NCBI GenBank assembly: GCA_900318175.1 | Contig: ONJQ01000030.1 | Coordinates: 1 to 56,952, forward strand | From: an uncultured Bacteroidales bacterium | GTDB lineage: Bacteria > Bacteroidota > Bacteroidia > Bacteroidales > P3 | Direction of reading: 5' to 3' | DNA: 56,952 bases | Shown here: in pieces, positions 1-56,952 of the stretch | How positions within the stretch are numbered: the stretch's first letter is position 1 | Layout: every line of letters starts with the position of its first letter | Made by a program: the position numbers and the translations under genes | Notes under the pieces: model-generated | What the model was told of the DNA's origin: nothing | Databases searched by the model: none | The model's input: only the letters and a program-made list of their open reading frames with translations

Positions 1-1307
1 TTCCAGCCTTCACTATTACTTATCGTGAATGCTGTGAAATCTATGCCATCGGGTGTCACAAATGAATCGGGCAAAAGAATAATCCCTTTAATTCCATTCA
101 CTTTTCCAGGACCAAAAGGAAATCCGGAAGATCCCACTGAATTACCACGGCTGTTCACAAAAATATAGTACCATTCATTGTATGTCAGGGTGCGCCACAG
201 TCCGCCTGTTTCCCCGCCGTTACTGATGGGATAGGAACCCCAATCGGTAAAATCTGCGCTTGTGGATGTTGCGGAGGTGGCACTCATGTCGTCGCCCGTA
301 CCACAGAGGAACATGTCGAGCCAACCGGTGTAGGTGGTGGGGTCGACAGACTGGTTGCATTGCGCAATGTAATCATACTGGTGTTCAGCAAAGCGCCAGG
401 TATCGGTGCTGGGCTGGTACTGCAGGTTCCCCTTGGCAAAGCGGATTTTGGTGCCGTTTTCGTCAATGGTGAAGAGTCCGCTCAGTGTACCGTCTGGCAC
501 AAAGTCGAGGTTGGTTCCCGAAAGGGTGAGGGTGCTGTATTGGCTACGCACTATGTCGATGTGGTTTTCGGCCGACACCGTCTTAGTGCAAGTCAGTCCG
601 GTGGACGTGGTGAAGACAATCTCCATGCCGTAGTAGTTGCCTTGGGGCAGATACATATAGAAGTCGGCACCGTCGGTAATGTCCTGAGGTGTGGTGCAGG
701 TCAGCGTTGTGGTGTATTTGGTCGCCGAGCCGGTGCTGGTCAGGACGGGCTTGTTTTCTGTGTCGTATGACACAGTGAAGTTGCCGTTGGTGGCGTCGGT
801 GGTGGTGACACTGATGCTGCTGATGCTTACATCGCTCTTGGTGAGGCGGAATTTCAGAATACCGCACAGGTTCTGGAATTGGAGAGAGTTGTTCTCAGAG
901 GTGGCGTACATGGGGAAACCGGTCAATGAACCATCGACAGTCACCTGCTCGGCGGGCAGGGTTACACTGGTGGCATTCACGGCCACAGAAGCGGGATAGA
1001 TGGCGTGGAACACGGGTGAACCGGCATCGCCTTCTACATTCTCGAATGTGGCGGTGGTGGCGTCATCGGTACCGGCAACAGCGGCATAGACACCTTCGGC
1101 ATTCCTGGAACCGAACACTTTGATTTGGTCTCCGTCAACCCAATTAAGCATGCTGCCGTCTAATACGGTCTTTCCCTGGATAGAAGTGCAGGACTCCATG
1201 GTGGCGGTAAACTTGCTGCCGTTACCGGCATGTTGATCTTTCTGGCAGGAGCTCACAATTCCTGCAATGGTCAAAAGAGACAAAAACGATACTACTATTC
1301 TCTTCAT
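1..1307 (-). CDS. Fimbrillin-like lipoprotein, 3' end outside window
   Basis: About 435 residues are visible; the C-terminus lies beyond the left edge. The N-terminus (MKRIVVSFLSLL, then IVSSCQK) is a lipoprotein signal with the acylated Cys near residue 21. Residues of roughly 25-270 have the pattern of Bacteroidales fimbrillin/Mfa-like domains, including a WVDGDQIKVFG-type motif and a YPASVAV strand. The part after about residue 280 (SGLFTIDENGTKIRFAKGN, then YDYIAQCNQ and GLWRTLT) resembles a C-terminal domain common in Bacteroidales surface lipoproteins. It is probably cell-surface exposed and may be an adhesin or structural subunit; that role is inferred from the family. An in-frame ATG 12 bases further upstream (1319) is an alternative start. 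It lies just downstream of a small gene that is probably co-transcribed. Confidence 0.75.
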   Translation of the reverse strand, partial: MKRIVVSFLSLLTIAGIVSSCQKDQHAGNGSKFTATMESCTSIQGKTVLDGSMLNWVDGDQIKVFGSRNAEGVYAAVAGTDDATTATFENVEGDAGSPVFHAIYPASVAVNATSVTLPAEQVTVDGSLTGFPMYATSENNSLQFQNLCGILKFRLTKSDVSISSISVTTTDATNGNFTVSYDTENKPVLTSTGSATKYTTTLTCTTPQDITDGADFYMYLPQGNYYGMEIVFTTSTGLTCTKTVSAENHIDIVRSQYSTLTLSGTNLDFVPDGTLSGLFTIDENGTKIRFAKGNLQYQPSTDTWRFAEHQYDYIAQCNQSVDPTTYTGWLDMFLCGTGDDMSATSATSTSADFTDWGSYPISNGGETGGLWRTLTYNEWYYIFVNSRGNSVGSSGFPFGPGKVNGIKGIILLPDSFVTPDGIDFTAFTISNSEGW

Positions 1308-1323
1308 TTTTCTTGCCATTTAA

Positions 1324-1494
1324 TCAACTGAAAATAGCGTTATTGTAATTGTTGTGGCTGTCACCGACCGTCTCGTTGCCGTCACCTCTGGGCGTGTTGT
1401 CGGTTACTGTACTTGCTTCGAAGCCGCGCTCAACGCGGGCGTTCAGGATTTCCATTTCGGGAGAGGTGTACTCCCTTTTCTTGTTTCTGTTCAT
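1324..1494 (-). CDS. Small protein (56 aa) preceding fimbrillin-like lipoprotein
   Basis: ATG at 1494 opens a 56-codon frame ending with TGA at 1324-1326. The product starts MNRNKKREYTSPEMEILNAR and continues VERGFEAS, with an Asn/Gly-rich tail. Short proteins with a 'YTSPEME(V/I)L...VE.GF..S' pattern often precede surface lipoprotein genes in Bacteroidales, and the function is unknown. The stop lies 4 or 16 bases from the alternative starts of the following lipoprotein gene, so the two are probably one transcription unit. It has no signal peptide or membrane segment. Confidence 0.6.
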   Translation of the reverse strand: MNRNKKREYTSPEMEILNARVERGFEASTVTDNTPRGDGNETVGDSHNNYNNAIFS

Positions 1495-1646
1495 TTTTTT
1501 GTAATTATAAATTTGTATGGATTATTGTGGTTTGCTATTTTAGGTTGTCACTTTTGTTCCCTTCGACTGGATTAAGTTGACAGGTTAATAATTATCGACT
1601 GTTTTTTGTTGTCGGCAGCCCGCGAAAGGGATGATATGGATGTCTT

Positions 1647-2438
1647 TTATCGGATTACTTTGGTGAAGACGGGTGCTTGGCCATTGGCGACGGTGACATA
1701 GACCTGCATCTTACCGGCAGGAGGCATGTCGGGCTTGTCTTCGCGGGGAAGGTCTTCGGCGGTGAAGAGGTATTCGGTGCCGTTGGGCAGGGCACGGGAG
1801 GCTACGGTGACGGCTTGGGCGTGAATCATGGGATAGCCGTCGACGGCAGCGTCGAAGATGGCCGCAAGCGGAGTGTATTCGCCCTTGATGAAGCCTCCGG
1901 CAATCAGGAATTGCTCCACCTCCTTGGGCATGGCATCCATGCGGGCGGCGCGGACACCGTAGCCGGGCAGAATTTCGGCATAGGGCTCTTCGGCTTTGAG
2001 GTCGGCAATGCTTGATTCTAGACCACCACTACCGAAGGTACAGAAGGGGACTATCTTCTTGCCGCTGAGGTCTTCGGTGAGAAGGTATTTGTCGATGGGC
2101 GGTGCGTATGTGCCGAACCAGACGGGGTAGCCGATGAAGACGACATCATATTGGCTGAGGTCGGCTTTTACGGGTTGTATGTCGGGAATTACGCCTTGCT
2201 CACGCTCCTGCATACAGCGCAGGATACAGGCCTGGAAGTTGGTGTCGTAAGGGTTGACGCAGACAATCTCCTCTATGTCGGCACCGAGGCGGTTGGCTAT
2301 CTCTTCGGCCACGGCTTTGGTATTGCCTGTCAGTGAATAATACAGCACCAGCGTCTTGGGAGCGTTGCTCTTCGAGCAGCAACCGGCTGCGGTCAGTGCC
2401 ACGATGGTCGCGGCAAGGATGAGTTTCATTGTTTTCAT
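1647..2438 (-). CDS. Flavodoxin-like lipoprotein
   Basis: The N-terminus (MKTMKLILAATIVALTAAGCC) is a lipoprotein signal peptide with lipobox TAAGC. Next comes a flavodoxin fold: LVLYYSLTGNTKAVAEEIA is the FMN phosphate-binding loop, followed by DVVFIGYPVWFGTYAPPI and the FCTFGSGGLESS loop. The last 60 residues form an extra domain not seen in minimal flavodoxins. It probably binds FMN and transfers electrons outside the cytoplasmic membrane; the partner is unknown. I chose the ATG at 2438 because the frame can only be extended upstream with a TTG codon. It lies 31 bases downstream of the phosphofructokinase gene on the same strand and may be co-transcribed with it. Confidence 0.8.
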   Translation of the reverse strand: MKTMKLILAATIVALTAAGCCSKSNAPKTLVLYYSLTGNTKAVAEEIANRLGADIEEIVCVNPYDTNFQACILRCMQEREQGVIPDIQPVKADLSQYDVVFIGYPVWFGTYAPPIDKYLLTEDLSGKKIVPFCTFGSGGLESSIADLKAEEPYAEILPGYGVRAARMDAMPKEVEQFLIAGGFIKGEYTPLAAIFDAAVDGYPMIHAQAVTVASRALPNGTEYLFTAEDLPREDKPDMPPAGKMQVYVTVANGQAPVFTKVIR

Positions 2439-2469
2439 GATGGTGTTTTTCAATGATTATTCAATAGTA

Positions 2470-3582
2470 TCAGCAGGGGTCGCTCTGCCCGAACTCGATG
2501 CCGAGTCCTTTGGCGGTGTGGACAAGGCTGCCGTTGGGGTCGACGAGGTTCTGGGCGCGGACGGCCTCTTCGAGGGGCACGGCGACGATGTCGGGGTGGC
2601 GGTAGGCTACCATCTGGCCGTAGTTGCCGCAAATTACCTCCTCCATGGCACGGACTCCGAACTGGGAGGCCAGGATGCGGTCGAAGGCGATGGGTGTGCC
2701 GCCGCGCTGCAGGTGGCCGAGAATGGTGCAGCGGATGTCGTGCTCCACTCCTGCGGCCTTGAGGTCGGCAGCCAACTGGTGGCCTATGCCGCCCAAGCGT
2801 ATGTGCTGATAGCCCACTTCGCTGCTTTCAGCGCCTACGGTGGTGCCGCCTTTGGGTTTGGCCCCTTCGGCCACCACGATGATGCAGTAGCCATGGCGTT
2901 TGTTGTAGCGCTGCTCTATCTTCTCCTTTATCTTGTTGATGTCATAGGGGATTTCGGGTATGATGCAGACGTCGGCACCACCGGCGATGGCACAGTGCAG
3001 GGCTATCCAGCCGGCATCGCGGCCCATCACCTCCATGATGAAGACACGGTTGTGGCTGGCGGCTGTTGTGACCAGTTTGTCGATGGCCTCGGTGCATATC
3101 TGCACGGCGGTCTGGAAACCGAAGGTGTAGTCGGTGGAGGAGAGGTCGTTGTCGATGGTCTTGGGCACGCCTACTATATTGAGGCCTTTTTGCGCCAGAC
3201 CCAAGGAGATGCGCTGGGAGCCGTCGCCACCGATGTTGATGACTGCGTCGACACCCATGTAACGCAGTTTGCGTATCATCTCGTCGCTGCGGTCGACAGT
3301 GGTCCAGGTGCCGTCGCTGTTGCGGACGGGCCAGGCAAAGGGACCGCCCTTATTGGTGGTGCCAAGGATGGTGCCTCCCTGTATCTGGAGACCTTCGACG
3401 GCTTTCTCGTTCAGTTCGACAATCTCAGTGGGTTCGCGTAGCACCCCGTTGAAGGACTCGATGCAGCCGATGACCTCCCAGTCTTTCTCTTGCGAGGCAC
3501 GCTTTACTATGCCGCGGATGACGGCATTAAGGCCGGGGCAGTCGCCGCCCCCGGTAAGTACCATTACTCTTTTTAGTGCCAT
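2470..3582 (-). CDS. pfkA: 6-phosphofructokinase
   Basis: Phosphorylates fructose 6-phosphate in glycolysis in the cytoplasm. The family motifs are present: LTGGGDCPGLNAVIRG at the N-terminus, NIGGDGS near residue 118, PKTIDNDL near residue 141 and MGRDAGWIAL. GGDG keeps the Gly associated with ATP use, while PKTIDND carries the Lys often found in pyrophosphate-dependent or mixed clades. The phosphoryl donor therefore cannot be read with certainty; G/K enzymes of this kind have been reported to be ATP-dependent. The length of 370 aa is normal for this clade. A TATCTTTG box on the minus strand lies about 70 bases upstream, opposite a promoter for the divergent metallo-RNase gene. Confidence 0.93.
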   Translation of the reverse strand: MALKRVMVLTGGGDCPGLNAVIRGIVKRASQEKDWEVIGCIESFNGVLREPTEIVELNEKAVEGLQIQGGTILGTTNKGGPFAWPVRNSDGTWTTVDRSDEMIRKLRYMGVDAVINIGGDGSQRISLGLAQKGLNIVGVPKTIDNDLSSTDYTFGFQTAVQICTEAIDKLVTTAASHNRVFIMEVMGRDAGWIALHCAIAGGADVCIIPEIPYDINKIKEKIEQRYNKRHGYCIIVVAEGAKPKGGTTVGAESSEVGYQHIRLGGIGHQLAADLKAAGVEHDIRCTILGHLQRGGTPIAFDRILASQFGVRAMEEVICGNYGQMVAYRHPDIVAVPLEEAVRAQNLVDPNGSLVHTAKGLGIEFGQSDPC

Positions 3583-3649
3583 GATGGTATGATGTTATTT
3601 ATTGATTCATATATCGTTGTGCGGTATTCGGAGCAGATGTATTATCTTA

Positions 3650-3657
3650 CAAAGATA
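3650..3657 (-). promoter_or_regulatory. Promoter -7 box of pfkA
   Basis: TATCTTTG on the minus strand, with a TTG 20 bases further upstream as a possible -33 element. It matches the Bacteroidetes primary sigma consensus. Confidence 0.6.
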
Positions 3658-3732
3658 CGTTTTTTTTTTGATTGAACAATTTTTACATTGCCCACGGTAT
3701 TTCAGAAAAGTGGGGAATTGGAAAAAAAGTTG

Positions 3733-3740
3733 TATCTTTG
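3733..3740 (+). promoter_or_regulatory. Promoter -7 box of metallo-RNase gene
   Basis: TATCTTTG preceded by a T-rich stretch. It lies about 90 bases upstream of the ATG at 3830. No clear -33 TTTG was found. Confidence 0.55.
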
Positions 3741-3829
3741 CTGAGACTAAGCCACTTCCTATTCGATGGGAGGGATGGTCGTATGAGAATGATTATTATG
3801 TAGTTTGACTTTAATAAACAGTTATAGAT

Positions 3830-5230
3830 ATGAAGTTGAAATTCATGGGTGCCACCCGAGAGGTGACAGGCAGCAAACACCTTATCGTTACCAAGAAGGG
3901 ATTGAAAATTTTGCTCGATTGCGGCATGTATCAGGGCAAGGGATTGGAGACCGATGCCATGAACCGTGATTTGGGTTTTATCCCGTCGGAGATTGACTAC
4001 CTTATCCTCTCCCACGCCCACATCGACCATTCAGGACTGATACCCTACATCTATAAAGAGGGATTCCGCGGCACGGTGCTCTGCACACCCGCCACGCGTG
4101 ACCTTTGCGCCATCATGCTGGCCGATGCTGGCCGCATACAGGAGGCCGACGTCCACACCTTCAACAAAAAGCGCCAGAGTCAGGGTGAGCCCCCAGTTGA
4201 GCCTATCTATACCGAGAAAGATGCACAGGAGTGCATGAGCTGCTTCATCAGCGTCCCCTACCACAAGCAGTTTGTCATTGAGGACGAGGTTATCGTGGAG
4301 TTTTTCGATGCCGGCCATATTCTGGGCAGCAGCTGTATCTACCTGCAAGTGAAGGACGGACGCCGCATCATAAAGCTGGGCTTTACGGGCGATATTGGTC
4401 GCTACAACAAACGGATACTGAAGGACCCCGAACCATTCCCGCAAGTAGATTATTTGATAATGGAATCCACCTACGGCGACCGTCTCCACACCACCATCGA
4501 GGATGCCGAAAAGGAATTACTCATGGCCGTTCTCGACACCTGTACCAAGAAGAAGGGTAAACTTATCATCCCCTCCTTTGCTGTCGGCCGTGCGCAGGAA
4601 ATCATCTATGCCCTGGACCGTTTGGAGACAGCCGACCTCCTGCCTGACATTGATGTCTTTGTCGACAGCCCACTCAGCATCTCCGCCACCAATATCATGC
4701 GGTTGCACAGCGAATGCTTCGGCCAGTCCATCCTCAACTATATGAAGAAGGACCCCGACCCGTTCGGATTTGACCGTTTGCAATACATCCAGTCCGTCGA
4801 GGCCTCCAAGGCTCTCAATGTGCGGCACAAGCCCTGCGTCATCATCTCCGCCTCCGGCATGATGGAGGCTGGCCGTGTGAAGCACCATCTGGCCAACCAC
4901 ATCGACGACCCCTCCACAACTATCCTCTGCGTGGGCTATTGCGAACCCAAGACCCTTGGCGCACGCATTATGCGGGGCGACAAGGAGGTCTCCATCTTTG
5001 GGCACAAATACGAGGTGCGTGCCGAGCTGCGCCGCATCGAGTCCCTTTCCGGCCACGGCGACTACAGTGAAATGATTAACTACATCGGTTGCCAAGACAA
5101 GCGCAAACTGAAAAAGATATTCTTAGTGCACGGCGAAGCCGCCACACAGGAGCACTTCCGCGACACCCTCAATGAGGTGGGCTGGAAAAGAGTGGAGATT
5201 GCCGACTTCCGCCAAGAGGTGGAGCTGTAA
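3830..5230 (+). CDS. MBL-fold beta-CASP ribonuclease family protein
   Basis: A 466-residue metallo-beta-lactamase protein of the beta-CASP RNA-processing type. The zinc motif HAHIDHSG is near residue 63. DCGMYQGKGLE and FDAGHILGSS are further MBL motifs, and SASGMMEAGRVKHHL is typical of the beta-CASP domain. The end (IFLVHGEAATQEHFRDTL) is the C-terminal RMMBL motif with its metal-binding His. Relatives process or degrade RNA in the cytoplasm; the substrate here is unknown. The four-helix-bundle gene starts 15 bases after the stop and is probably co-transcribed. Confidence 0.88.
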   Translation: MKLKFMGATREVTGSKHLIVTKKGLKILLDCGMYQGKGLETDAMNRDLGFIPSEIDYLILSHAHIDHSGLIPYIYKEGFRGTVLCTPATRDLCAIMLADAGRIQEADVHTFNKKRQSQGEPPVEPIYTEKDAQECMSCFISVPYHKQFVIEDEVIVEFFDAGHILGSSCIYLQVKDGRRIIKLGFTGDIGRYNKRILKDPEPFPQVDYLIMESTYGDRLHTTIEDAEKELLMAVLDTCTKKKGKLIIPSFAVGRAQEIIYALDRLETADLLPDIDVFVDSPLSISATNIMRLHSECFGQSILNYMKKDPDPFGFDRLQYIQSVEASKALNVRHKPCVIISASGMMEAGRVKHHLANHIDDPSTTILCVGYCEPKTLGARIMRGDKEVSIFGHKYEVRAELRRIESLSGHGDYSEMINYIGCQDKRKLKKIFLVHGEAATQEHFRDTLNEVGWKRVEIADFRQEVEL

Positions 5231-5245
5231 AGAAAATGCACCCCC

Positions 5246-5908
5246 ATGAACCAGGATAATCAGAACACCCTAACCCCCAAGAGTACTCAGAATACTCAGA
5301 GTAATCAGAGTACTCAGAATAGTCAGAGTACTCAGAATAATCAGAGCCTTCAGACCTCCCCAGTAACCTTCCTCCCCAAGCATGGCCATTATCGAAACCT
5401 CCGTGTCTATCAAGTCACCGAGATGGTCTACGACATCACCTACTATTTCACACAACACTACCTGTCCAAAGGCGACCGCACCGTGGACCAGATGGTTCAA
5501 GCCGCACGCAGCGGCAAACAGAATATTGCGGAGGGCAACCAAGCCGCTGCTACATCAAGCGAGACGGAAATCAAACTGACCAATGTGGCCAAAGCCAGTC
5601 TGGAAGAACTGCTCGACGACTACGAGGACTATCTCAGGGTGCGAAACTTGCAGCAGTGGGGACCTCTTCATCCGCGCTATGAGAAGATGCGACAATATGC
5701 ACGTAGTGAGGAGATCAAGAAAGAGTATGCCGCCACCATACAGCGCATGAACGATGAAGAAATAGCCAACCTCTGCATCACGCTCATACATCAGGCGATA
5801 TACATGCTTCACAAGTTGCTGGTCACAATGCAAACCCGTTTCGTGAAAGAGGGAGGCATAAAAGAACGTATGTACCAAAGCCGTATAAACTACCGAAACA
5901 ACCGATAA
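5246..5908 (+). CDS. Four-helix-bundle protein (23S rRNA IVP family), copy A
   Basis: A 220-residue protein. Residues of about 50-215 are the four-helix-bundle family first seen as the protein encoded in 23S rRNA intervening sequences. Diagnostic stretches are RNLRVYQVTEMVYDIT, DQMVQAARSGKQNIAEG, TEIKLTNVAKASLEEL and DYEDYLR. The family is also related to the Avd accessory protein of diversity-generating retroelements. The first 40 residues are Asn/Gln/Ser/Thr-rich because a TCNGA 9-bp tract is translated in frame as repeats of TQN/SQS type. A second tract begins 12 bases after the stop. The copy at 32956-33525 is roughly two-thirds identical over the bundle. Its biochemical role is unknown; it probably binds nucleic acid. 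Confidence 0.85.
   Translation: MNQDNQNTLTPKSTQNTQSNQSTQNSQSTQNNQSLQTSPVTFLPKHGHYRNLRVYQVTEMVYDITYYFTQHYLSKGDRTVDQMVQAARSGKQNIAEGNQAAATSSETEIKLTNVAKASLEELLDDYEDYLRVRNLQQWGPLHPRYEKMRQYARSEEIKKEYAATIQRMNDEEIANLCITLIHQAIYMLHKLLVTMQTRFVKEGGIKERMYQSRINYRNNR
5287..5354. repeat. TCNGA 9-bp tract 1 (8 units)
   Basis: TCAGA cores begin at 5287, 5296, 5305, 5314, 5323, 5332, 5341 and 5350, exactly 9 bp apart. The four bases between cores vary (ATAC, GTAA, GTAC, ATAG and so on). The tract lies inside the 5' end of four-helix gene A. Confidence 0.9.
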
Positions 5909-5919
5909 GTCCAACCCTC

Positions 5920-5942
5920 TCAGAATCATCCGAATAATCAGA
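5920..5942. repeat. TCNGA 9-bp tract 2 (3 units)
   Basis: TCAGA, TCCGA and TCAGA begin at 5920, 5929 and 5938. The tract starts just after the stop of four-helix gene A, so that gene has a tract at both ends. Confidence 0.75.
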
Positions 5943-6004
5943 TTTTCTCAACTTGCCCACCACCGACCAACTAAAAAACATCTTCCCAATTCAAAAAAAA
6001 GTAG

Positions 6005-6012
6005 TATCTTTG
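6005..6012 (+). promoter_or_regulatory. Promoter -7 box of tracrRNA
   Basis: TATCTTTG immediately upstream of the anti-repeat. The usual spacing puts transcription start at about 6018, the first base of the anti-repeat. Confidence 0.7.
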
Positions 6013-6017
6013 CAAAA

Positions 6018-6112
6018 CTTTTTAAGCAATTCACAATAAGGATTATTCCGTTGTGAAAATCTACCAAGGGGGCGGAGAACTTGTTTCTCCGTCGCCTTTA
6101 TAAGAAGTGTAG
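6018..6112 (+). ncRNA. tracrRNA of the type II-C CRISPR-Cas system
   Basis: The anti-repeat at 6018-6037 (CTTTTTAAGCAATTCACAAT) pairs with the first 20 bases of the CRISPR repeat at 19 positions plus one G-U. It is followed by AAGGATTATTCCG, a small nexus-like stem seen in other Bacteroidetes tracrRNAs, then a GTTGTGAAAATC linker. A strong hairpin of GGCGGAGAA against TTCTCCGTCGCC ends near 6098. Only a short TTTA follows, so termination may be leaky and read into the array. The RNA guides RNase III processing of pre-crRNA and docks the guide in Cas9. Both ends are estimates. Confidence 0.85.
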
Positions 6113-6165
6113 TGAAAAATTGATAAACCTCACCCCAATGACATAGTCTACCAACCCAACAAACC

Positions 6166-6197
6166 GCTGATTATTCAGAATACTCCCAAAACTCCGA
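6166..6197. repeat. TCNGA 9-bp tract 3 (4 degenerate units)
   Basis: GCTGA, TCAGA, TCCCA and TCCGA begin at 6166, 6175, 6184 and 6193, 9 bp apart. Two units are degenerate. The tract lies between the tracrRNA and the first CRISPR repeat. Confidence 0.6.
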
Positions 6198-6211
6198 GTC
6201 ATAATTCACCT

Positions 6212-7103
6212 GTTGTGAATTGCTTAAAAAGAGGACATTGACACTTATGATAAACACCCTTCGTCCTGGACAAAGAAGGGAGGGCGCGGTTGTGAATTGC
6301 TTAAAAAGAGGACATTGACACTTATGATAAACACCTGGGTGTGTTTTTTTTATTGATTTGACGATGTTGTGAATTGCTTAAAAAGAGGACATTGACACTT
6401 ATGATAAACACCTTTTGACCAGTGCGATTGACATTGCGTTTTGTTGTGAATTGCTTAAAAAGAGGACATTGACACTTATGATAAACACCTTGCACCATAT
6501 AGTCATAATTCAAAGAGTTGTTGTGAATTGCTTAAAAAGAGGACATTGACACTTATGATAAACACCGTTGTTGATGCTGAGAATATCACCAGAACAGTTG
6601 TGAATTGCTTAAAAAGAGGACATTGACACTTATGATAAACACCAACGAGGCGGCAAAGAGAGCCATGCCCGACGTTGTGAATTGCTTAAAAAGAGGACAT
6701 TGACACTTATGATAAACACCCAGTGCGGAGAGAGGGAAAATTAACCTAAAGTTGTGAATTGCTTAAAAAGAGGACATTGACACTTATGATAAACACCCGC
6801 TCGCCTACGGCTCGCGGACGACACCGGTTGTGAATTGCTTAAAAAGAGGACATTGACACTTATGATAAACACCGTATTCCTTGGCGGAAATATTAACCTC
6901 TAGTTGTGAATTGCTTAAAAAGAGGACATTGACACTTATGATAAACACCCGGTTCAGGGTTGTGTTGTGTGATACCTAAGTTGTGAATTGCTTAAAAAGA
7001 GGACATTGACACTTATGATAAACACCAATCTTCTTTATTTTTATAATATCCACTATGTTGTGAATTGCTTAAAAAGAGGACATTGACACTTATGATAAAC
7101 ACC
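6212..7103 (+). CRISPR. Type II-C CRISPR array, 12 repeats and 11 spacers
   Basis: There are twelve 47-bp repeats, apparently identical, starting GTTGTGAATTGC and ending ATAAACACC. They begin at 6212, 6289, 6366, 6443, 6520, 6597, 6674, 6751, 6827, 6903, 6980 and 7057. Spacers are 29 or 30 bp. The tracrRNA anti-repeat pairs with the 5' part of the repeat as written, so crRNAs are read from the plus strand, towards cas2. Unlike many Bacteroidetes II-C repeats, this one carries no internal TATCTTTG box, and no clear promoter lies between the tracrRNA and the first repeat. Transcription by read-through from the tracrRNA promoter is my inference. Neither end repeat is degenerate, so age order cannot be read from decay. 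Confidence 0.98.
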
Positions 7104-7154
7104 ACGATGTGTGTATCTTTCTGAATTATAATGTCCAAATACATGTCAATGGAT

Positions 7155-7188
7155 TAAAAAATCCCGTCCATATGGGCAGGATTTTTTA
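7155..7188. terminator. Bidirectional terminator between CRISPR array and cas2
   Basis: A 10-bp perfect outer stem (TAAAAAATCC with GGATTTTTTA) encloses a shorter inner stem and an ATAT loop, with A/T runs on both sides. It can end the array transcript on plus and the cas operon on minus. The rest of 7104-7217 holds nothing else I recognise. Confidence 0.75.
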
Positions 7189-7217
7189 TTTCTGGGCGTG
7201 TTTTTCTAATTCTATTG

Positions 7218-7550
7218 TCAAAATAACTCCAATTGTTGTCCTGGCGCATTGGGCGGCACTTCCTTCTTGCAGATGTAAAGCTCAATGTCTGCAAATTGTT
7301 TGTCGGTAATGGTCAGGCAGCCCACTTGTCCATATTGGGGCAGGAACGATCGGACCCGTTTGAGGTGGACTTCGGCGTTTTCGCGAGTGGCGCAGTGGCG
7401 TACATAGATGGAGAATTGGAACATGGTGAAACCATCAGACAAAAGGCGTTTGCGAAAGTCTGAGGCGGCTTTGCGCTCCTTTTTAGTGTCGGTGGGGAGG
7501 TCGAAGAATACGAGCAGCCACATGATGCGGTATTCTGAAAAACGGTCCAT
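7218..7550 (-). CDS. cas2: CRISPR-associated endonuclease Cas2
   Basis: A 110-residue protein with the ferredoxin-like Cas2 core. VFFDLP near residue 16 carries the conserved Asp, followed by a basic helix ([18 protein letters not shown]) and a [10 protein letters not shown] strand. With Cas1 it forms the spacer integration complex. The C-terminus is the short peptide GQQLELF. I chose the ATG at 7550, whose A is the last base of the cas1 stop (TGATG overlap); a GTG one codon earlier is possible. It is the last gene of the cas9-cas1-cas2 operon and ends just before the terminator and array. Confidence 0.95.
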
Positions 7551-8458
7551 CACATTTCGGGGTAGGTGATTTTGCGTATTTCACCGGCAAAGCAGCGTGC
7601 AAGCGATGCCGTGGTCTGTGATGCGGCCACCATGAGGGGACTGCGCTGACCACCGATGTGCACTTCAAGGGTGGGTATGGTGAGGAGGGAGCGCTTGATG
7701 TCGGTGGTGACTTCTGCGGTGCGTGGGTATTGCTTGATGGTCGAGATCACAAGGCGGTCTATGTATGGGCGGTAAGGCTCCATGATGTCGTCGGCCAAGC
7801 AGTAGGCGTTGTAGCGATTGTGGTGATGAATGCCGAATGTTGGGAGAAGCCCGCTGCTGACCAGTGCCCGAGCTATGACGGCACGCAGGATGGCATAGCC
7901 ATAGTTGAGGAAGTTGTTAGGATAAAGCCCTTCACGTCCACGGGTGAAGCCGCAAATGTCTGGAAACATCTGGCTCCAATAGTAGGCGGCGGCTCGCCCT
8001 TCGAGGTTGGTGCTGTCGCCGGAACGTACCTCGGCAGCCCATTGGAGCATATTCCCGTTCTCAGCGTTGTAGAGGTCGTTCAGTAAGGCAGCTTGGTTAA
8101 GGATTTTCTGCTGTACGGTCTGTTGCCATAGTTGCTTGCGTAGGGGAACGGAGGCGGATAGTTGTTCTTGGAAATGTTCGCTTTGCACCGTGTGACCTTC
8201 CAAAGGGAGCATCAATCCCACGGGCATGTGCCGCTCATCGCATGTGATGACAGAGGCGTTGTTGTCCAACAGGGAGGCCATCAGTCCATGGGTGAGAGTG
8301 ATTTGTGGGTTGTCCAATACCACCATGCCGATGTCCTCGATGGGGATGGTGGTCTGTTGTCCGGGCTCATTCCCACGGCTTTCCAGCCTAACAACCAGCT
8401 GCTTGTTCTTCATAGAAAGGTAGGCAGGGTTAGAGAAGCAGAGTGTCCGTTTAATCAT
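7550..8458 (-). CDS. cas1: CRISPR-associated endonuclease/integrase Cas1
   Basis: A 302-residue type II Cas1 that integrates new spacers at the leader end of the array. The metal ligands are visible: Glu in [11 protein letters not shown] near residue 152, His in [17 protein letters not shown] near 209, and the acidic DDIMEPYRP stretch after it. The N-terminal beta domain ([20 protein letters not shown]) is normal. The gene starts 5 bases after the cas9 stop and overlaps cas2 by a base, a tight three-gene operon. There is no cas4 or csn2 here, which fits subtype II-C. Confidence 0.96.
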
Positions 8459-8463
8459 GGCTA

Positions 8464-11400
8464 CTATCCTATTTTGATGATATTTCCTAAATGGTCAACT
8501 TTCAAAGGAATGCAGTTCTCTTTGATCATCTCGCCTGTGAGAGCCTTTTCCATTTTGTTCGATGTTGTAAATTCCATCTTGTTTACAATGGGAGCAGCAA
8601 CTCTATGAGAGATGCACATAAACTGGATACCTGTCATAGAAACAACTTTATAGATTCTGTTGGGATTTGGCGATGTAATACCGTTCTTACGCTCTTCATT
8701 AGTGGGTACATACACCAAGTCCCCTGGAGATAGTATATAAAGGAGATGCGCACCAACTGGCATTAACTCTAAATCCTTTTGCTGAAGCCTATCTGTAAGG
8801 TGTTCTTTCCAGCACTTTTCGTATTGTTTCTGAAGTTCGATGACCACATTAAGAGGGACAGTTGCATATCCACGTGAACCATTCTTATCATTGTAAATGA
8901 CAAAAAATAGGTTGGTGCCTTTTGCTGCTTCAACGTATTTTGTGGCTTTTTGCCCATGGCTTCCCACACTGAACTTATTGGCTTGTTCATATACTCGAAC
9001 TTTTTTGATGGGCATGTGGCAATGTCCTCTGTTCAGATTGTAAATGTTCCTGTTCATGCGTTCAAGGCCGTCGGGAGAAAAAGCTTCGGCAGGGTTATTT
9101 CCTTCTAAAGAGAGATGAGCCTGTAGAATGGCACGGATTCCACTATCTGTAATGCTGTCAATTGCCTTCTGTGCGGCAGACATTGTTGTGATGTCTTTGA
9201 AAATGCTGATAAGGTCTTTTCGTGTTGCAAAGTAACGGTCTTCTGTATCTTTGGTGTAATAGTAGACTTCGATTCTCCCATCAGATGCCTCGGGCCAAAT
9301 ATCTTTGTGTCTGTCAAAGTAGTCTATTATCTGCTTGTTCGAATGATGAAGTGATAAAAACTTTTCTATCTTCTCCTTTAGCTCGCGATCAACAATACTT
9401 TTGGGGTTGGCAAGAGCATCTTTGATTTTTATTCTCTTTTTCAACTGAAGATTAACTTCGCCGAAGACGGTTTCTTTATGGAGAGGCTTTCGGATAGCCC
9501 AACTATCACCTTTCTTTTGTTTTTGCATAGTGGGTTTACCGTTTTCAATGATGGTATAGTAGTTAGATGTTTTGTTGATGATGCGCTGATTCTGTTTAAA
9601 ACTGACTATGATAGTCTCCAGTGCTCTATACACATCCTCAGTAAAAGTGGGCCAGGGCTTTATAAAGTTGCCTGGGCAAGTGTGTTTGTTCCCATGTTCG
9701 TCAACATAGTAGTCCGTAGTGCGGAGTGTGCGCTGGAGGTCGTAACGTGTGGCGCCTTTAGCGTTCTCGTTATTCAATAGGTTGATATGGTTGCGAGTGG
9801 CACAGGCTATAATGATTGCATCCATGGCATGGTGGCGGTGATCAATCCTCTTTTTATTGAAGCCTTGTCGCATATTAAGAGGTACTTGTGGGACTATATG
9901 CCCGTTTTCAGTGGTTGCAGTGTATTCGTTTGAGTTGGTGATGCTGTTCATCCGTTTAAAGCGAGGAAGTATGATGCGGTTCCACACGTCGTTGATTCCC
10001 CATTCTCTTTTCAGACGGTCAGTAATAGTTCCATTGCAAGGAATAACGTTTTTCGAGGTGGCAGACTCTTCGTGGTGGCCTTCTTCATCCTCGGTTCGCA
10101 CAATGTTGGAAAGTAAATGCAACATTAATCGGCTGATGTATCGACTATCATTCATTTGGCGTGAGGTGAATTCCTCTGGAATGTCGTCCAGCATCAGTTT
10201 CTCGCGTTTTTTAGGGTTTGAGAATGTGGTCTTTACCAGTTTCTCGTATGCTTCAAGTGAAAGAATTTCAACAGTGCCACCAAGGTTTAAGGAAACACGT
10301 TCTCCTTGGTGATGAGCGATGAACTCGTGCCCCAACTCTCGGTTTTTGAGTTTGTTTACTTCGGCCTCGCATATGACTTTGTTAGACATCGAGTCGTCGA
10401 ACCACCTGCTTTGGGGTATCACGTGCTCAATTTCGTATGCTTGAGTGAAGAGCTTAGCCAGTGGGATGGGACGACCGGTATAAGGAGAAATGTATTTTTG
10501 GTCAAGCCACAATCGGTATCTTTTGACTTCGGCAGTTGTGGGCTGGTTTTTTGCTGCTGTGAAGCGCTTTTGGATATCCATAATGTCATCGGGAATTTCG
10601 GCTCCACTTTGCATTGCCCCCTCCTCGTATAATTTCAGGATCTCCATCTGAGATGGGGATTGGGGTCGAACGTTCTCTACCTCTAATTCGGGATTCATGA
10701 GCTCTGTTAGAAGCAGTCGGATGCGCTGGTTTGTGGTTTCCCCTTTAAGGATGGACTGGGAAAGGTATTCTCGTTCCGCTTTTGTCTTCTTCAATTCTCG
10801 CCCTAGTTCTATATGGATTTCGTCGATGTGCCCTATTTGTTTCCATATGTCTCTAACCACGCGGAGTGATTCTGTTACTACCTGTTCCACAACAGGATTG
10901 TTCAATGAATTATGACGGAATTTGGCAAGGTACAAGTCAATGTCTTCCGGTTTAGTCCACTTTTGTGCATCTATGGATTCTGAATGGCGGTTATAAACCA
11001 GATAACATGCCTGCCAGGTTTGGAGCCCTTGAAATTGTTGGATGCTACTTAATCCCTTGAATACTTCCCTTACTTTGGGTGTCAGTGTGCTATCCTCTTC
11101 CCCTGTAATGATATGTTCTATGCGGCTGAGGGTTTGTACGTCAATTGCCGATTCCTTCCAGTAGCGGCCTCTTCTCATCAGGGGTAATAGACGTTTGAAG
11201 GCTTTAGCTGAATATGCGCCGTAGTCTTTCTCTTTATACACTGTTAGTTTGTCAAATGCTTGACAGAAAGCATCGGACCGTTGATTGTTCCACCCTTGCT
11301 TATGGGCGATTTTTTTCAGTGCTTTGCTGTATTGAATCTGGTCATCGACAGAATAGAGAAGATGCCATAACAGAAGCTCATTCTCGGAGGTGAGAAAACT

Positions 11401-12930
11401 GGTTTCTATCCCAGCTTTGCGCAAACCACCTAGCAGTACCGTCAGGGTCTCGCCCATGGGGTATTTACGCTCCTGAGCATAGTTCCACCTATAATGGGGC
11501 ATGTCCTTTTTACCAATTCTGAAGTATCTGAGGAGGATCTGTTGGTCAGCTTCTTTAATGGAGGATAGATAATCATAAAGATTGGCATAGCTGTCACCGT
11601 CTGGCAGTAAAGTTGCAGTGATATCCTCTTCGTCTTTATAGATTTTGAGATTGGAAAGAAATTGCCAGAGGCGGAATTCTTGGTATATTGGATGCGATTT
11701 GGCTATGCATTTAATGGCTTTGCCATGACGTTGTTCAAATGGACAGTTGGCAATGAGGCTTCGTTTGCTCTTCAAGGGTCTCTGATAGAATAAAATGTCC
11801 TCTACCAGCAAGTATGTGAACCCCCTTGAGGATATGCTGTTGCGGTAGGCTTCGTTGGAAGGATATATTTCTTCAATACATTTTTTGTAAAGATTCATAT
11901 CTTTGAGTTCGTGCATGTATTGACTTTGTGTGTCAAGGATTTTGCGTAGTTCCTCTTTGTATAATTCTCTGTCAATGGTCTGAACCAAATCACCAATGAT
12001 TTTACGGTCAGGATGGTATATCAGACTATTATAAATAAAAGAGCCAATAGTTTTTCCAGATTGCCGTATGTCGTTTTCTGTCTTGATTTTCCTCAACCCC
12101 CAGTCGTCTTCGCTTGGAGAACTGAGTTTTGGAGTATCATCTTTGTGTGTTCCATCTTTGTCCAATTTGAAGGTGGCGATGAATCCTCTCGTTTTCCCTT
12201 CCCAGTCCGGTTTGGAGAGTAATGGGCGCTTGTATACCCAACCGTTTTCGAGCGTAATATTGAACCATGACTTCCCTTTTTTGTCTTTTTCTCCAGAATC
12301 CTCTACTTTTATTATTTTAAGTTCAAGGTAAGACTTCTCTTCCTGCTTCTCTTCGTCAGGGACTATGCTTTGATCAACTTTCCCGCGCAGTTGGTAGTAG
12401 CCTCGTTTTTGATTGAACTGCATCAGAATCCAAGCAAGTTCTTCTTTACTAATTGGTTTGGATAGGGCTTTTTGCCTCAAATAGTATATCGTCCAGTCGT
12501 AGGGTATTTTTTCAGCAATCCCTGCCTTTCTAAAGTCGGATACCATCTCTTCAAATGAGGATTGGAACAGGAATACATGATTCCCGTCGTTGTCTTCTTT
12601 CCAGGCCAATTTAGGCTCTTTGTCTACTGGCAGTTGCCCATATCTGGATAGTTGTGAGGCAAAATGTTCTGGCAAAAAACCCATAATTCTCAATACACGA
12701 AGCAGTCTTTCACGGCGCAACAGGTATCTTTCTCTTAGCCTGCGCATGCCTCGATATCTTGTGCGCTCCTCGGTAAAAGAAACTGAGTTGCCCTTTTCAA
12801 AGTCCCCCAAACGTCCTGCATCCATGGGTATTATGCGTGAGCCAGCAGCTTCAATGCAGTGCTTCTCATTGTCAATGACAGCCCAGCCAATGCTGTTTGA
12901 GCCTAAATCAAGTCCAACGATTTTTGCCAT
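8464..12930 (-). CDS. cas9: Type II-C Cas9 endonuclease
   Basis: RNA-guided DNA endonuclease of 1488 residues, in the size range of large Bacteroidetes II-C enzymes. RuvC-I is KIVGLDLGSNSIGWAVID with catalytic D8. An Arg-rich bridge helix (RTRYRGMRRLRERYLL) follows near residue 58. RuvC-II (IDEIHIELGRELKK) is near residue 705, HNH (YEIEHVIPQSRWFDDS) near 834 and RuvC-III (KRIDHRHHAMDAIIIA) near 1031. All catalytic motifs look intact. The C-terminal 300 or so residues are the PAM-interacting region and are not obviously close to a characterised enzyme. The gene has more A/T than the flanking genes. A weak TTTCTTTG promoter box lies about 25 bases upstream. Confidence 0.97.
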   Translation of the reverse strand: MAKIVGLDLGSNSIGWAVIDNEKHCIEAAGSRIIPMDAGRLGDFEKGNSVSFTEERTRYRGMRRLRERYLLRRERLLRVLRIMGFLPEHFASQLSRYGQLPVDKEPKLAWKEDNDGNHVFLFQSSFEEMVSDFRKAGIAEKIPYDWTIYYLRQKALSKPISKEELAWILMQFNQKRGYYQLRGKVDQSIVPDEEKQEEKSYLELKIIKVEDSGEKDKKGKSWFNITLENGWVYKRPLLSKPDWEGKTRGFIATFKLDKDGTHKDDTPKLSSPSEDDWGLRKIKTENDIRQSGKTIGSFIYNSLIYHPDRKIIGDLVQTIDRELYKEELRKILDTQSQYMHELKDMNLYKKCIEEIYPSNEAYRNSISSRGFTYLLVEDILFYQRPLKSKRSLIANCPFEQRHGKAIKCIAKSHPIYQEFRLWQFLSNLKIYKDEEDITATLLPDGDSYANLYDYLSSIKEADQQILLRYFRIGKKDMPHYRWNYAQERKYPMGETLTVLLGGLRKAGIETSFLTSENELLLWHLLYSVDDQIQYSKALKKIAHKQGWNNQRSDAFCQAFDKLTVYKEKDYGAYSAKAFKRLLPLMRRGRYWKESAIDVQTLSRIEHIITGEEDSTLTPKVREVFKGLSSIQQFQGLQTWQACYLVYNRHSESIDAQKWTKPEDIDLYLAKFRHNSLNNPVVEQVVTESLRVVRDIWKQIGHIDEIHIELGRELKKTKAEREYLSQSILKGETTNQRIRLLLTELMNPELEVENVRPQSPSQMEILKLYEEGAMQSGAEIPDDIMDIQKRFTAAKNQPTTAEVKRYRLWLDQKYISPYTGRPIPLAKLFTQAYEIEHVIPQSRWFDDSMSNKVICEAEVNKLKNRELGHEFIAHHQGERVSLNLGGTVEILSLEAYEKLVKTTFSNPKKREKLMLDDIPEEFTSRQMNDSRYISRLMLHLLSNIVRTEDEEGHHEESATSKNVIPCNGTITDRLKREWGINDVWNRIILPRFKRMNSITNSNEYTATTENGHIVPQVPLNMRQGFNKKRIDHRHHAMDAIIIACATRNHINLLNNENAKGATRYDLQRTLRTTDYYVDEHGNKHTCPGNFIKPWPTFTEDVYRALETIIVSFKQNQRIINKTSNYYTIIENGKPTMQKQKKGDSWAIRKPLHKETVFGEVNLQLKKRIKIKDALANPKSIVDRELKEKIEKFLSLHHSNKQIIDYFDRHKDIWPEASDGRIEVYYYTKDTEDRYFATRKDLISIFKDITTMSAAQKAIDSITDSGIRAILQAHLSLEGNNPAEAFSPDGLERMNRNIYNLNRGHCHMPIKKVRVYEQANKFSVGSHGQKATKYVEAAKGTNLFFVIYNDKNGSRGYATVPLNVVIELQKQYEKCWKEHLTDRLQQKDLELMPVGAHLLYILSPGDLVYVPTNEERKNGITSPNPNRIYKVVSMTGIQFMCISHRVAAPIVNKMEFTTSNKMEKALTGEMIKENCIPLKVDHLGNIIKIG

Positions 12931-12953
12931 ATGATTCTTTGTTTTTGAATTTG

Positions 12954-12961
12954 CAAAGAAA
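12954..12961 (-). promoter_or_regulatory. Possible promoter -7 box of cas operon
   Basis: TTTCTTTG on the minus strand, one base off TAnnTTTG. It lies about 24 bases upstream of the cas9 ATG. No matching -33 element was found. Confidence 0.35.
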
Positions 12962-13040
12962 CAACTTTTTTCTGAATGTTCTATCCCTTTTGTGTGTTAA
13001 ATATCAATCGTTGGTTGGGGTTGTTTGGGCCTTGAAAAGG

Positions 13041-13076
13041 GCAAGTCCGGAACCGCCTTGGCGGTTCCGGACTTGC
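13041..13076 (-). terminator. Strong hairpin terminator after the 13.1 kb gene
   Basis: A perfect 17-bp inverted repeat (GCAAGTCCGGAACCGCC and its complement) is separated by TT. On the minus strand it is followed by CCCTTTT. It lies 54 bases beyond the stop of the gene ending at 13130 and insulates it from cas9. Confidence 0.7.
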
Positions 13077-13129
13077 AGTTGTTTCATGAGGGCGGTGGCC
13101 TCTGCTCTTTATCAAGAGTGAGGGGCCGT

Positions 13130-13882
13130 TTACAGTATCACGCGGTGGGAGAGAATGATGTATCCCACGCGGCGGTTGACGTTCTTCAAGCTGCCATCGG
13201 GATAGTTGGGGTTGAAGAAGTTGTGCAGGGGCATGGAGAACATCAGGAGGGTCTTGTTGTGCCCTTTGTTGACGGAGTGGCTTAGCGCGAAATCCAAGCC
13301 CCAGCCGCTCTGCAGCATGTCCTGGTTGCGAGGAGCCCATGTGCCGCCGCAGCCCACCACTTTGTCGTAGAATACACCGGCCTCGATGGCATTCTTCATG
13401 CTGCCAATAATCAAGCCAGCACGCGGCTGGAAATAGAAGCTGCGCAGGCTCTCGTCGTTGGGCATGAAGCAGATCTCCTGACTCTTGTAGTATGCTCCGG
13501 CATAGAAGCCGATGGTAGAGGGCTTCCACGACGCGTCGAGGCCGAGACCAAAGTCGCCGATGCGTTTAAAGGGGTTGCTGAAAGCACGGTGGTAGGGCCC
13601 GTAGATGTCGTTCAAGGGGGTTGTGAAACCAGCCTTGCCCATGCCGATGGGGAACACCCAATCGGCTTCCGGCAAGATAGCCTCGGTTATCAGCGAGTCG
13701 GTGGTGTTGCCGTTGAAGGCAAAGTGGGAAACTGCGCCGTGGGCCAGGTTGTAGAGGATTGTCGTCCAGTAGTTGGTGCACCAGGAGCGTGTGTTGATTG
13801 TGAATTGACTTTTGCTGGTCTGGGCCGTTGCTCCGGCTGCCAGCATAACCATCATGGCTACAATTGATAATGACTTTTTCAT
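13130..13882 (-). CDS. Secreted or outer-membrane protein of unknown function
   Basis: The protein is 250 residues with a clear signal peptide (MKKSLSIVAMMVMLAAGATAQ). The rest alternates aromatic and polar residues with many short Gly turns (FGLGLDASWKPSTIGFYAGAYYKS, FYFQPRAGLIIGSM), as in an outer-membrane beta-barrel. I do not recognise a named family. The start is the ATG at 13882; a TTG two codons upstream extends the frame but is less likely. A TATCTTTG box lies 30 bases upstream, and a strong hairpin follows the stop, so it is probably a single-gene unit. Confidence 0.75.
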   Translation of the reverse strand: MKKSLSIVAMMVMLAAGATAQTSKSQFTINTRSWCTNYWTTILYNLAHGAVSHFAFNGNTTDSLITEAILPEADWVFPIGMGKAGFTTPLNDIYGPYHRAFSNPFKRIGDFGLGLDASWKPSTIGFYAGAYYKSQEICFMPNDESLRSFYFQPRAGLIIGSMKNAIEAGVFYDKVVGCGGTWAPRNQDMLQSGWGLDFALSHSVNKGHNKTLLMFSMPLHNFFNPNYPDGSLKNVNRRVGYIILSHRVIL

Positions 13883-13911
13883 AGGCAATGTGTCTATTAG
13901 TTATTTGTCTG

Positions 13912-13919
13912 CAAAGATA
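13912..13919 (-). promoter_or_regulatory. Promoter -7 box of the 13.1 kb gene
   Basis: TATCTTTG on the minus strand, 30 bases upstream of the ATG at 13882. Confidence 0.6.
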
Positions 13920-14025
13920 CGCAAATAATGTCAATTAATAAAGAAAAAATTTGCGAGAGCCCACAATCCTGTTATAGACTGAGGATAATTTTCGGTGATA
14001 ATATCATTATTTCAGGAAAAAAGCG

Positions 14026-14033
14026 TATCTTTG
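14026..14033 (+). promoter_or_regulatory. Promoter -7 box of cstA
   Basis: TATCTTTG 22 bases upstream of the ATG at 14056, giving a very short 5' leader. Confidence 0.6.
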
Positions 14034-14055
14034 CAGGTTCAAAAAAATAAATATC

Positions 14056-15522
14056 ATGGTATCATTCCTACTTGCAATCGTATTGTTAGTGCTTGGGTAT
14101 CTGCTTTATTCCAAGGTGATAGAGCGCATTGTCGAGGTCGACCCCAAGCGTCCCACTCCCGCCGTGGCCCATCCCGACGGTGTCGATTATGTGCCCATGA
14201 AACCCTGGCGCATCTATCTCATCCAGTTCCTTAACATTGCTGGTGTAGGTCCCATCTGTGGTGCTATCATGGGAGCCCAGTTCGGCTCAGCCTCTTTTCT
14301 TTGGATAGTCTTTGGCAGCATCTTTGCCGGTGCCGTCCACGACTTCATAGCCGGCTACATCTCCATCCGCCGCGACGGCGCTTCGCTGCCCGAAATCCAC
14401 GGTGCCTACCTCGGCAACGGGGCCAAGCAGTTCATGCGCTTCTTCACGGTCTTCCTGATGATTCTGGTGGGAGCCGTCTTTGTCAACACGCCGGCCGTGC
14501 TGCTCAACAACAATTTCACGCCTGACTGGAACATCTTCCTCTGGGTCGGCATCATTTTTGCCTACTATCTCATCGCCACCCTCCTGCCCATTGACAAGCT
14601 TATCGGCAAGATATACCCCATCTTTGGCTTCCTCCTGTTGGGAATGGCCTTGGCCATCGTTGTCGCCTTCTTCGTCTATCGTCCGGCGCTGCCAGAGTTG
14701 TGGGACGGCCTTCAGAACCAGCACCCCGACGCTGCCCATAACCCCATCTTCCCCATGATGTTCATCAGCATTGCCTGTGGTGCCATCAGTGGTTTCCATG
14801 CCACCCAGTCGCCCCTCATGGCACGCTGCATGACCAACGAGAAACAGGCGCGCCCCGTCTTCTACGGCGCCATGATTACCGAGGGCGTCGTTGCCCTCAT
14901 CTGGGCTGCTGCCGCCACCGTTTTCTATCACGACCCCATGCTCCAGCAACTCACCGTCAATCCTGAGACCGGTGCCACCCTGGGCGGCAATGCCATGGTG
15001 GGCGTCATTGCCAATACATGGTTCCCCAAGGTCATCGCCGTCATCTGTGTGCTCGGTGTCATCTCCGCTGCCATCACCTCCGGCGACACTGCCCTGCGCT
15101 CCGCCCGTCTCATCGTGGCCGACTTCCTCCACTACGAGCAGAAGCCCGTCAAAAACCGCCTTTTCGTAGCCCTGCCTATCTTCGCCATCACCGCCGGCGT
15201 ATTGGTCTACTCCCTCATCGATGCCAAAGGCTTCGACGTCATCTGGCGCTACTTTGCCTGGAGCAACCAAGTGCTGGCCACCGTCACCCTCTGGACTCTC
15301 ACCGTCTGTCTCTGCCAGAAAGGCAAGCCCTACATCGTCACCCTCATCCCCGCCCTCTTCATGACCATGGTGACGGGCTGTTTCCTCTTTGTCGCCGAAA
15401 AGGAAGGCTTTGGCTCCGTCATCCCCCGCTGGCTCGGCTACACCATCGGCGCCGCCATCACCCTCTTGGCCACGGCACTCTTCTTCCGCTGGTCAAGAAA
15501 GTCCATGCAAAAGAAACAATAA
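14056..15522 (+). CDS. cstA: CstA-family carbon starvation protein / peptide or pyruvate transporter
   Basis: A 488-residue polytopic inner-membrane protein with about 12-14 hydrophobic segments. CstA signatures are VDYVPMKPWRIYLIQFLNIAGVGPICGAI near the N-terminus, HDFIAGYISIRRDGASLPE and SGFHATQSPLMARC. It is shorter than E. coli CstA (about 700 aa), as is usual for the compact Bacteroidetes and Clostridia forms. Family members take up peptides or pyruvate when carbon is limiting; the substrate here is unknown. It appears to be a single gene with its own TATCTTTG promoter. The 15523-15697 gap after it shows no clear gene. Confidence 0.88.
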   Translation: MVSFLLAIVLLVLGYLLYSKVIERIVEVDPKRPTPAVAHPDGVDYVPMKPWRIYLIQFLNIAGVGPICGAIMGAQFGSASFLWIVFGSIFAGAVHDFIAGYISIRRDGASLPEIHGAYLGNGAKQFMRFFTVFLMILVGAVFVNTPAVLLNNNFTPDWNIFLWVGIIFAYYLIATLLPIDKLIGKIYPIFGFLLLGMALAIVVAFFVYRPALPELWDGLQNQHPDAAHNPIFPMMFISIACGAISGFHATQSPLMARCMTNEKQARPVFYGAMITEGVVALIWAAAATVFYHDPMLQQLTVNPETGATLGGNAMVGVIANTWFPKVIAVICVLGVISAAITSGDTALRSARLIVADFLHYEQKPVKNRLFVALPIFAITAGVLVYSLIDAKGFDVIWRYFAWSNQVLATVTLWTLTVCLCQKGKPYIVTLIPALFMTMVTGCFLFVAEKEGFGSVIPRWLGYTIGAAITLLATALFFRWSRKSMQKKQ

Positions 15523-15697
15523 AGCCCCGTCAGTACCGAAATCGAAATATGGCTCTCTGCTGTTATGACTAAATCCCAAAAGGAGGTCTGTAGATGTGGG
15601 ACAATTCCTTTTTTGTTTTGAAGAAGAGAACAATAATTTCCAATTGAATACGTTATGTATATTGTAGAATTAAGTGTTCAAATAATAATGCGGCCCT

Positions 15698-16714
15698 ATG
15701 ATTACTCGTTTTAAGGCATCAAATTTCACGGTGTTTACAGAGTTGGATGTCTCGTTTTCGTCAGGAATTAATATTTTCATTGGCAAAAATGGGACGGGTA
15801 AAACTCATTTGATGAAGGTTCTGTATTCGGCTTGCTCAGTGATGAATAAAAAGGAGGACCGGTCTTTTGCTCAAAAATTGAATGGAGTGTTCATGCCTCG
15901 CAGCATTGGCCGATTGGTTCACCGCTCACAGGGTAGAGGCTCTGGCCGCGTAGTTGTTTACAGGCGGAACGTAGGTGAAACAAAAGAAAGGTCCATCACT
16001 TGCGACATCACCACTCTCAATAAGACTTCTGTGAGCCACAGTCTTTGGAAAGAAGAGAATCAGGCAGAATCCATTTTTATCCCTGTAAAGGATATGTTAG
16101 CCAATGCGCCTGGCTTCCGCTCTCTGTTCAGCCAAAAGAAATTGGCTTTCGAGGAGGTTTACTTGGATATTTTAGACAAGGCATTTCTCCCCATCGTCAG
16201 AGGAAAGCAAAGCCCTGAGCGAGTCCGGCTTCTCAATATTTTGAACAAAGCCATGTTGGGTCGGGTGATTGATAAGGACGAGACTTTCTATATGAGAAAT
16301 TCCTCTGGCGAGTTGGAGTTCTCGCTTTTGGCCGAGGGGTTTAGGAAATTAGGACTTCTTTATAGGCTTATTCAGAACGAGTCTTTGACCAAGGGGACAA
16401 TGCTTTTCTGGGATGAACCCGAAGCCAACCTCAATCCGCAGTTGTCACAAACTGTAGTTCAGATCCTTCTGGAACTTCAACGAATGGGCGTTCAAATATT
16501 CATTGCAACGCATGATTACGTCCTGTTGAAAGAGTTCGAACTGGCAACAACTCAGGAAGACAGTGTGCTGTATCACACTTTGTATAAGGATGATGCGGGG
16601 GTGATTCGTCACAATGCTACGAATGAAATGGGGACTTTGTGCCCCAATGCAATTGACGAGACCTTCGCAAGGATATTGGATGATGAAATCAAAAAAGGCT
16701 TGGAGGACTTATGA
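15698..16714 (+). CDS. AAA/ABC-type ATPase of a putative two-gene defence module
   Basis: The protein is 338 residues. Walker A is G29KNGTGKT36, in the SMC/RecF-like context FKASNFTVFTELDVSFSSG. A signature-like LLAEGFRKLG motif and Walker B with WDEPEANLNP follow, then the switch His in IATHDYVLL. This is the AAA_15/AAA_21 type found in OLD, Septu, PARIS and related phage-defence systems. No TOPRIM nuclease domain is fused. The stop overlaps the start of the next gene (ATGA), so translation is probably coupled. The pair has more A/T than the genes around it and lies 2.8 kb from the CRISPR locus. A defence role is inferred from architecture and location. Confidence 0.75.
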   Translation: MITRFKASNFTVFTELDVSFSSGINIFIGKNGTGKTHLMKVLYSACSVMNKKEDRSFAQKLNGVFMPRSIGRLVHRSQGRGSGRVVVYRRNVGETKERSITCDITTLNKTSVSHSLWKEENQAESIFIPVKDMLANAPGFRSLFSQKKLAFEEVYLDILDKAFLPIVRGKQSPERVRLLNILNKAMLGRVIDKDETFYMRNSSGELEFSLLAEGFRKLGLLYRLIQNESLTKGTMLFWDEPEANLNPQLSQTVVQILLELQRMGVQIFIATHDYVLLKEFELATTQEDSVLYHTLYKDDAGVIRHNATNEMGTLCPNAIDETFARILDDEIKKGLEDL

Positions 16715-17241
16715 GGTTGGATTTGACAGAGGAAAGAGTCCGTATGGACTTTCCGAATGCTCGGGCGTTGTACAAATTTGACGAGAGAGATCGGTTGTCG
16801 CCTACTTTTCATGGAGCCCCTATGAAGGCTGTTGACGTCCTTGCCGAATTCCCGACATGCCAACTATGGATTGAAATTAAAGAGTATACTCCAGAGGAAA
16901 TCCAAGAGATGAAAGCCGAGCGAGATAGAGGGAACCCCAATGAGTACCACCTCAAAACTTGGTTGACCAACAATTTCAAGTTTAAGTTCCGTGATACTTT
17001 CCTTTATCGTTTTTGCGAGGAGAAAATAGACTTGCCTATAGTGTACGTGTGCTTTACAAATTTTGATAGTGCCTTGAACTCTTTTTTCCGTAGTCAGCTG
17101 AGAATTTTGCTTCCCACGGGAAGGGCTAATCCAAGGCGATGGAACAAAGAACTTATAGCTAAAGACCGTATCTTTGTTGTTGACCAAGATGCATGGAAAC
17201 GCAGTCTTGAAGCGAAATTCGGGGAGTGTGTTCGATATTGA
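16711..17241 (+). CDS. Putative PD-(D/E)XK-like nuclease partner of ATPase
   Basis: The protein is 176 residues and not from a family I can name. The core reads AVDVLAEFPTCQLWIEIKEY, with D42, E55 and K57 spaced as in a PD-(D/E)XK nuclease active site. Preceding residues are charged, and the rest alternates helices and short strands (PIVYVCFTNFD, RIFVVDQDAW). The start ATG overlaps the ATPase stop and has GGAG 7 bases upstream. The coupled ATPase-plus-nuclease arrangement suggests a toxin or effector controlled by the ATPase. The nuclease call rests on one motif and could be wrong. Confidence 0.6.
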   Translation: MRLDLTEERVRMDFPNARALYKFDERDRLSPTFHGAPMKAVDVLAEFPTCQLWIEIKEYTPEEIQEMKAERDRGNPNEYHLKTWLTNNFKFKFRDTFLYRFCEEKIDLPIVYVCFTNFDSALNSFFRSQLRILLPTGRANPRRWNKELIAKDRIFVVDQDAWKRSLEAKFGECVRY

Positions 17242-17320
17242 GGCTCGGTTTTAAAGTAGAAAAAAGGTTCGGCAGGGCAATAATTTATAGCCATGCACGT
17301 TTTATGTAAAGAAAAATTTG

Positions 17321-17328
17321 TATCTTTG
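17321..17328 (+). promoter_or_regulatory. Promoter -7 box of YD-repeat-like gene
   Basis: TATCTTTG with a TTTG run just upstream. It lies 24 bases before the ATG at 17353. Confidence 0.6.
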
Positions 17329-17352
17329 CAACATATTTTATATTGAATAATA

Positions 17353-18189
17353 ATGCGTAATATGAAGAAATACATCGTTTTATCGTTGGTTCTGCTGGTT
17401 GCGGGCACCGCCTTTGCCGGCAATAAACCCCGCAAATCGTCCCGTCAGGAAATGGGCATCAACGGCAATGCCATATACGTGATTGAATACACCTACGACC
17501 TCCACGGTGGCCGTAACGGTGGCCGTCAGCTCATCTGCATCGACTCCATCACCTTCGACAAGCGCGGCAATTTCCAGGACAAATACCGCACCAAGGATGG
17601 GGAGTACACTTGGTATTCCTACTACTTCGATGTCCACGGCTATGCTCTGGGTTGGAACGAGTACAACCGCGCCCGCCAGCTCACTGGCCGCACCGCCTAT
17701 CGCAACGACGAGAACGGCAACCGCATCGAGCGTACCGTCTTCATGGGCGACCACATGACCAAGAAGGAATCCTCCCGTTATGAGAACAACCGCCTTGTAG
17801 AGGAGCAGAGCTTTGCCCCCGACGGCACCCTCACCGAGAAGCGCGTTTACAAGTACGACGCTGCCGGCAACAACTCCGAGATGGAGTTCTACGACCGCGA
17901 CGGCGAGCTCACTCAGCGTTACCTCTACAAGTACGACAGCCATGGCAACCGTATCGAGTGGCGTTTCTATGATGCTGACGACTTCCTCGTTGCCCTCACC
18001 ACCTACTACTATGACGACCACGACAACCTCATCGAGCTCTCCTCGTTCAACTACGATGAGCACCTCAACTGGAAACACAGCTATGTCTTCGAATACGACG
18101 AGGACGACAACTGGGTGCGCCAGACCATCTATCGCAACAACGTGGCCTATCAGGTCATCGAGCGCGAAATCGCCTTCCCCGTCTATTGA
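17353..18189 (+). CDS. Secreted protein with YD/RHS-like repeats
   Basis: The protein is 278 residues with a signal peptide ending at FAG (MKKYIVLSLVLLVAGTAFAG). The body holds repeating units of the type Y.YD..GN..E: VYKYDAAGNNSEMEFYDRDG, YLYKYDSHGNRIEWRFYDAD and YYYDDHDNLIEL, each about 20 residues, forming a small beta-repeat array. It has no RHS core or toxin domain. It is probably periplasmic or surface-exposed with unknown role. ATG at 17353 or 17362 could start it. The gene is bracketed by a TATCTTTG promoter and a terminator hairpin, so it is a single-gene unit. Confidence 0.7.
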   Translation: MRNMKKYIVLSLVLLVAGTAFAGNKPRKSSRQEMGINGNAIYVIEYTYDLHGGRNGGRQLICIDSITFDKRGNFQDKYRTKDGEYTWYSYYFDVHGYALGWNEYNRARQLTGRTAYRNDENGNRIERTVFMGDHMTKKESSRYENNRLVEEQSFAPDGTLTEKRVYKYDAAGNNSEMEFYDRDGELTQRYLYKYDSHGNRIEWRFYDADDFLVALTTYYYDDHDNLIELSSFNYDEHLNWKHSYVFEYDEDDNWVRQTIYRNNVAYQVIEREIAFPVY

Positions 18190-18243
18190 TACCTCTGTTG
18201 CGGCCCCGTTTGTGGGCAGCAGACGGATGATAACGAACCCTTT

Positions 18244-18287
18244 AAAGTGCCTTGCAGTCGCTACGCCCTGCAAGGCACTTTTTTTGT
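18244..18287 (+). terminator. Rho-independent terminator after 17.4 kb gene
   Basis: AAAGTGCCTTGCAG pairs perfectly with CTGCAAGGCACTTT across a 10-base loop, followed by a T run. Confidence 0.85.
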
Positions 18288-18324
18288 CATTATCCCTCGC
18301 TTTGCCCTTTCGTCGCTCCTTGTA

Positions 18325-18440
18325 CCTCAGTTCTCCGTCATTTGTTCCTCATTTGTTCCTTTTTCATTGGACAACTGAACTACGGAGTGACCTACTTGTG
18401 GCCTACAAAGAGTGGACCTGCTGTGGGGTTGCTGTGTGGT
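18325..18440 (+). repeat. Dispersed intergenic repeat, copy 1
   Basis: The core, CCTCAGTTCTC followed by CATTTGTTCCTCATTTGTTC and CTTTTTCATTGGA, is almost identical to 39020-39066. A weaker similarity continues about 70 bases, with 'TGRCCTRCAARGAG' and 'CTGCT' shared by both copies. Both copies lie downstream of a terminator. The boundaries are approximate. Confidence 0.7.
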
Positions 18441-18533
18441 GGCGGTGGGTGGGTGGCAACCATGCGCTTTTGCAGGAGAAATATAAAAATGGTTAAAACC
18501 CCTTTGCTGGCCTGTTGAGCCTTTATTTTTTCG

Positions 18534-18541
18534 TATCTTTG
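18534..18541 (+). promoter_or_regulatory. Promoter -7 box of TonB-dependent receptor gene
   Basis: TATCTTTG 74 bases upstream of the ATG at 18616. Confidence 0.6.
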
Positions 18542-18615
18542 TACTTCGTTTTGAGAGGTTGGTGCGTGTGTATATTATTGAATAATAAAAATTTAAATAC
18601 ATATTTCGAGAATCG

Positions 18616-21600
18616 ATGGATATGATTGGAAAAACGTTTGTGCGCTTGCTGGCCCTATGCTTGGGTCTCGGCTTTTCGATGACGGTCATGGCTCAGAGCA
18701 CCACCTCGACCATTGAGGGGCGTGTGGCTGATGGCAACGGACCTTTGGCCGATGCCATGGTCACCGCAGTCTATACCCCTTCGGGGCTCTCCTACCATGC
18801 TATTACCAATCGCGAAGGCAGTTACCGCATCAACGCTGTGGCCGCGGGCGGCCCTTACACCGTCAAGGTTGAGCTGTTGGGTTATAAATCGGCCTCTGTG
18901 CAGAATGTGACGGCACCCTTGGGCGACCGCGTGGTGCTTGATTTTGTGCTCAAAATGGCCAGCACAGTGCTGGATGAGGTGGTGGTGACCGACGGCATGA
19001 CCCGTTCGGGGATGAACATTCAGAACTCAGGTGCATCGACCATTGTGTCCAGTCGTGCCATGGGCGAGATGCCTACCGTCAGCCGCAACCTCTACGACGT
19101 TCTGCGCCTCACGCCGCAGGGGGTCAGCACGGCCAATGGCTTCATGGTGGGCGGCGGCAATTTCCGCAGTTCGGTGGTGACGGTGGATGGCGCTTCGTTC
19201 AACAATGCTTTTGGCATAGGGTCGAGCCTTCCGGCTGGGGGCAGCCCCCTGTCGTTGGATGCCATCGACCAGTTGTCGGTCAGCATCACTCCCTTCGATG
19301 TGAGGCACAGCGGCTTTCAGGGCGGTGCCATCAATATGGTGACCAAGCAGGGCGGCAACGACTGGCACGCCTCCCTTTACGACTATTACACCAGCGGCTT
19401 GCTGAGCGGCAAGCATCTGGGCAGTGTGGAGCTGCCTAAGAGCAATACGCTGAACAATGTGACGGGGCTGACGCTGAGCGGACCCATCGTCAAGGACAAG
19501 CTGTTTTTCTTCCTCAATGCCGAATATGTGCCGGAGTATGTGCCGGGGGCTTCGGCCCAGGCACGTGCCAACGAGGGTGCCGCCTGGGGGGGCAACGGAT
19601 ACAACCGTCCCACGGTGGGCCGCATGGACAGCATACGCCGGTACCTGATGGATGAATATGGCTATGACCCCGGTCAGTATCAGAACTACTCCGTCAATGC
19701 GTCGGATTATAAGCTGCTGGCCCGTCTTGACTGGATTGTGGACAGCAACAACCATTTCAATATCCGTTTCAGCCACACGCACACTACCACCTCCGAAGCC
19801 TCCAACTCCATGAGCGGCCTCGGCGGCTCGTACACGACGTTTATGCTCGACGGAGAGAGCTATACCTTCAACCGCTATTCCGAGGGCCGTTTGTCGGACT
19901 ATGCGCTGATGTTCCAGTCGGCACGATTTACAAAGAATCAGGACTTCTCGTCGGTGGCTGCTGAGTTGGACAGCCGTCTGTGGGGTGGGCGCGGGAGCAA
20001 TGTGCTGCGTGCCACGTGGTCCTATCAGAACGAGCCGCGCGGCCACTATGGCGACTATTTCCCCACGGTGGACATCCTGGAGCCCTACACCGCCAAGGAC
20101 GGCAGCCGGGGTTACGCCCTCTACACCACCTTCGGACTCGACCCCTCAACCTATATGACGGCCAACAAGGTCGGCACCTTCAACGTCACCGACGAGTTGA
20201 CCTACACCGCCGGCCTCCATACACTGCTGGCGGGAGTGCAGTTTGAGCACAGCAACATACGCAATGTGTTTATGCCCGGCGGTGCCGGCTGGTTTGTGTT
20301 CGACTCGTGGAGCAGTTTTGTCAACCACCGCGCCCCGGTGCTCTCCATGGTGGCCTACGCCAACCAAGAGGACCGTCTCTCCTTGCCGGAGTATGTGTTC
20401 AACTTTCTTCAGCCCTCGGTCTATGTGCAGGACGAGATGGAGTTCAGCCGTTTCTTCAAGTTGACGGCGGGACTGCGGTTGGAGGCTCCCATTATCCGTT
20501 TTGCCAACGACAACCACAATGCGGCGTTCACGCAGTTTGTGGCCGAGCGTCCCGAAAGCACCTTTGCAGGGCTGGACCCCGGCGACATGCCGCGGGTGCG
20601 GGTGAACGTGTCGCCCCGAGTGGGGTTCAACTGGGACGTGACCCGCGACCGCAAGGTTGTGGTGCGCGGCGGGACAGGCCTCTTCACAGGCCGCATACCC
20701 AATGTGTGGTTGGTGAATGCCCTGTCCAGCTCGAACGTGATGTTGAACCAATATGTGGCAAACCCTCAGACGCAGAACCCCGTTTTGCCGTTCAGCCCCA
20801 CTCGCGAAGAGATTATCAACAGTGTGCCGCAGGGTGAGAGGGCAGGGCTTCCCTCGTCGCCTGTGATATTGGACAAGAACTTGCGGATGCCCACCAGCTG
20901 GAAGAGCTCGCTGGCAGTGGATGCCCAGCTGCCGTGGGGCGTGCAAGGCAGCGTGGAGGGAATCCTCTCCTACAACTACCAAGAGGTGATGGCCACGATG
21001 CTGGGCTATGTGCCGACCGATTCGCTGCGGCTGCCCGGCGAGGAGCATGGGCGTGTGGCCTATAAGGCTGAGGACTGCGCCAATGGTATCTATGGCTACC
21101 ACCTGCACAATGCCGAAGGGCTGCACGGGCGTTATCTTTCGGTGGTGGCACAGTTGCAGAAGCATTTCGGCTTCGGGTTGGATGTGATGGCGGCCTACAC
21201 CTACAGCTCGTCGCTGTCGGTGTTGGAGAATGGCGGCGACGCCGTCTATACGCTCACGCAGACCAGCACCGTACACGGCGACAACAGGCCGGAGTTGGGC
21301 TATACCGCTTTTGTGGCACCACACAGGCTCATAGCCTCCGCCAATTACACCATCTATGAGGGACGCCGCACCGCCACGCACGTGGGTCTCTTCTATGAGG
21401 GCTACCATGTGGGGATGGTGAATGATATGGCCATGTCGGGAATGTCGTACTTGATGAACAATGTGGGTGGCATCAATGCCTCGCGGCTGGTGTATGTGCC
21501 TACCGAGGAGGAACTGGCCGGAATGCCTTTTGTGACGGACGAGAACCGCGAGGAATACCGCCAATTTATAGCCAACGACCGTTACCTGAGCCGCCACCGC

Positions 21601-21900
21601 GGCGAGTACACCATGCGGGGAGCCATGCGTGCCCCTTGGCACAACAGGTTGGACCTGAAAGTGTGCCAGCAGTTCTATTTTGACATCCACGGCCAGCGCA
21701 CCACGCTGGAGGTGGGCGCCGACATCAACAACGTGGCCAACATGCTCAACAGCGAGTGGGGCACCTACAAGCAGATCACCAGTCAGACCATCCTGCAGTT
21801 CAAGGAGGGGAAGTACACCTTCACAGCCCCGAAATGGAATGTATACAGCAATCTGCTCTCGGCCTGGCAGGTGCTGCTGCATGTGCGCTATTCGTTCTGA
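18616..21900 (+). CDS. TonB-dependent receptor with carboxypeptidase-like regulatory domain
   Basis: The protein is 1094 residues. A signal peptide ends at VMAQ, followed by a CarboxypepD_reg-like domain at about 30-115 (STIEGRVADGNGPLADAMVTAVYTPSG, then GYKSASV). A plug domain begins around VLDEVVVTDGM. A long barrel follows and ends in aromatic SF (VLLHVRYSF). The architecture matches Oar-like receptors rather than a SusC/SusD pair, because no SusD follows. It imports an unknown substrate across the outer membrane with TonB energy. The dus gene starts 1 base after the stop, so the two may be co-transcribed. Confidence 0.88.
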   Translation: MDMIGKTFVRLLALCLGLGFSMTVMAQSTTSTIEGRVADGNGPLADAMVTAVYTPSGLSYHAITNREGSYRINAVAAGGPYTVKVELLGYKSASVQNVTAPLGDRVVLDFVLKMASTVLDEVVVTDGMTRSGMNIQNSGASTIVSSRAMGEMPTVSRNLYDVLRLTPQGVSTANGFMVGGGNFRSSVVTVDGASFNNAFGIGSSLPAGGSPLSLDAIDQLSVSITPFDVRHSGFQGGAINMVTKQGGNDWHASLYDYYTSGLLSGKHLGSVELPKSNTLNNVTGLTLSGPIVKDKLFFFLNAEYVPEYVPGASAQARANEGAAWGGNGYNRPTVGRMDSIRRYLMDEYGYDPGQYQNYSVNASDYKLLARLDWIVDSNNHFNIRFSHTHTTTSEASNSMSGLGGSYTTFMLDGESYTFNRYSEGRLSDYALMFQSARFTKNQDFSSVAAELDSRLWGGRGSNVLRATWSYQNEPRGHYGDYFPTVDILEPYTAKDGSRGYALYTTFGLDPSTYMTANKVGTFNVTDELTYTAGLHTLLAGVQFEHSNIRNVFMPGGAGWFVFDSWSSFVNHRAPVLSMVAYANQEDRLSLPEYVFNFLQPSVYVQDEMEFSRFFKLTAGLRLEAPIIRFANDNHNAAFTQFVAERPESTFAGLDPGDMPRVRVNVSPRVGFNWDVTRDRKVVVRGGTGLFTGRIPNVWLVNALSSSNVMLNQYVANPQTQNPVLPFSPTREEIINSVPQGERAGLPSSPVILDKNLRMPTSWKSSLAVDAQLPWGVQGSVEGILSYNYQEVMATMLGYVPTDSLRLPGEEHGRVAYKAEDCANGIYGYHLHNAEGLHGRYLSVVAQLQKHFGFGLDVMAAYTYSSSLSVLENGGDAVYTLTQTSTVHGDNRPELGYTAFVAPHRLIASANYTIYEGRRTATHVGLFYEGYHVGMVNDMAMSGMSYLMNNVGGINASRLVYVPTEEELAGMPFVTDENREEYRQFIANDRYLSRHRGEYTMRGAMRAPWHNRLDLKVCQQFYFDIHGQRTTLEVGADINNVANMLNSEWGTYKQITSQTILQFKEGKYTFTAPKWNVYSNLLSAWQVLLHVRYSF

Positions 21901-21901
21901 C

Positions 21902-22831
21902 ATGGGGGATAAGGAGAAGCCATTTGTTGCCTTTGCGCCGTTGCAGGGCTATACAGACTGCGTCTACCGCCGCGCCCACAGCGAGGTGGCAGGAGGGGTG
22001 GACGAGTACTACACTCCCTTTGTACGATTGGAGGGCGGCGAGCCCCGCCGCAAGGATCTGCGTGATATCGATTCAGGGCGGAACGACGGTGTGCCTACTG
22101 TGCCGCAGGTGATAGCCCGCGACCATGAAGAGTTTGCGCGGCTGTGCGATGCCGTGCAGTCGGCAGGGTGGCGACGGGTGGACCTGAACATGGGATGCCC
22201 GTTCCCCATGCAGGTGAAGGCCGGTAGGGGCAGCGGATTGCTGGCCGATGAGGAGCGTGTGGCGGCTATTGGTGAGGAGATGAGACAGCGGAGAGACGTG
22301 CGCTTCTCGGTCAAGATGCGGTTAGGGCAGGAGGATGCAGAAGAGTGCATGCGGCTGGTGCCTATACTGAATGAGATGCCGTTGGAGCATGTGACTATGC
22401 ACCCCCGCTTGGGCAAACAGCAGTACAAGGGCGTGCCGGATTGTGAGGCCTTCGGACGGTTTGTGGAGGCTTGCGGGCAGCGCGTGGTGTACAATGGCGA
22501 CCTGCTTTCGGAGGAGGATGTGGCGGGAGTGATGCAGCGGTGGCCTATGCTGAAAGGGGTGATGATAGGGCGCGGGCTGTTGGCACGGCCATGGATGCTG
22601 TGCGGTAAGGAGCCGCAGGAGGTGGTGCGCGAGATGCACACGAGGGTGTATGAACATGCCTGCACGGTGTTGCAGGGCGACAGCCAGATTCTGGCACGGC
22701 TGCATGCCTTTTGGGAGTATCAAACCGTGTTGTTGGACCGAAAGCAATACAAGGCCATCATGAAAAGCGGCAGCCTAAGAAAATATAAGGAAGCAGTGGC
22801 TGGATGGTTGGGTCGAGGAGGCTTGGGCTAA
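21902..22831 (+). CDS. tRNA-dihydrouridine synthase family protein
   Basis: The product is a 309-residue FMN-dependent TIM barrel that reduces uridines in tRNA. Family motifs are FAPLQGYTDCVYRRAH at the N-terminus, DLNMGCPFPMQVKAGRGSGL with the catalytic Cys near residue 98, FSVKMRLG, HVTMHPRLGKQQYKG, VVYNGDL and GVMIGRGLLARPWM. I chose the ATG at 21902, one base after the TonB receptor stop; the longer upstream frame overlaps that gene and has no family similarity. Its 3' end overlaps the convergent Cas4-like gene by 4 bases. Which tRNA position it modifies cannot be read here. Confidence 0.88.
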   Translation: MGDKEKPFVAFAPLQGYTDCVYRRAHSEVAGGVDEYYTPFVRLEGGEPRRKDLRDIDSGRNDGVPTVPQVIARDHEEFARLCDAVQSAGWRRVDLNMGCPFPMQVKAGRGSGLLADEERVAAIGEEMRQRRDVRFSVKMRLGQEDAEECMRLVPILNEMPLEHVTMHPRLGKQQYKGVPDCEAFGRFVEACGQRVVYNGDLLSEEDVAGVMQRWPMLKGVMIGRGLLARPWMLCGKEPQEVVREMHTRVYEHACTVLQGDSQILARLHAFWEYQTVLLDRKQYKAIMKSGSLRKYKEAVAGWLGRGGLG

Positions 22832-23538
22832 AAAAGGGCCAGTTGGCGGATGCCTTGGGCGCAGTAGTGCTGGTAGGGGCAGGCGTAGGGTTCCAAGCAG
22901 TGCTTGCCTGTTGGGGTGGCGGGTTCACCGTGGCGGAGGATGTCCTTCATGATGGCGATGTTGCGGACTATGGTGTCCGCTTCGGCGGCAAGCTCTTCGG
23001 TAAGGTCTATGATGACAAAGCGGTTGTCAGAATTATCTGAGTAATCTGAATGGTCGGAGTTATCCGATGGGGCATTGGCGTGGACGATGCTGAAGGTGTT
23101 GATTTGTCGGCAGTGGGAGATGACGTAGTGTTGCAGGGCGGCGTCGCGGCGGTAGGTCTCGCTGAGGGTGCTGCCAGACTTCACCTCGTAGATGTCCAGC
23201 GAGCCGTCGGGACGACGATGTACGACATCGGCCAATACCAGAACATCGTCATACTGGAATCCGGCTTCGAAGAGGTCGACGGTACCGTTATTGTCTATAA
23301 GTTGGGCGGTGAGAGCAGGGTAGGCGCTGGTGTTGCGTTTGAGTTGGGCACTGATGTCTATTCCGTCGGGGAAGGTGTCCTTAAAAGCGTATTCGAATTC
23401 GCGTCCATGGTCGAAGCGGCGCATCTGCTCGGCGGTGTAGCGGGCGAGTTTGGGATTGAAGACGTCTAACCACAGCGCGCGGTCGCACTGGAGACCACGG
23501 ATATATTTTGACTTGGTGAGGAGATAGCCTTGAGGCAT
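22828..23538 (-). CDS. Cas4-like/DUF2779-type PD-(D/E)XK nuclease with iron-sulphur Cys
   Basis: The protein is 236 residues. The N-terminus LLTKSKYIRGLQCDRALWL is the start typical of DUF2779/Cas4-like nucleases. The nuclease core is VLADVVHRRPDGSLDIYEVKSG (Asp, then Glu and Lys). C18 plus three C-terminal Cys (KHCLEPYACPYQHYC) can hold a 4Fe-4S cluster. Relatives are often fused to a longer RNase H-like half; this one is a stand-alone nuclease half. Between two strands, an in-frame PSDNSDHSDYSDNSDN insert comes from a TCNGA 9-bp tract at 23027-23067. It is 10 kb from the cas genes, so a CRISPR role is unproven. DNA repair is as likely. Confidence 0.7.
   Translation of the reverse strand: MPQGYLLTKSKYIRGLQCDRALWLDVFNPKLARYTAEQMRRFDHGREFEYAFKDTFPDGIDISAQLKRNTSAYPALTAQLIDNNGTVDLFEAGFQYDDVLVLADVVHRRPDGSLDIYEVKSGSTLSETYRRDAALQHYVISHCRQINTFSIVHANAPSDNSDHSDYSDNSDNRFVIIDLTEELAAEADTIVRNIAIMKDILRHGEPATPTGKHCLEPYACPYQHYCAQGIRQLALF
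23027..23067. repeat. TCNGA 9-bp tract 4 (5 units), intragenic
   Basis: TCAGA, TCTGA, TCTGA, TCGGA and TCCGA begin at 23027, 23036, 23045, 23054 and 23063. They are translated in frame as a Ser-Asp-rich loop of the Cas4-like nuclease. Confidence 0.9.
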
Positions 23539-23550
23539 GGGTGTGGAGGG

Positions 23551-24138
23551 TCAGGCTTTGGAGCGGAGACGGCGTGCGACGGGGCCGTCGGCGGGCAGTG
23601 GTACGAAGGAGGCCAACATCTGGAGGAGCCCTTCGGGCTGGTCGTCGACGATGAGGTAGCGCGCGTTGGAGAGGTTGTAGAGGCCTTCGGATTCCATGCG
23701 GCGGAGCATCTCTATTTGCGGATTGAAGAAGCCTTGGGTGTTGAGCAGCCCCATGGGTTTGCTGCACTGGCCCAGCTGGTTGGCGACGAGAACCTCGAAG
23801 ACCTCGTCGAGGGTCCCGATGCCGCCGGGGAGGGCAATGAAGGCATCGCTGTGGGCGATGAGGTACTCTTTGCGCTCGGCGATGGAGGCGACACGCACCA
23901 GTTCGGAGACGGGCTGTGAGAGGATAATCTCCTCGGAAAAGAAGGAGGGGATGACCCCCACGACGTGGCCGCCGCCAGCGAGGGCGGCACTGCTGACGGT
24001 GCCCATCAGGCCAAGGTTGCTGCCGCCATAGAGGAGGGTGTGGCCAGCGGAGGCAAGGAGGGTGCCCAGCTGGGAGGCGGCTTGAATGAAATGGATGTTG
24101 CTGGGGAGGGTGGCTCCACAGAAGACGGAAATGTTCAT
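23551..24138 (-). CDS. LOG family protein (nucleoside monophosphate phosphoribohydrolase type)
   Basis: A 195-residue Rossmann-fold protein of the TIGR00730/LOG family, whose members cleave cytokinin-type or purine nucleoside 5'-monophosphates. LLYGGSNLGLMG near residue 40 and PGGIGTLDEVFE near residue 104 are the two diagnostic motifs. Length is normal. It lies in a minus-strand run with 12 bases to the Cas4-like gene and 21 to the flavin reductase gene. The substrate in this organism is unknown. Confidence 0.9.
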   Translation of the reverse strand: MNISVFCGATLPSNIHFIQAASQLGTLLASAGHTLLYGGSNLGLMGTVSSAALAGGGHVVGVIPSFFSEEIILSQPVSELVRVASIAERKEYLIAHSDAFIALPGGIGTLDEVFEVLVANQLGQCSKPMGLLNTQGFFNPQIEMLRRMESEGLYNLSNARYLIVDDQPEGLLQMLASFVPLPADGPVARRLRSKA

Positions 24139-24159
24139 TGCATTAGGGTTGGATAGGGG

Positions 24160-24774
24160 TTATCGTTTCCAGGCACCGATGACTTCGCCGATGTAGATGG
24201 CATGGACACCGGCACTGAAGTCGGCGTACCACTTCTTGGGGGTGTCGTTGCGGAAATCGGTCGGGGTCTGGTGCCAGGCGGTCATGGTCTCGCACTCTAT
24301 GACCAAGTCGGCCTCGGTGTAGTAGGGGGTGCCGTGCTCGGTGTAGGCGACGTGGAGGCCGAGGGCGGCAACTTTGTCGCCGTCGCGGCCACTGTGCGAG
24401 CCGAGATACTTGGCTATCTTGGGGTCGGAGAAGTGCATGATGGTGAAACGGGGGTAGCGCTCCATGAACTCATAGGTGTAGCGGGCAGGAGCCACGTAGA
24501 CGGTGACGGCAGGACGGTTGTGGCCGAGGTAGTTGCCAATGGAACCCCAGCCGATGGTCATGGCGTTGTTGACAGTAGTGTCACCACTGCAGAGAATGAG
24601 GTTTTCGGTAAAGAAGGTGAAGCCATTCTCTTCAAATTCCTTTTGCACATTGAAAGCTTTCATCTCGGTTTGTTGGGCAGGCTTGGGGTCCCGCTTTTTG
24701 TCGGGGTTGTCGGGGTTGGGATTGAAACGGCCCAGAAGGGCTGCAGCAAGGAGGGCGAAAAAGGAATGTTTCAT
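24160..24774 (-). CDS. Flavin reductase-like (FMN-binding split barrel) protein
   Basis: The core from about residue 38 (MKAFNVQKEFEENGFTFFTE, then NAMTIGWGSIGNYLGHNRPAVTVYV) is the flavin-reductase/split-barrel type that binds FMN. The first 37 residues are unusual: a hydrophobic MKHSFFALLAAALLG stretch followed by a Pro/Asn/Asp-rich linker (NPNPDNPDKKRD). They may be a signal or membrane anchor, or a non-native extension if translation really starts at the ATG at 24663. Family members reduce flavin or act in the dark on unknown substrates. Confidence 0.72.
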   Translation of the reverse strand: MKHSFFALLAAALLGRFNPNPDNPDKKRDPKPAQQTEMKAFNVQKEFEENGFTFFTENLILCSGDTTVNNAMTIGWGSIGNYLGHNRPAVTVYVAPARYTYEFMERYPRFTIMHFSDPKIAKYLGSHSGRDGDKVAALGLHVAYTEHGTPYYTEADLVIECETMTAWHQTPTDFRNDTPKKWYADFSAGVHAIYIGEVIGAWKR

Positions 24775-24790
24775 AAAGGAAAGAGGATGA

Positions 24791-25120
24791 TTAGTTGTTC
24801 TTCTTGTATTGATTGAAATGCGCCCGGTCTCGTTGGCGGAATTTTATCCAGAGTATTTGGAGGAAGGCGAAGAGGAGCGCCAGCAGGATGTCGGAAAGGA
24901 TATAGGGAAGAATCTCACGGGAGTTAAAGTTGTTGGTGATGAAGATTTCTGTCAGGATAATGAGGAGCGTGCAGAAGGCAAAGAAGAGTAGGTTTTTGAC
25001 AAACAGACTGATGAAATCCTTGCCGGTAATCTTTTTGTCAAGACGAAGGGCAAGGTAGTATTCGGGCATTAGCAATGCAATTATTCTGGTCCAGAATGGG
25101 CGTTTTAAATTGTCTGACAT
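24791..25120 (-). CDS. Small membrane protein, unknown function
   Basis: The protein is 109 residues with two strongly hydrophobic helices (LLFFAFCTLLIILTEIFI and ILLALLFAFLQILWI) and charged ends. I recognise no family. It sits 16 bases upstream of the flavin reductase gene and 100 bases downstream of dgkA on the same strand. The 25121-25220 gap shows nothing specific. Confidence 0.6.
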   Translation of the reverse strand: MSDNLKRPFWTRIIALLMPEYYLALRLDKKITGKDFISLFVKNLLFFAFCTLLIILTEIFITNNFNSREILPYILSDILLALLFAFLQILWIKFRQRDRAHFNQYKKNN

Positions 25121-25220
25121 GTTCTGCTATGATAATAACTTCTTTTACTAACGCGAATTGGGGCCTTTTATTGTGAACAGAAATAATTATTTTACGAAGT
25201 GGCTCGGTTCGTATTTCTGT

Positions 25221-25604
25221 TCAGGATGCAAACAGGTCAATAATCTTGGGGAGGAAGATGATGAGCCCCACAATGGCGGCGGCGATGGCTGTCAGCAACA
25301 CAGCGGCGGCTCCCAGGTCTTTGATGTCCCGCTTGCGGTCGTCGCGTTCGGCTTTGACGAAGTCGGCGGTGCGCTCAAGGGATGAATTGACAGCCTCGGC
25401 GGAGAGAACCATACCGATGACAATGGTGACGGCTATCCATTCATAGGCCGAGATGCGGAAGAGGAATCCCGCAATGATAACGCAGACGGCTGCAAAGGCG
25501 TGAATCCAGGCGTTGTGCTCTTCGCGAAACAGCACGCGCAGTCCGGCAAAAGCGTAGCCGAAGCTCTTGATTCTTTTCTTGATGGAGAACTTTTCGTTTT
25601 GCAT
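25221..25604 (-). CDS. dgkA: Diacylglycerol kinase family protein
   Basis: A 127-residue integral membrane kinase with three membrane helices. The signature EAVNSSLERTADFVKAERDDRKRDIKDLGAAAVLL contains the conserved Glu, Asn and Asp residues of the DgkA/undecaprenol-kinase family. In Bacteroidetes and Gram-positives this small type often phosphorylates undecaprenol as well as diacylglycerol, so the lipid substrate is open. The gene stands 44 bases downstream of the tRNA-binding protein gene. Confidence 0.9.
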   Translation of the reverse strand: MQNEKFSIKKRIKSFGYAFAGLRVLFREEHNAWIHAFAAVCVIIAGFLFRISAYEWIAVTIVIGMVLSAEAVNSSLERTADFVKAERDDRKRDIKDLGAAAVLLTAIAAAIVGLIIFLPKIIDLFAS

Positions 25605-25648
25605 GAGAGTGTGTTTTGTGTTGTAATGGCTGTAGACTGTGTGGTGTG

Positions 25649-25978
25649 CTAAAAAACGCGGTCGCCGTTCTTCACGGGGTGGGTGGGGCGCAGGAGGACG
25701 ACACCCTGGGCGGAGTCGGTGCCGAGGATGCGCACCTCACTCTTGACGGAGCCGATGTGCATTGGCAGCAGGTTGACGCAGCAGACCACCTGCGTGCCTA
25801 CGAGGTCGTCGGGAGTGTAGAGGGCGGTGATTTGCGCCGACGATTTCTTCAGCCCGATTTCGGGGCCGAAGTCGATGGTGACCGCGTAGGCGGGGTGGCG
25901 GGCCTTCTTGTTTTCGACGACGGACACCACGGTGCCCACTCGCACTTCCACTTTGTCAAATTCTGTTACATCTATCAT
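25649..25978 (-). CDS. CsaA-like tRNA-binding domain protein
   Basis: The protein is 109 residues and entirely one tRNA-binding OB-fold: FDKVEVRVGTVVSV, KARHPAYAVTIDFG, KKSSAQITALYTPDDLVGTQVVCCVNL, then a GVVLL segment. It matches CsaA, a dimeric tRNA-binding protein with chaperone-like activity. The start is the ATG at 25978; a TTG-initiated extension of five codons is possible but unlikely. The upstream region carries a repeated leader-like element also found before the gene at 26957-27550. Confidence 0.85.
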   Translation of the reverse strand: MIDVTEFDKVEVRVGTVVSVVENKKARHPAYAVTIDFGPEIGLKKSSAQITALYTPDDLVGTQVVCCVNLLPMHIGSVKSEVRILGTDSAQGVVLLRPTHPVKNGDRVF

Positions 25979-26024
25979 ATTTTTTCCGTTCAATCTGTTG
26001 TTTCATTTCTGCATTTTCACCGCG

Positions 26025-26414
26025 TTATTTCTCGTAGAGCTCGATTGGCAGTCCGTCGGGGTCTTGAAGGAAGAGGAACCGGCGGTCGGTATATTCGTCC
26101 GTCCTGATTGCCTCGTGCGGAATGGAGAGACGGTCCAGCTCGTTCACCGCTGCATCGATGTCGTCGACCTCGAAGGCCAGATGGCGCAGCCCCGTGGCTT
26201 CGGGGCGTGTCGGCCGCGGTGGTGGCGAGGGAAACGAGAACAACTCGACGACGTAATCCTCGCCCAGGGCCAGGTCGGTCTTGTACGATTGCCTTTCGGC
26301 GCGGTAGTGCTCGGCGAGGACGCGCAAGCCGAGGACACATGTGTAGAACTCGAGGCTCCGCCGATAGTCGGAGCAGATGATGGCGATGTGATGTACTTTG
26401 TTCAGTTGCAGCAT
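26025..26414 (-). CDS. VOC/glyoxalase family protein
   Basis: A 129-residue vicinal-oxygen-chelate protein of the YaeR type. It starts MLQLNKVHHIAIICSDYRRS, with the first metal-ligand His, followed by FYTCVLGLRVL, the acidic VVELFSFPSP, LRHLAFEVDDID and LFLQDPDGLPIELYE. It has two beta-alpha-beta modules. The ATG at 26414 matches the family start; the frame extends 16 codons upstream without homology. The substrate is unknown. Confidence 0.82.
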   Translation of the reverse strand: MLQLNKVHHIAIICSDYRRSLEFYTCVLGLRVLAEHYRAERQSYKTDLALGEDYVVELFSFPSPPPRPTRPEATGLRHLAFEVDDIDAAVNELDRLSIPHEAIRTDEYTDRRFLFLQDPDGLPIELYEK

Positions 26415-26490
26415 TGTTTCTTGTGGTAATGAAAAGAATATTCGTGCAATTTCACCGCGCATATATGCGGGGTGGTTTTTTTGTGGTCAA

Positions 26491-26931
26491 TTATCCCCAG
26501 AAGGGCAATGCCATTGAGTGAGGGAGATACACTATCTTGGACGACACGACCATCAGAACGGCGCTGGCGACGAAGTAGGCTATCAGTAGCCAGCGGTTCC
26601 TCTTGCGCGCTTTCGGGGGCTCGTCTTTCCACCGGGCCTCGCAGTCGTCGTACAGCTTCTCTTTGTTAAGGATGAAGACGTTGAAAACGGCGATGGCCAC
26701 CACGATAATCCACAGCAGGTTGGCCGACAGCTGATGGCCGAGAAGCAGAACGGGCAGGATCAGCAGCGTGTTGAGGTTGGAGATTTGAAGCAGCGATACG
26801 ATGCCCATCGAGGATATCAGATGGGTCGGATCGACCTTCTGCGTCAGCGGGTCATAGGACAAGGAGTAATGCACGGGATGGTCCCAGAACCGCGTGATTC
26901 TATAGAAACAGTATTTGTATAGTCTCAACAT
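26491..26931 (-). CDS. Membrane protein, unknown function
   Basis: The protein is 146 residues. A basic, aromatic N-terminus (MLRLYKYCFYRITRFWD) is followed by two adjacent hydrophobic helices (residues about 40-85), a charged loop (NKEKLYDDCEARWKDEPPKARKRNRW) and a third helix near the C-terminus. I cannot name a family. It lies 25 bases downstream of another membrane-protein gene and is probably co-transcribed with it. Confidence 0.6.
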   Translation of the reverse strand: MLRLYKYCFYRITRFWDHPVHYSLSYDPLTQKVDPTHLISSMGIVSLLQISNLNTLLILPVLLLGHQLSANLLWIIVVAIAVFNVFILNKEKLYDDCEARWKDEPPKARKRNRWLLIAYFVASAVLMVVSSKIVYLPHSMALPFWG

Positions 26932-26956
26932 CGTATGCGTCTTCTTTTATAATCCG

Positions 26957-27550
26957 TCAGTCTATTGTAGGAGTGGCAGCGTTGGCGGCTTTCGGTTTGA
27001 TTGAGGCCTTGGGCTTCACGTAGAAGTGCGGCACAATCTGTCGGGCTGTCAGGTCGACGGTGACGGAGTCGTTGAAGTCGGTGCCGTAGCGTTTGGCCAG
27101 CGTTTCCGGCGACTGGTCGTATTTGTAGATATGCTCAGGTTGGTCGTCGATGGTGACAACAAGGTACGACGGGCTCTTTGGTCTGAATCCGCCGGTGGAG
27201 TGAATATAGTACGATTCGACCTCGAGGTCGTTCCATTCGCGCTCGCTGCCGATTCCGGCATAGACGGTGACAATGAGCGCGGCATACACAATCACCACAA
27301 AGCCGAAGAAATACTTGCCGAAGGTCTGGAGCCGGCCTTTGTAGGCGTAGAGGAATATTCCGAGAAAGAGGCAGATGCCACCCGCAAGCGCTACATACGT
27401 GAACCACGGCAAGGTGACGATGTACTGCCGCGTCGTGAAAACCATCGCCACCAGTATCACCAGTGACGCCACGGAGATGGCCTGAACCAGCGGCGGCTGG
27501 CTCCTCAGCTTCTCCCAGTCGAGAATAGAGTTCTTGTTATTATTTTTCAT
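26957..27550 (-). CDS. Membrane protein with C-terminal extracytoplasmic domain
   Basis: The protein is 197 residues. There are three hydrophobic helices in the first 105 residues (VQAISVASLVILVAMVF, FTYVALAGGICLFLGIFLYAY, YFFGFVVIVYAALIVTVYA). A soluble domain of about 90 residues follows (SYLVVTIDDQPEHIYKY) and ends in an Ala/Lys-rich tail. No family was recognised. ATG at 27550 is chosen over an upstream TTG. The upstream sequence contains a repeated element and short palindromes at 27587-27640. Confidence 0.6.
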   Translation of the reverse strand: MKNNNKNSILDWEKLRSQPPLVQAISVASLVILVAMVFTTRQYIVTLPWFTYVALAGGICLFLGIFLYAYKGRLQTFGKYFFGFVVIVYAALIVTVYAGIGSEREWNDLEVESYYIHSTGGFRPKSPSYLVVTIDDQPEHIYKYDQSPETLAKRYGTDFNDSVTVDLTARQIVPHFYVKPKASIKPKAANAATPTID

Positions 27551-27584
27551 CTTCAATCTGTTGTTTCATTCGTTCAGTTTCACC

Positions 27585-27640
27585 GCGCTCATGAGCGGGG
27601 TATTGTTTTTGTGCGAAAATCGGGCTCGCACATGTGCGAG
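27585..27640. other. Two adjacent palindromes in a 220-bp gap
   Basis: CGCTCATGAGCG lies in the context CCGCGCTCATGAGCGGGG, and CTCGCACATGTGCGAG occupies 27625-27640. A similar palindrome, CGCATATATGCG, is in the gap at about 26457-26470. They may be hairpins in the leader of the gene at 26957. The rest of 27551-27776 shows no gene. Confidence 0.45.
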
Positions 27641-27776
27641 GAGCACTTCCGGGCTGAAAATCGGTCTCGCTCGTCAAGCTCGCAGGCAACAGCAGGCGGA
27701 GCGGCCGATAGTGATGTCGGGAATCTGTGCGGAAAGTTCAATATACATTATATTTATTGGTGAAATATTAAGCGAA

Positions 27777-28217
27777 TTAGAAATCGATATGAAATTTAAG
27801 TATTTTGTCTTGCTCAAGCAACAGCTCCGTTTGGTTGTAATCGTTATTGTTTACCAAGACTGATACGGTGTCGCCAATGTTCAGTCTCTTGTAGGTGTCA
27901 TAGCAAATCTGGTCCGAACTATTGTAGGTGCCTCCGTTCACAGAGTATTCATAGACAGCTTTGTATTTAGACCCGTATCCTCCGCCGTAGAATGGCCTCA
28001 CGTCGGTGATGACGGCCTTGACAGTTATAGCATTGTCGTGGTCGAAATTCCCCCTCTCGCATTTGGCTATCGAAACGACGATGCCACACAGCACGGCGAG
28101 TATCAAGATGACTTTCTTTATATTGCTTTTCTTCTTGGTCGATTTCTTCCTCGGAGGTGCTTTTTTTATATTGCTTTTCTTCTTGGTCGATTTCTTCCTC
28201 GGAGGTGCTTTTTTCAT
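27777..28217 (-). CDS. Lys-rich, DUF3592-like membrane protein with duplicated N-terminus
   Basis: The protein is 146 residues. The cytoplasmic N-terminus is a perfect or near-perfect tandem duplication of a 16-residue unit, KKAPPRKKSTKKKSNI (48 bp, DNA 28119-28214). One membrane helix (VILILAVLCGIVVSIA) follows. An extracytoplasmic DUF3592-like beta domain comes last, with VKAVITDVRPF, YEYSVNGGTYNSS and LNIGDTVSVLVNNND. The function is unknown. The highly basic repeat may contact nucleic acid or lipid head groups; this is speculation. Confidence 0.65.
   Translation of the reverse strand: MKKAPPRKKSTKKKSNIKKAPPRKKSTKKKSNIKKVILILAVLCGIVVSIAKCERGNFDHDNAITVKAVITDVRPFYGGGYGSKYKAVYEYSVNGGTYNSSDQICYDTYKRLNIGDTVSVLVNNNDYNQTELLLEQDKILKFHIDF
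28119..28214 (-). repeat. 48-bp tandem duplication inside the 27.8 kb gene
   Basis: Two direct copies of a 48-bp unit, nearly identical at the nucleotide level, encode two copies of a Lys/Pro-rich 16-mer. The near-identity suggests a recent or slippage-maintained duplication. Confidence 0.85.
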
Positions 28218-28264
28218 ATACCTTTTATATTATATGTTATGCATCAATCTTTGGAGGGGGTTGT

Positions 28265-28294
28265 TTCTTCGCGGCGGCTTGCCGCCGCGAAGAA
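28265..28294 (-). terminator. GC-rich hairpin between WG-repeat and DUF3592-like genes
   Basis: TTCTTCGCGGCGG pairs with its complement around a CTTG loop, a 13-bp perfect stem. No T-run follows on the minus strand, so it is a weak terminator or an RNA-stability hairpin. Confidence 0.5.
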
Positions 28295-28371
28295 CAGGAA
28301 TCCACGTGCAAGTTTGTCTTCCATTTCTCGTGCTCTACCAACGAAGCCAGTTGCCCCGTTTCATCAGTTTG

Positions 28372-29181
28372 TCAATTAGGGTAGGCAAGACCTTCGGAGA
28401 AGGAGTGCAGATTGTCGAAACGAACATCGATAATGAGGTTGCCTGCCTTGTCGATGGCACCGCTTTTGTCGCCAATCTTGACGATGGAGCGCCCTTCAAT
28501 GAGGGTGTCGACATGGTCGAATCTCTCGCCGAGCATCACCACGTCGTGGCCTTCGTGGTCGATGAAGCGCCACTTGCCGTCCTTCATCGCTGGTGCCAGT
28601 CCTTCGGAGAAGGACTCGGTCTCGTCGAATTCGGGTGCTATGACACATTTGCCTTCCTTGTTGACAAACCCGCACTTGTCTCCGTCGTTGACGACGACAG
28701 GCATAAGGTCTTCCTCAAAGGTGTAGGCAAAGCTGAACTTTGGCTTTATCACCATCTTACCGGTCTTGTCGATAGCCCCGTATCGCCAATCGCCATCTCC
28801 GACGATGAATTCAGCGGCCGCCAACCCGCAGGAGAAGTTCTCCACGTCGGTACAGTCCTCGCCGAGTTCGGAGAGAACCTTGCCATTTCTGTCTATGATG
28901 TGATAGCCGCCACCGATAGAGCATGCCGCCACTCCCTCGGTGAAGGCAAGGGCGAAGTCGTACTTCGGCTTGATCACCATCTTGCCGTAGCGGTCGATGA
29001 AGCCGTACTTATTGTTGACCTCGACGGCCGCCAGCCCCTCAGAGAAGCCGGATGCCGCGGTGTACTGCGGCGCGATGGCGACATGTCCTTGCCGGTCGAT
29101 GTATCCCCATTTGTTCTTTATCAACACCGCCGCAAGCCCGTCAGAGAAGAGCCAGGGGGATCCTGCCAAACTGTTCTTCAT
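28372..29181 (-). CDS. WG-repeat protein
   Basis: The protein is 269 residues, built almost entirely from WG/KWGYID repeats of about 25-35 residues: GLAAVLIKNKWGYIDRQGHVAI, LAAVEVNNKYGFIDRYGKMVIKPKYD, MPVVVNDGDKCGFVNKEGKC and others, each ending near SEGLA. No signal peptide is evident with this start. WG-repeat beta-propeller-like proteins probably mediate protein-protein contacts; the role is unknown. It lies 3 bases downstream of the transketolase gene on the same strand. Confidence 0.8.
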   Translation of the reverse strand: MKNSLAGSPWLFSDGLAAVLIKNKWGYIDRQGHVAIAPQYTAASGFSEGLAAVEVNNKYGFIDRYGKMVIKPKYDFALAFTEGVAACSIGGGYHIIDRNGKVLSELGEDCTDVENFSCGLAAAEFIVGDGDWRYGAIDKTGKMVIKPKFSFAYTFEEDLMPVVVNDGDKCGFVNKEGKCVIAPEFDETESFSEGLAPAMKDGKWRFIDHEGHDVVMLGERFDHVDTLIEGRSIVKIGDKSGAIDKAGNLIIDVRFDNLHSFSEGLAYPN

Positions 29182-29184
29182 AGG

Positions 29185-30423
29185 CTATTCTTTTTGCCAG
29201 CGTTTGAGCTGGGGGAAGTACTGGCGGAGCTGCTCGCGGTATTCATCGGCGGTGAGGTGCTGGCCGGTATTCTGGTTAAACTGGTCGACAAACTGGACAC
29301 AGAAGTCTATCATCTGCTCCATGGTGCAGTCCTGCGTGAAGTGGCCATCGGCGAAGCAGTACTTGCAGTAGTCGGGATTTTCCGATGTGTCGGACGAGTC
29401 GGACTTGTCAGACGGGTCCGACATTAAGGGCATTCCGCAGCTCTGGCAGTAGCGTTGCTTGGGGGCGCCGGGCTTGCGCTGCAAGACGGCATAGACCTTG
29501 GCCATGATGTCGGCGGCGCGGAGGTGGTAGTTGGTGAGCATTTCGTCGGGCGTGCCGCTCTCGCCGAACTTATCGTCCACAGCCACGTACTCCATTGGGG
29601 TGGGGCAGTGGAGAGCGAGTGTCTGGGCCACGCTGTCGCCGAGACCGCCGTTGAAGAGGTGCTCCTCGCAGGTGACGACGGCGCCGGTCTTGCGGGCGCT
29701 GGCCACGATGGCCTCCACGTCGAGCGGCTTGATGGTGTGGATGTTGATGACTTCGCAGCTGATGCCGACCTTCTCGAGCATCTCGGCGGCCTGCAGGGCT
29801 TCCCACACAAGGTGGCCGCAGGCGAAGAGGGTGACATCCTTGCCCTCGCTTAGCAGCTGGGCCTTGCCGATTTCGAACTTCTCACCCTCGGGCAGGAAGC
29901 AGGGCATCTTGCTGCGGCCGAGGCGCAGATAGACGGGGCCAACGTGCTCGGCGGCGGCCAGCGTGGCGGCCTTGGCCTGGTTGAAGTCGGCGGGTACCAG
30001 CACGGTCATGTTGGGTAGCACCTTCATCAGGGCTATGTCCTCCATGGTCTGGTGCGTGGCGCCGTCCTCTCCGAGAGAGATACCGGCGTGCGAGCCGCAG
30101 ATTTTGACGTTCTTGTTGCTGTAACACAGCACTTGGCGAATCTGGTCATAGACGCGGCCGGTGACGAACTCGGCGAAGCCCCCTATGAAGGGCACCTTGC
30201 CGCAGAGGCTCAGACCAGCGGCGATGCCGACCATATTGGCCTCGGCGATGCCGCACTGGATGAAGCGCTCGGGGAATTCCTTGGCGAAGCCGTCCATCTT
30301 GACGCTGCCTTTCACGTCGGCGCTCAGTGCAACGACATTCTCATTCTTGCGGCCAGCCTCAACAAGGCCTTCGCCCATGCCGGCGCGCAACTCTTTGCTT
30401 GATTGTTTTTCGTAGTGGGTCAT
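29185..30423 (-). CDS. Transketolase C-terminal subunit fused to a zinc-ribbon domain
   Basis: The protein is 412 residues. Residues 1-320 are the pyrimidine-binding and C-terminal domains of split transketolase (LSADVKGSVKMDGFAKEFPERFIQCGIAEANMVGIAAG; the HAGISLGEDGATHQ loop; KPLDVEAI). With the N-terminal subunit at 40725-41573 it would form the thiamine-diphosphate enzyme of the pentose phosphate pathway. Residues of about 325-412 are a separate zinc-ribbon domain (CQSCGMPL, then YCKYCFADGHFTQDCTMEQMIDFC). Between its two knuckles is an in-frame SDPSDKSDSSDTSENPD insert from TCNGA tract 5. The promoter region has been displaced by a restriction-modification module starting 11 bases upstream. 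Confidence 0.88.
   Translation of the reverse strand: MTHYEKQSSKELRAGMGEGLVEAGRKNENVVALSADVKGSVKMDGFAKEFPERFIQCGIAEANMVGIAAGLSLCGKVPFIGGFAEFVTGRVYDQIRQVLCYSNKNVKICGSHAGISLGEDGATHQTMEDIALMKVLPNMTVLVPADFNQAKAATLAAAEHVGPVYLRLGRSKMPCFLPEGEKFEIGKAQLLSEGKDVTLFACGHLVWEALQAAEMLEKVGISCEVINIHTIKPLDVEAIVASARKTGAVVTCEEHLFNGGLGDSVAQTLALHCPTPMEYVAVDDKFGESGTPDEMLTNYHLRAADIMAKVYAVLQRKPGAPKQRYCQSCGMPLMSDPSDKSDSSDTSENPDYCKYCFADGHFTQDCTMEQMIDFCVQFVDQFNQNTGQHLTADEYREQLRQYFPQLKRWQKE
29372..29421. repeat. TCNGA 9-bp tract 5 (6 units), intragenic
   Basis: Cores begin at 29372, 29381, 29390, 29399, 29408 and 29417; the first is TCGGG and the rest are TCNGA. They are translated in frame between the two Cys pairs of the zinc-ribbon domain. 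Confidence 0.88.
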
Positions 30424-30436
30424 AATATTATTGTTT
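30294..30436 (-). repeat. 143-bp direct repeat, left copy
   Basis: Covers the 5' end of the intact transketolase C-subunit gene. It aligns without gaps to 32751-32893, with 7 mismatches (about 95% identity). It abuts the restriction-modification module exactly. Confidence 0.92.
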
Positions 30437-31124
30437 ATTTTGTTTTCAATCGTTCTATTTCTTTTGATATTCCATCGATTACTTCAGGGTTTGCTATCTT
30501 TCCGTCCAAACTGAATACTACAAAAACCTCTCCACCAAAAGTTTCTTTAAAACTCTCAAAACTCGCTTTCATTCTTTCTGTTAATGAGTAGCCACCGAAG
30601 TTTGCGTTGGCAGTTACAGGCTTGATTTGAATGCCAATTTGATATTTGTCCACATGTGCTATATAATCTATATCACCTGCGTGGTCAAGTTCAGGGTCAC
30701 TTTCCTCAAAGGTTATGTCTTTAAATATCTTTGCCAATCCGTCGTTTACGACGGACTTTTCCCGTTGGTAGCCATCGAAAGTTCGGTTAATGGTCAGATT
30801 GTACACATAGTCGATACAGTCTTGGCGAGTTAAAGAGGCTATGGCTTCTTGTAATTGAGGAATCACAAGTTCCGTCATTTTTGTATATAGACGTTCTCCA
30901 AGTTCCAATAGTGACTCCCTTGATATTTTGACTGGAGTTTTCCCTTCAGTCATTGCGTTTTCAAAATACCAGCTTTCCCACTCTTCAATAGATGAAGGTT
31001 GGCATTGACGAATTAAATTCATCACGGCTCCAACTTTATTTGGACGTGTTAGTTGGTATAATTGGCATGTATGATTCAAAAGAAACTCTTTTTTGCCAGC
31101 AAAGGTCATGGAATATGTTTTCAT
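30435..31124 (-). CDS. Putative type II restriction endonuclease (MjaI-like)
   Basis: The protein is 229 residues. The opening (MTFAGKKEFLLNHTCQLYQLTRPNKVGAVMNLIRQC) resembles MjaI-type restriction enzymes, whose RPNKVG segment is characteristic. A PD-(D/E)XK-like centre is seen in the DIDYIAHVDKYQIGIQIKPV segment, with Gln at the usual Glu position. It would cut unmethylated DNA; MjaI recognises CTAG, but specificity here is unknown. It is the last gene of a three-gene module (methylase, small HTH protein, nuclease) and 3 bases from the HTH gene. The module has low GC relative to its surroundings. Confidence 0.7.
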   Translation of the reverse strand: MKTYSMTFAGKKEFLLNHTCQLYQLTRPNKVGAVMNLIRQCQPSSIEEWESWYFENAMTEGKTPVKISRESLLELGERLYTKMTELVIPQLQEAIASLTRQDCIDYVYNLTINRTFDGYQREKSVVNDGLAKIFKDITFEESDPELDHAGDIDYIAHVDKYQIGIQIKPVTANANFGGYSLTERMKASFESFKETFGGEVFVVFSLDGKIANPEVIDGISKEIERLKTK

Positions 31125-31127
31125 ATA

Positions 31128-31439
31128 TTATATTTGATTATTAGGATTTGCATTATTCCACATATTTCTTATATCATCACTTCTGTTAATCACTTTTTGG
31201 GCTCTTCTTCTCAGTGAGGCAATATACTCTCTGACTTCTTCGATGTCATTGGACTGCCAGTAACCACTATTTGTACTCACAATAAAATGTCCTTGTGCAA
31301 TAGCTTCTCTAATTAGTTTTCTTGTCTCAACTTGATTTCCATTTGTCGGAAGATGCAGTTGACGAGCAATATCTTCCGCACGGGTTGCATTTTGTTTCCC
31401 ATAGGGAATAGTCCTTAATAATTGCTGAATTGTTGCCAT
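31128..31439 (-). CDS. Small winged-helix protein of the restriction-modification module
   Basis: The protein is 103 residues. The sequence ATRAEDIARQLHLPTNGNQVETRKLIREAIAQGHFIVSTNSGYWQSN fits a winged-helix fold (helix-turn-helix plus a GYW wing). Such small proteins sit between methylase and nuclease genes in some type II systems. It could be a controller that delays nuclease expression, or a specificity helper; neither can be decided here. It is 4 bases from the methylase stop and 3 from the nuclease start. Confidence 0.65.
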   Translation of the reverse strand: MATIQQLLRTIPYGKQNATRAEDIARQLHLPTNGNQVETRKLIREAIAQGHFIVSTNSGYWQSNDIEEVREYIASLRRRAQKVINRSDDIRNMWNNANPNNQI

Positions 31440-31443
31440 AATA

Positions 31444-32733
31444 TTAATAGTTTATAAATTTGTTTCGATATTTGTATGCTATACTTGTGTCTGCTATTGC
31501 CAGCTTCTCTTTTAGAATATGTGCATTTATAAATGTCCGGTTTTCTAAATACAAATAGCATAATAGTTGATTTTGTGAGTCGTACTTTATTTCGTCAAAC
31601 CGCATGTATACCTTATGCCCTTTCGTTTTGTTTAAAAGGTAATCTGTTGCCTGTTCAATTTTGGTCGGGTTTGGTTCAACACCTAATAGCTTTACGACTA
31701 ACCCCGTGTTTAATTCTAATAAATTGGGTGACAATACATGTTTCACCGAAAAAAGTTCTTCTCGCACACTGCCATTTTTATCTATTTTTGAACCAAATTG
31801 AAGTTTCTTTACATCCACATGGTTGTTCAACTTTAATGGATCACGAAACAGATATGGTAGAGTGTTTAACTGGCCATCATACAGGTAAGAATCCTCGTCT
31901 ACTCGAATGTTGTATATATTTTGGTCTAACAACGAATTGCTAATTACTTTCTGCTCATAGTACTGCCTATAATCCTTGTTGATTTCATATCCAATTGAAT
32001 TACGACTAAGTTTCTTTGCCGCTAAAGCTGTAGTCCCACTGCCCATAAATGGGTCAAAAACTGTTTCGCCAACAAAAGAGAACATCTTTATAAGCCTTGC
32101 GGGAAGTTCTTCTGGAAACATTGCTATGTGTCCGTCTTGACGTGCACCGGCAAAATTCCAATGAGAAGCAAATAGTTTGTTCCACTCCTCCTTGCCAATT
32201 TCTGACATTTCTTTCTGCTCTTTTGTTGGTACAGGAGCCTTGCCTTGTTTTTTGAAGATTAGGATAAACTCGTAGTCAATTTTTAGTATTCCATTTCGAG
32301 GGTATGGAAAGCTACCCATAACAGCACCGCCCCCAGTAGTGTGCATTGTAGTTTGTTTTTGCCATATTACTGCACCCATGTAGTCAAGCCCCAATGTTTC
32401 GCAAAAACGGATTATTTCTGTACGAATAGGGATTACTTTATACCTACCATAATATACAGAACGAGCAAATTGGTCTCCAATGTTGATGCACAATCTACAC
32501 CCGTCTTTCAAAATACGGTTGCATTCAGACCACACGAGGTTTAAATTGTTTATGTATGCCTCATAGCTCTCATTAAAGCCAATTTGATTATCAGTTCCAT
32601 AGTCTTTCAACTGCCAGTATGGTGGCGATGTGATGATGAGATGCACGGATTTGTCCGGCATTATACTCATTTTTCTACTATCACCATTGATGAGGGTGTG
32701 TTTTGTTTGTATTGTATTATTGTTTCCAGTCAT
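31444..32733 (-). CDS. Type II DNA methyltransferase (beta class, probably N4-cytosine)
   Basis: The protein is 429 residues. The catalytic motif IV TSPPYWQLKDYG comes first, and motif I VFDPFMGSGTTALAAKKLSR follows near residue 235, the beta-class order. SPPYW is typical of N4-cytosine enzymes, consistent with M.MjaI-like CTAG methylation, though N6-adenine cannot be excluded. The C-terminal 150 residues are less conserved and may hold the target recognition part. It protects the host DNA against the nuclease encoded two genes downstream. The start lies 17 bases from the right 143-bp repeat, so its promoter must lie within or beyond that repeat. Confidence 0.9.
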   Translation of the reverse strand: MTGNNNTIQTKHTLINGDSRKMSIMPDKSVHLIITSPPYWQLKDYGTDNQIGFNESYEAYINNLNLVWSECNRILKDGCRLCINIGDQFARSVYYGRYKVIPIRTEIIRFCETLGLDYMGAVIWQKQTTMHTTGGGAVMGSFPYPRNGILKIDYEFILIFKKQGKAPVPTKEQKEMSEIGKEEWNKLFASHWNFAGARQDGHIAMFPEELPARLIKMFSFVGETVFDPFMGSGTTALAAKKLSRNSIGYEINKDYRQYYEQKVISNSLLDQNIYNIRVDEDSYLYDGQLNTLPYLFRDPLKLNNHVDVKKLQFGSKIDKNGSVREELFSVKHVLSPNLLELNTGLVVKLLGVEPNPTKIEQATDYLLNKTKGHKVYMRFDEIKYDSQNQLLCYLYLENRTFINAHILKEKLAIADTSIAYKYRNKFINY

Positions 32734-32745
32734 AGTCTGTATGTA

Positions 32746-32880
32746 TTATCCCATCTTGACGCTGCCTTTAACGTCGGCGCTCAGGGCGACGACATTCTCG
32801 TTCTTGCGGCCAGCCTCTACAAGGCCTTCGCCCATGCCGGCGCGCAACTCTTTCATTGATTGTTTTTCGTAGTGGGTCAT
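32746..32880 (-). pseudogene. Truncated 5' copy of the transketolase C-subunit gene
   Basis: ATG at 32880 opens a 44-codon frame. It reads MTHYEKQSMKELRAGMG through KGSVKM, like the N-terminus of the gene at 29185-30423, then ends in GGATAA at the junction with the restriction-modification module. Of the 7 differences from the intact copy, 5 are synonymous and 2 fall in one codon. The divergence therefore looks like that between functional alleles, not like decay after duplication. Confidence 0.88.
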
Positions 32881-32893
32881 AATATTATTGTTT
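32751..32893 (-). repeat. 143-bp direct repeat, right copy
   Basis: Matches 30294-30436. The two copies bracket a 2314-bp restriction-modification module at 30437-32750. Confidence 0.92.
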
Positions 32894-32914
32894 TGTTGAT
32901 TATTCTTTTATTGG

Positions 32915-32955
32915 TCGGACTTGTCGGACTAGTCAGACAAGTCTGACAATTCTGC
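32915..32955. repeat. TCNGA 9-bp tract 6 (5 units)
   Basis: Cores begin at 32915, 32924, 32933, 32942 and 32951; the last is TCTGC. The tract ends on the base before the stop codon of four-helix gene B. Confidence 0.88.
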
Positions 32956-33525
32956 TTAATTTGTCTTTCCATTGCGATAGTTTAGTCTTGCTCTGGTCAT
33001 TTGTTCTCTTACGCCACCTTCTTGGAGAAACTGCTGTTGTTGCTTCTCTATCAGTCGGCGGAGCATGTAGGTTGCTTGGTTAATCAGTGTGATGCAGAGA
33101 TTGGCGAGTTCCTCGTCGTTCAACTTCTGCAATAGGGTCGGATACTCAGCATATATCTTCTCACATCGGGCGTACTCGCGCATTGGCTCGTATCGTGGGT
33201 GTCCACTTTTCCATTGCGTCAGATTGTGCTGTCGCAGGTAGTCTTCATAATCTACCAACAACTCTTCTAAACTGGCTTTGGCAACATTGGTCAGCTTTAT
33301 CTCTGTCTCACGCGATGTGGTGGCTGCCTCACTTCCCTCGGCGATATTTTGTTTGCCACTCCTCGCTGCCTGCACCATCTGGTCTATGGTGCGGTCACCC
33401 TTGCCAAAGTAGGTGTGCGCAAAGTGATAGGTGATGTCGCAGACTATCTCTGTCACCTTGTACACCCGCAGCTTGCGGTAGCCACCGAGGGGCTTCAAAA
33501 ATGGCTTGGGTTCGTTGTTGGGCAT
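32956..33525 (-). CDS. Four-helix-bundle protein (23S rRNA IVP family), copy B
   Basis: The protein is 189 residues, all one four-helix bundle. YRKLRVYKVTEIVCDITYHF, DQMVQAARSGKQNIAEG, TEIKLTNVAKASLEEL, DYEDYLR and RARLNYRNG are shared with copy A at 5246-5908, at roughly two-thirds identity. It lacks copy A's Asn/Gln-rich leader. TCNGA tracts adjoin it on both sides (32915-32955 and 33548-33588), as for copy A. The family is encoded inside 23S rRNA intervening sequences and is related to DGR Avd proteins; its role here is unknown. There is no adjacent reverse transcriptase. Confidence 0.85.
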   Translation of the reverse strand: MPNNEPKPFLKPLGGYRKLRVYKVTEIVCDITYHFAHTYFGKGDRTIDQMVQAARSGKQNIAEGSEAATTSRETEIKLTNVAKASLEELLVDYEDYLRQHNLTQWKSGHPRYEPMREYARCEKIYAEYPTLLQKLNDEELANLCITLINQATYMLRRLIEKQQQQFLQEGGVREQMTRARLNYRNGKTN

Positions 33526-33547
33526 TGTTTGTTGTTTTTAGGGTTTG

Positions 33548-33588
33548 TCGGACTTGTCAGACTAGTCTGAATAGTCCGACTCGTCTGA
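33548..33588. repeat. TCNGA 9-bp tract 7 (5 units)
   Basis: TCGGA, TCAGA, TCTGA, TCCGA and TCTGA begin at 33548, 33557, 33566, 33575 and 33584. The tract lies 22 bases upstream of the start of four-helix gene B. Confidence 0.9.
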
Positions 33589-33624
33589 AGTATTATCGTG
33601 GAAACAAGTGCTTTCCTCATCTTA

Positions 33625-34164
33625 TTATTGTATAAGTCTGTCATTATCTTTTTTCAACACCCTCACAGGCTGGTCCGAACCGACTTCGAGGTTGGGGCAA
33701 ATAGTCTCCCTACCAGTGTCCACGAAACCGCACTTCTCCATCACGCGGCCGGAGGCGGGATTGCTTGGGAAATAGGTGCCCCACAACGTGCTGAACCCTT
33801 TCACCCCGAAGCAGTGGTCAATGACCAGTCGAAGCGCCTCCGTGCAGATGCCCATCCCCCAATAGGGTCGGGCAATCCAGTAGCCCACCTCGGCTTGGTC
33901 GGACTCAATCTTCAGGTTGGAAGAGGTGGATGGCAAATAACCGACACATCCGATGGCCTCACCTGTCTCTCTCCACACCACAGCCCACATCCCCTCGCCG
34001 CTGAAGAGTGTGCGGATGACCACAAGGCTTTCCTCCACACTCTTGTGCGGTGGCCACCCTGCGCGCGGCCCCACTTCGGGGTCGGAGGCGTACTTGAACA
34101 GCGCTTCGGCATCGCTCTCCCTCCAAGGGCGCAGCAGTATTCTGTCGGTTTCGTAGTTGTTCAT
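33625..34164 (-). CDS. GNAT family N-acetyltransferase
   Basis: A 179-residue RimJ/RimL-type acetyltransferase. It shows TDRILLRPWRESDAEALFKYASDPEVG, AVVWRETGEAIGCVGYL, EVGYWIARPYWGMGICTEALRLVIDHCF (acetyl-CoA loop) and NPASGRVMEKCGFVDTG. The substrate is unknown: a protein N-terminus, an antibiotic or a metabolite. TCNGA tract 8 lies in the 35-base gap before the next gene. Confidence 0.88.
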   Translation of the reverse strand: MNNYETDRILLRPWRESDAEALFKYASDPEVGPRAGWPPHKSVEESLVVIRTLFSGEGMWAVVWRETGEAIGCVGYLPSTSSNLKIESDQAEVGYWIARPYWGMGICTEALRLVIDHCFGVKGFSTLWGTYFPSNPASGRVMEKCGFVDTGRETICPNLEVGSDQPVRVLKKDNDRLIQ

Positions 34165-34176
34165 AGCAAAAGTTGT

Positions 34177-34208
34177 TCTGATTTCTCCGATTATTCTGAT
34201 TACTCTGA
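34177..34208. repeat. TCNGA 9-bp tract 8 (4 units)
   Basis: TCTGA, TCCGA, TCTGA and TCTGA begin at 34177, 34186, 34195 and 34204. The tract spans the gap between the GNAT and GyrI-like genes and supplies the last codons and stop of the GyrI-like gene. Confidence 0.88.
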
Positions 34209-34835
34209 CAACTTCGATACGGGTATCCTTATCACAGTCTTCGTCTTTTCCGGGGTGGACTTGCGAGGGTCGCTCAAATAGATTTCGTGGTGGTGGCGTG
34301 TAGGGCTCATCGCAGTGCGGTGGCCATGACTGGTGGCAAAAGCCTCCATGGCAGCGATGGTGGCGGGCTCATCGTCGTAAGCCCCTATGTGCATACACTG
34401 CACACATAGCCCCTCGTCGTAAGTGAGAAACTCCACCGCCGAATAGTCAATATTCTTCTTCCGTGTTGCTTCGGCCACAGCCCAGTCAAATTCCTCTCGT
34501 GTCACAAAGTCCGGCAATCGTATCATCGAGATAAAGTGTAGCGCCTCCTTGTCGGTGTAGTCAAACCGACCTGTACCCGTCCACCAAAGCCCCTCCAGCG
34601 GTGGCACCACAAAATCGAAGTAGCCCTCCATGCGGTGGTCTCCCAACTTGCTCATCTTGATAGTATAGGCTATACCATACAGCAGGTCGATGCTCCGCTT
34701 GTACTCGCTCCCTTCTTGGTTGGGGTCTCCCTTGCCGCGCACCGCCACATAGTTCATCGGGGGCACCGACACCAATGCCGGTTTACGTGCAGGCATGTAA
34801 AACTCCTTGTATTCTTTCTTGAAATCGAATGCCAT
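34200..34835 (-). CDS. GyrI-like small-molecule-binding domain protein
   Basis: A 211-residue stand-alone GyrI-like (SRPBCC-adjacent, AraC effector-binding type) protein. It shows PMNYVAVRGKGDPN, YGIAYTIKMSKLG, MEGYFDFVVPPLEGLWW and LCVQCMHIGAYDDEP. It has no DNA-binding domain. Relatives bind cyclic or cationic small molecules, or hydrolyse cyclopropanoid compounds; the ligand here is unknown. Its last two codons and stop fall within TCNGA tract 8, so the native C-terminus may have been altered by that tract. Confidence 0.8.
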   Translation of the reverse strand: MAFDFKKEYKEFYMPARKPALVSVPPMNYVAVRGKGDPNQEGSEYKRSIDLLYGIAYTIKMSKLGDHRMEGYFDFVVPPLEGLWWTGTGRFDYTDKEALHFISMIRLPDFVTREEFDWAVAEATRKKNIDYSAVEFLTYDEGLCVQCMHIGAYDDEPATIAAMEAFATSHGHRTAMSPTRHHHEIYLSDPRKSTPEKTKTVIRIPVSKLSE

Positions 34836-34854
34836 AGTCGAATAATCATGTCTG

Positions 34855-36333
34855 TTACATAATGCTCTTCAGCCAGCCGAACAGCTCGTCCAGGGCATAG
34901 TCGCCGCTGTGGGGGCGGTTCCATGCAAAGATGAAGTTCACGTCGCATCCCGCCTCGTTCAGTTTCAGTGCTAAGTTCAGCGGCACGGGGAATCCCGTGT
35001 CGCGGTCGCGTGCCCCGTGGCGGATATACCAGTGTGGGGCCAACGTGTGCTCGCTCTTTGCCTTGCTTTTGCCGTCTGTGGCTTCCATCTCACCAATGAA
35101 GTTCATCGGGTTCATCAGGTACACGTTGTCTACCACCTCCTTGGGCAGGTCCTTGCCGTTTTTGTAGGCACTGTAGACGGTGAAATTCACGCTGCTCCCG
35201 TCTGCGCCGCCAAACTCTTCGTTCTCCGCCGAGGCCCGCTGTCCCAGCACCCCTTTCGTGTCGAAGGCGGGGGCCGTCTTCAGGGGCTGCGTGTTGGCCA
35301 CATAGTTCAGATACCGCTGTATGTCCAGCCCCACAACATACTCGCCCCGCTGTGGTTGCGGTGCGCGCATGGTGGGCAGGGCCATCTTTTTCCCTCCGTT
35401 GATGGGGGGCATACCGCCCATACGCTCTTCGTTGAACGAGAATCCCAGCGTGTCGCTAATATCGGCACCCGCGTTCTTGGCCGTCTGTGCTGAGCGGATT
35501 AACTCCTTTCGCAGTAGGTCAATATAGTTGTCGGCTGTCACGGGGTTCCCGTCCCAGTCTTTCAGGTTCAAGCTGTTGATGTAGTTGGGGAACTGCTCCT
35601 TCAGCTGGTTGCTGATGGGCAACAGCTGTGCCGACCGTTGGCGGCTCGATGTGCCATTGAAGAGCCATTCATACGCCATGTCGGCATGCTCCAAGTCGGT
35701 GATGGGGCAGTAGCAGACGGCTGCATACACATCGTCCTTTTCCTTGGCGGCACCCATAGCCGCCAGCATATCGTTGTAGGCGGGATGGTTGCCCGTGGCC
35801 CCCACCAGGGCCGCCATGGCTCCCCCCGCGCTGGTGCCGTCAATGATGATGCGTTCGGCGTTGCCGGGCATTTCGCGGTCAAAAAGGCGCAGGTAGCGTA
35901 CAGCAGCCTTCAGGTCCAGCAGTCCTTTTGGGGCACGACCTGTGTAGGTGCTGTCCTGCACCGAGTTCCGCCCGCGCGAGCCGGGGATCACCACCACATA
36001 GCCCTCCTTCAGCGCACGCCCAGTGGCGTCTCCTGCCTGTGGGCCGCGGGCCTTGGCAGCCATATAGCCGCCGATGTAAGTGCGTAGCAGTATGGGCGTA
36101 CTCCGGGTGGCCCCTTCTGGCACATAAACGTTCAGGTATTGATAGGCCGTGTCCTCCACGTTCTTCACGTAGTAGAGGTGCTCGTATGCTGTGTATTTCA
36201 CCACCTCGCCGTTGGGCATGGTCAGCTCTGCCTCCTGTCCGTCGTTGGGGTTGAAACTCAGCCCCTGTTTGCTGTGGCCACAGCCTACAAGGGTTATAGC
36301 GACGATTGCTGCAAAGATTATTTTCTTCATCAT
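34855..36333 (-). CDS. Subtype B tannase-like alpha/beta hydrolase lipoprotein
   Basis: The protein is 492 residues. The lipoprotein signal is MMKKIIFAAIVAITLVGCG. The esterase core has the nucleophile motif DGTSAGGAMAALVGATGNHPAYNDML near residue 165, then VYAAVCYCPITDLEHADMAYEWLF, which matches subtype B tannases. A catalytic His is expected in RPHSGDYALDELFGW at the C-terminus, and the acid in the RDRDTGFPVPLNL region. It would hydrolyse galloyl or related plant-phenol esters at the cell surface or periplasm. The exact substrate is inferred. It has no adjacent transporter. Confidence 0.8.
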   Translation of the reverse strand: MMKKIIFAAIVAITLVGCGHSKQGLSFNPNDGQEAELTMPNGEVVKYTAYEHLYYVKNVEDTAYQYLNVYVPEGATRSTPILLRTYIGGYMAAKARGPQAGDATGRALKEGYVVVIPGSRGRNSVQDSTYTGRAPKGLLDLKAAVRYLRLFDREMPGNAERIIIDGTSAGGAMAALVGATGNHPAYNDMLAAMGAAKEKDDVYAAVCYCPITDLEHADMAYEWLFNGTSSRQRSAQLLPISNQLKEQFPNYINSLNLKDWDGNPVTADNYIDLLRKELIRSAQTAKNAGADISDTLGFSFNEERMGGMPPINGGKKMALPTMRAPQPQRGEYVVGLDIQRYLNYVANTQPLKTAPAFDTKGVLGQRASAENEEFGGADGSSVNFTVYSAYKNGKDLPKEVVDNVYLMNPMNFIGEMEATDGKSKAKSEHTLAPHWYIRHGARDRDTGFPVPLNLALKLNEAGCDVNFIFAWNRPHSGDYALDELFGWLKSIM

Positions 36334-36545
36334 TCAAAAGCGTTTTTGTACTTTGTTAAATAATAAACTCCGCGCTGCCCATTCCGCAGGCGGTTTTCCG
36401 TTATTATCCTATATTAACGTAGCCGATGCAAAAATAGTATGTCCTTTCGTTTTTTTCATTCGCGCCGAAGTGCCAAAACACAAGGCTCTCAGCTATTGTT
36501 CCTCAAAAAAAAGTTGCACAATATCATTTATCCGTTTTTTTTATG

Positions 36546-36553
36546 TATTTTTG
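36546..36553 (+). promoter_or_regulatory. Promoter -7 box of split YjbH operon
   Basis: TATTTTTG, matching TAnnTTTG, 31 bases upstream of the ATG at 36584. The rest of 36334-36583 shows no gene. Confidence 0.55.
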
Positions 36554-36583
36554 CAACTTGTATGAATCGAATTATTTGATGCT

Positions 36584-37498
36584 ATGACTCAACGCAACAT
36601 CCTCTGCCGCCGCCTCGGCTCCGTGGCTCTGCTTGTCGCCATGCTTGCCACCTTCAGGCCGCTCCATGTCAGCGCCCAGGCGCCAACCCCTGGTCTGGAC
36701 CTTTTTGCCGGCCTCAGTTTCAATTTCCGCGACGTTTACTACTACCGCCAGTACGACTTCCTCGTCAACCTCACTCCCGGTTTCCGGTGGACCATGGGGC
36801 ACGACTGGCAACTCACCGGGCAAGTCTATGTCCCCCTGGTGAACCAATACGGGAACTACGGCAATGGTCTCAAGGTGAACAATTTCGCCCTCAGCAAGGA
36901 GTTGCGCTTGGGCGGCCTCTACGCCAAGGCTACGGCGGGTCTTTTCAGCCTGAATCGCTATGGCCTGGACCTGAAGCTTTTCCTGCCCCTTGCCGATTGG
37001 TTTGCGCTCGAAGCGCAGGGTGGCTATGTGGGCTGGCTCTACACCGACACCTATTGGCGCATCACCAAGCCCGACCGCTTCCTTGGCACCGTCGGGGGCG
37101 ACATCTACCTCTCCAAGTGGAACACCCAGCTCAGGGGTGTGGCCGGCCTTTACCTCTACCGCGACTTCGGTGCCGAAGCCGAGGCTATGCGCCATTTCAA
37201 CCACACCACCGTCTCCGTCTATGGCCGATGGAGCGACACCTATGGCTACGATGCTGGATTCAAGGTCATTGTCATGCTTCCCCCGTATCACCGCACCCGC
37301 CGTGTCGTCAACTTCAGGCCTGCTTCCAACTTCCGCATCGCCTACACCGTCATGGCAGAACTCACTGGCAACCGCATCTACAAGACCGACCCCGAGGAGA
37401 ACGAGCGCGACGGCTGGTTCAGCCGCCATTTCCTCTCTTGGGGCTCCCATACCATGTATCCCGATTTTATTATTAACCAAAAGACTACCGAAGAATGA
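36584..37498 (+). CDS. Outer-membrane protein, possible C-terminal half of a YjbH-like system
   Basis: The protein is 304 residues. The signal peptide ends near VSAQA. The body is beta-rich with many aromatic strands (GLDLFAGLSFNFRDVYYYRQYDF, ALEAQGGYVGWLYTDTYW, LRGVAGLYLYRDFG) as in a barrel. It overlaps the next gene by 4 bases (ATGA). That neighbour resembles the N-terminal half of YjbH, the outer-membrane protein of exopolysaccharide secretion loci, so this one may supply the C-terminal barrel. The assignment is from pairing and strand pattern, not a clear motif. Confidence 0.6.
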   Translation: MTQRNILCRRLGSVALLVAMLATFRPLHVSAQAPTPGLDLFAGLSFNFRDVYYYRQYDFLVNLTPGFRWTMGHDWQLTGQVYVPLVNQYGNYGNGLKVNNFALSKELRLGGLYAKATAGLFSLNRYGLDLKLFLPLADWFALEAQGGYVGWLYTDTYWRITKPDRFLGTVGGDIYLSKWNTQLRGVAGLYLYRDFGAEAEAMRHFNHTTVSVYGRWSDTYGYDAGFKVIVMLPPYHRTRRVVNFRPASNFRIAYTVMAELTGNRIYKTDPEENERDGWFSRHFLSWGSHTMYPDFIINQKTTEE

Positions 37499-38259
37499 GA
37501 CGACACCTTGCACTCCTCCTGCTCGCTGCCGCGGCGCTGATGCCTCTCTCCAGCTCCGCTCAGCAATATACAGGCCTCTCCGGTCTGATCCACGTCCCCT
37601 CCGCCGAGATGAACCATGAGGGCGACGCCTTCATGGGCATCCATTTCCTCAACAAGGCCATGACCCCCGACACCGGTTTCCTGCTCGCCGGCCAAAAGTA
37701 CGATACCTACGACTACTACATCTCCCTCACACCCTTCCCCTGGATTGAATTCAGCTATGTGTGCACCAAGCGCAAAAGCGCCGTGTCCGAACAGCTTTGG
37801 GACTATCATCGCAAGGACCGCTCGGCATCGCTCAAACTCCGTCCCATCAAAGAGGGTCGCTACATTCCCGCCATTGCCATCGGAGCCAATGATTTCGGTA
37901 CCGGCATCTTCGTTAAGAACCGTACCGACGTCCAGCTGTATTTCTTCAATTACTACATCGCCGCAACCAAGCATCTCAACTTTGGCGGCAACGAGTTGGG
38001 ACTCACCCTTGCCTACCGCCATTTTTTCCGTGGCTACAATGCCAAGTGGAACGGCCTTGTGGGGGGCGTCACTTTCCGTCCCGCCTTCTTCCCGCAGGCC
38101 CGCGCCATAGTCGAATACACGGGCAACGAGTTCTTGGTAGGCCTCGACGCCCTCCTTTGGCGTCACCTGCGTCTGCAAGCCAGCCTCAAGGACTTCAAGT
38201 ACCCCAACTTCGGCCTTTGCTTCCAACTCAACCTGCTGGGCCGGAAATACACCTACTAA
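37495..38259 (+). CDS. YjbH-like outer-membrane protein (N-terminal half)
   Basis: The protein is 254 residues with a signal peptide (MRRHLALLLLAAAALMPLSSSAQQ). TGLSGLIHVPSAEMNHEGDAFMGI, YYISLTPFPWIEFSYVCTKRK, SASLKLRPIKEGRYIPAIAIGANDFGTGIF and FRGYNAKWNGLVGGVTF follow the order of the first half of E. coli YjbH ('GLLQTPTARM', PW-E motif, 'GarD.GGTG'). The E. coli protein is about 700 residues; here the halves are separate, and the C-terminal-like half is encoded first. It probably assists export or assembly of an exopolysaccharide. Confidence 0.7.
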   Translation: MRRHLALLLLAAAALMPLSSSAQQYTGLSGLIHVPSAEMNHEGDAFMGIHFLNKAMTPDTGFLLAGQKYDTYDYYISLTPFPWIEFSYVCTKRKSAVSEQLWDYHRKDRSASLKLRPIKEGRYIPAIAIGANDFGTGIFVKNRTDVQLYFFNYYIAATKHLNFGGNELGLTLAYRHFFRGYNAKWNGLVGGVTFRPAFFPQARAIVEYTGNEFLVGLDALLWRHLRLQASLKDFKYPNFGLCFQLNLLGRKYTY

Positions 38260-38336
38260 CCCTTCTGCTTCCGCCACTTGTCAACCCTCGGACGAAAAAA
38301 AATTAAAAAAAAAGTATGTCATCCAAAAAATATTGC

Positions 38337-38344
38337 TATCTTTG
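38337..38344 (+). promoter_or_regulatory. Promoter -7 box of His-rich lipoprotein gene
   Basis: TATCTTTG 109 bases upstream of the ATG at 38454. The leader between them is long and A/T-rich, and may hold regulation. Confidence 0.6.
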
Positions 38345-38453
38345 CATTGTTGAATAAGCGTGTCTGTGAAGCGGTTTTTCGCTGCAAAGCATTGCTGTTC
38401 ATGTTTTTAATGGTAAATTTATTGAGTATTGAATCTGTAAAATAATCAAAACG

Positions 38454-38831
38454 ATGAAGAAAAAGAAAGTTATACTGTTCACCTTAGTGGCAGCTATCGC
38501 TCTGGTCTCCGCCTTCGGCTACTCTTCTTGCAGCAAGGTCGAAGCTGACCCCAATGTTCCCGTTGTGCGTGACACCCTTCTGCCTCCGAAGGATCCCATC
38601 CTGACGACCATTTGCCCTCACCACAGCGCAACCGACCCCAACCGTGTGATGGTTATCGATGCCGCTGACCCCTACGCCATGGTTCACCACACCCACGAGT
38701 ATCTGGAGGGTCAGCCCTGCCCCATCACCACCTGCGAGTATAACGGCAGACACCACATCCATGAAGTCTACTTCTGGCGTGGCCATTTCGAAGACAACTG
38801 GGAGCACCTTGGTGGTAGCACCCGCGACTAA
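38454..38831 (+). CDS. His-rich small lipoprotein, unknown function
   Basis: The protein is 125 residues. After a basic MKKKKVILFTLVAAIALV stretch comes YSSCSK, a lipobox-like Cys near residue 26. The mature part has many His and Cys residues (CPHHSATD, MVHHTHEYLEG, CPITTCEYNGRHHIHEVYFWRGHFEDNWEHLGG), suggesting metal binding. I know no family. Its own promoter and a perfect terminator frame it as a single-gene unit, and its base composition is like its neighbours. Confidence 0.65.
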   Translation: MKKKKVILFTLVAAIALVSAFGYSSCSKVEADPNVPVVRDTLLPPKDPILTTICPHHSATDPNRVMVIDAADPYAMVHHTHEYLEGQPCPITTCEYNGRHHIHEVYFWRGHFEDNWEHLGGSTRD

Positions 38832-38885
38832 CCGACGGCAGTCCGTTAGTTTTCCATTATTAAATTAGAATGTGATTTTTTTATC

Positions 38886-38922
38886 AAGAGTGTCCCACCG
38901 TGGTGGGACACTCTTTTTTTAT
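38886..38922 (+). terminator. Rho-independent terminator after His-rich lipoprotein gene
   Basis: AAGAGTGTCCCACC pairs perfectly with GGTGGGACACTCTT around a GT loop, followed by a T run. Confidence 0.92.
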
Positions 38923-39019
38923 CCCCTTGCCAAACCCCTTTGCACTGCCCGCACGGCCGCTCCTTTGCAAACGGTCAGGCCGTCGCGTATGAGGCTCCAC
39001 TCTTCCTTCGCTCGTTTTT

Positions 39020-39125
39020 CCTCAGTTCTCTAACATTTGTTCCTCATTTGTTCCTTTTTCATTGGATAAATGATCTTGGAAGGGAAAAACAAATGACCTG
39101 CAAGGAGCGGAGCTGCTCCGAGCAA
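39020..39125 (+). repeat. Dispersed intergenic repeat, copy 2
   Basis: Nearly identical in its 46-base core to 18325-18371, with weaker similarity for about 60 bases after. It lies in a 313-base gap and, like copy 1, follows a terminator. Confidence 0.7.
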
Positions 39126-39144
39126 GGAGGAGGGTGGGGGAGGA

Positions 39145-40527
39145 CTACTTGAGGGTGAGACCCGTCTGCTGGGCGGAATGGATGGTGAACTGGGCCGTCT
39201 GCACGGCGTCGTAGCTGCTGTCGTCAGCTGGGCGGAGCACCACCTGGTAGTTGCCCGGCATGAGCACTATGCGCTCGTTCATGTTGGTGGGGTCTAAGTC
39301 GCAGACCCAGCGGAGCCCGTCGGCTTGGAGGGCAAAGATGCTGCCTGTGGTGGGGAAGGGCGGTTTGGTGAGGGCCAGCTGGCCTGGCAGGGGAATCTGC
39401 ATGTCGGTGTCCGAGCCGCTGCGGATGGACACATTGTCGAGATGGAGGACCGGCAGGGAGAGGACGTCGATGTCGTAGGCGCCGGCAAGGTAGTGCTCTG
39501 TGGCGCCGAGGCGCTGGGTGGCGAGAATGGTGGGGTCGCCGTGGCGGCGAACCAGTACGGAATAGTCAGGCATCTGGAAGGCTGTGCGCTTGGAGGGCAT
39601 ATGGAGCCGGAGGGTGCCCTGGGGCGCGACAATTTGCAGACGGGTGTGGCGTCCGGGGGTGAAATGTTGGTCGTTAAGCTGCACGGGGGGCTTGGTGGCC
39701 AGGGTGATGTCGTAGGTGAGCAGGGGGTCGACCTCAAGGGTGTCGACGGGGCTGTCGGAGCCGAAGTGGTGGATGGTGGCGTGGCGGAGGGTGTGGGTGG
39801 CATGGTCGAAGAGTGCAAGGGGAATGTCGGTCTCATAGGGGCGGCGGTCGGCGTCCACCACGTCGAGGGTGAGGAGGGCTTTCTGGTCGGAGAGTAGGAA
39901 GATTTGGTATAGGGTTTCGGCAAAACGCTCTTCGTCAGTGAGCAGGGTGAACCGCCCGGCACAATCGAGCTGGCTCTTGAAGTTTTCAGGACTGCCGATG
40001 CCGATGATGAAAGTCTGCACCACGGAGCCACTGCCGTTGACTTGGCGGGCCACATCGCATATGCTGCCGTCGCACTCGTCAAGGCCATCGGTGATGATGA
40101 GTATAATGTTGCGTGAGTGCGCGTCGCGCGGGAAGTCTTTGAGGGAGTTGTTGAGGGCCGAGGCGGCAGTGCAGCCTCCGTTGGGGACGAGAGTCTTGAT
40201 TTTGCTGCGCAGTTTGTAGAGGTTGTCGGGGCCGAAGGGGACCTCCAGCTGGGTGCCGAGGTCGTGGTTGTTCAGGTGGCCGAAGACGCGCAGGGCCATG
40301 TCAATGTGGTTTTGCCCCTCGATGCTGTCCAGCAGCCGCAGAAGGACCTGCTGGGTGACCTTGATTTTGGAGTCGCTCTGCCACTTGTCCCACATGGAGT
40401 TGGAGCAATCGAGAATGAGCAGCAGGTGGGTCTTGTCCTGCTGTGCCGAGGTGGTGGCCTGGGCCCGTAGGCCGGTCCATGTTCCGCAGGTGGCGAGTAA
40501 TGACAATATTATGAAGAGTCTGCGCAT
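39145..40527 (-). CDS. VWA-domain secreted protein
   Basis: The protein is 460 residues. The signal peptide (MRRLFIILSLLATCGTW to LRAQA) is followed by a von Willebrand A domain with the MIDAS motif DCSNSM, a TxxD-like ITDGLDECDG and NGGCTAASALNNSL. The domain spans about residues 35-210. The remaining 250 residues are beta-rich repeats, possibly Ig-like, with no clear family. It probably binds ligand or protein through metal at the cell surface or periplasm. The ATG at 40527 is preferred to a TTG nine codons upstream; a TATCTTTG box lies 25 bases upstream. Confidence 0.82.
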   Translation of the reverse strand: MRRLFIILSLLATCGTWTGLRAQATTSAQQDKTHLLLILDCSNSMWDKWQSDSKIKVTQQVLLRLLDSIEGQNHIDMALRVFGHLNNHDLGTQLEVPFGPDNLYKLRSKIKTLVPNGGCTAASALNNSLKDFPRDAHSRNIILIITDGLDECDGSICDVARQVNGSGSVVQTFIIGIGSPENFKSQLDCAGRFTLLTDEERFAETLYQIFLLSDQKALLTLDVVDADRRPYETDIPLALFDHATHTLRHATIHHFGSDSPVDTLEVDPLLTYDITLATKPPVQLNDQHFTPGRHTRLQIVAPQGTLRLHMPSKRTAFQMPDYSVLVRRHGDPTILATQRLGATEHYLAGAYDIDVLSLPVLHLDNVSIRSGSDTDMQIPLPGQLALTKPPFPTTGSIFALQADGLRWVCDLDPTNMNERIVLMPGNYQVVLRPADDSSYDAVQTAQFTIHSAQQTGLTLK

Positions 40528-40551
40528 CTTGTAGTTCCCTTTTCGAAAATG

Positions 40552-40559
40552 CAAAGATA
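40552..40559 (-). promoter_or_regulatory. Promoter -7 box of VWA gene
   Basis: TATCTTTG on the minus strand, 25 bases upstream of the ATG at 40527. Confidence 0.6.
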
Positions 40560-40668
40560 CAAAAATATTGCGACGTGGTGAAAAAGTTTGTCACGGCGGG
40601 TTGCTTCTGTGCGGCAATTGTGCCAAGAGGCGGAGCCAGTGCAGCAAGGTGAGTGAGTGCCGTGAAGG

Positions 40669-40700
40669 CAAAAAAAGTCCGAAGGGCAAGCCTTCGGACT
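40669..40700 (-). terminator. Terminator after transketolase N-subunit gene
   Basis: On the minus strand, AGTCCGAAGG and its complement form a 10-bp stem around a five-base loop. A T run of seven follows. Confidence 0.8.
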
Positions 40701-40724
40701 GTGGGATTGCTTAGAAACAGGTGT

Positions 40725-41573
40725 TTAGAAATCGCCGAGGGTCTCGGGCAGCTGGGCGAGGGCACGGGGAAGGTCGTCGGCGGAGAGGACGGAGCCGTGG
40801 TATTTGTTGATGCCCTGCATGAAGTCGACACCGTAGCCCATCTCGGTGGTGAGAATGACGCAGACGGGTTTGCCTTGGCCGGTGAGGGACTTGGCTTTGG
40901 CCATGCCGTCCAGCACTTGCTGCATGTCGTTGCCGTTGGCGATGACGACGACGGTCCACATGAAGGCCTCGAACTTGGCCTTGAGGTCGCCGAGGTCCAT
41001 AACCTGCTGCGTAGTGCCGTCGATTTGCTGGTGGTTGTAGTCGATGGTGGCGATGAGGTTGTCGACGTGTTTGGCGCCGGCAAACATGACGGCTTCCCAA
41101 ATCTGGCCTTCCTGCAACTCGCCGTCGCCGTGGAGGGTGTAGACAAGGTGGTTGTCGTTGGTCATCTTTTTGCCCAATGCGGCGCCGATGCCGACGCTAA
41201 GGCCTTGGCCCAGAGAACCGCTGGCCATGCGGATGCCGGGGAGGCCGTGCTCGGTGGAGGGGTGGCCCTGGAGGCGCGTGCCGAACTGGCGGAAGGTTTT
41301 CAGCTCGTCGACAGGGAAAAATCCGCGGCGAGCCATGGTGCTGTAGATGACGGGCGTGATGTGGCCTTGCGACACGAAGAGCATGTCCTGGCCGTTGCCG
41401 TCCATGGTGAAGCGGGCGGGGTCTTGGTCAAGGATGTTGAACTGCATGGCAGTCATCCAGTCAGCAGTGCCTAAGGAACCACCTGGGTGGCCGGATTTGG
41501 CGGCGGTGGTCATTCGGAGTATATCGCGACGCACCTGCGTGGCGATGGATTCAAGTTCTTTGGTGGTTTTCAT
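40725..41573 (-). CDS. Transketolase N-terminal subunit
   Basis: A 282-residue thiamine-diphosphate-binding half. LESIATQVRRDILRMTTAAKSGHPGGSLGTADWM, HSTEHGLPG-like HPSTEHGLPGIRMASGSLGQGLSVGIGAALG and LHGDGELQEGQIWEAVMFAG are classic, the last being the GDG...N cofactor site. It pairs with the C-terminal subunit at 29185-30423. The two genes are usually adjacent in Bacteroidetes but are about 10 kb apart here. ATG at 41573 is the start; the longer upstream frame is not conserved. A terminator follows the stop. Confidence 0.9.
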   Translation of the reverse strand: MKTTKELESIATQVRRDILRMTTAAKSGHPGGSLGTADWMTAMQFNILDQDPARFTMDGNGQDMLFVSQGHITPVIYSTMARRGFFPVDELKTFRQFGTRLQGHPSTEHGLPGIRMASGSLGQGLSVGIGAALGKKMTNDNHLVYTLHGDGELQEGQIWEAVMFAGAKHVDNLIATIDYNHQQIDGTTQQVMDLGDLKAKFEAFMWTVVVIANGNDMQQVLDGMAKAKSLTGQGKPVCVILTTEMGYGVDFMQGINKYHGSVLSADDLPRALAQLPETLGDF

Positions 41574-41596
41574 TATTGAGAAGGATTGGTGATTTG

Positions 41597-42001
41597 TCAA
41601 AGACGGAAGATGTACTGTCGGCTGTTCTGGTCGTAGCAGATGAGTTCTTCGCCCTGGCGGGTGCAGGTGACGGTAAGGGCGTTCTCGTGCTCGTCGGTGA
41701 CGGTGCCTTTGCCCTTGTTGCCTTTCATGGTGATATGGCCCCACACACGGCCGTTGGCGCCGTGGCCGGAGATGTAGAGGACTTCGTCTTTCTGGGGCTC
41801 TTTGCGCACCACGGGACGGGGAGCGGGCTTGGCGGCGGGTGCCTCGATTATTTCGGGTTCAGGCTCGGGTTCGGGCTCCGGTTCGAGGACAACGGTGTCG
41901 TAGACGGGCTCCTCGGGTGCCTGGGATTGCTTGCAGCCGTAGAGCAAAATGGGCGTAACTGCCAACAAAATGAGTACTAAACGGAATCTTTTGATATTCA
42001 T
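41597..42001 (-). CDS. Lipoprotein with Glu-Pro linker
   Basis: The protein is 134 residues. The signal peptide and lipobox are in FRLVLILLAVTPILLYGCKQ. An EPEPEPEPEPE stretch and an Ala/Pro segment (about residues 38-66) form a stiff spacer. The C-terminal 65 residues (DEVLYISGHGANGRVWGHITMKGNKGKGTV) look like a small beta domain. The function is unknown. It sits 23 bases upstream of the transketolase N-subunit gene, and a TACTTTTG promoter box precedes it, divergent from yidC. Confidence 0.7.
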   Translation of the reverse strand: MNIKRFRLVLILLAVTPILLYGCKQSQAPEEPVYDTVVLEPEPEPEPEPEIIEAPAAKPAPRPVVRKEPQKDEVLYISGHGANGRVWGHITMKGNKGKGTVTDEHENALTVTCTRQGEELICYDQNSRQYIFRL

Positions 42002-42023
42002 AGGATACTATATTTTGAAAGTA

Positions 42024-42031
42024 CAAAAGTA
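42024..42031 (-). promoter_or_regulatory. Promoter -7 box of 41.6 kb lipoprotein gene
   Basis: TACTTTTG on the minus strand, 22 bases upstream of the ATG at 42001. Confidence 0.5.
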
Positions 42032-42105
42032 CACATTTCTTTTGAATCATGCACTCTTTTTGGGAAAAATATTTTTTGGGGTATTCATGTATGAGAAAAT
42101 AATCG

Positions 42106-42113
42106 TAACTTTG
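42106..42113 (+). promoter_or_regulatory. Promoter -7 box of yidC
   Basis: TAACTTTG 54 bases upstream of the ATG at 42168. It is divergent from the box at 42024-42031. Confidence 0.55.
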
Positions 42114-42167
42114 CAATTCCGTTCGCAGTGCGTGTGCAATGCGGATTGTAATGAATAATAATAAGAT

Positions 42168-44153
42168 ATGAATAAAAAGTCAATAGTAGGATTAGTCTTA
42201 ATTTTTGCCATTTTTGTTGGCTACATGTGGTGGGTGGCCCCCAGCAAGGAAGAAATTGCCGAGCGGCAGCGCGTTAATGATTCAATTCGGCAGGCGTACA
42301 TGGACAGTGTGGCGTATGCCGACAGCGTGGCCGCTGTGAAAGCCCATTTGGACAGCCTTGCCATGCAGGGCGACACCAATGCCCAGCGCCAACTGCAGAT
42401 GCACCAGAGAGGTGACATGGGCGTGTTCAACGCCAGCGCTTACGGCGATACGGTGAACGTGAAGGTGAAGAATGAGAAGATGGACATTGTATTCTCCAAC
42501 ATGGGTGCACAGGTGCGAGAGGTGGTGCTCAGCGGCTACACGACGTATGACAGTCTGCCTTTGCAGTTGATTTCACCGGCCGACGACAATATGAACCTCA
42601 TCTTCTCGACCGAGGACACGAGGGTTATCAACACCAAGGATCTGGTGTTTGTGCCCTACAGAGCTTACGGCGGAAAGTTGGTGAGGATTGATGCCGACAG
42701 CACGTATGAGATTGCCGGCAATGAGGGTTTGGACCTGCATTTCCGCGCCTATGTGGGCGACAGCAACGGCACCAACTCCGACAAGTATGTGGAGTTCCAC
42801 TATGTTGTGGTGGGTGATGAGTATGACGTGAATTTCGAAATCAACTTCCACGGACTGAAGAATGTGGTTCGCGCCACTGACTATATGGACTTTGAGTGGC
42901 ACAACAAGATGAACCGCCAAGAGAAGGTGGACGCCAGCAGCCGTGGCAGCCGCAACCGCCAGAAGGACCCCGAAAAGTTCTACAGCAGCATATACTACAA
43001 GGCTGTGAACGACGATGTGGACGAGGTGGGCCGCGGACGCGATGCCGACAAGAATGTGAAGACCAAAGTGGAATGGGTGGCTTTCAAACAGCAGTTCTTC
43101 GCTGCCATACTGGTTGCGGACAGCGCTTTCGAGAATGCCAATCTCAACCAGGTGGTTGACAAGAGTAACAAGGATAGCCGTTATCTGTGCGACATGAGCG
43201 GTACCATTGGCTTGACCTACGAGAGCGACCGCGATTGCACCATGGGTATGCACTTCTATTTCGGCCCCACCAAATACCGCGACCTGCGTGCCATGCACCG
43301 TGACTTTGAAAAGATGCTGCCGCTGGGTTGGTGGATCTTCTCCAAGTTTGTGAGCCGCTATCTGATTATTCCTGTCTTCAACTTCTTGGAGACCTTCAAT
43401 TGGAATTATGGTATCATTATTATTGTCTTCACCATTCTGCTGCGTTTGGTGCTCTTCCCCCTCACATTCAAGTCCTATCAGGGTTCGGCCATCATGCGTA
43501 TATTGAAGCCGGAGATGGAAGCGCTGAACAAGAAGTACCCCAATCCCGACCAAGCGCTCCAAAAACAGCAGGAGATGAGCAAGCTGCAGAAGAAGGCCGG
43601 CTACAGCCCCGTGGCGGGATGCTTGCCCGTGCTGCTGCAGATGCCTATCCTGACTGCCATGTTTATGTTCTACCCCGTGGCCATTGAGCTGCGCCAGAAA
43701 CCTTTCCTCTGGTGTCAGGACCTCTCTACTTATGACAGCATCCTCGACCTTGGCTTCAACATTCCCCTTTATGGCGACCACATTTCCCTTTTCTGCCTCT
43801 TGATGTTCGGCATGCAGTTCTTCTATACATGGTACACCATGCGTGGCCAGCAGGCACAAGCCAGTATGCCTGGAATGAAATTCATGATGTACTTTATGCC
43901 CTTCATGATGCTGTTTATGTTCAACAGCATGGCGGCAGGATTGAACCTTTACTACTTCTGCTCTCTTACCATCACTATGCTGCAGATGGTCCTGATTCGT
44001 AAGTTCACCAGTGAGAAGAAGGTGCGCGCCCGCATGGCTGCCTACGACAACAAGCACAAGAACAGCCCTCAGAAGAAAAGCAGCTTCCAGAAACGCCTCG
44101 AACAGATGCAGCGCATGACCGAGGAGATGCAGAAACAACAGAATAGAAAATAA
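42168..44153 (+). CDS. yidC: Membrane protein insertase YidC
   Basis: The protein is 661 residues. An N-terminal membrane anchor (SIVGLVLIFAIFVGYMWWVAP) is followed by a large periplasmic beta domain (to about residue 370). The conserved five-helix core then begins near LGWWIFSKFVSRYLIIPVFNFLETF. The core includes LKPEMEALNKKYPNPDQALQKQQEM, YSPVAGCLPVLLQMPIL and the last helices up to about 610, and a basic tail ends the protein. It inserts and folds inner-membrane proteins with or without SecYEG. NhaD follows 23 bases later and is probably co-transcribed. Confidence 0.95.
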   Translation: MNKKSIVGLVLIFAIFVGYMWWVAPSKEEIAERQRVNDSIRQAYMDSVAYADSVAAVKAHLDSLAMQGDTNAQRQLQMHQRGDMGVFNASAYGDTVNVKVKNEKMDIVFSNMGAQVREVVLSGYTTYDSLPLQLISPADDNMNLIFSTEDTRVINTKDLVFVPYRAYGGKLVRIDADSTYEIAGNEGLDLHFRAYVGDSNGTNSDKYVEFHYVVVGDEYDVNFEINFHGLKNVVRATDYMDFEWHNKMNRQEKVDASSRGSRNRQKDPEKFYSSIYYKAVNDDVDEVGRGRDADKNVKTKVEWVAFKQQFFAAILVADSAFENANLNQVVDKSNKDSRYLCDMSGTIGLTYESDRDCTMGMHFYFGPTKYRDLRAMHRDFEKMLPLGWWIFSKFVSRYLIIPVFNFLETFNWNYGIIIIVFTILLRLVLFPLTFKSYQGSAIMRILKPEMEALNKKYPNPDQALQKQQEMSKLQKKAGYSPVAGCLPVLLQMPILTAMFMFYPVAIELRQKPFLWCQDLSTYDSILDLGFNIPLYGDHISLFCLLMFGMQFFYTWYTMRGQQAQASMPGMKFMMYFMPFMMLFMFNSMAAGLNLYYFCSLTITMLQMVLIRKFTSEKKVRARMAAYDNKHKNSPQKKSSFQKRLEQMQRMTEEMQKQQNRK

Positions 44154-44176
44154 TAAACCAAAATAAACTTCAAAAC

Positions 44177-45547
44177 ATGGTATTTGTATTAGTTACAATT
44201 TTTATACTCGGCTATGCCTGTATAGCCTTGGAACACCCTCTGAAGGTGAACAAAACTGCAACAGCCCTTCTGCTGGGCACTGCCCTGTGGGCGGTTTTCT
44301 CGTTTTGTAACGGAATCTTCCGGCCAGACCTTGAACCTTCGCAATGGCGGTTTTTCATAACAGACAACCTGATTGACAATCTGGGCGAGACGGCCGAGAT
44401 TGTCTTCTTCTTGATGGGTGCAATGACTATTGTGACCCTTATCGAGGATTATCAAGGTTTCCGTATCATTACCGACAAGATTGTCACTACCAATAAGAAG
44501 AAACTCCTCTGGGAGTTGAGTCTCCTCACTTTCTTCCTCTCGGCACTGCTTGACAACATGACCACCGCCATCGTCATGTGCGCGCTGCTCAGCAAGCTTA
44601 TTGCCGACAAGAAGGAACGGTGGCTCTTTGCAGGTATGGTTATCCTGGCTGCCAATGCGGGCGGTGCATGGAGCCCCATCGGCGACGTGACCACCATCAT
44701 GCTTTGGATTGGCGGACAGGTGACCACCATCAATATCATGGTGAAGACGCTTGTGGCCTCGCTTGTGTGCATGGCCGTGCCTGTCATCATTGTGGGAGCC
44801 ACCCTCAAGGGCGACATTACGCGTCCCGAGAATGAGCAAAGCGGAGTGGATGTGCCTGTGCATCTCCGCCGCCTTATCCTTATCATGGGTATCGCTGCTC
44901 TCATCTTTGTCCCCATCTTCAAGACCATCACCCATCTGCCTCCCTATCTGGGCATGCTTTTCGGCCTTGGCGTACTTTGGGTGACCACCGAGATTGTCAG
45001 CCGCAAATATGAGAAGGATGGCCACAGACTGCCTACAGCAGTCTCCACCCTGGAGCATATCGACGTGCCCACCATTCTCTTCTTCCTCGGTATCCTCATG
45101 GCCGTTGCCTGCCTCAAGGATGCGGGCATCCTTGCCAGCCTTGCTACGGGACTCGACAACACTTTCCTCGGCATGAAAATGGGGAACAAGCCAGTGGGAT
45201 TCTTCATCATCGACCTTATCATCGGCGTCCTTTCTTCTGTGGTGGACAATGTGCCGCTGGTGGCAGCAGTCATGGGCATGTATCCCCTTGGCGATGGTGC
45301 GCTCTTCGCGGTGAACCATCCCTTCTGGGAGTTCCTCGCCTACTGTGCCGGTACGGGCGGTAGCCTGCTCATCATTGGTTCGGCTGCCGGTGTGGCCGTC
45401 ATGGGCATGGAAAAGATTGACTTTATCTGGTATCTCAAAAACATCACCCTCAAAGCCCTGGTCGGCTACCTTGCCGGTGCAATCGTCTTTGTGCTGATGG
45501 ACGTCACACTCTTTGAGAAAGTGGAATGGCTTCGAAACTTGGCATAG
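44177..45547 (+). CDS. nhaD: NhaD-type sodium/proton antiporter
   Basis: A 456-residue membrane protein with about 12 hydrophobic segments. NhaD/ion-transporter family motifs are LGETAEIVFFLMGAMTIVTLIEDYQGF, LSALLDNMTTAIVMCALL, AANAGGAWSPIGDVTTIMLW and VVDNVPLVAAVMGMY. It exports Na+ (and perhaps Li+) in exchange for protons. The last 22 bases overlap the start of the next gene in another frame. Confidence 0.9.
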   Translation: MVFVLVTIFILGYACIALEHPLKVNKTATALLLGTALWAVFSFCNGIFRPDLEPSQWRFFITDNLIDNLGETAEIVFFLMGAMTIVTLIEDYQGFRIITDKIVTTNKKKLLWELSLLTFFLSALLDNMTTAIVMCALLSKLIADKKERWLFAGMVILAANAGGAWSPIGDVTTIMLWIGGQVTTINIMVKTLVASLVCMAVPVIIVGATLKGDITRPENEQSGVDVPVHLRRLILIMGIAALIFVPIFKTITHLPPYLGMLFGLGVLWVTTEIVSRKYEKDGHRLPTAVSTLEHIDVPTILFFLGILMAVACLKDAGILASLATGLDNTFLGMKMGNKPVGFFIIDLIIGVLSSVVDNVPLVAAVMGMYPLGDGALFAVNHPFWEFLAYCAGTGGSLLIIGSAAGVAVMGMEKIDFIWYLKNITLKALVGYLAGAIVFVLMDVTLFEKVEWLRNLA

Positions 45548-46845
45548 CGTTTCAGGACTGGCGTAGGCGCAGCTTTTGGCGTAAAACGCTGGACATCGTC
45601 GTGTGGCTTTTCGCCCTTGCGGGCTTCGCCATTATCGGCGCCTGGGCTTTTTATCAGTTAGGGTTCACCAATAACCGAGGTGCAGTAGACCGCAATTCGC
45701 GTTACATGCTTTCCGTCTCCGAGATGGAAAGCATCAACGACTCCGAATACACTCCCGAGCAGGTGCAGCAACGCTGGATGCGCCAGTATCTTAAACTGGC
45801 CGTTTTCAGCAAGTTCTTCCCAACCAATGCACAGTTGATTACTACAGCTGCTCAATATGGACACGACCCCATGCTTGTGGACCGAATGATTGCCGCTGCC
45901 GGTCTCTATGCTGGCGACCTTACCGAGTACAACAACCTGCTCAAAGAGGTAGAACAGGTGATGAACCGCGTGCCCCAGCAGCAGACTCCCAACGTCATCA
46001 CCTGGATGGGCGGTGCCGAGTGGCCGGTCCTCAAGGAGGCCATTGTCCGTGACAAGGCTCTCATTGTCGAAGCCGGGCGGCTGACGGGTGTCGAACCCCG
46101 CCTCATTGTCGGATGCCTTATCGGCGAGCAGATACGCCTCTTCAACTCCAATCGCGAGAATTTCAAGAAATACCTTGGACCCGTCAAGGTACTTAGCGTC
46201 CAGTCCCAATTTTCGTATGGCGTAAACGGCATAAAAATCTCTACAGCCAAGGCCATTGAAGATCATATCAAGGACCCCTCCTCGCCCTTCTATATGGGTC
46301 CGCGCTACGAGCACCTGTTGGACTATACCGTTGAGGGAAAGGCACAGGAGGACGAGCGATACAACCGTCTTGTCGACTATCGTAACCATCTCTACTCCTA
46401 CCTTTACACCGCTTGCATCCTGCATCAAACCATGCTCCAATGGAAACGTGCAGGCTATGACATCAGCAACCGCCCCGACATCCTCTTCACCCTCTTCAAC
46501 GTCGGCTTTGCGCAGTCTGTCCCCAAGCCCGACCCCGTGTGCGGTGGCAGCCATATCAACATCCACGGCCAGACATACACCTTCGGGGCCATCGGTTTCG
46601 ACTTCTATTTCTCGGGTGAATTGGTGGAGGACTTCCCCTTCTGGCGGCAGCACTTCATCCCCGGCGACAAGGAACTGACCGACGAGGAGATTGCCTACAT
46701 ACAAGGCAGTGTGAGCAACTGCAAGCGCCCGCCGCGCGGATGGGAGTATGCCAAAGCCACTCCGGTCGACTCCACTCCCAAGCCCGATGCAACCATCTAC
46801 GAAGACGATGATGACGAATTTGCCGGAACTTACGCCAATGAATAG
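45526..46845 (+). CDS. Membrane-anchored lysozyme-fold-like protein, function uncertain
   Basis: The protein is 439 residues. A basic N-terminus precedes one membrane helix (TLDIVVWLFALAGFAIIGAWAFYQL), and the remainder is extracytoplasmic. The central part (IVEAGRLTGVEPRLIVGCLIGEQIRLFNSNRENF, then FSYGVNGIKISTAKAIEDHIKDP) has the feel of DUF1402 or lytic-transglycosylase-like proteins, with a Glu after a hydrophobic strand. The C-terminus is acidic (YEDDDDEFAG). The gene overlaps the end of nhaD by 22 bases, so it is translationally coupled to an ion antiporter. The enzymatic call is tentative. Confidence 0.6.
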   Translation: MASKLGIAFQDWRRRSFWRKTLDIVVWLFALAGFAIIGAWAFYQLGFTNNRGAVDRNSRYMLSVSEMESINDSEYTPEQVQQRWMRQYLKLAVFSKFFPTNAQLITTAAQYGHDPMLVDRMIAAAGLYAGDLTEYNNLLKEVEQVMNRVPQQQTPNVITWMGGAEWPVLKEAIVRDKALIVEAGRLTGVEPRLIVGCLIGEQIRLFNSNRENFKKYLGPVKVLSVQSQFSYGVNGIKISTAKAIEDHIKDPSSPFYMGPRYEHLLDYTVEGKAQEDERYNRLVDYRNHLYSYLYTACILHQTMLQWKRAGYDISNRPDILFTLFNVGFAQSVPKPDPVCGGSHINIHGQTYTFGAIGFDFYFSGELVEDFPFWRQHFIPGDKELTDEEIAYIQGSVSNCKRPPRGWEYAKATPVDSTPKPDATIYEDDDDEFAGTYANE

Positions 46846-47065
46846 TGACACAGGTTGTTATGGCAATATCTTCTGCAAAATGGATACCAATGCATCGCCG
46901 GAAGTCTGAAAAAGCCGATTTTACCTCACTTACAGGCCAAAACAGAGGTGCAACGAAAGTTGTAGTGGATAAAAAAATAGTAACGTATAATATTGATATA
47001 TATTGAGTTATTGCTGAAAAAGAGAAAAAATCGTTTAAAACGTTTGATAATTCAAAAAAAAATAG

Positions 47066-47073
47066 TAATTTTG
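47066..47073 (+). promoter_or_regulatory. Promoter -7 box of L33 operon
   Basis: TAATTTTG with TTTG at 47043-47046 as -33, 19 bases away. The leader from about 47081 to 47200 is long, which leaves room for a ribosomal-protein control structure. No start codon or gene is seen in 46846-47200 apart from this. Confidence 0.65.
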
Positions 47074-47200
47074 CATCCGCTTTCAAGGGAATAATGGTGG
47101 ATTGTTGATGCTCCTTCCGGCTGTTAGCTCCCCCAAGCAAAAAGGTTAAAGTTCCGTTCATCGGGCGTTTCAAAGAACAAAGAATCTATAGTATACAAAA

Positions 47201-47389
47201 ATGGCAAAGAAAAACAAGGACGCAAGAGTGCAGGTTATCCTCGAATGCACCGAGCAGAAGAATAGCGGTGTTCCCGGCATGAGCCGCTACGTCACCACCA
47301 AGAATAAGAAGAACACTCCCGAACGTTTGGAGTTGAAAAAGTACAACCCGTACTTGAAGAAAATGACTGTTCACAAAGAAATCAAATAA
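47201..47389 (+). CDS. rpmG: 50S ribosomal protein L33
   Basis: A 62-residue bacterial L33 of the large subunit. [21 protein letters not shown] and [37 protein letters not shown] give the typical N- and C-terminal motifs. The conserved Cys at residue 16 and no other Cys place it with the zinc-free-like forms. In many Bacteroidetes rpmB (L28) precedes it; no rpmB is visible here. DUF4295 follows 19 bases downstream, as expected. Confidence 0.95.
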
Positions 47390-47408
47390 AGATAGGAGAT
47401 AGATAACT

Positions 47409-47564
47409 ATGGCAAAAAAAGTTGTTGCAACCCTGAAAACTGCTACTGGTAAGAGCTATGCCAAAGTGATTCGTATGGTTCGTTCACCCAAAACCAATGC
47501 TTACACCTTCCAGGAGACTGTTGTTCCCTCCGATCAAGTTCAGGAATTCCTGAAACAGAAATAA
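47409..47564 (+). CDS. DUF4295 domain-containing small ribosome-associated protein
   Basis: ATG at 47409 opens a 51-residue frame ending TAA at 47562-47564. It starts MAKKVVATLKTATGKSYAKV and continues IRMVRSPKTNAYTFQETVVP to FLKQK. DUF4295 is restricted to Bacteroidetes and is usually encoded directly after rpmG. It is very basic and was found on ribosomes in related species; the exact role is unknown. In many genomes ftsY follows, but here a terminator and a gene desert follow instead. Confidence 0.88.
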   Translation: MAKKVVATLKTATGKSYAKVIRMVRSPKTNAYTFQETVVPSDQVQEFLKQK

Positions 47565-47609
47565 TAAAGAGCACAGTAATAATATTTTTTTTCATACGCT
47601 TTTGTTTTA

Positions 47610-47637
47610 CCCTCCGTTGTGAAACGGGGGTTTTTTT
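47610..47637 (+). terminator. Terminator of L33-DUF4295 operon
   Basis: CCCTCCGTT pairs with AACGGGGG around a GTGA-type loop, followed by seven T. Confidence 0.85.
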
Positions 47638-47786
47638 ATTCCCTTTCGGCCGTCTTTCTTTCACCTTCTGTTACCGCCATTTTGATGGTTTTACTCCGGT
47701 TGCCACAGGCTGCACTCTTCGCAGATTCTGCGCTCTTAGCAGAAGGATACCAAATTGGCAATTCCTTGTCTCCATCAACGCCAATT

Positions 47787-47850
47787 CAACCCCCGTTCAA
47801 CGCTCGTTCAATATTCATTCAATATAGAACGAGCGTTGAACGGGGGGTTG
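47787..47850. repeat. Large inverted repeat in a 540-bp gap
   Basis: A 23-base arm (47787-47809, starting CAACCCCCGTTCAACG) and its complement at 47827-47850 pair with one bulged G. The 17-base loop (AATATTCATTCAATATA) is itself nearly palindromic. There is no T-run. The rest of 47638-48107 shows no gene that I can support. Confidence 0.7.
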
Positions 47851-48107
47851 ACGATAGTGGTTCGATATAGGGTAAGGCTCTGTAGGTGTGCTTGTTCAAG
47901 TGTTGTGAGACCTTTTCTTTTCTATTGTCAGCCGATGAGGCTGGTTGGCAAATCCTTGTCTACAACCTTTCTTTTGGCTTTCTGGCTATGGGGAGGTCGG
48001 AATGGAATGCAAAGAAACCCTTGGAGGCAGATGTGGATTCATGCTTCCGAAGGTTATGCAATATGGGGTGAGGTGCTTGTTTGGCACTCTGCTGCCCGCT
48101 AATGCGA

Positions 48108-48971
48108 TTATTGCTGGGGCGAGAAGTGGAGCTTGAGGTCTTGGAGTTTCTGCGCCTGGCGGCGTTTCCAGACCTCTGTGATGCATTCCTTGGTCGACAG
48201 GGGGAAGTCGGCTTTCATCATCCAATCGTAGTATGCAGGCTCGTTCTTGAACACTTCGTCGAGAGTCTTGCCTTTGTGCTTGCCAAAGTTAAAGATTTCG
48301 CGGTGCTGCTTGTCGTAGCCGATGTGGCCTACGAGGTCGGCCCACTGGTTATTGGCGGTAAAGAGGCTGAGCTTCTGCATGTCGTTGACAATGGGTTTGC
48401 TGACGCTGCCGTCCGGGGCTGTGTATTCAGCGTCGTGGTAGCGGTCCAGTTGTGCCATCAGGACCTCGTAGGTGGCCAGGGTGTCGGCATCGGCGCTGTG
48501 GGCATGGTCGAGGTTCTTGCCGCAGTAGAAGCGGTAAGCAGCCTTGAGGGTGCGCTGTTCCATTTTGTGGAAGATGTTTTGCACGTCGATGAGACGGCGG
48601 CATTTGAGGTCGAATGGCTGTCCGCAACGGAGGAACTCTTCGACGAGCATGGGTACATCGAATTTGTTGGAATTGTAGCCTGCCAGGTCGGCGTTGCCAA
48701 TGAAGGCTGCTATCTGTGCGGCCGTTTGGCTGAAAGAGGGCTTGTCAGCAACGTCGGCGTCGCTGATGCCATGGATGGCCGTTGTGATTTCGGGTATGTG
48801 GAGGGTTTTGCCGTCGGGACCGACGGGACGGATGCGCTGCACCAACTGCTCGGTGCTTTGATCGGGGTTGACTTTGTAGAGGCAGATTTCCACAATGTGG
48901 TCGGTGCCGACATTGACGCCGGTGGTTTCGAGGTCGAAGAAGACGATGGGTTTTTCTAAGTTGAGGAGCAT
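48108..48971 (-). CDS. DnaQ-like 3'-5' exonuclease with ExoX-like C-terminus
   Basis: The protein is 287 residues. DEDDh exonuclease motifs are FFDLETTGVNVG at the N-terminus, then LAGYNSNKFDVPML and HAHSADADTLATYEVL, with His four residues before the last Asp. The C-terminal 80 residues (FNFGKHKGKTLDEVFKNEPAYYDWMM) are the extra module found after ExoX-type domains. It removes 3' nucleotides from DNA, probably in repair or proofreading. The start is the ATG at 48971; the upstream frame extension is not conserved. Confidence 0.85.
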   Translation of the reverse strand: MLLNLEKPIVFFDLETTGVNVGTDHIVEICLYKVNPDQSTEQLVQRIRPVGPDGKTLHIPEITTAIHGISDADVADKPSFSQTAAQIAAFIGNADLAGYNSNKFDVPMLVEEFLRCGQPFDLKCRRLIDVQNIFHKMEQRTLKAAYRFYCGKNLDHAHSADADTLATYEVLMAQLDRYHDAEYTAPDGSVSKPIVNDMQKLSLFTANNQWADLVGHIGYDKQHREIFNFGKHKGKTLDEVFKNEPAYYDWMMKADFPLSTKECITEVWKRRQAQKLQDLKLHFSPQQ

Positions 48972-49006
48972 GGTAATTGGATTGTGGGGGTTGGGGTAAT
49001 GCGCCG

Positions 49007-49825
49007 TCAGCAGTTGTTGGCAGCACGGTGGATGCGTAGAAGGGTGGACAGGAGGTCCTGTGCGAGGTCCAGACGCAGCATGTTGGCGCCGTCCGATTTG
49101 GCCACGGCGGGATTGGGGTGTGTCTCCATAAAGATGCCGTCGCATCCCACGGCCACAGCGGCACGGCCGATGGTTTCAATCATCTCTGGGTTGCCGCCGG
49201 TGACGCCCGAGGTTTGGTTGGGACGTTGGAGGGAATGGGTGATGTCCACCACCACAGGCACACGGTTTTTCTGCATCAAAGGGATGCCGCGAAAGTCGAC
49301 GACGAGGTCTTGATAGCCAAAGGTGGTGCCGCGCTCGGTGAGCATGATGTTTTGGTTGCCGAAATGTTTGATTTTGTCGACGGCGTGTGTCATGGCTTCG
49401 GGCGAGAGGAACTGGCCTTTCTTGACGTTGACGCAGCGCCCTGTCTGCGCAGCGGCTTCGAGCAGGGAGGTCTGTCGGCAGAGGAAGGCCGGGATTTGCA
49501 GGACGTCGACGTAGGGGGCCGCCTGGGCGGCTTCGGGCTCGGAGTGGATGTCTGTCACCACGGGGATGCCGAAACGCTGCCTGATGGCTTGTAAAATGTC
49601 CAGACCGGCCTGGTCGCCGATGCCTGTGAAGGAGTCTATGCGAGAGCGGTTGGCTTTGCGGTAAGAAGCCTTGAAGGCAAAGGGGATTCCCAGACGGTCG
49701 GTGATGGAGACGAGTTGCTCGGCAATAAGGAAGGGTGTGGTCTCGTCCTCTATGACACAAGGACCGGCAATTAGAAAGAAATTGCCGGTCGTGGTGTGTT
49801 TCAGATTGTCTAACAGTGGATACAT
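49007..49825 (-). CDS. kdsA: 3-deoxy-8-phosphooctulonate synthase (KDO8P synthase)
   Basis: A 272-residue TIM-barrel enzyme making KDO-8-phosphate from phosphoenolpyruvate and arabinose-5-phosphate for lipid A-core synthesis. Motifs are FFLIAGPCVIEDE, FKASYRKANRSR, GIPVVTDIHSEPEAA, LCRQTSLLEAAA, NVKKGQFLSPE and VVVDITHSLQRPN. Complete and of normal length. It is 35 bases upstream of the exonuclease gene. No other KDO gene is in the window. Confidence 0.95.
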   Translation of the reverse strand: MYPLLDNLKHTTTGNFFLIAGPCVIEDETTPFLIAEQLVSITDRLGIPFAFKASYRKANRSRIDSFTGIGDQAGLDILQAIRQRFGIPVVTDIHSEPEAAQAAPYVDVLQIPAFLCRQTSLLEAAAQTGRCVNVKKGQFLSPEAMTHAVDKIKHFGNQNIMLTERGTTFGYQDLVVDFRGIPLMQKNRVPVVVDITHSLQRPNQTSGVTGGNPEMIETIGRAAVAVGCDGIFMETHPNPAVAKSDGANMLRLDLAQDLLSTLLRIHRAANNC

Positions 49826-49873
49826 GTGTTGTGCGTGGGGAGGTATGGGGGAGTGGGGGATGGGATGGGAAGA

Positions 49874-50350
49874 TTAGAAGTTGGTATCAATGCTGTCAAT
49901 GTCGCTCGTGGTGTCGTCAATAGTGTTCTCGTTGTCTTCGGTCTCGTACTCTTCACGGCGACGGGAGCTGCCACGCTGCAGGGAGATGATGAGGGCGCCA
50001 ATCATGCGGGTGAGCTCCATGAGGTACTCGCGGGACTGGTTGCAGGTTTCTTCGTCGAAAAGCCCCACATTGTATGCGACGGCAGTGTAGACGATGCACT
50101 CGCGGATGGCAGATTTCGAGATTTTCAGGTAGTGCTCAAACTGGTTCTTGTTGCGAGATGAACCTTCTGCGATATTGAGGGCAATGTCGTAGGAGGAGTG
50201 GCAAAAAGAGTTGACAAGATTGCGCTGCATGTCGTTCTCGGGTTGCCCGATGTTGTTAATAATCCATGTGCTGTAATCGGTGGCTTTGGCATAAATGCGA
50301 AGATCCTCGAATCGGAAAAAGCTCACGGGTTTTTCTTGTGTGTTGTCCAT
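49874..50350 (-). CDS. Four-helix-bundle protein (IVP family), divergent third copy
   Basis: The protein is 158 residues of the same superfamily as 5246-5908 and 32956-33525 but clearly diverged. It shows FFRFEDLRIYAKATDYSTWI, ALNIAEGSSRNKNQFEHYLKISKSAIRECIVYTAVAYNVGL and an acidic tail (DDTTSDIDSIDTNF). NIAEGSSR is the family hallmark. It has no TCNGA tract at either end, unlike the other two copies, which makes it a control for that pattern. Unknown function. Confidence 0.8.
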   Translation of the reverse strand: MDNTQEKPVSFFRFEDLRIYAKATDYSTWIINNIGQPENDMQRNLVNSFCHSSYDIALNIAEGSSRNKNQFEHYLKISKSAIRECIVYTAVAYNVGLFDEETCNQSREYLMELTRMIGALIISLQRGSSRRREEYETEDNENTIDDTTSDIDSIDTNF

Positions 50351-50455
50351 GATGTGATAGTGTTTACATTATTAATTCGTTTGTTCAATTCGTTGGGGGA
50401 TATGATATGAGTTTTTTCTTCTCTACGGTGCAACGCTCTTGAAACTCATTAGGTA

Positions 50456-51439
50456 CTATTTGATTTCGGCGAAATAGTTCATAAACTGTGTGCGCATCAG
50501 CATGCTTGCTTTGTCGCTTTGTTTAAGGGCCAGTTTGCCGCGGAACTGGTCGATGTTCTCGTAGCCTTTCTGTTCCATCCAGCTCTGGAGGCCGGCGTTG
50601 AGCTCCTTGACGTACTCAATGCCGTTGCGATAGAGGCAGGAGGCCACTTGCACAGCGGTGGCACCGGCAAGGAGAAGCTTGACCACGTCGTGGGCATTGC
50701 TCACACCGGTGGTGGCGCAGAGGTCGCAACGCAGTTTCTTGCTCATGATGGCTGTCCAGCGAAGGGTGTTGTAGATTTCGCCGGGCTGGGTGAGGGAGTC
50801 GGCATTGCGGAGGCATTCGTCGTCTATATCAATGTCGACCTGAAGGGATTTGTTGAACATCGTGATGCCCTGCACGCCGGACCATGAAAGCTGCTGCATG
50901 AACTTGGCCAGGTCGGTGAAATAGGTGCCCACCTTGATGCTGATGGGGATGGAGATGGATTTGCGCAGGGACTGGATGATATTGCTAAAGGTGCGCTCCA
51001 CATCGTCGGCGGAAAGGGAAGTGTCGAAGGGCATGATGGCCATGTTCAGCTCAAGGGCATCGCAGCCGGAATCCTGGAACTGCTTGGCGTAGGTGATCCA
51101 GTTCTCGTGCGAGAAGCAGTTGATGCTGCCGATGACGGGAATGGAGAGTTTCGACTTGGCCTCGCGTATCAGGGAGAAGTATTTGGCCACGGAGTCTGCA
51201 GCCACATGCTGGGCGATGTACTCATAGCTGTCGCCATAGTTTCCCACCGGGGCGTGGATATGGGTGTTGCGCTTGATGTCGTAGATAATCTGTTCTTCAA
51301 AAATTGATTTGAGGACTACCGCGCCCACACCGTATTCCTGAAGTTTGCAGAGGTTGTCGATATTGGCCGTGAGACCACAACTGCCCGCCACGATGGGGCT
51401 GTTCAGTTCCATGCCAAGGTATTTTATCTTTGTATTCAT
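50456..51439 (-). CDS. Dihydroorotate dehydrogenase-like protein
   Basis: A 327-residue FMN TIM barrel with LGMELNSPIVAGSCGLTANIDNLCKLQEYGVGAVVLKSI, IGSINCFSHENW and CDLCATTGVSNAHDVVKLLLAGATAVQVASCLYRNG. It matches the 'dihydroorotate dehydrogenase-like' paralogues common in Bacteroidetes, and PyrD itself is a less likely call. The oxidised substrate is unknown. A TATCTTTG box lies 43 bases upstream of its ATG. Confidence 0.85.
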   Translation of the reverse strand: MNTKIKYLGMELNSPIVAGSCGLTANIDNLCKLQEYGVGAVVLKSIFEEQIIYDIKRNTHIHAPVGNYGDSYEYIAQHVAADSVAKYFSLIREAKSKLSIPVIGSINCFSHENWITYAKQFQDSGCDALELNMAIMPFDTSLSADDVERTFSNIIQSLRKSISIPISIKVGTYFTDLAKFMQQLSWSGVQGITMFNKSLQVDIDIDDECLRNADSLTQPGEIYNTLRWTAIMSKKLRCDLCATTGVSNAHDVVKLLLAGATAVQVASCLYRNGIEYVKELNAGLQSWMEQKGYENIDQFRGKLALKQSDKASMLMRTQFMNYFAEIK

Positions 51440-51482
51440 AATCTCAATTTTTTTGGTATTCTATACATAAAAATCCAATTTG

Positions 51483-51490
51483 CAAAGATA
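51483..51490 (-). promoter_or_regulatory. Promoter -7 box of DHOD-like gene
   Basis: TATCTTTG on the minus strand, upstream of the ATG at 51439. Confidence 0.6.
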
Positions 51491-51648
51491 GATAAAAAAA
51501 GCAATTAAAACTTTTTTTTTTGAGAAATTTTCTTCAAGTGTGTTGTAAGCGTCTGTTGTGTAGTCTATTGCAAAATGTTAAAAAAAATCCAAGCCTTTAA
51601 AAAAGGCGTAAGAATAAAAAATATTTCGTCCCAATGAAAAAAAATGAC

Positions 51649-51656
51649 TAATTTTG
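51649..51656 (+). promoter_or_regulatory. Promoter -7 box of TPR gene
   Basis: TAATTTTG 30 bases upstream of the ATG at 51687. Confidence 0.55.
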
Positions 51657-51686
51657 CACTTTCGAAAAATAAAAAAATACTACATA

Positions 51687-52355
51687 ATGAAAGAGAATAA
51701 CGAAGAGAAAAATCTTGAAGTTAGCGGTGTTATCGCTAAAACTGAGCAGTACATTAAAAAGAACAAAAAAGCTCTCACCATCGCCGGTTGTGCCGTTGTC
51801 GTCGTGGCATTGGCCATCTGGGCATATGTGGCTCTTGTTGCACAGCCCCGTCAGGTGCGTGCCGCCGAGGACATGTTTGCCGCCGAGCAGTGGTTCAACG
51901 AGGGCGACTTTGAGAAGGCTCTCAATGGCAACGATGAGTTCATGGGTTTCTCTGCCATCATCGATGAGTACGGCTGCACCAAGTCTGCCAACCTTGCCAA
52001 GTACTATGCCGGCATCTGCCAGCTGAACCTCGGCAACTACGACGAGGCCATCGACTACCTTAAGTCCTATAAAGGCAAGGACCTTTTCACCGGTGCTCTT
52101 GCCCAGATGTTGATTGGCGATGCTTACGCCGAGAAGGGTCAGGCCTCCGATGCCGTCAAGTATTATGAGAAGGCTGTCTCCTCCAGCTCCGACAACTACA
52201 CCGTGGCTCCTGTGGCTCTGTGGAAAGCCGGCATGCTCTACCTCCAGCTTGGTGACAAGCAGTCCGCTGCCAAGTCCTTCCAGACTATTAAGGATAATTA
52301 TCCCGAAAGCCCCGAGTGGAACGAGGTCGACAAATATCTTGCACTCGCCGAATAG
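51687..52355 (+). CDS. Membrane-anchored TPR protein
   Basis: The protein is 222 residues. A charged N-terminus and one membrane helix (ALTIAGCAVVVVALAIWAYVALVA, about residues 30-52) are followed by tetratricopeptide-like repeats (WFNEGDFEKAL, YYAGICQLNLGNYDEAIDYLKSY, MLIGDAYAEKGQASDAVKYYEKA, AGMLYLQLGDKQSAAKSF). The arrangement resembles YfgM-type periplasmic scaffolds, though the function is unknown. The start is the ATG at 51687; the ORF could be extended 11 codons without support. Its own promoter and a terminator frame it. Confidence 0.85.
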   Translation: MKENNEEKNLEVSGVIAKTEQYIKKNKKALTIAGCAVVVVALAIWAYVALVAQPRQVRAAEDMFAAEQWFNEGDFEKALNGNDEFMGFSAIIDEYGCTKSANLAKYYAGICQLNLGNYDEAIDYLKSYKGKDLFTGALAQMLIGDAYAEKGQASDAVKYYEKAVSSSSDNYTVAPVALWKAGMLYLQLGDKQSAAKSFQTIKDNYPESPEWNEVDKYLALAE

Positions 52356-52385
52356 TCACCGACCTAAACTTTTTCCCAAAAATAA

Positions 52386-52421
52386 AGCCAGTTCCTCATT
52401 GTGGGGAACTGGCTCTTTTTT
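52386..52421 (+). terminator. Terminator after TPR gene
   Basis: AGCCAGTTCC pairs with GGAACTGGCT, followed by a C and seven T. Confidence 0.9.
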
Positions 52422-52536
52422 TACACTAAAGGGGGAACTTGCGGTAAAAACAAACTCCCCCTACCATATCCATCAGATTCATCCCCACTGCCGGCTTTTT
52501 GCCCAATGGCAGATGGTTGCCAGACAGGAGGCGGTT

Positions 52537-53547
52537 CTATAATGTAGAGAATTTGAAGCGCGTGCGGCTTGTGAACCGCTCTCCTGGACGGAGTCGTGCG
52601 TCCGACTCTGGCCAGTTGTGGTTGGGGCTGTCGGGGTACTTCTGCGTCTCCAAGCACACGGCACTGCGCCGCGGATATGCCCCCCCCCCTTTGCCCCGTT
52701 GGCTACCGTCCAAGAAGTTGCCTGTATACACCTGCATCCCCGGCTCTGTGGTGAACACCTCCATGACAATACCCGTCAACGGGCTTGCCAAGCGGGCGCA
52801 GGGGAGGCTGTCATCGCCTGGTCGGTTCAGCAGCCAGTTGTGGTCATAGCCGCTGCCGTTGAGCAGCTGCTGGTCGTCGCGGGCTATGTCAAGACCGATG
52901 GCTTTGGGCTTGCGGAAGTCGAAGGGGCTGTCCGCCACTTCGGCTATGGCTCCTGTGGGCAGGCTTGTCGGATCGATGGGCAGGAAGCGGTCGGCATCTA
53001 TTTGCAGTATATGGTTCAGTATCGAGCTCTTCCCATCCCCGTTGAGGTTGAAGTAGCTGTGGTTTGTCATGTTGAGGACTGTGGGGGCATCTGTCGTGGC
53101 CTCGTAGTCGATGGTCAGCGTGTTGTACTCCGTCAGGCAATAGGTCATCCGCACCTTTACCGTGCCGGGAAAGCCGTTGTCGCCATCGGGGCTGGTCAGC
53201 TCAAAGCTGATGGCGTTACGACAGTTGTCCACCACTTCGAACAGGCTGTATTGCCAACCCGTAGGCCCTCCGTGCAGACAGTGGGGGCCGTTGTTTTGGG
53301 GCAGCTGGTACGTCCGTCCTTCAAGTGTGAAACGACCCTGCCCAATCCTGTTGGCGTAGCGTCCTATGGCTGCGCCGAAATCGCTCAGGTTGCGCTCCCG
53401 CAGGTAGTCCTCGGCGGTGTCGAAACCCAGCACCACATCCTGCATCTTCCCGTCTCGGTCGGGTACCATCAGTCTCATTATGCGTCCGCCGTAGTTTGTC
53501 ACCTCGGCGTTCATTCCGTTGTTATTGCTGAGAATAAAGGTCTTCAT
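52537..53547 (-). CDS. galM: Aldose 1-epimerase (galactose mutarotase)
   Basis: The protein is 336 residues. Mutarotase motifs: TNYGGRIMRLMVPDRDG, NNGPHCLHGGPTGW (catalytic His), VLNMTNHSYFNLNGDG with a second His, and a C-terminal RRSAVCLETQKYPDSPNH with the catalytic Glu. It interconverts alpha and beta anomers of aldoses. Near residue 290 the coding strand has ten consecutive G (52680-52689 as C10 on plus), which encode GGG in a KGGGAYP loop; slippage here would truncate the conserved C-terminus. No other galactose gene is nearby. Confidence 0.88.
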   Translation of the reverse strand: MKTFILSNNNGMNAEVTNYGGRIMRLMVPDRDGKMQDVVLGFDTAEDYLRERNLSDFGAAIGRYANRIGQGRFTLEGRTYQLPQNNGPHCLHGGPTGWQYSLFEVVDNCRNAISFELTSPDGDNGFPGTVKVRMTYCLTEYNTLTIDYEATTDAPTVLNMTNHSYFNLNGDGKSSILNHILQIDADRFLPIDPTSLPTGAIAEVADSPFDFRKPKAIGLDIARDDQQLLNGSGYDHNWLLNRPGDDSLPCARLASPLTGIVMEVFTTEPGMQVYTGNFLDGSQRGKGGGAYPRRSAVCLETQKYPDSPNHNWPESDARLRPGERFTSRTRFKFSTL

Positions 53548-53618
53548 GGTGTTTTGTCTAAAAAATGGGCTGATGTGCAAGTTGATTCACTGACTAACAC
53601 ATTAACGAATTAGCTCGT

Positions 53619-53996
53619 TTACACGTTCAGATTCTCACCCAGCAGACGGGCAGCACATGCCACAAGGTCGTTGCACGAGTGGTCTCGTCCCTGCTGTTGC
53701 AGCAGGCGGAAACAATTCAGGTCTCCGTTCTCTTCGCGGAAGCGGTTGCCCAAACCCTTTACCATCATGGTCTGGTTGCAGAGGCCGCACACCATGGCCA
53801 TGCCCGTCACGCAACCGCAGGTCTCCCGCAGCCCCGAAATGCCACGGCCAAAGCCCGAAGCCATCATGGCAGCCGATTGCTCATCGATGGGCAGTAAATC
53901 GGAATAGGCCAGTACTACCGACTGGCAACAGTTGCAGCCCTGCTCATGCAGCTGGCGTGCTTTCATTACACGGTTTTCTATCTCTTTGGTGTCCAT
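53619..53996 (-). CDS. C_GCAxxG_C_C family redox/metal protein
   Basis: The protein is 125 residues. HEQGCNCCQSVVLAYSDLL and FGRGISGLRETCGCVTGMAMVCGLCNQ carry the conserved Cys pattern of this family, with CFRLL and CNDLVACAARLL near the C-terminus. The family is thought to bind metal or take part in redox, but no member is well characterised. ATG at 53996 is chosen; the longer frame into 54098 overlaps the SGNH gene. Confidence 0.85.
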   Translation of the reverse strand: MDTKEIENRVMKARQLHEQGCNCCQSVVLAYSDLLPIDEQSAAMMASGFGRGISGLRETCGCVTGMAMVCGLCNQTMMVKGLGNRFREENGDLNCFRLLQQQGRDHSCNDLVACAARLLGENLNV

Positions 53997-54039
53997 ATTG
54001 TAAGGTGTTGAAAGATTCGTAACTCGGGTGCTGTCGGTC

Positions 54040-55029
54040 TCAAGGCTGGTATGCCGTGGGGTAGAATGCCCGCAGAGCCTCGGCCACTTTGTCGGCAATG
54101 GTTTGCCGTCCTTGTTGCAGGTAATGTTCCGTGGTCCAGTCGCGGTCGCGGAACAGGCTGTCCGGCACGGCGTCCAAGTTGTTGACCACCACCACCCCTT
54201 TGCGGGTGTAGTACTCCTCCAGCAGCGCTGCGTTGGCGTGCATCAGGTCGGTGAGGTCGCTCCCGGCCAGCCGTTCGGCCCATTCCACATCTTCTGCCAG
54301 CAGGTTGAACACCAGCCGCCATCCCCGCTTGTGGGATAGTTGCACAATATTGTCGAAATCGGCAATGCGTACATTCTCCATAGTGTCTATCACAAAAGCA
54401 TAGTTGCGCACAAAGGTGCCAGGCATCGAGCTGCTGTCGGTGTTCAAGCTGTCCGCCCAGCGGGGCACGCTGGGGTGTCCCGGCAATGGGTGCTGGCTCC
54501 AGTAGTGGTCCATCTGCTGGTATCGCTCGCTCTCAGTTTTGATGTCGTAGGCTTTGAACGACAGGATGGCGCGGTTTGCCAGTGCGGGGCGTCCCTTCAT
54601 CATCACCAACCGCTTCTGCAATGCCGTTTCGAGTGGTGAATAAATCCAGCCCACACCAAAGGAGCGCAGATTCAGCGTCACTACCACAGTGCCAATGTGG
54701 CATTGTGGGTCTATGTTTCGCAGCAGTTCGTAGTACACTTCTGCGTGCGATGCGTCGTGAGTCATGTTGCGCACGGTCAGTGTGGGGAAATGTCTGCCCA
54801 CCATCTCGCTGATCCATGCTGTGTCGGTGTCGTCAAGGCCGAAGGTGTGGTTCGACGACTCGCCCAGATACAGTATGTCGGCCCCCGTGCTGTCTATCTG
54901 GTCCACCAGCGCCACCAGCGGGCCGCTGTAGGCATGGCGGTCGTGCTGCCAGAACAGGAGACGGTAAGCCCCCTCCGCCAGTATGCAGAGGACGGCGACA
55001 ATGAGCAGGGTTTTCAGTGCGGTCTTCAT
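54040..55029 (-). CDS. SGNH/AlgX-like partner of MBOAT acyltransferase
   Basis: The protein is 329 residues. An N-terminal membrane anchor (LKTLLIVAVLCILAEGAYRLLF) is followed by a periplasmic SGNH-like domain: ILYLGESSNHTFG (block I-like GES), then a C-terminal DRDWTTEHYLQQG that could hold the Asp-x-x-His pair. It lies 3 bases after the MBOAT gene, and this pairing is characteristic of polysaccharide O-acetylation systems. The role is inferred from context. Confidence 0.7.
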   Translation of the reverse strand: MKTALKTLLIVAVLCILAEGAYRLLFWQHDRHAYSGPLVALVDQIDSTGADILYLGESSNHTFGLDDTDTAWISEMVGRHFPTLTVRNMTHDASHAEVYYELLRNIDPQCHIGTVVVTLNLRSFGVGWIYSPLETALQKRLVMMKGRPALANRAILSFKAYDIKTESERYQQMDHYWSQHPLPGHPSVPRWADSLNTDSSSMPGTFVRNYAFVIDTMENVRIADFDNIVQLSHKRGWRLVFNLLAEDVEWAERLAGSDLTDLMHANAALLEEYYTRKGVVVVNNLDAVPDSLFRDRDWTTEHYLQQGRQTIADKVAEALRAFYPTAYQP

Positions 55030-55032
55030 GGG

Positions 55033-56403
55033 TCAGAACTGGAAATAGATAAACGGGAAAGTCTCAACGCTTGCAAAGGCCACTGTGCAGAAGGCCAGCA
55101 GAAAACACACGCCCCACTGCACCGCCTTGGGCTGTTGTATGCACCAACGGTCAAAGCGTGTGTTGCGTAGCATCACGTCCGCCACCACAAAGAGGATAAG
55201 AAACAGTATGGCCACTCCGTCGATTGCGGGCATGGCACCCAGCCGGGCATTGCTGAACAAGGAGTGCATCACCTCGCGGAATTGCCAAAAGCCCTCGGCT
55301 CGGAACATTCCCCACAGCAGGGTCACGGCCACAAACACGCCAGCCATCCGCAGTAGGCGCACAGGCAGAGCCTCCGTATCGGACAGCTTCCGTTTGCGCC
55401 CCTTCAGCTTGGCAGGAAGCCCCTCGGCCACCAGCAGCACCCCGTGCATGCCGCCCCAGACCATAAACGTCCAGTCGGCACCGTGCCACAGGCCGCTCAG
55501 CAGGAACACCACCATGATGTTCATCACCCATCTCACTGTCCGCACACGGCTGCCGCCCAAAGGTATATACAAATAGTCACGAAACCAGGAAGAGAGCGAT
55601 ATGTGCCATCTGTGCCAGAACTCGCCGATGGAACGGCTCAGATACGGGGCTCGGAAATTGTCCATCAAGTCGTAGCCCATGGCCTTGGCGCATCCCAGCG
55701 CAATAGTGCTGTAGCCGAAAAAGTCGCAGTATATCTGGAATGAATAGAATATCAAGCCAAGCCCTATGCCCACTGTGCTGTATTGCTCAGGGTGGGCATA
55801 GATCTGGTCCACATACACCGCCAGATTGTCCGCCACCACCATCTTGGCAAATAGACCGAAGAGGATGAGCATCACTCCACGCGCCAGGTTTTCCCCCTTG
55901 AAAGGCTGCGGTATCCGTAGTTGCCGCAACAGGTTCTGCGGTCGCTCAATGGGTCCCGTCACCAACTGAGGGTAGAACATCACGTAGAGCGAATAGAAGC
56001 CGAAGTGCTTCTCGGCATGTTGGTTGCCGCGGTACACCTCGATGACGTAGCTGAGGCTTTGGAACGTATGGAACGAAAGGCCTATGGGGAGCAGGATGTT
56101 TGTTTCGCGGAACAGTCCTTGGTATTTGAAGATGAACAGCACTGTCAGCGTCGACACCACGCTGGCCACCAGCCACGCCCTTTTTCGGCGCGGGTTCTCG
56201 CGGTTGCGCTCTATCATCAGTCCTGCTGTGTAGTCTATCACTATGGTCGTCAGTAGTATGAGGATATACACTGGCTTGAACCACATATAGAAGAAGCAAC
56301 TGGCTGCCAACAGCCAACACCATCTCCAGCGGAAGGGCAACAAGTAATACACTAGAGTCACCACTGGGAAAAATATCATGAATGGCAATGTGTTGAACAG
56401 CAT
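55033..56403 (-). CDS. MBOAT-family O-acyltransferase (AlgI/DltB-like)
   Basis: The protein is 456 residues with about 10-11 membrane helices. Family signatures are YLLPFRWRWCWLLAASCFFYMWF, PIGLSFHTFQSLSYVIEVYRG, PQLVTGPIERPQNLL, EFWHRWHISLSSWFRDYLYIPLGG and the catalytic His region SGLWHGADWTFMVWGGMHGVLL. It moves acyl groups, typically acetyl, across the membrane to a surface polysaccharide or teichoic-type acceptor. The TATTTTTG box at 56426-56433 lies 23 bases upstream. Confidence 0.9.
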   Translation of the reverse strand: MLFNTLPFMIFFPVVTLVYYLLPFRWRWCWLLAASCFFYMWFKPVYILILLTTIVIDYTAGLMIERNRENPRRKRAWLVASVVSTLTVLFIFKYQGLFRETNILLPIGLSFHTFQSLSYVIEVYRGNQHAEKHFGFYSLYVMFYPQLVTGPIERPQNLLRQLRIPQPFKGENLARGVMLILFGLFAKMVVADNLAVYVDQIYAHPEQYSTVGIGLGLIFYSFQIYCDFFGYSTIALGCAKAMGYDLMDNFRAPYLSRSIGEFWHRWHISLSSWFRDYLYIPLGGSRVRTVRWVMNIMVVFLLSGLWHGADWTFMVWGGMHGVLLVAEGLPAKLKGRKRKLSDTEALPVRLLRMAGVFVAVTLLWGMFRAEGFWQFREVMHSLFSNARLGAMPAIDGVAILFLILFVVADVMLRNTRFDRWCIQQPKAVQWGVCFLLAFCTVAFASVETFPFIYFQF

Positions 56404-56425
56404 GTCAGTTTACAATAACAAAATG

Positions 56426-56433
56426 CAAAAATA
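56426..56433 (-). promoter_or_regulatory. Promoter -7 box of MBOAT/SGNH operon
   Basis: TATTTTTG on the minus strand, between the divergent MBOAT and leucine-rich-repeat genes. Confidence 0.55.
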
Positions 56434-56465
56434 CAATATTTTTTCCAATAATGCGTTATCCTGCC

Positions 56466-56952
56466 ATGAAAACAGCAATTTTAACTCTTTTGGCTTTCCT
56501 GCCGCTATGCCTCTGTGCACAAGAATATGATTTTGCAAAGAAAATAGGCGGCAACACGCTCTACTTCTACATCACTTCCACAGGTGGCAATAGCGAAGAG
56601 GAACCTTGGAAAGGTTTCCGCAAGCCCTCCGGCCAGCTTGTCATTCCCGATGTAGTCACCCCCGACCGTTCACGCGGGCGCAATGCCAACCCCGACGATG
56701 ACGACACCACCCTCTACACCGTCACCGCCATCCGCTATTTCGCCTTTGCGGGCTGCGACCGCATCACGCGCCTCACCCTCCCCGCCACCATCAAAGAGAT
56801 TGGCGAAGGGGCTTTTGCCGGGTGCAAACGCATTGAGTACATTGTCTCCCAGAGCCCCGAGCCGCCCAAGCTCGACGAGTCCTCCTTCGACCAAGTCGAC
56901 CTCGATATCCCCGTGCGGGTGCCCATGGCCACCTACGAGTCCTACCACCAGG
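56466..56952 (+). CDS. BspA-like leucine-rich-repeat secreted protein, 3' end outside window
   Basis: 162 residues are visible. The signal peptide is MKTAILTLLAFLPLCLCAQ. After a 60-residue N-terminal segment, VTAIRYFAFAGCDRITRLTLPATIKEIGEGAFAGCKRIEYI is a pair of LRR_5/BspA-type repeats. Such proteins are surface or secreted ligand binders in Bacteroidales. ATG at 56466 is preferred to one 15 bases upstream that extends the protein by MRYPA. Confidence 0.8.
   Translation, partial: MKTAILTLLAFLPLCLCAQEYDFAKKIGGNTLYFYITSTGGNSEEEPWKGFRKPSGQLVIPDVVTPDRSRGRNANPDDDDTTLYTVTAIRYFAFAGCDRITRLTLPATIKEIGEGAFAGCKRIEYIVSQSPEPPKLDESSFDQVDLDIPVRVPMATYESYHQ

Follow-up and report, generated by a model that had tools for sequence, protein, structure and literature searches.

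The window, meaning the whole stretch of 56,952 nt analysed here (contig ONJQ01000030.1, GCA_900318175.1, from an uncultured Bacteroidales bacterium), carries two related four-helix-bundle genes with short tandem tracts at their ends. Gene A (5246..5908, forward strand) encodes 220 aa and gene B (32956..33525, reverse strand) 189 aa; the two proteins are 66% identical over 182 aa, close to the two-thirds of the original prediction. Both belong to TIGR04258 ('4helix_suffix'), with scores of 74 bits for A and 85 bits for B against a curated cut-off of 40, and both exceed the cut-off of 24 for the TIGR02436 four-helix bundle (29.8 and 27.9). Their PF05635 (23S_rRNA_IVP) scores, 28.7 and 26.9, are under the Pfam gathering score of 33.8. 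Domain searches of A and B returned only the four-helix and suffix domains, with no transposase domain, as expected of the transposase-less unit that had been proposed, and no HUH/Y1 tyrosine nuclease domain. A profile built from 36 family members weakly matches 2GSC, XCC0516 (E 0.0044); sequence resemblance suggests, weakly, that A, B and the S23/IVP proteins of the 23S rRNA IVS type form one superfamily. A third IVP-family gene (49874..50350, reverse strand) has no tracts, as predicted, and is missing the suffix domain too; it was rejected as part of the A/B system and serves as a negative control.

The tracts repeat the core TCNGA with a 9-bp period, the cores being constant and the spacers varying within tracts. 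The window contains 20 exact matches to three cores at this period, where 100 dinucleotide shuffles predict 0.00, which rejects a chance origin. The matches make up seven tracts, to which a degenerate one with one mismatch (6175..6197, forward strand) can be added. Tracts stand at both ends of each gene, as had been claimed. Gene A has eight units at 5287..5354 (forward strand), translated within its 5' end as a Q/N/S/T-rich segment, also as predicted, and three units at 5920..5942 (forward strand) on its 3' side. Gene B has four units at 32915..32946 on its 3' side and five at 33548..33588 on its 5' side, both on the reverse strand. Three further exact tracts comprise five units at 23027..23067 (forward strand), a solo tract at whose site the congener G099 has a different sequence, five units at 29381..29421 (reverse strand), in frame in a C-terminal zinc ribbon fused to tktC, and four units at 34177..34208 (reverse strand), at the 3' end of a GyrI-like gene; with the degenerate tract they give the four other tracts of the original prediction. 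In RNA folding each tract of B is a hairpin alone (z -4.3) and the 5' tract of A beats its shuffles (z -3.4), while the 3' tract of A gives no hairpin signal (z 0.0). Across 144 gene tracts of all classes the median z is -3.4; the CCCAT class is neutral (median 0.0 over 24 tracts, though automatic segments may cut this class).

Unit limits and neighbouring genes

The limits proposed for unit B (32915-33588) coincide with homology break points in relatives; the left limit of unit A is less clear, since the gene starts at 5246, outside its 5' tract. In protein A the conserved core starts at about residue 40. Homology with G099 resumes at 32914, next to the 3' tract of unit B, and flank homology with G077 and G103 stops at 33589, next to its 5' tract. 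A tract-bounded segment is absent from one congener: 1.3 kb (34221-32915) are missing in G099, with edges 0 and 13 bp from tracts, and the tract at 34177-34208 forms the outer end. Within this segment a GNAT acetyltransferase gene (33625..34164, reverse strand) is enclosed by two tracts. No target-site duplication was identified in the G099 alignment, which, with the lack of a transposase domain in A and B, distinguishes the unit from insertion sequences and MITEs.

Genes of the A/B clade occur in 11 flank contexts. Typing covered ten neighbour proteins, nine of them near B and the tenth just upstream of A; their genes are protein genes, so the context is not that of an rRNA locus. Among them there is no nuclease or recombinase plausible as a mover, apart from the restriction enzyme of a restriction-modification (R-M) cassette. 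There is no reverse transcriptase among the ten either, a difference from diversity-generating retroelements that leaves the retrohoming-like mechanism of the original prediction as conjecture.

The tktC site is a place of gene turnover plus R-M insertion. The best 30 loci were read, out of 61 matching genomes in a set of 78, and 28 of them were readable: two have a TCNGA unit close by, 13 a CCCAT unit, 12 no suffix gene within 1.5 kb, and one a distant TCNGA unit. These three states, together with the turnover and the R-M insertion, fit a scheme of recombination cassettes in which hot spots such as tktC exchange units as cargo, the tracts supply nothing but short homology, and the function of the protein lies elsewhere. 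Such a scheme leaves unexplained both the solo tracts that match the core of the resident clade and the 9-bp step common to different cores, and is considered quite unlikely.

A 9-bp period across the suffix-domain family

Of 271 suffix-gene flanks (a masked N run included), 60.9% show self-similarity at lag 9; of 259 control windows, 1.9% do. The suffix-gene flanks are raised at lags 18 and 27 as well (56.5% and 39.9%), and the remaining lags from 4 to 30 reach 0.7-5.9% there against 0-1.5% in the controls. A repeat test on the 80 best loci among the matches listed by a GTDB scan, which shares part of its contigs with the first set, found the signal in 67.3% of the 159 flanks and in 3.1% of the 290 windows. 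The low rate in the control windows rejects the tracts as a general genome feature.

The protein tree covers 133 proteins of 136 ORFs, three short fragments being excluded; about a dozen further suffix hits, mostly weak or partial, lie outside the sample. Mapped onto this tree, the core label changes 28 times, against a mean of 88.9 for shuffled labels, and none of 200 shuffles was as low; the scheme used has 16 labels, some of which overlap and five of which occur once. The core is unassigned in 28 of the 133 proteins, nine of which are the rows of a divergent sister clade without tracts. Clades are nearly pure for their cores: TCNGA 27/27, CCGGA 6/6, ATKGA 5/5, CCCAT 25/26 and CTATC 8/9. The expectation that members of the A/B clade, and only they, carry tracts thus held in its first half; the second half failed, since other suffix-domain clades have 9-bp tracts with other cores. 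In non-palindromic cores with two-armed gene-side tracts, a purine-rich array precedes a pyrimidine-rich one in 39 of 39 cases, 24 of which are CCCAT genes, nearly all from one locus.

Besides Bacteroidota, the hosts of suffix proteins include some metagenome-assembled genomes titled Chlorobiota, Ignavibacteriae, Schlesneria and Blastocatellia; Schlesneria belongs to the Planctomycetes and Blastocatellia to the Acidobacteriota. Spread by phages or plasmids was considered and rejected, as viral contigs hold no relatives and phages no relatives of B. A search of 72,556 plasmid records gave one record with a suffix gene, a 568-kb Prevotella nigrescens replicon with CCTAG 9-mers downstream of that gene, and no match to the third IVP copy as query.

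Dispersed tracts and their relation to the resident gene

Outside the fetched gene loci of 79 congeners, solo tracts of each of the five cores tested are enriched where the gene of the matching clade is present (p 4.7e-8, 0.0036, 9.1e-5, 1.2e-4 and 2.6e-5, the relatedness of the congeners being ignored). The lowest p of the five falls on the matching clade in every core's row, and some off-diagonal values are strong too, such as 2.1e-4 for CTATC tracts in relation to TCNGA genes, compared with 1.2e-4 on the diagonal. The reversed pattern matches 0-3 times per genome, except in G130 (10) and G009 (7); CTATC reversed is CTATC itself, so the solo count for this core has no such control. Independent pairs on well-supported branches number only three, two pointing the same way, none the opposite way and one tied. 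Matches and genes also occur apart. At least 10 TCNGA matches are held by 21 of 56 genomes without a detected TCNGA-clade gene, and solo tracts of this kind could reflect gene loss, incomplete assemblies or independence of tract and gene. Nine genome-gene cases have a single solo match to the resident core or none (five CCCAT, two CTATC, one ACTAG and one CCGGA). Some solo tracts are simply inherited, as at C18:2630, which is identical in G000 and G099.

Tracts also lie in frame within valS, ileS and tktC, with occupancy that differs between congeners. Among the best 30 valS loci read, out of 78 genomes, site 1 holds a tract in 5 of 27 congeners (4 or 8 units) and site 2 in 6 of 27 (4-7 exact units). 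The valS loop of G002, G163 and G166 holds a different repeat of 7 bp. Passive minisatellites, that is 9-bp arrays spread by slippage and conversion with the gene hitch-hiking, would account for the variable unit number, for a unit length that keeps the reading frame and for the presence of this other repeat. Slippage alone fits poorly with clade-specific cores, with the rarity of such arrays in control windows, with the constant polarity of the arms and with cores that stay constant amid varying spacers, and we regard this explanation as very improbable.

The original prediction had read the solo tracts as ends left by excision. As a general reading this is unlikely, because a gene-sized unit would have broken valS, ileS and tktC. 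Orientation is unfavourable as well: eight of the nine solo loci examined for non-palindromic cores have an array of a single orientation, unlike the gene-side tracts of the same cores, which are mostly inverted pairs. General excision scars were rejected for these reasons. The ninth locus, in G135, is two-armed with no recognisable suffix gene, and leaves room for some solo tracts that could be scars.

The dispersed tracts might instead be binding-site arrays, operator tracts kept under selection for clade-specific regulators or chromosome organisers, with movement as a by-product of recombination. Tracts beside the gene itself would suggest autoregulation, several of the solo ones lie between genes and adjoin gene ends, and in a 600-bp block 98% identical between G000 and G099 the differences within the tract fall outside the TCNGA cores. 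Set against this are the in-frame coding tracts, their variable presence among congeners and the G091 copy of the tract at 34177-34208, in which the cores have decayed yet the spacers are unchanged; selected binding sites are an unlikely explanation.

A proposed partnership of repeat and protein

A little better than even, in our judgement, is the chance that A and B represent one branch of a set of repeat-gene partnerships that work like REP-RAYT systems but without a nuclease. The proposal is based on the concordance of core and protein, the enrichment of matching dispersed tracts, their presence or absence among congeners, the variation in unit number, the in-frame tracts in essential genes and the homology breaks at tract edges. 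Less favourable to it are the genomes in which matches and clade genes occur apart, the strong off-diagonal associations, the few independent pairs, the solo tracts that are simply inherited, the decayed cores of the G091 copy and the TCNGA genes with a tract on one side only. Each clade of suffix proteins would have its own short core at a 9-bp step, with tracts at the gene ends and copies dispersed in the host. The gene-side tracts, as hairpins or inverted-pair arrays, would mark the unit; specificity would probably come from the IVP/Avd-type protein, which would recognise its own core in DNA or RNA and drive the insertion and lengthening of short tracts elsewhere in trans. Catalysis would come from the host or an unlinked enzyme, possibly via an RNA/cDNA step as for Avd. 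It is possible, at somewhat less than even confidence, that the suffix proteins at large are a family of recognisers that changed cores often and spread tracts without a nuclease, probably by an Avd-related RNA/cDNA step.

Several known systems share part of this organisation. Rickettsia palindromic elements are short repeats inserted in frame within protein genes; we know of no partner gene for them, and the 9-bp tandem architecture seen here is different. RAYT genes are reported (PMC2817692) to have cognate repeat flanks, to co-evolve with their repeats and to track by their presence the number of dispersed repeats. The A/B-clade genes resemble them in that all 27 have a cognate tract and in that repeat abundance correlates with the cognate gene for the five cores (again with relatedness ignored). 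RAYTs are reported as always flanked on both sides (PMC2817692); TCNGA genes are so flanked in 15 of 27 cases, with a tract on one side in 12. RAYTs are also HUH/Y1 tyrosine nucleases, unlike the four-helix and suffix domains of A and B, and REPs are single palindromes headed by GT(A/G)G, as opposed to 9-bp tandem arrays with diverse cores that also enter coding sequence.

The 23S rRNA IVS is described as an element with complementary ends and an ORF within it (PMC4990558); A and B differ by lying outside rRNA genes, by their 9-bp tract ends and by tract copies genome-wide. The same source gives the function of IVP-family proteins as not known (PMC4990558), and PF05635 proteins are said to resemble Avd in another (PMC10053308). 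BrickBuilt, a minisatellite MITE of Porphyromonas gingivalis, likewise combines tandem repeats in a mobile element with a Bacteroidota host, and its units are 23 bp rather than 9 bp (PMC4596501); the term 'four helix' is absent from the main text of that paper. A literature search at the level of titles, abstract openings and selected passages, NCBI curated text aside, gave no description of repeat tracts with the TIGR04258 family.

The many natural pairings of core and protein make specificity directly testable, since each pair needs a single binding assay. Should the proteins only bind, they would still be a new family of tract-recognition proteins whose specificities are readily compared. 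If they direct insertion, repeats would spread without a linked transposase and enter essential genes in three-codon steps. The broader reading of the suffix proteins at large, if true, would be a transposase-less system of repeat propagation shared by Bacteroidota and some metagenome-assembled genomes of the other titles named above, Chlorobiota, Ignavibacteriae, Schlesneria and Blastocatellia.

Genes A and B and their TCNGA tracts

Gene A (5246-5908, forward strand) and gene B (32956-33525, reverse strand) each encode a TIGR02436 four-helix bundle with a 49-residue TIGR04258 suffix, and their proteins share 66% identity. As originally predicted, TCNGA tracts are present at both ends of A and of B, and the third IVP gene (49874-50350) lacks such tracts. 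The step is exactly 9 bp at all four ends, and the third gene also lacks the suffix. The window harbors 20 exact three-unit TCNGA matches that form seven tracts, with none expected from shuffled sequence, and one degenerate tract. The whole genome (G000) contains 59 forward three-unit matches, with none for the reversed-pattern control. The window and ten further stretches (L049-L058) together contain at least 22 tracts with a minimum of three consecutive units: four flank A or B and at least 18 lie elsewhere. Two spacer dialects occur, CNNG, seen at B, and a second that is mainly NTAN and is seen at A; most tracts hold to one dialect (7 CNNG and 15 NTAN by majority, n = 22). The genome encodes four suffix genes, namely A, B and two others with the tract cores ACTAG (contig C47) and GATAG/CTATC (C69).

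Unit A directly adjoins a CRISPR-like array (6211-7103; 77-bp repeat-spacer period) beside a 1488-residue Cas9 (8464-12930). An earlier record of IVP genes in cas loci bears on this CRISPR-Cas9 neighborhood; the parts of that paper covered here make no mention of tracts (PMC3936711).

The suffix family and its cores

Of 149 genomes from the source's taxonomic family, 71 encode TIGR04258, versus none of 14 controls; 133 suffix-gene loci yielded 136 ORFs. Repetition was scored as self-similarity of at least 12 within 200-bp flanks, with control windows at least 500 bp distant. Lag 9 reached this score in 60.9% of 271 flanks (one a masked run of N) versus 1.9% of 259 controls, lags 18 and 27 in 56.5% and 39.9% of flanks, and the remaining lags from 4 to 30 in 0.7-5.9% of flanks versus 0-1.5% of controls. 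Repeating the lag-9 test on the best 80 loci among the GTDB matches listed gave 67.3% of 159 flanks versus 3.1% of 290 windows, a set that is only partly independent because at least ten of its contigs equal in length contigs of the first. Seven GTDB-listed loci, all from metagenome-assembled genomes, are titled as non-Bacteroidota (two Chlorobiota, one Ignavibacteriae, two Schlesneria, one Verrucomicrobiae and one Blastocatellia), and five of the seven reach the lag-9 score in a flank. The tract step is 10 bp instead of 9 bp at suffix-gene loci L253, L261, L282 and L296.

Seventeen core labels, 'none' among them, required 28 changes on a FastTree phylogeny of 133 protein cores versus 88.9 when shuffled, and 0 of 200 shuffles scored as low. 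The original prediction placed tracts in the A/B clade and only there; the first part stands, with TCNGA in 27/27 members from 11 flank contexts, and the second does not, since other suffix clades bear tracts of other cores. CCGGA (6/6) and ATKGA (5/5) each mark one single clade, and CTATC is carried by 8/9 and CCCAT by 25/26 members of their own clades. Single-locus near-copies inflate counts of this kind: 24 of the 25 CCCAT genes lie in the tktC context, as against the 11 contexts of the TCNGA genes. No tracts were found in the nine members of a divergent sister clade. The TCTAGA label is scattered (5 rows, 5 changes), and thus either CTAG-type cores shifted repeatedly or the label scheme overlaps.

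Two-armed gene-side tracts with non-palindromic cores run from a purine-rich to a pyrimidine-rich array in 39/39 cases from four clades, 24 of them CCCAT; 11 others are one-armed. The 27 TCNGA genes carry tracts on both sides (15), the 5' side only (10) or the 3' side only (2). Fold z-scores are -4.3 for each B tract (hairpins), -3.4 for the A 5' tract and 0.0 for the A 3' tract.

Dispersed tracts and resident genes

Three-unit matches of five cores were counted in the 149 genomes, and those within fetched gene loci were subtracted. Across 79 congeners, the median number of solo TCNGA matches is 62 with a TCNGA-clade gene versus 4.5 without (P = 4.7e-8), and all 23/23 congeners with such a gene hold some. 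Solo tracts are likewise enriched with their own clade for CCCAT (P = 0.0036), ACTAG (9.1e-5), CTATC (1.2e-4) and CCGGA (2.6e-5), and for each of the five cores the matching clade gives the lowest of five P values. However, 21 of 56 congeners with no detected TCNGA gene have at least 10 TCNGA matches, nine genome-gene cases with non-TCNGA cores show no more than a single solo match, and CTATC tracts are also associated with TCNGA genes (P = 2.1e-4). Kinship was checked on a valS tree, where well-supported branches provide only three independent pairs: two agree, none is opposed and one is a tie. The tracts may instead be regulatory arrays.

Eight solo loci with non-palindromic cores show a single orientation (9/9 runs). 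A ninth, L328 in genome G135, picked because both strands showed matches, has a two-armed CCCAT tract of gene-side polarity between two unrelated genes (positions 2059-2135 of L328, from C132), with the suffix-gene signature absent across 4 kb; excision may have left it as a scar, or it may be a dispersed tract with two arms.

Several tracts lie inside coding genes, where they may be insertions. Two loops of valS (NCBIfam name) contain in-frame tracts. At site 1, 5/27 congeners carry 4 or 8 units, two carry two units and 20 carry none or one, with G073 unlike its near-twin G091. Site 2, encoding Ser-Asp-Lys/Gln repeats, has 4-7 exact units in 6/27, three in G086 and no or a single core in 20/27. 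Tracts also lie within the open frames of ileS and of a zinc ribbon fused to tktC. Inheritance accounts for other tracts, such as that at C18:2630, which is identical in G000 and congener G099. Passive expansion as minisatellites may also account for the tracts.

Additional features were observed at these sites. A ~45-bp direct duplication beside the first tract of the source's own valS (L053, ~5590-5690) breaks the frame and may be an assembly error. The site-1 loop of G002, G163 and G166 (L212, L215, L217) harbors a different, AGAACGG-like tandem repeat of 7-bp step. The intergenic tract at L050 (4682-4713) looks like a replacement for, or a derivative of, terminator-like sequence, as G099 (L301) has an apparent intrinsic terminator there.

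Unit edges and putative mechanism

In G099, the GyrI-like gene directly adjoins the tktC leader; between the two, the window carries tract, GNAT gene, tract, gene B and tract. Homology is lost at 34222, which lies 13 bp beyond the tract end (34208), and restarts at 32914, the base adjoining the tract 32915-32946. Relatives with CCCAT units at the same site match the window to 33589-33609 and again from 32894-32912, just outside unit B (32915-33588); G077 has an extra gene between flank and unit, and a break at 33588/33589. Among 28 readable tktC loci (30 fetched), 2 have close TCNGA units, 13 CCCAT units and 1 a distant TCNGA unit, and 12 have no suffix gene within 1.5 kb. The units may also be read as products of cassette exchange.

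A type II restriction-modification cassette (29185-32872; MjaI-like endonuclease, small ORF and DNA methylase) is bordered on one side by full-length tktC and on the other by a repeated 130-bp stretch of the tktC 5' end (95% identical), and looks like an insertion with a long target duplication. Several partial tktC starts occur in other congeners, such as G097.

No published description of these tracts was found in the literature searched. REP sequences and their RAYT genes are reported to show the same pattern of cognate flanking repeats, co-evolution and repeat number that tracks gene presence (PMC2817692). The suffix protein is nevertheless not a RAYT, since it is a bundle of the IVP/Avd type that lacks a nuclease. 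We consider most likely, with moderate confidence, a model in which the suffix protein would recognise its own core and would guide the insertion or extension of short tracts, executed by another enzyme; the case for core recognition is stronger than that for active insertion.
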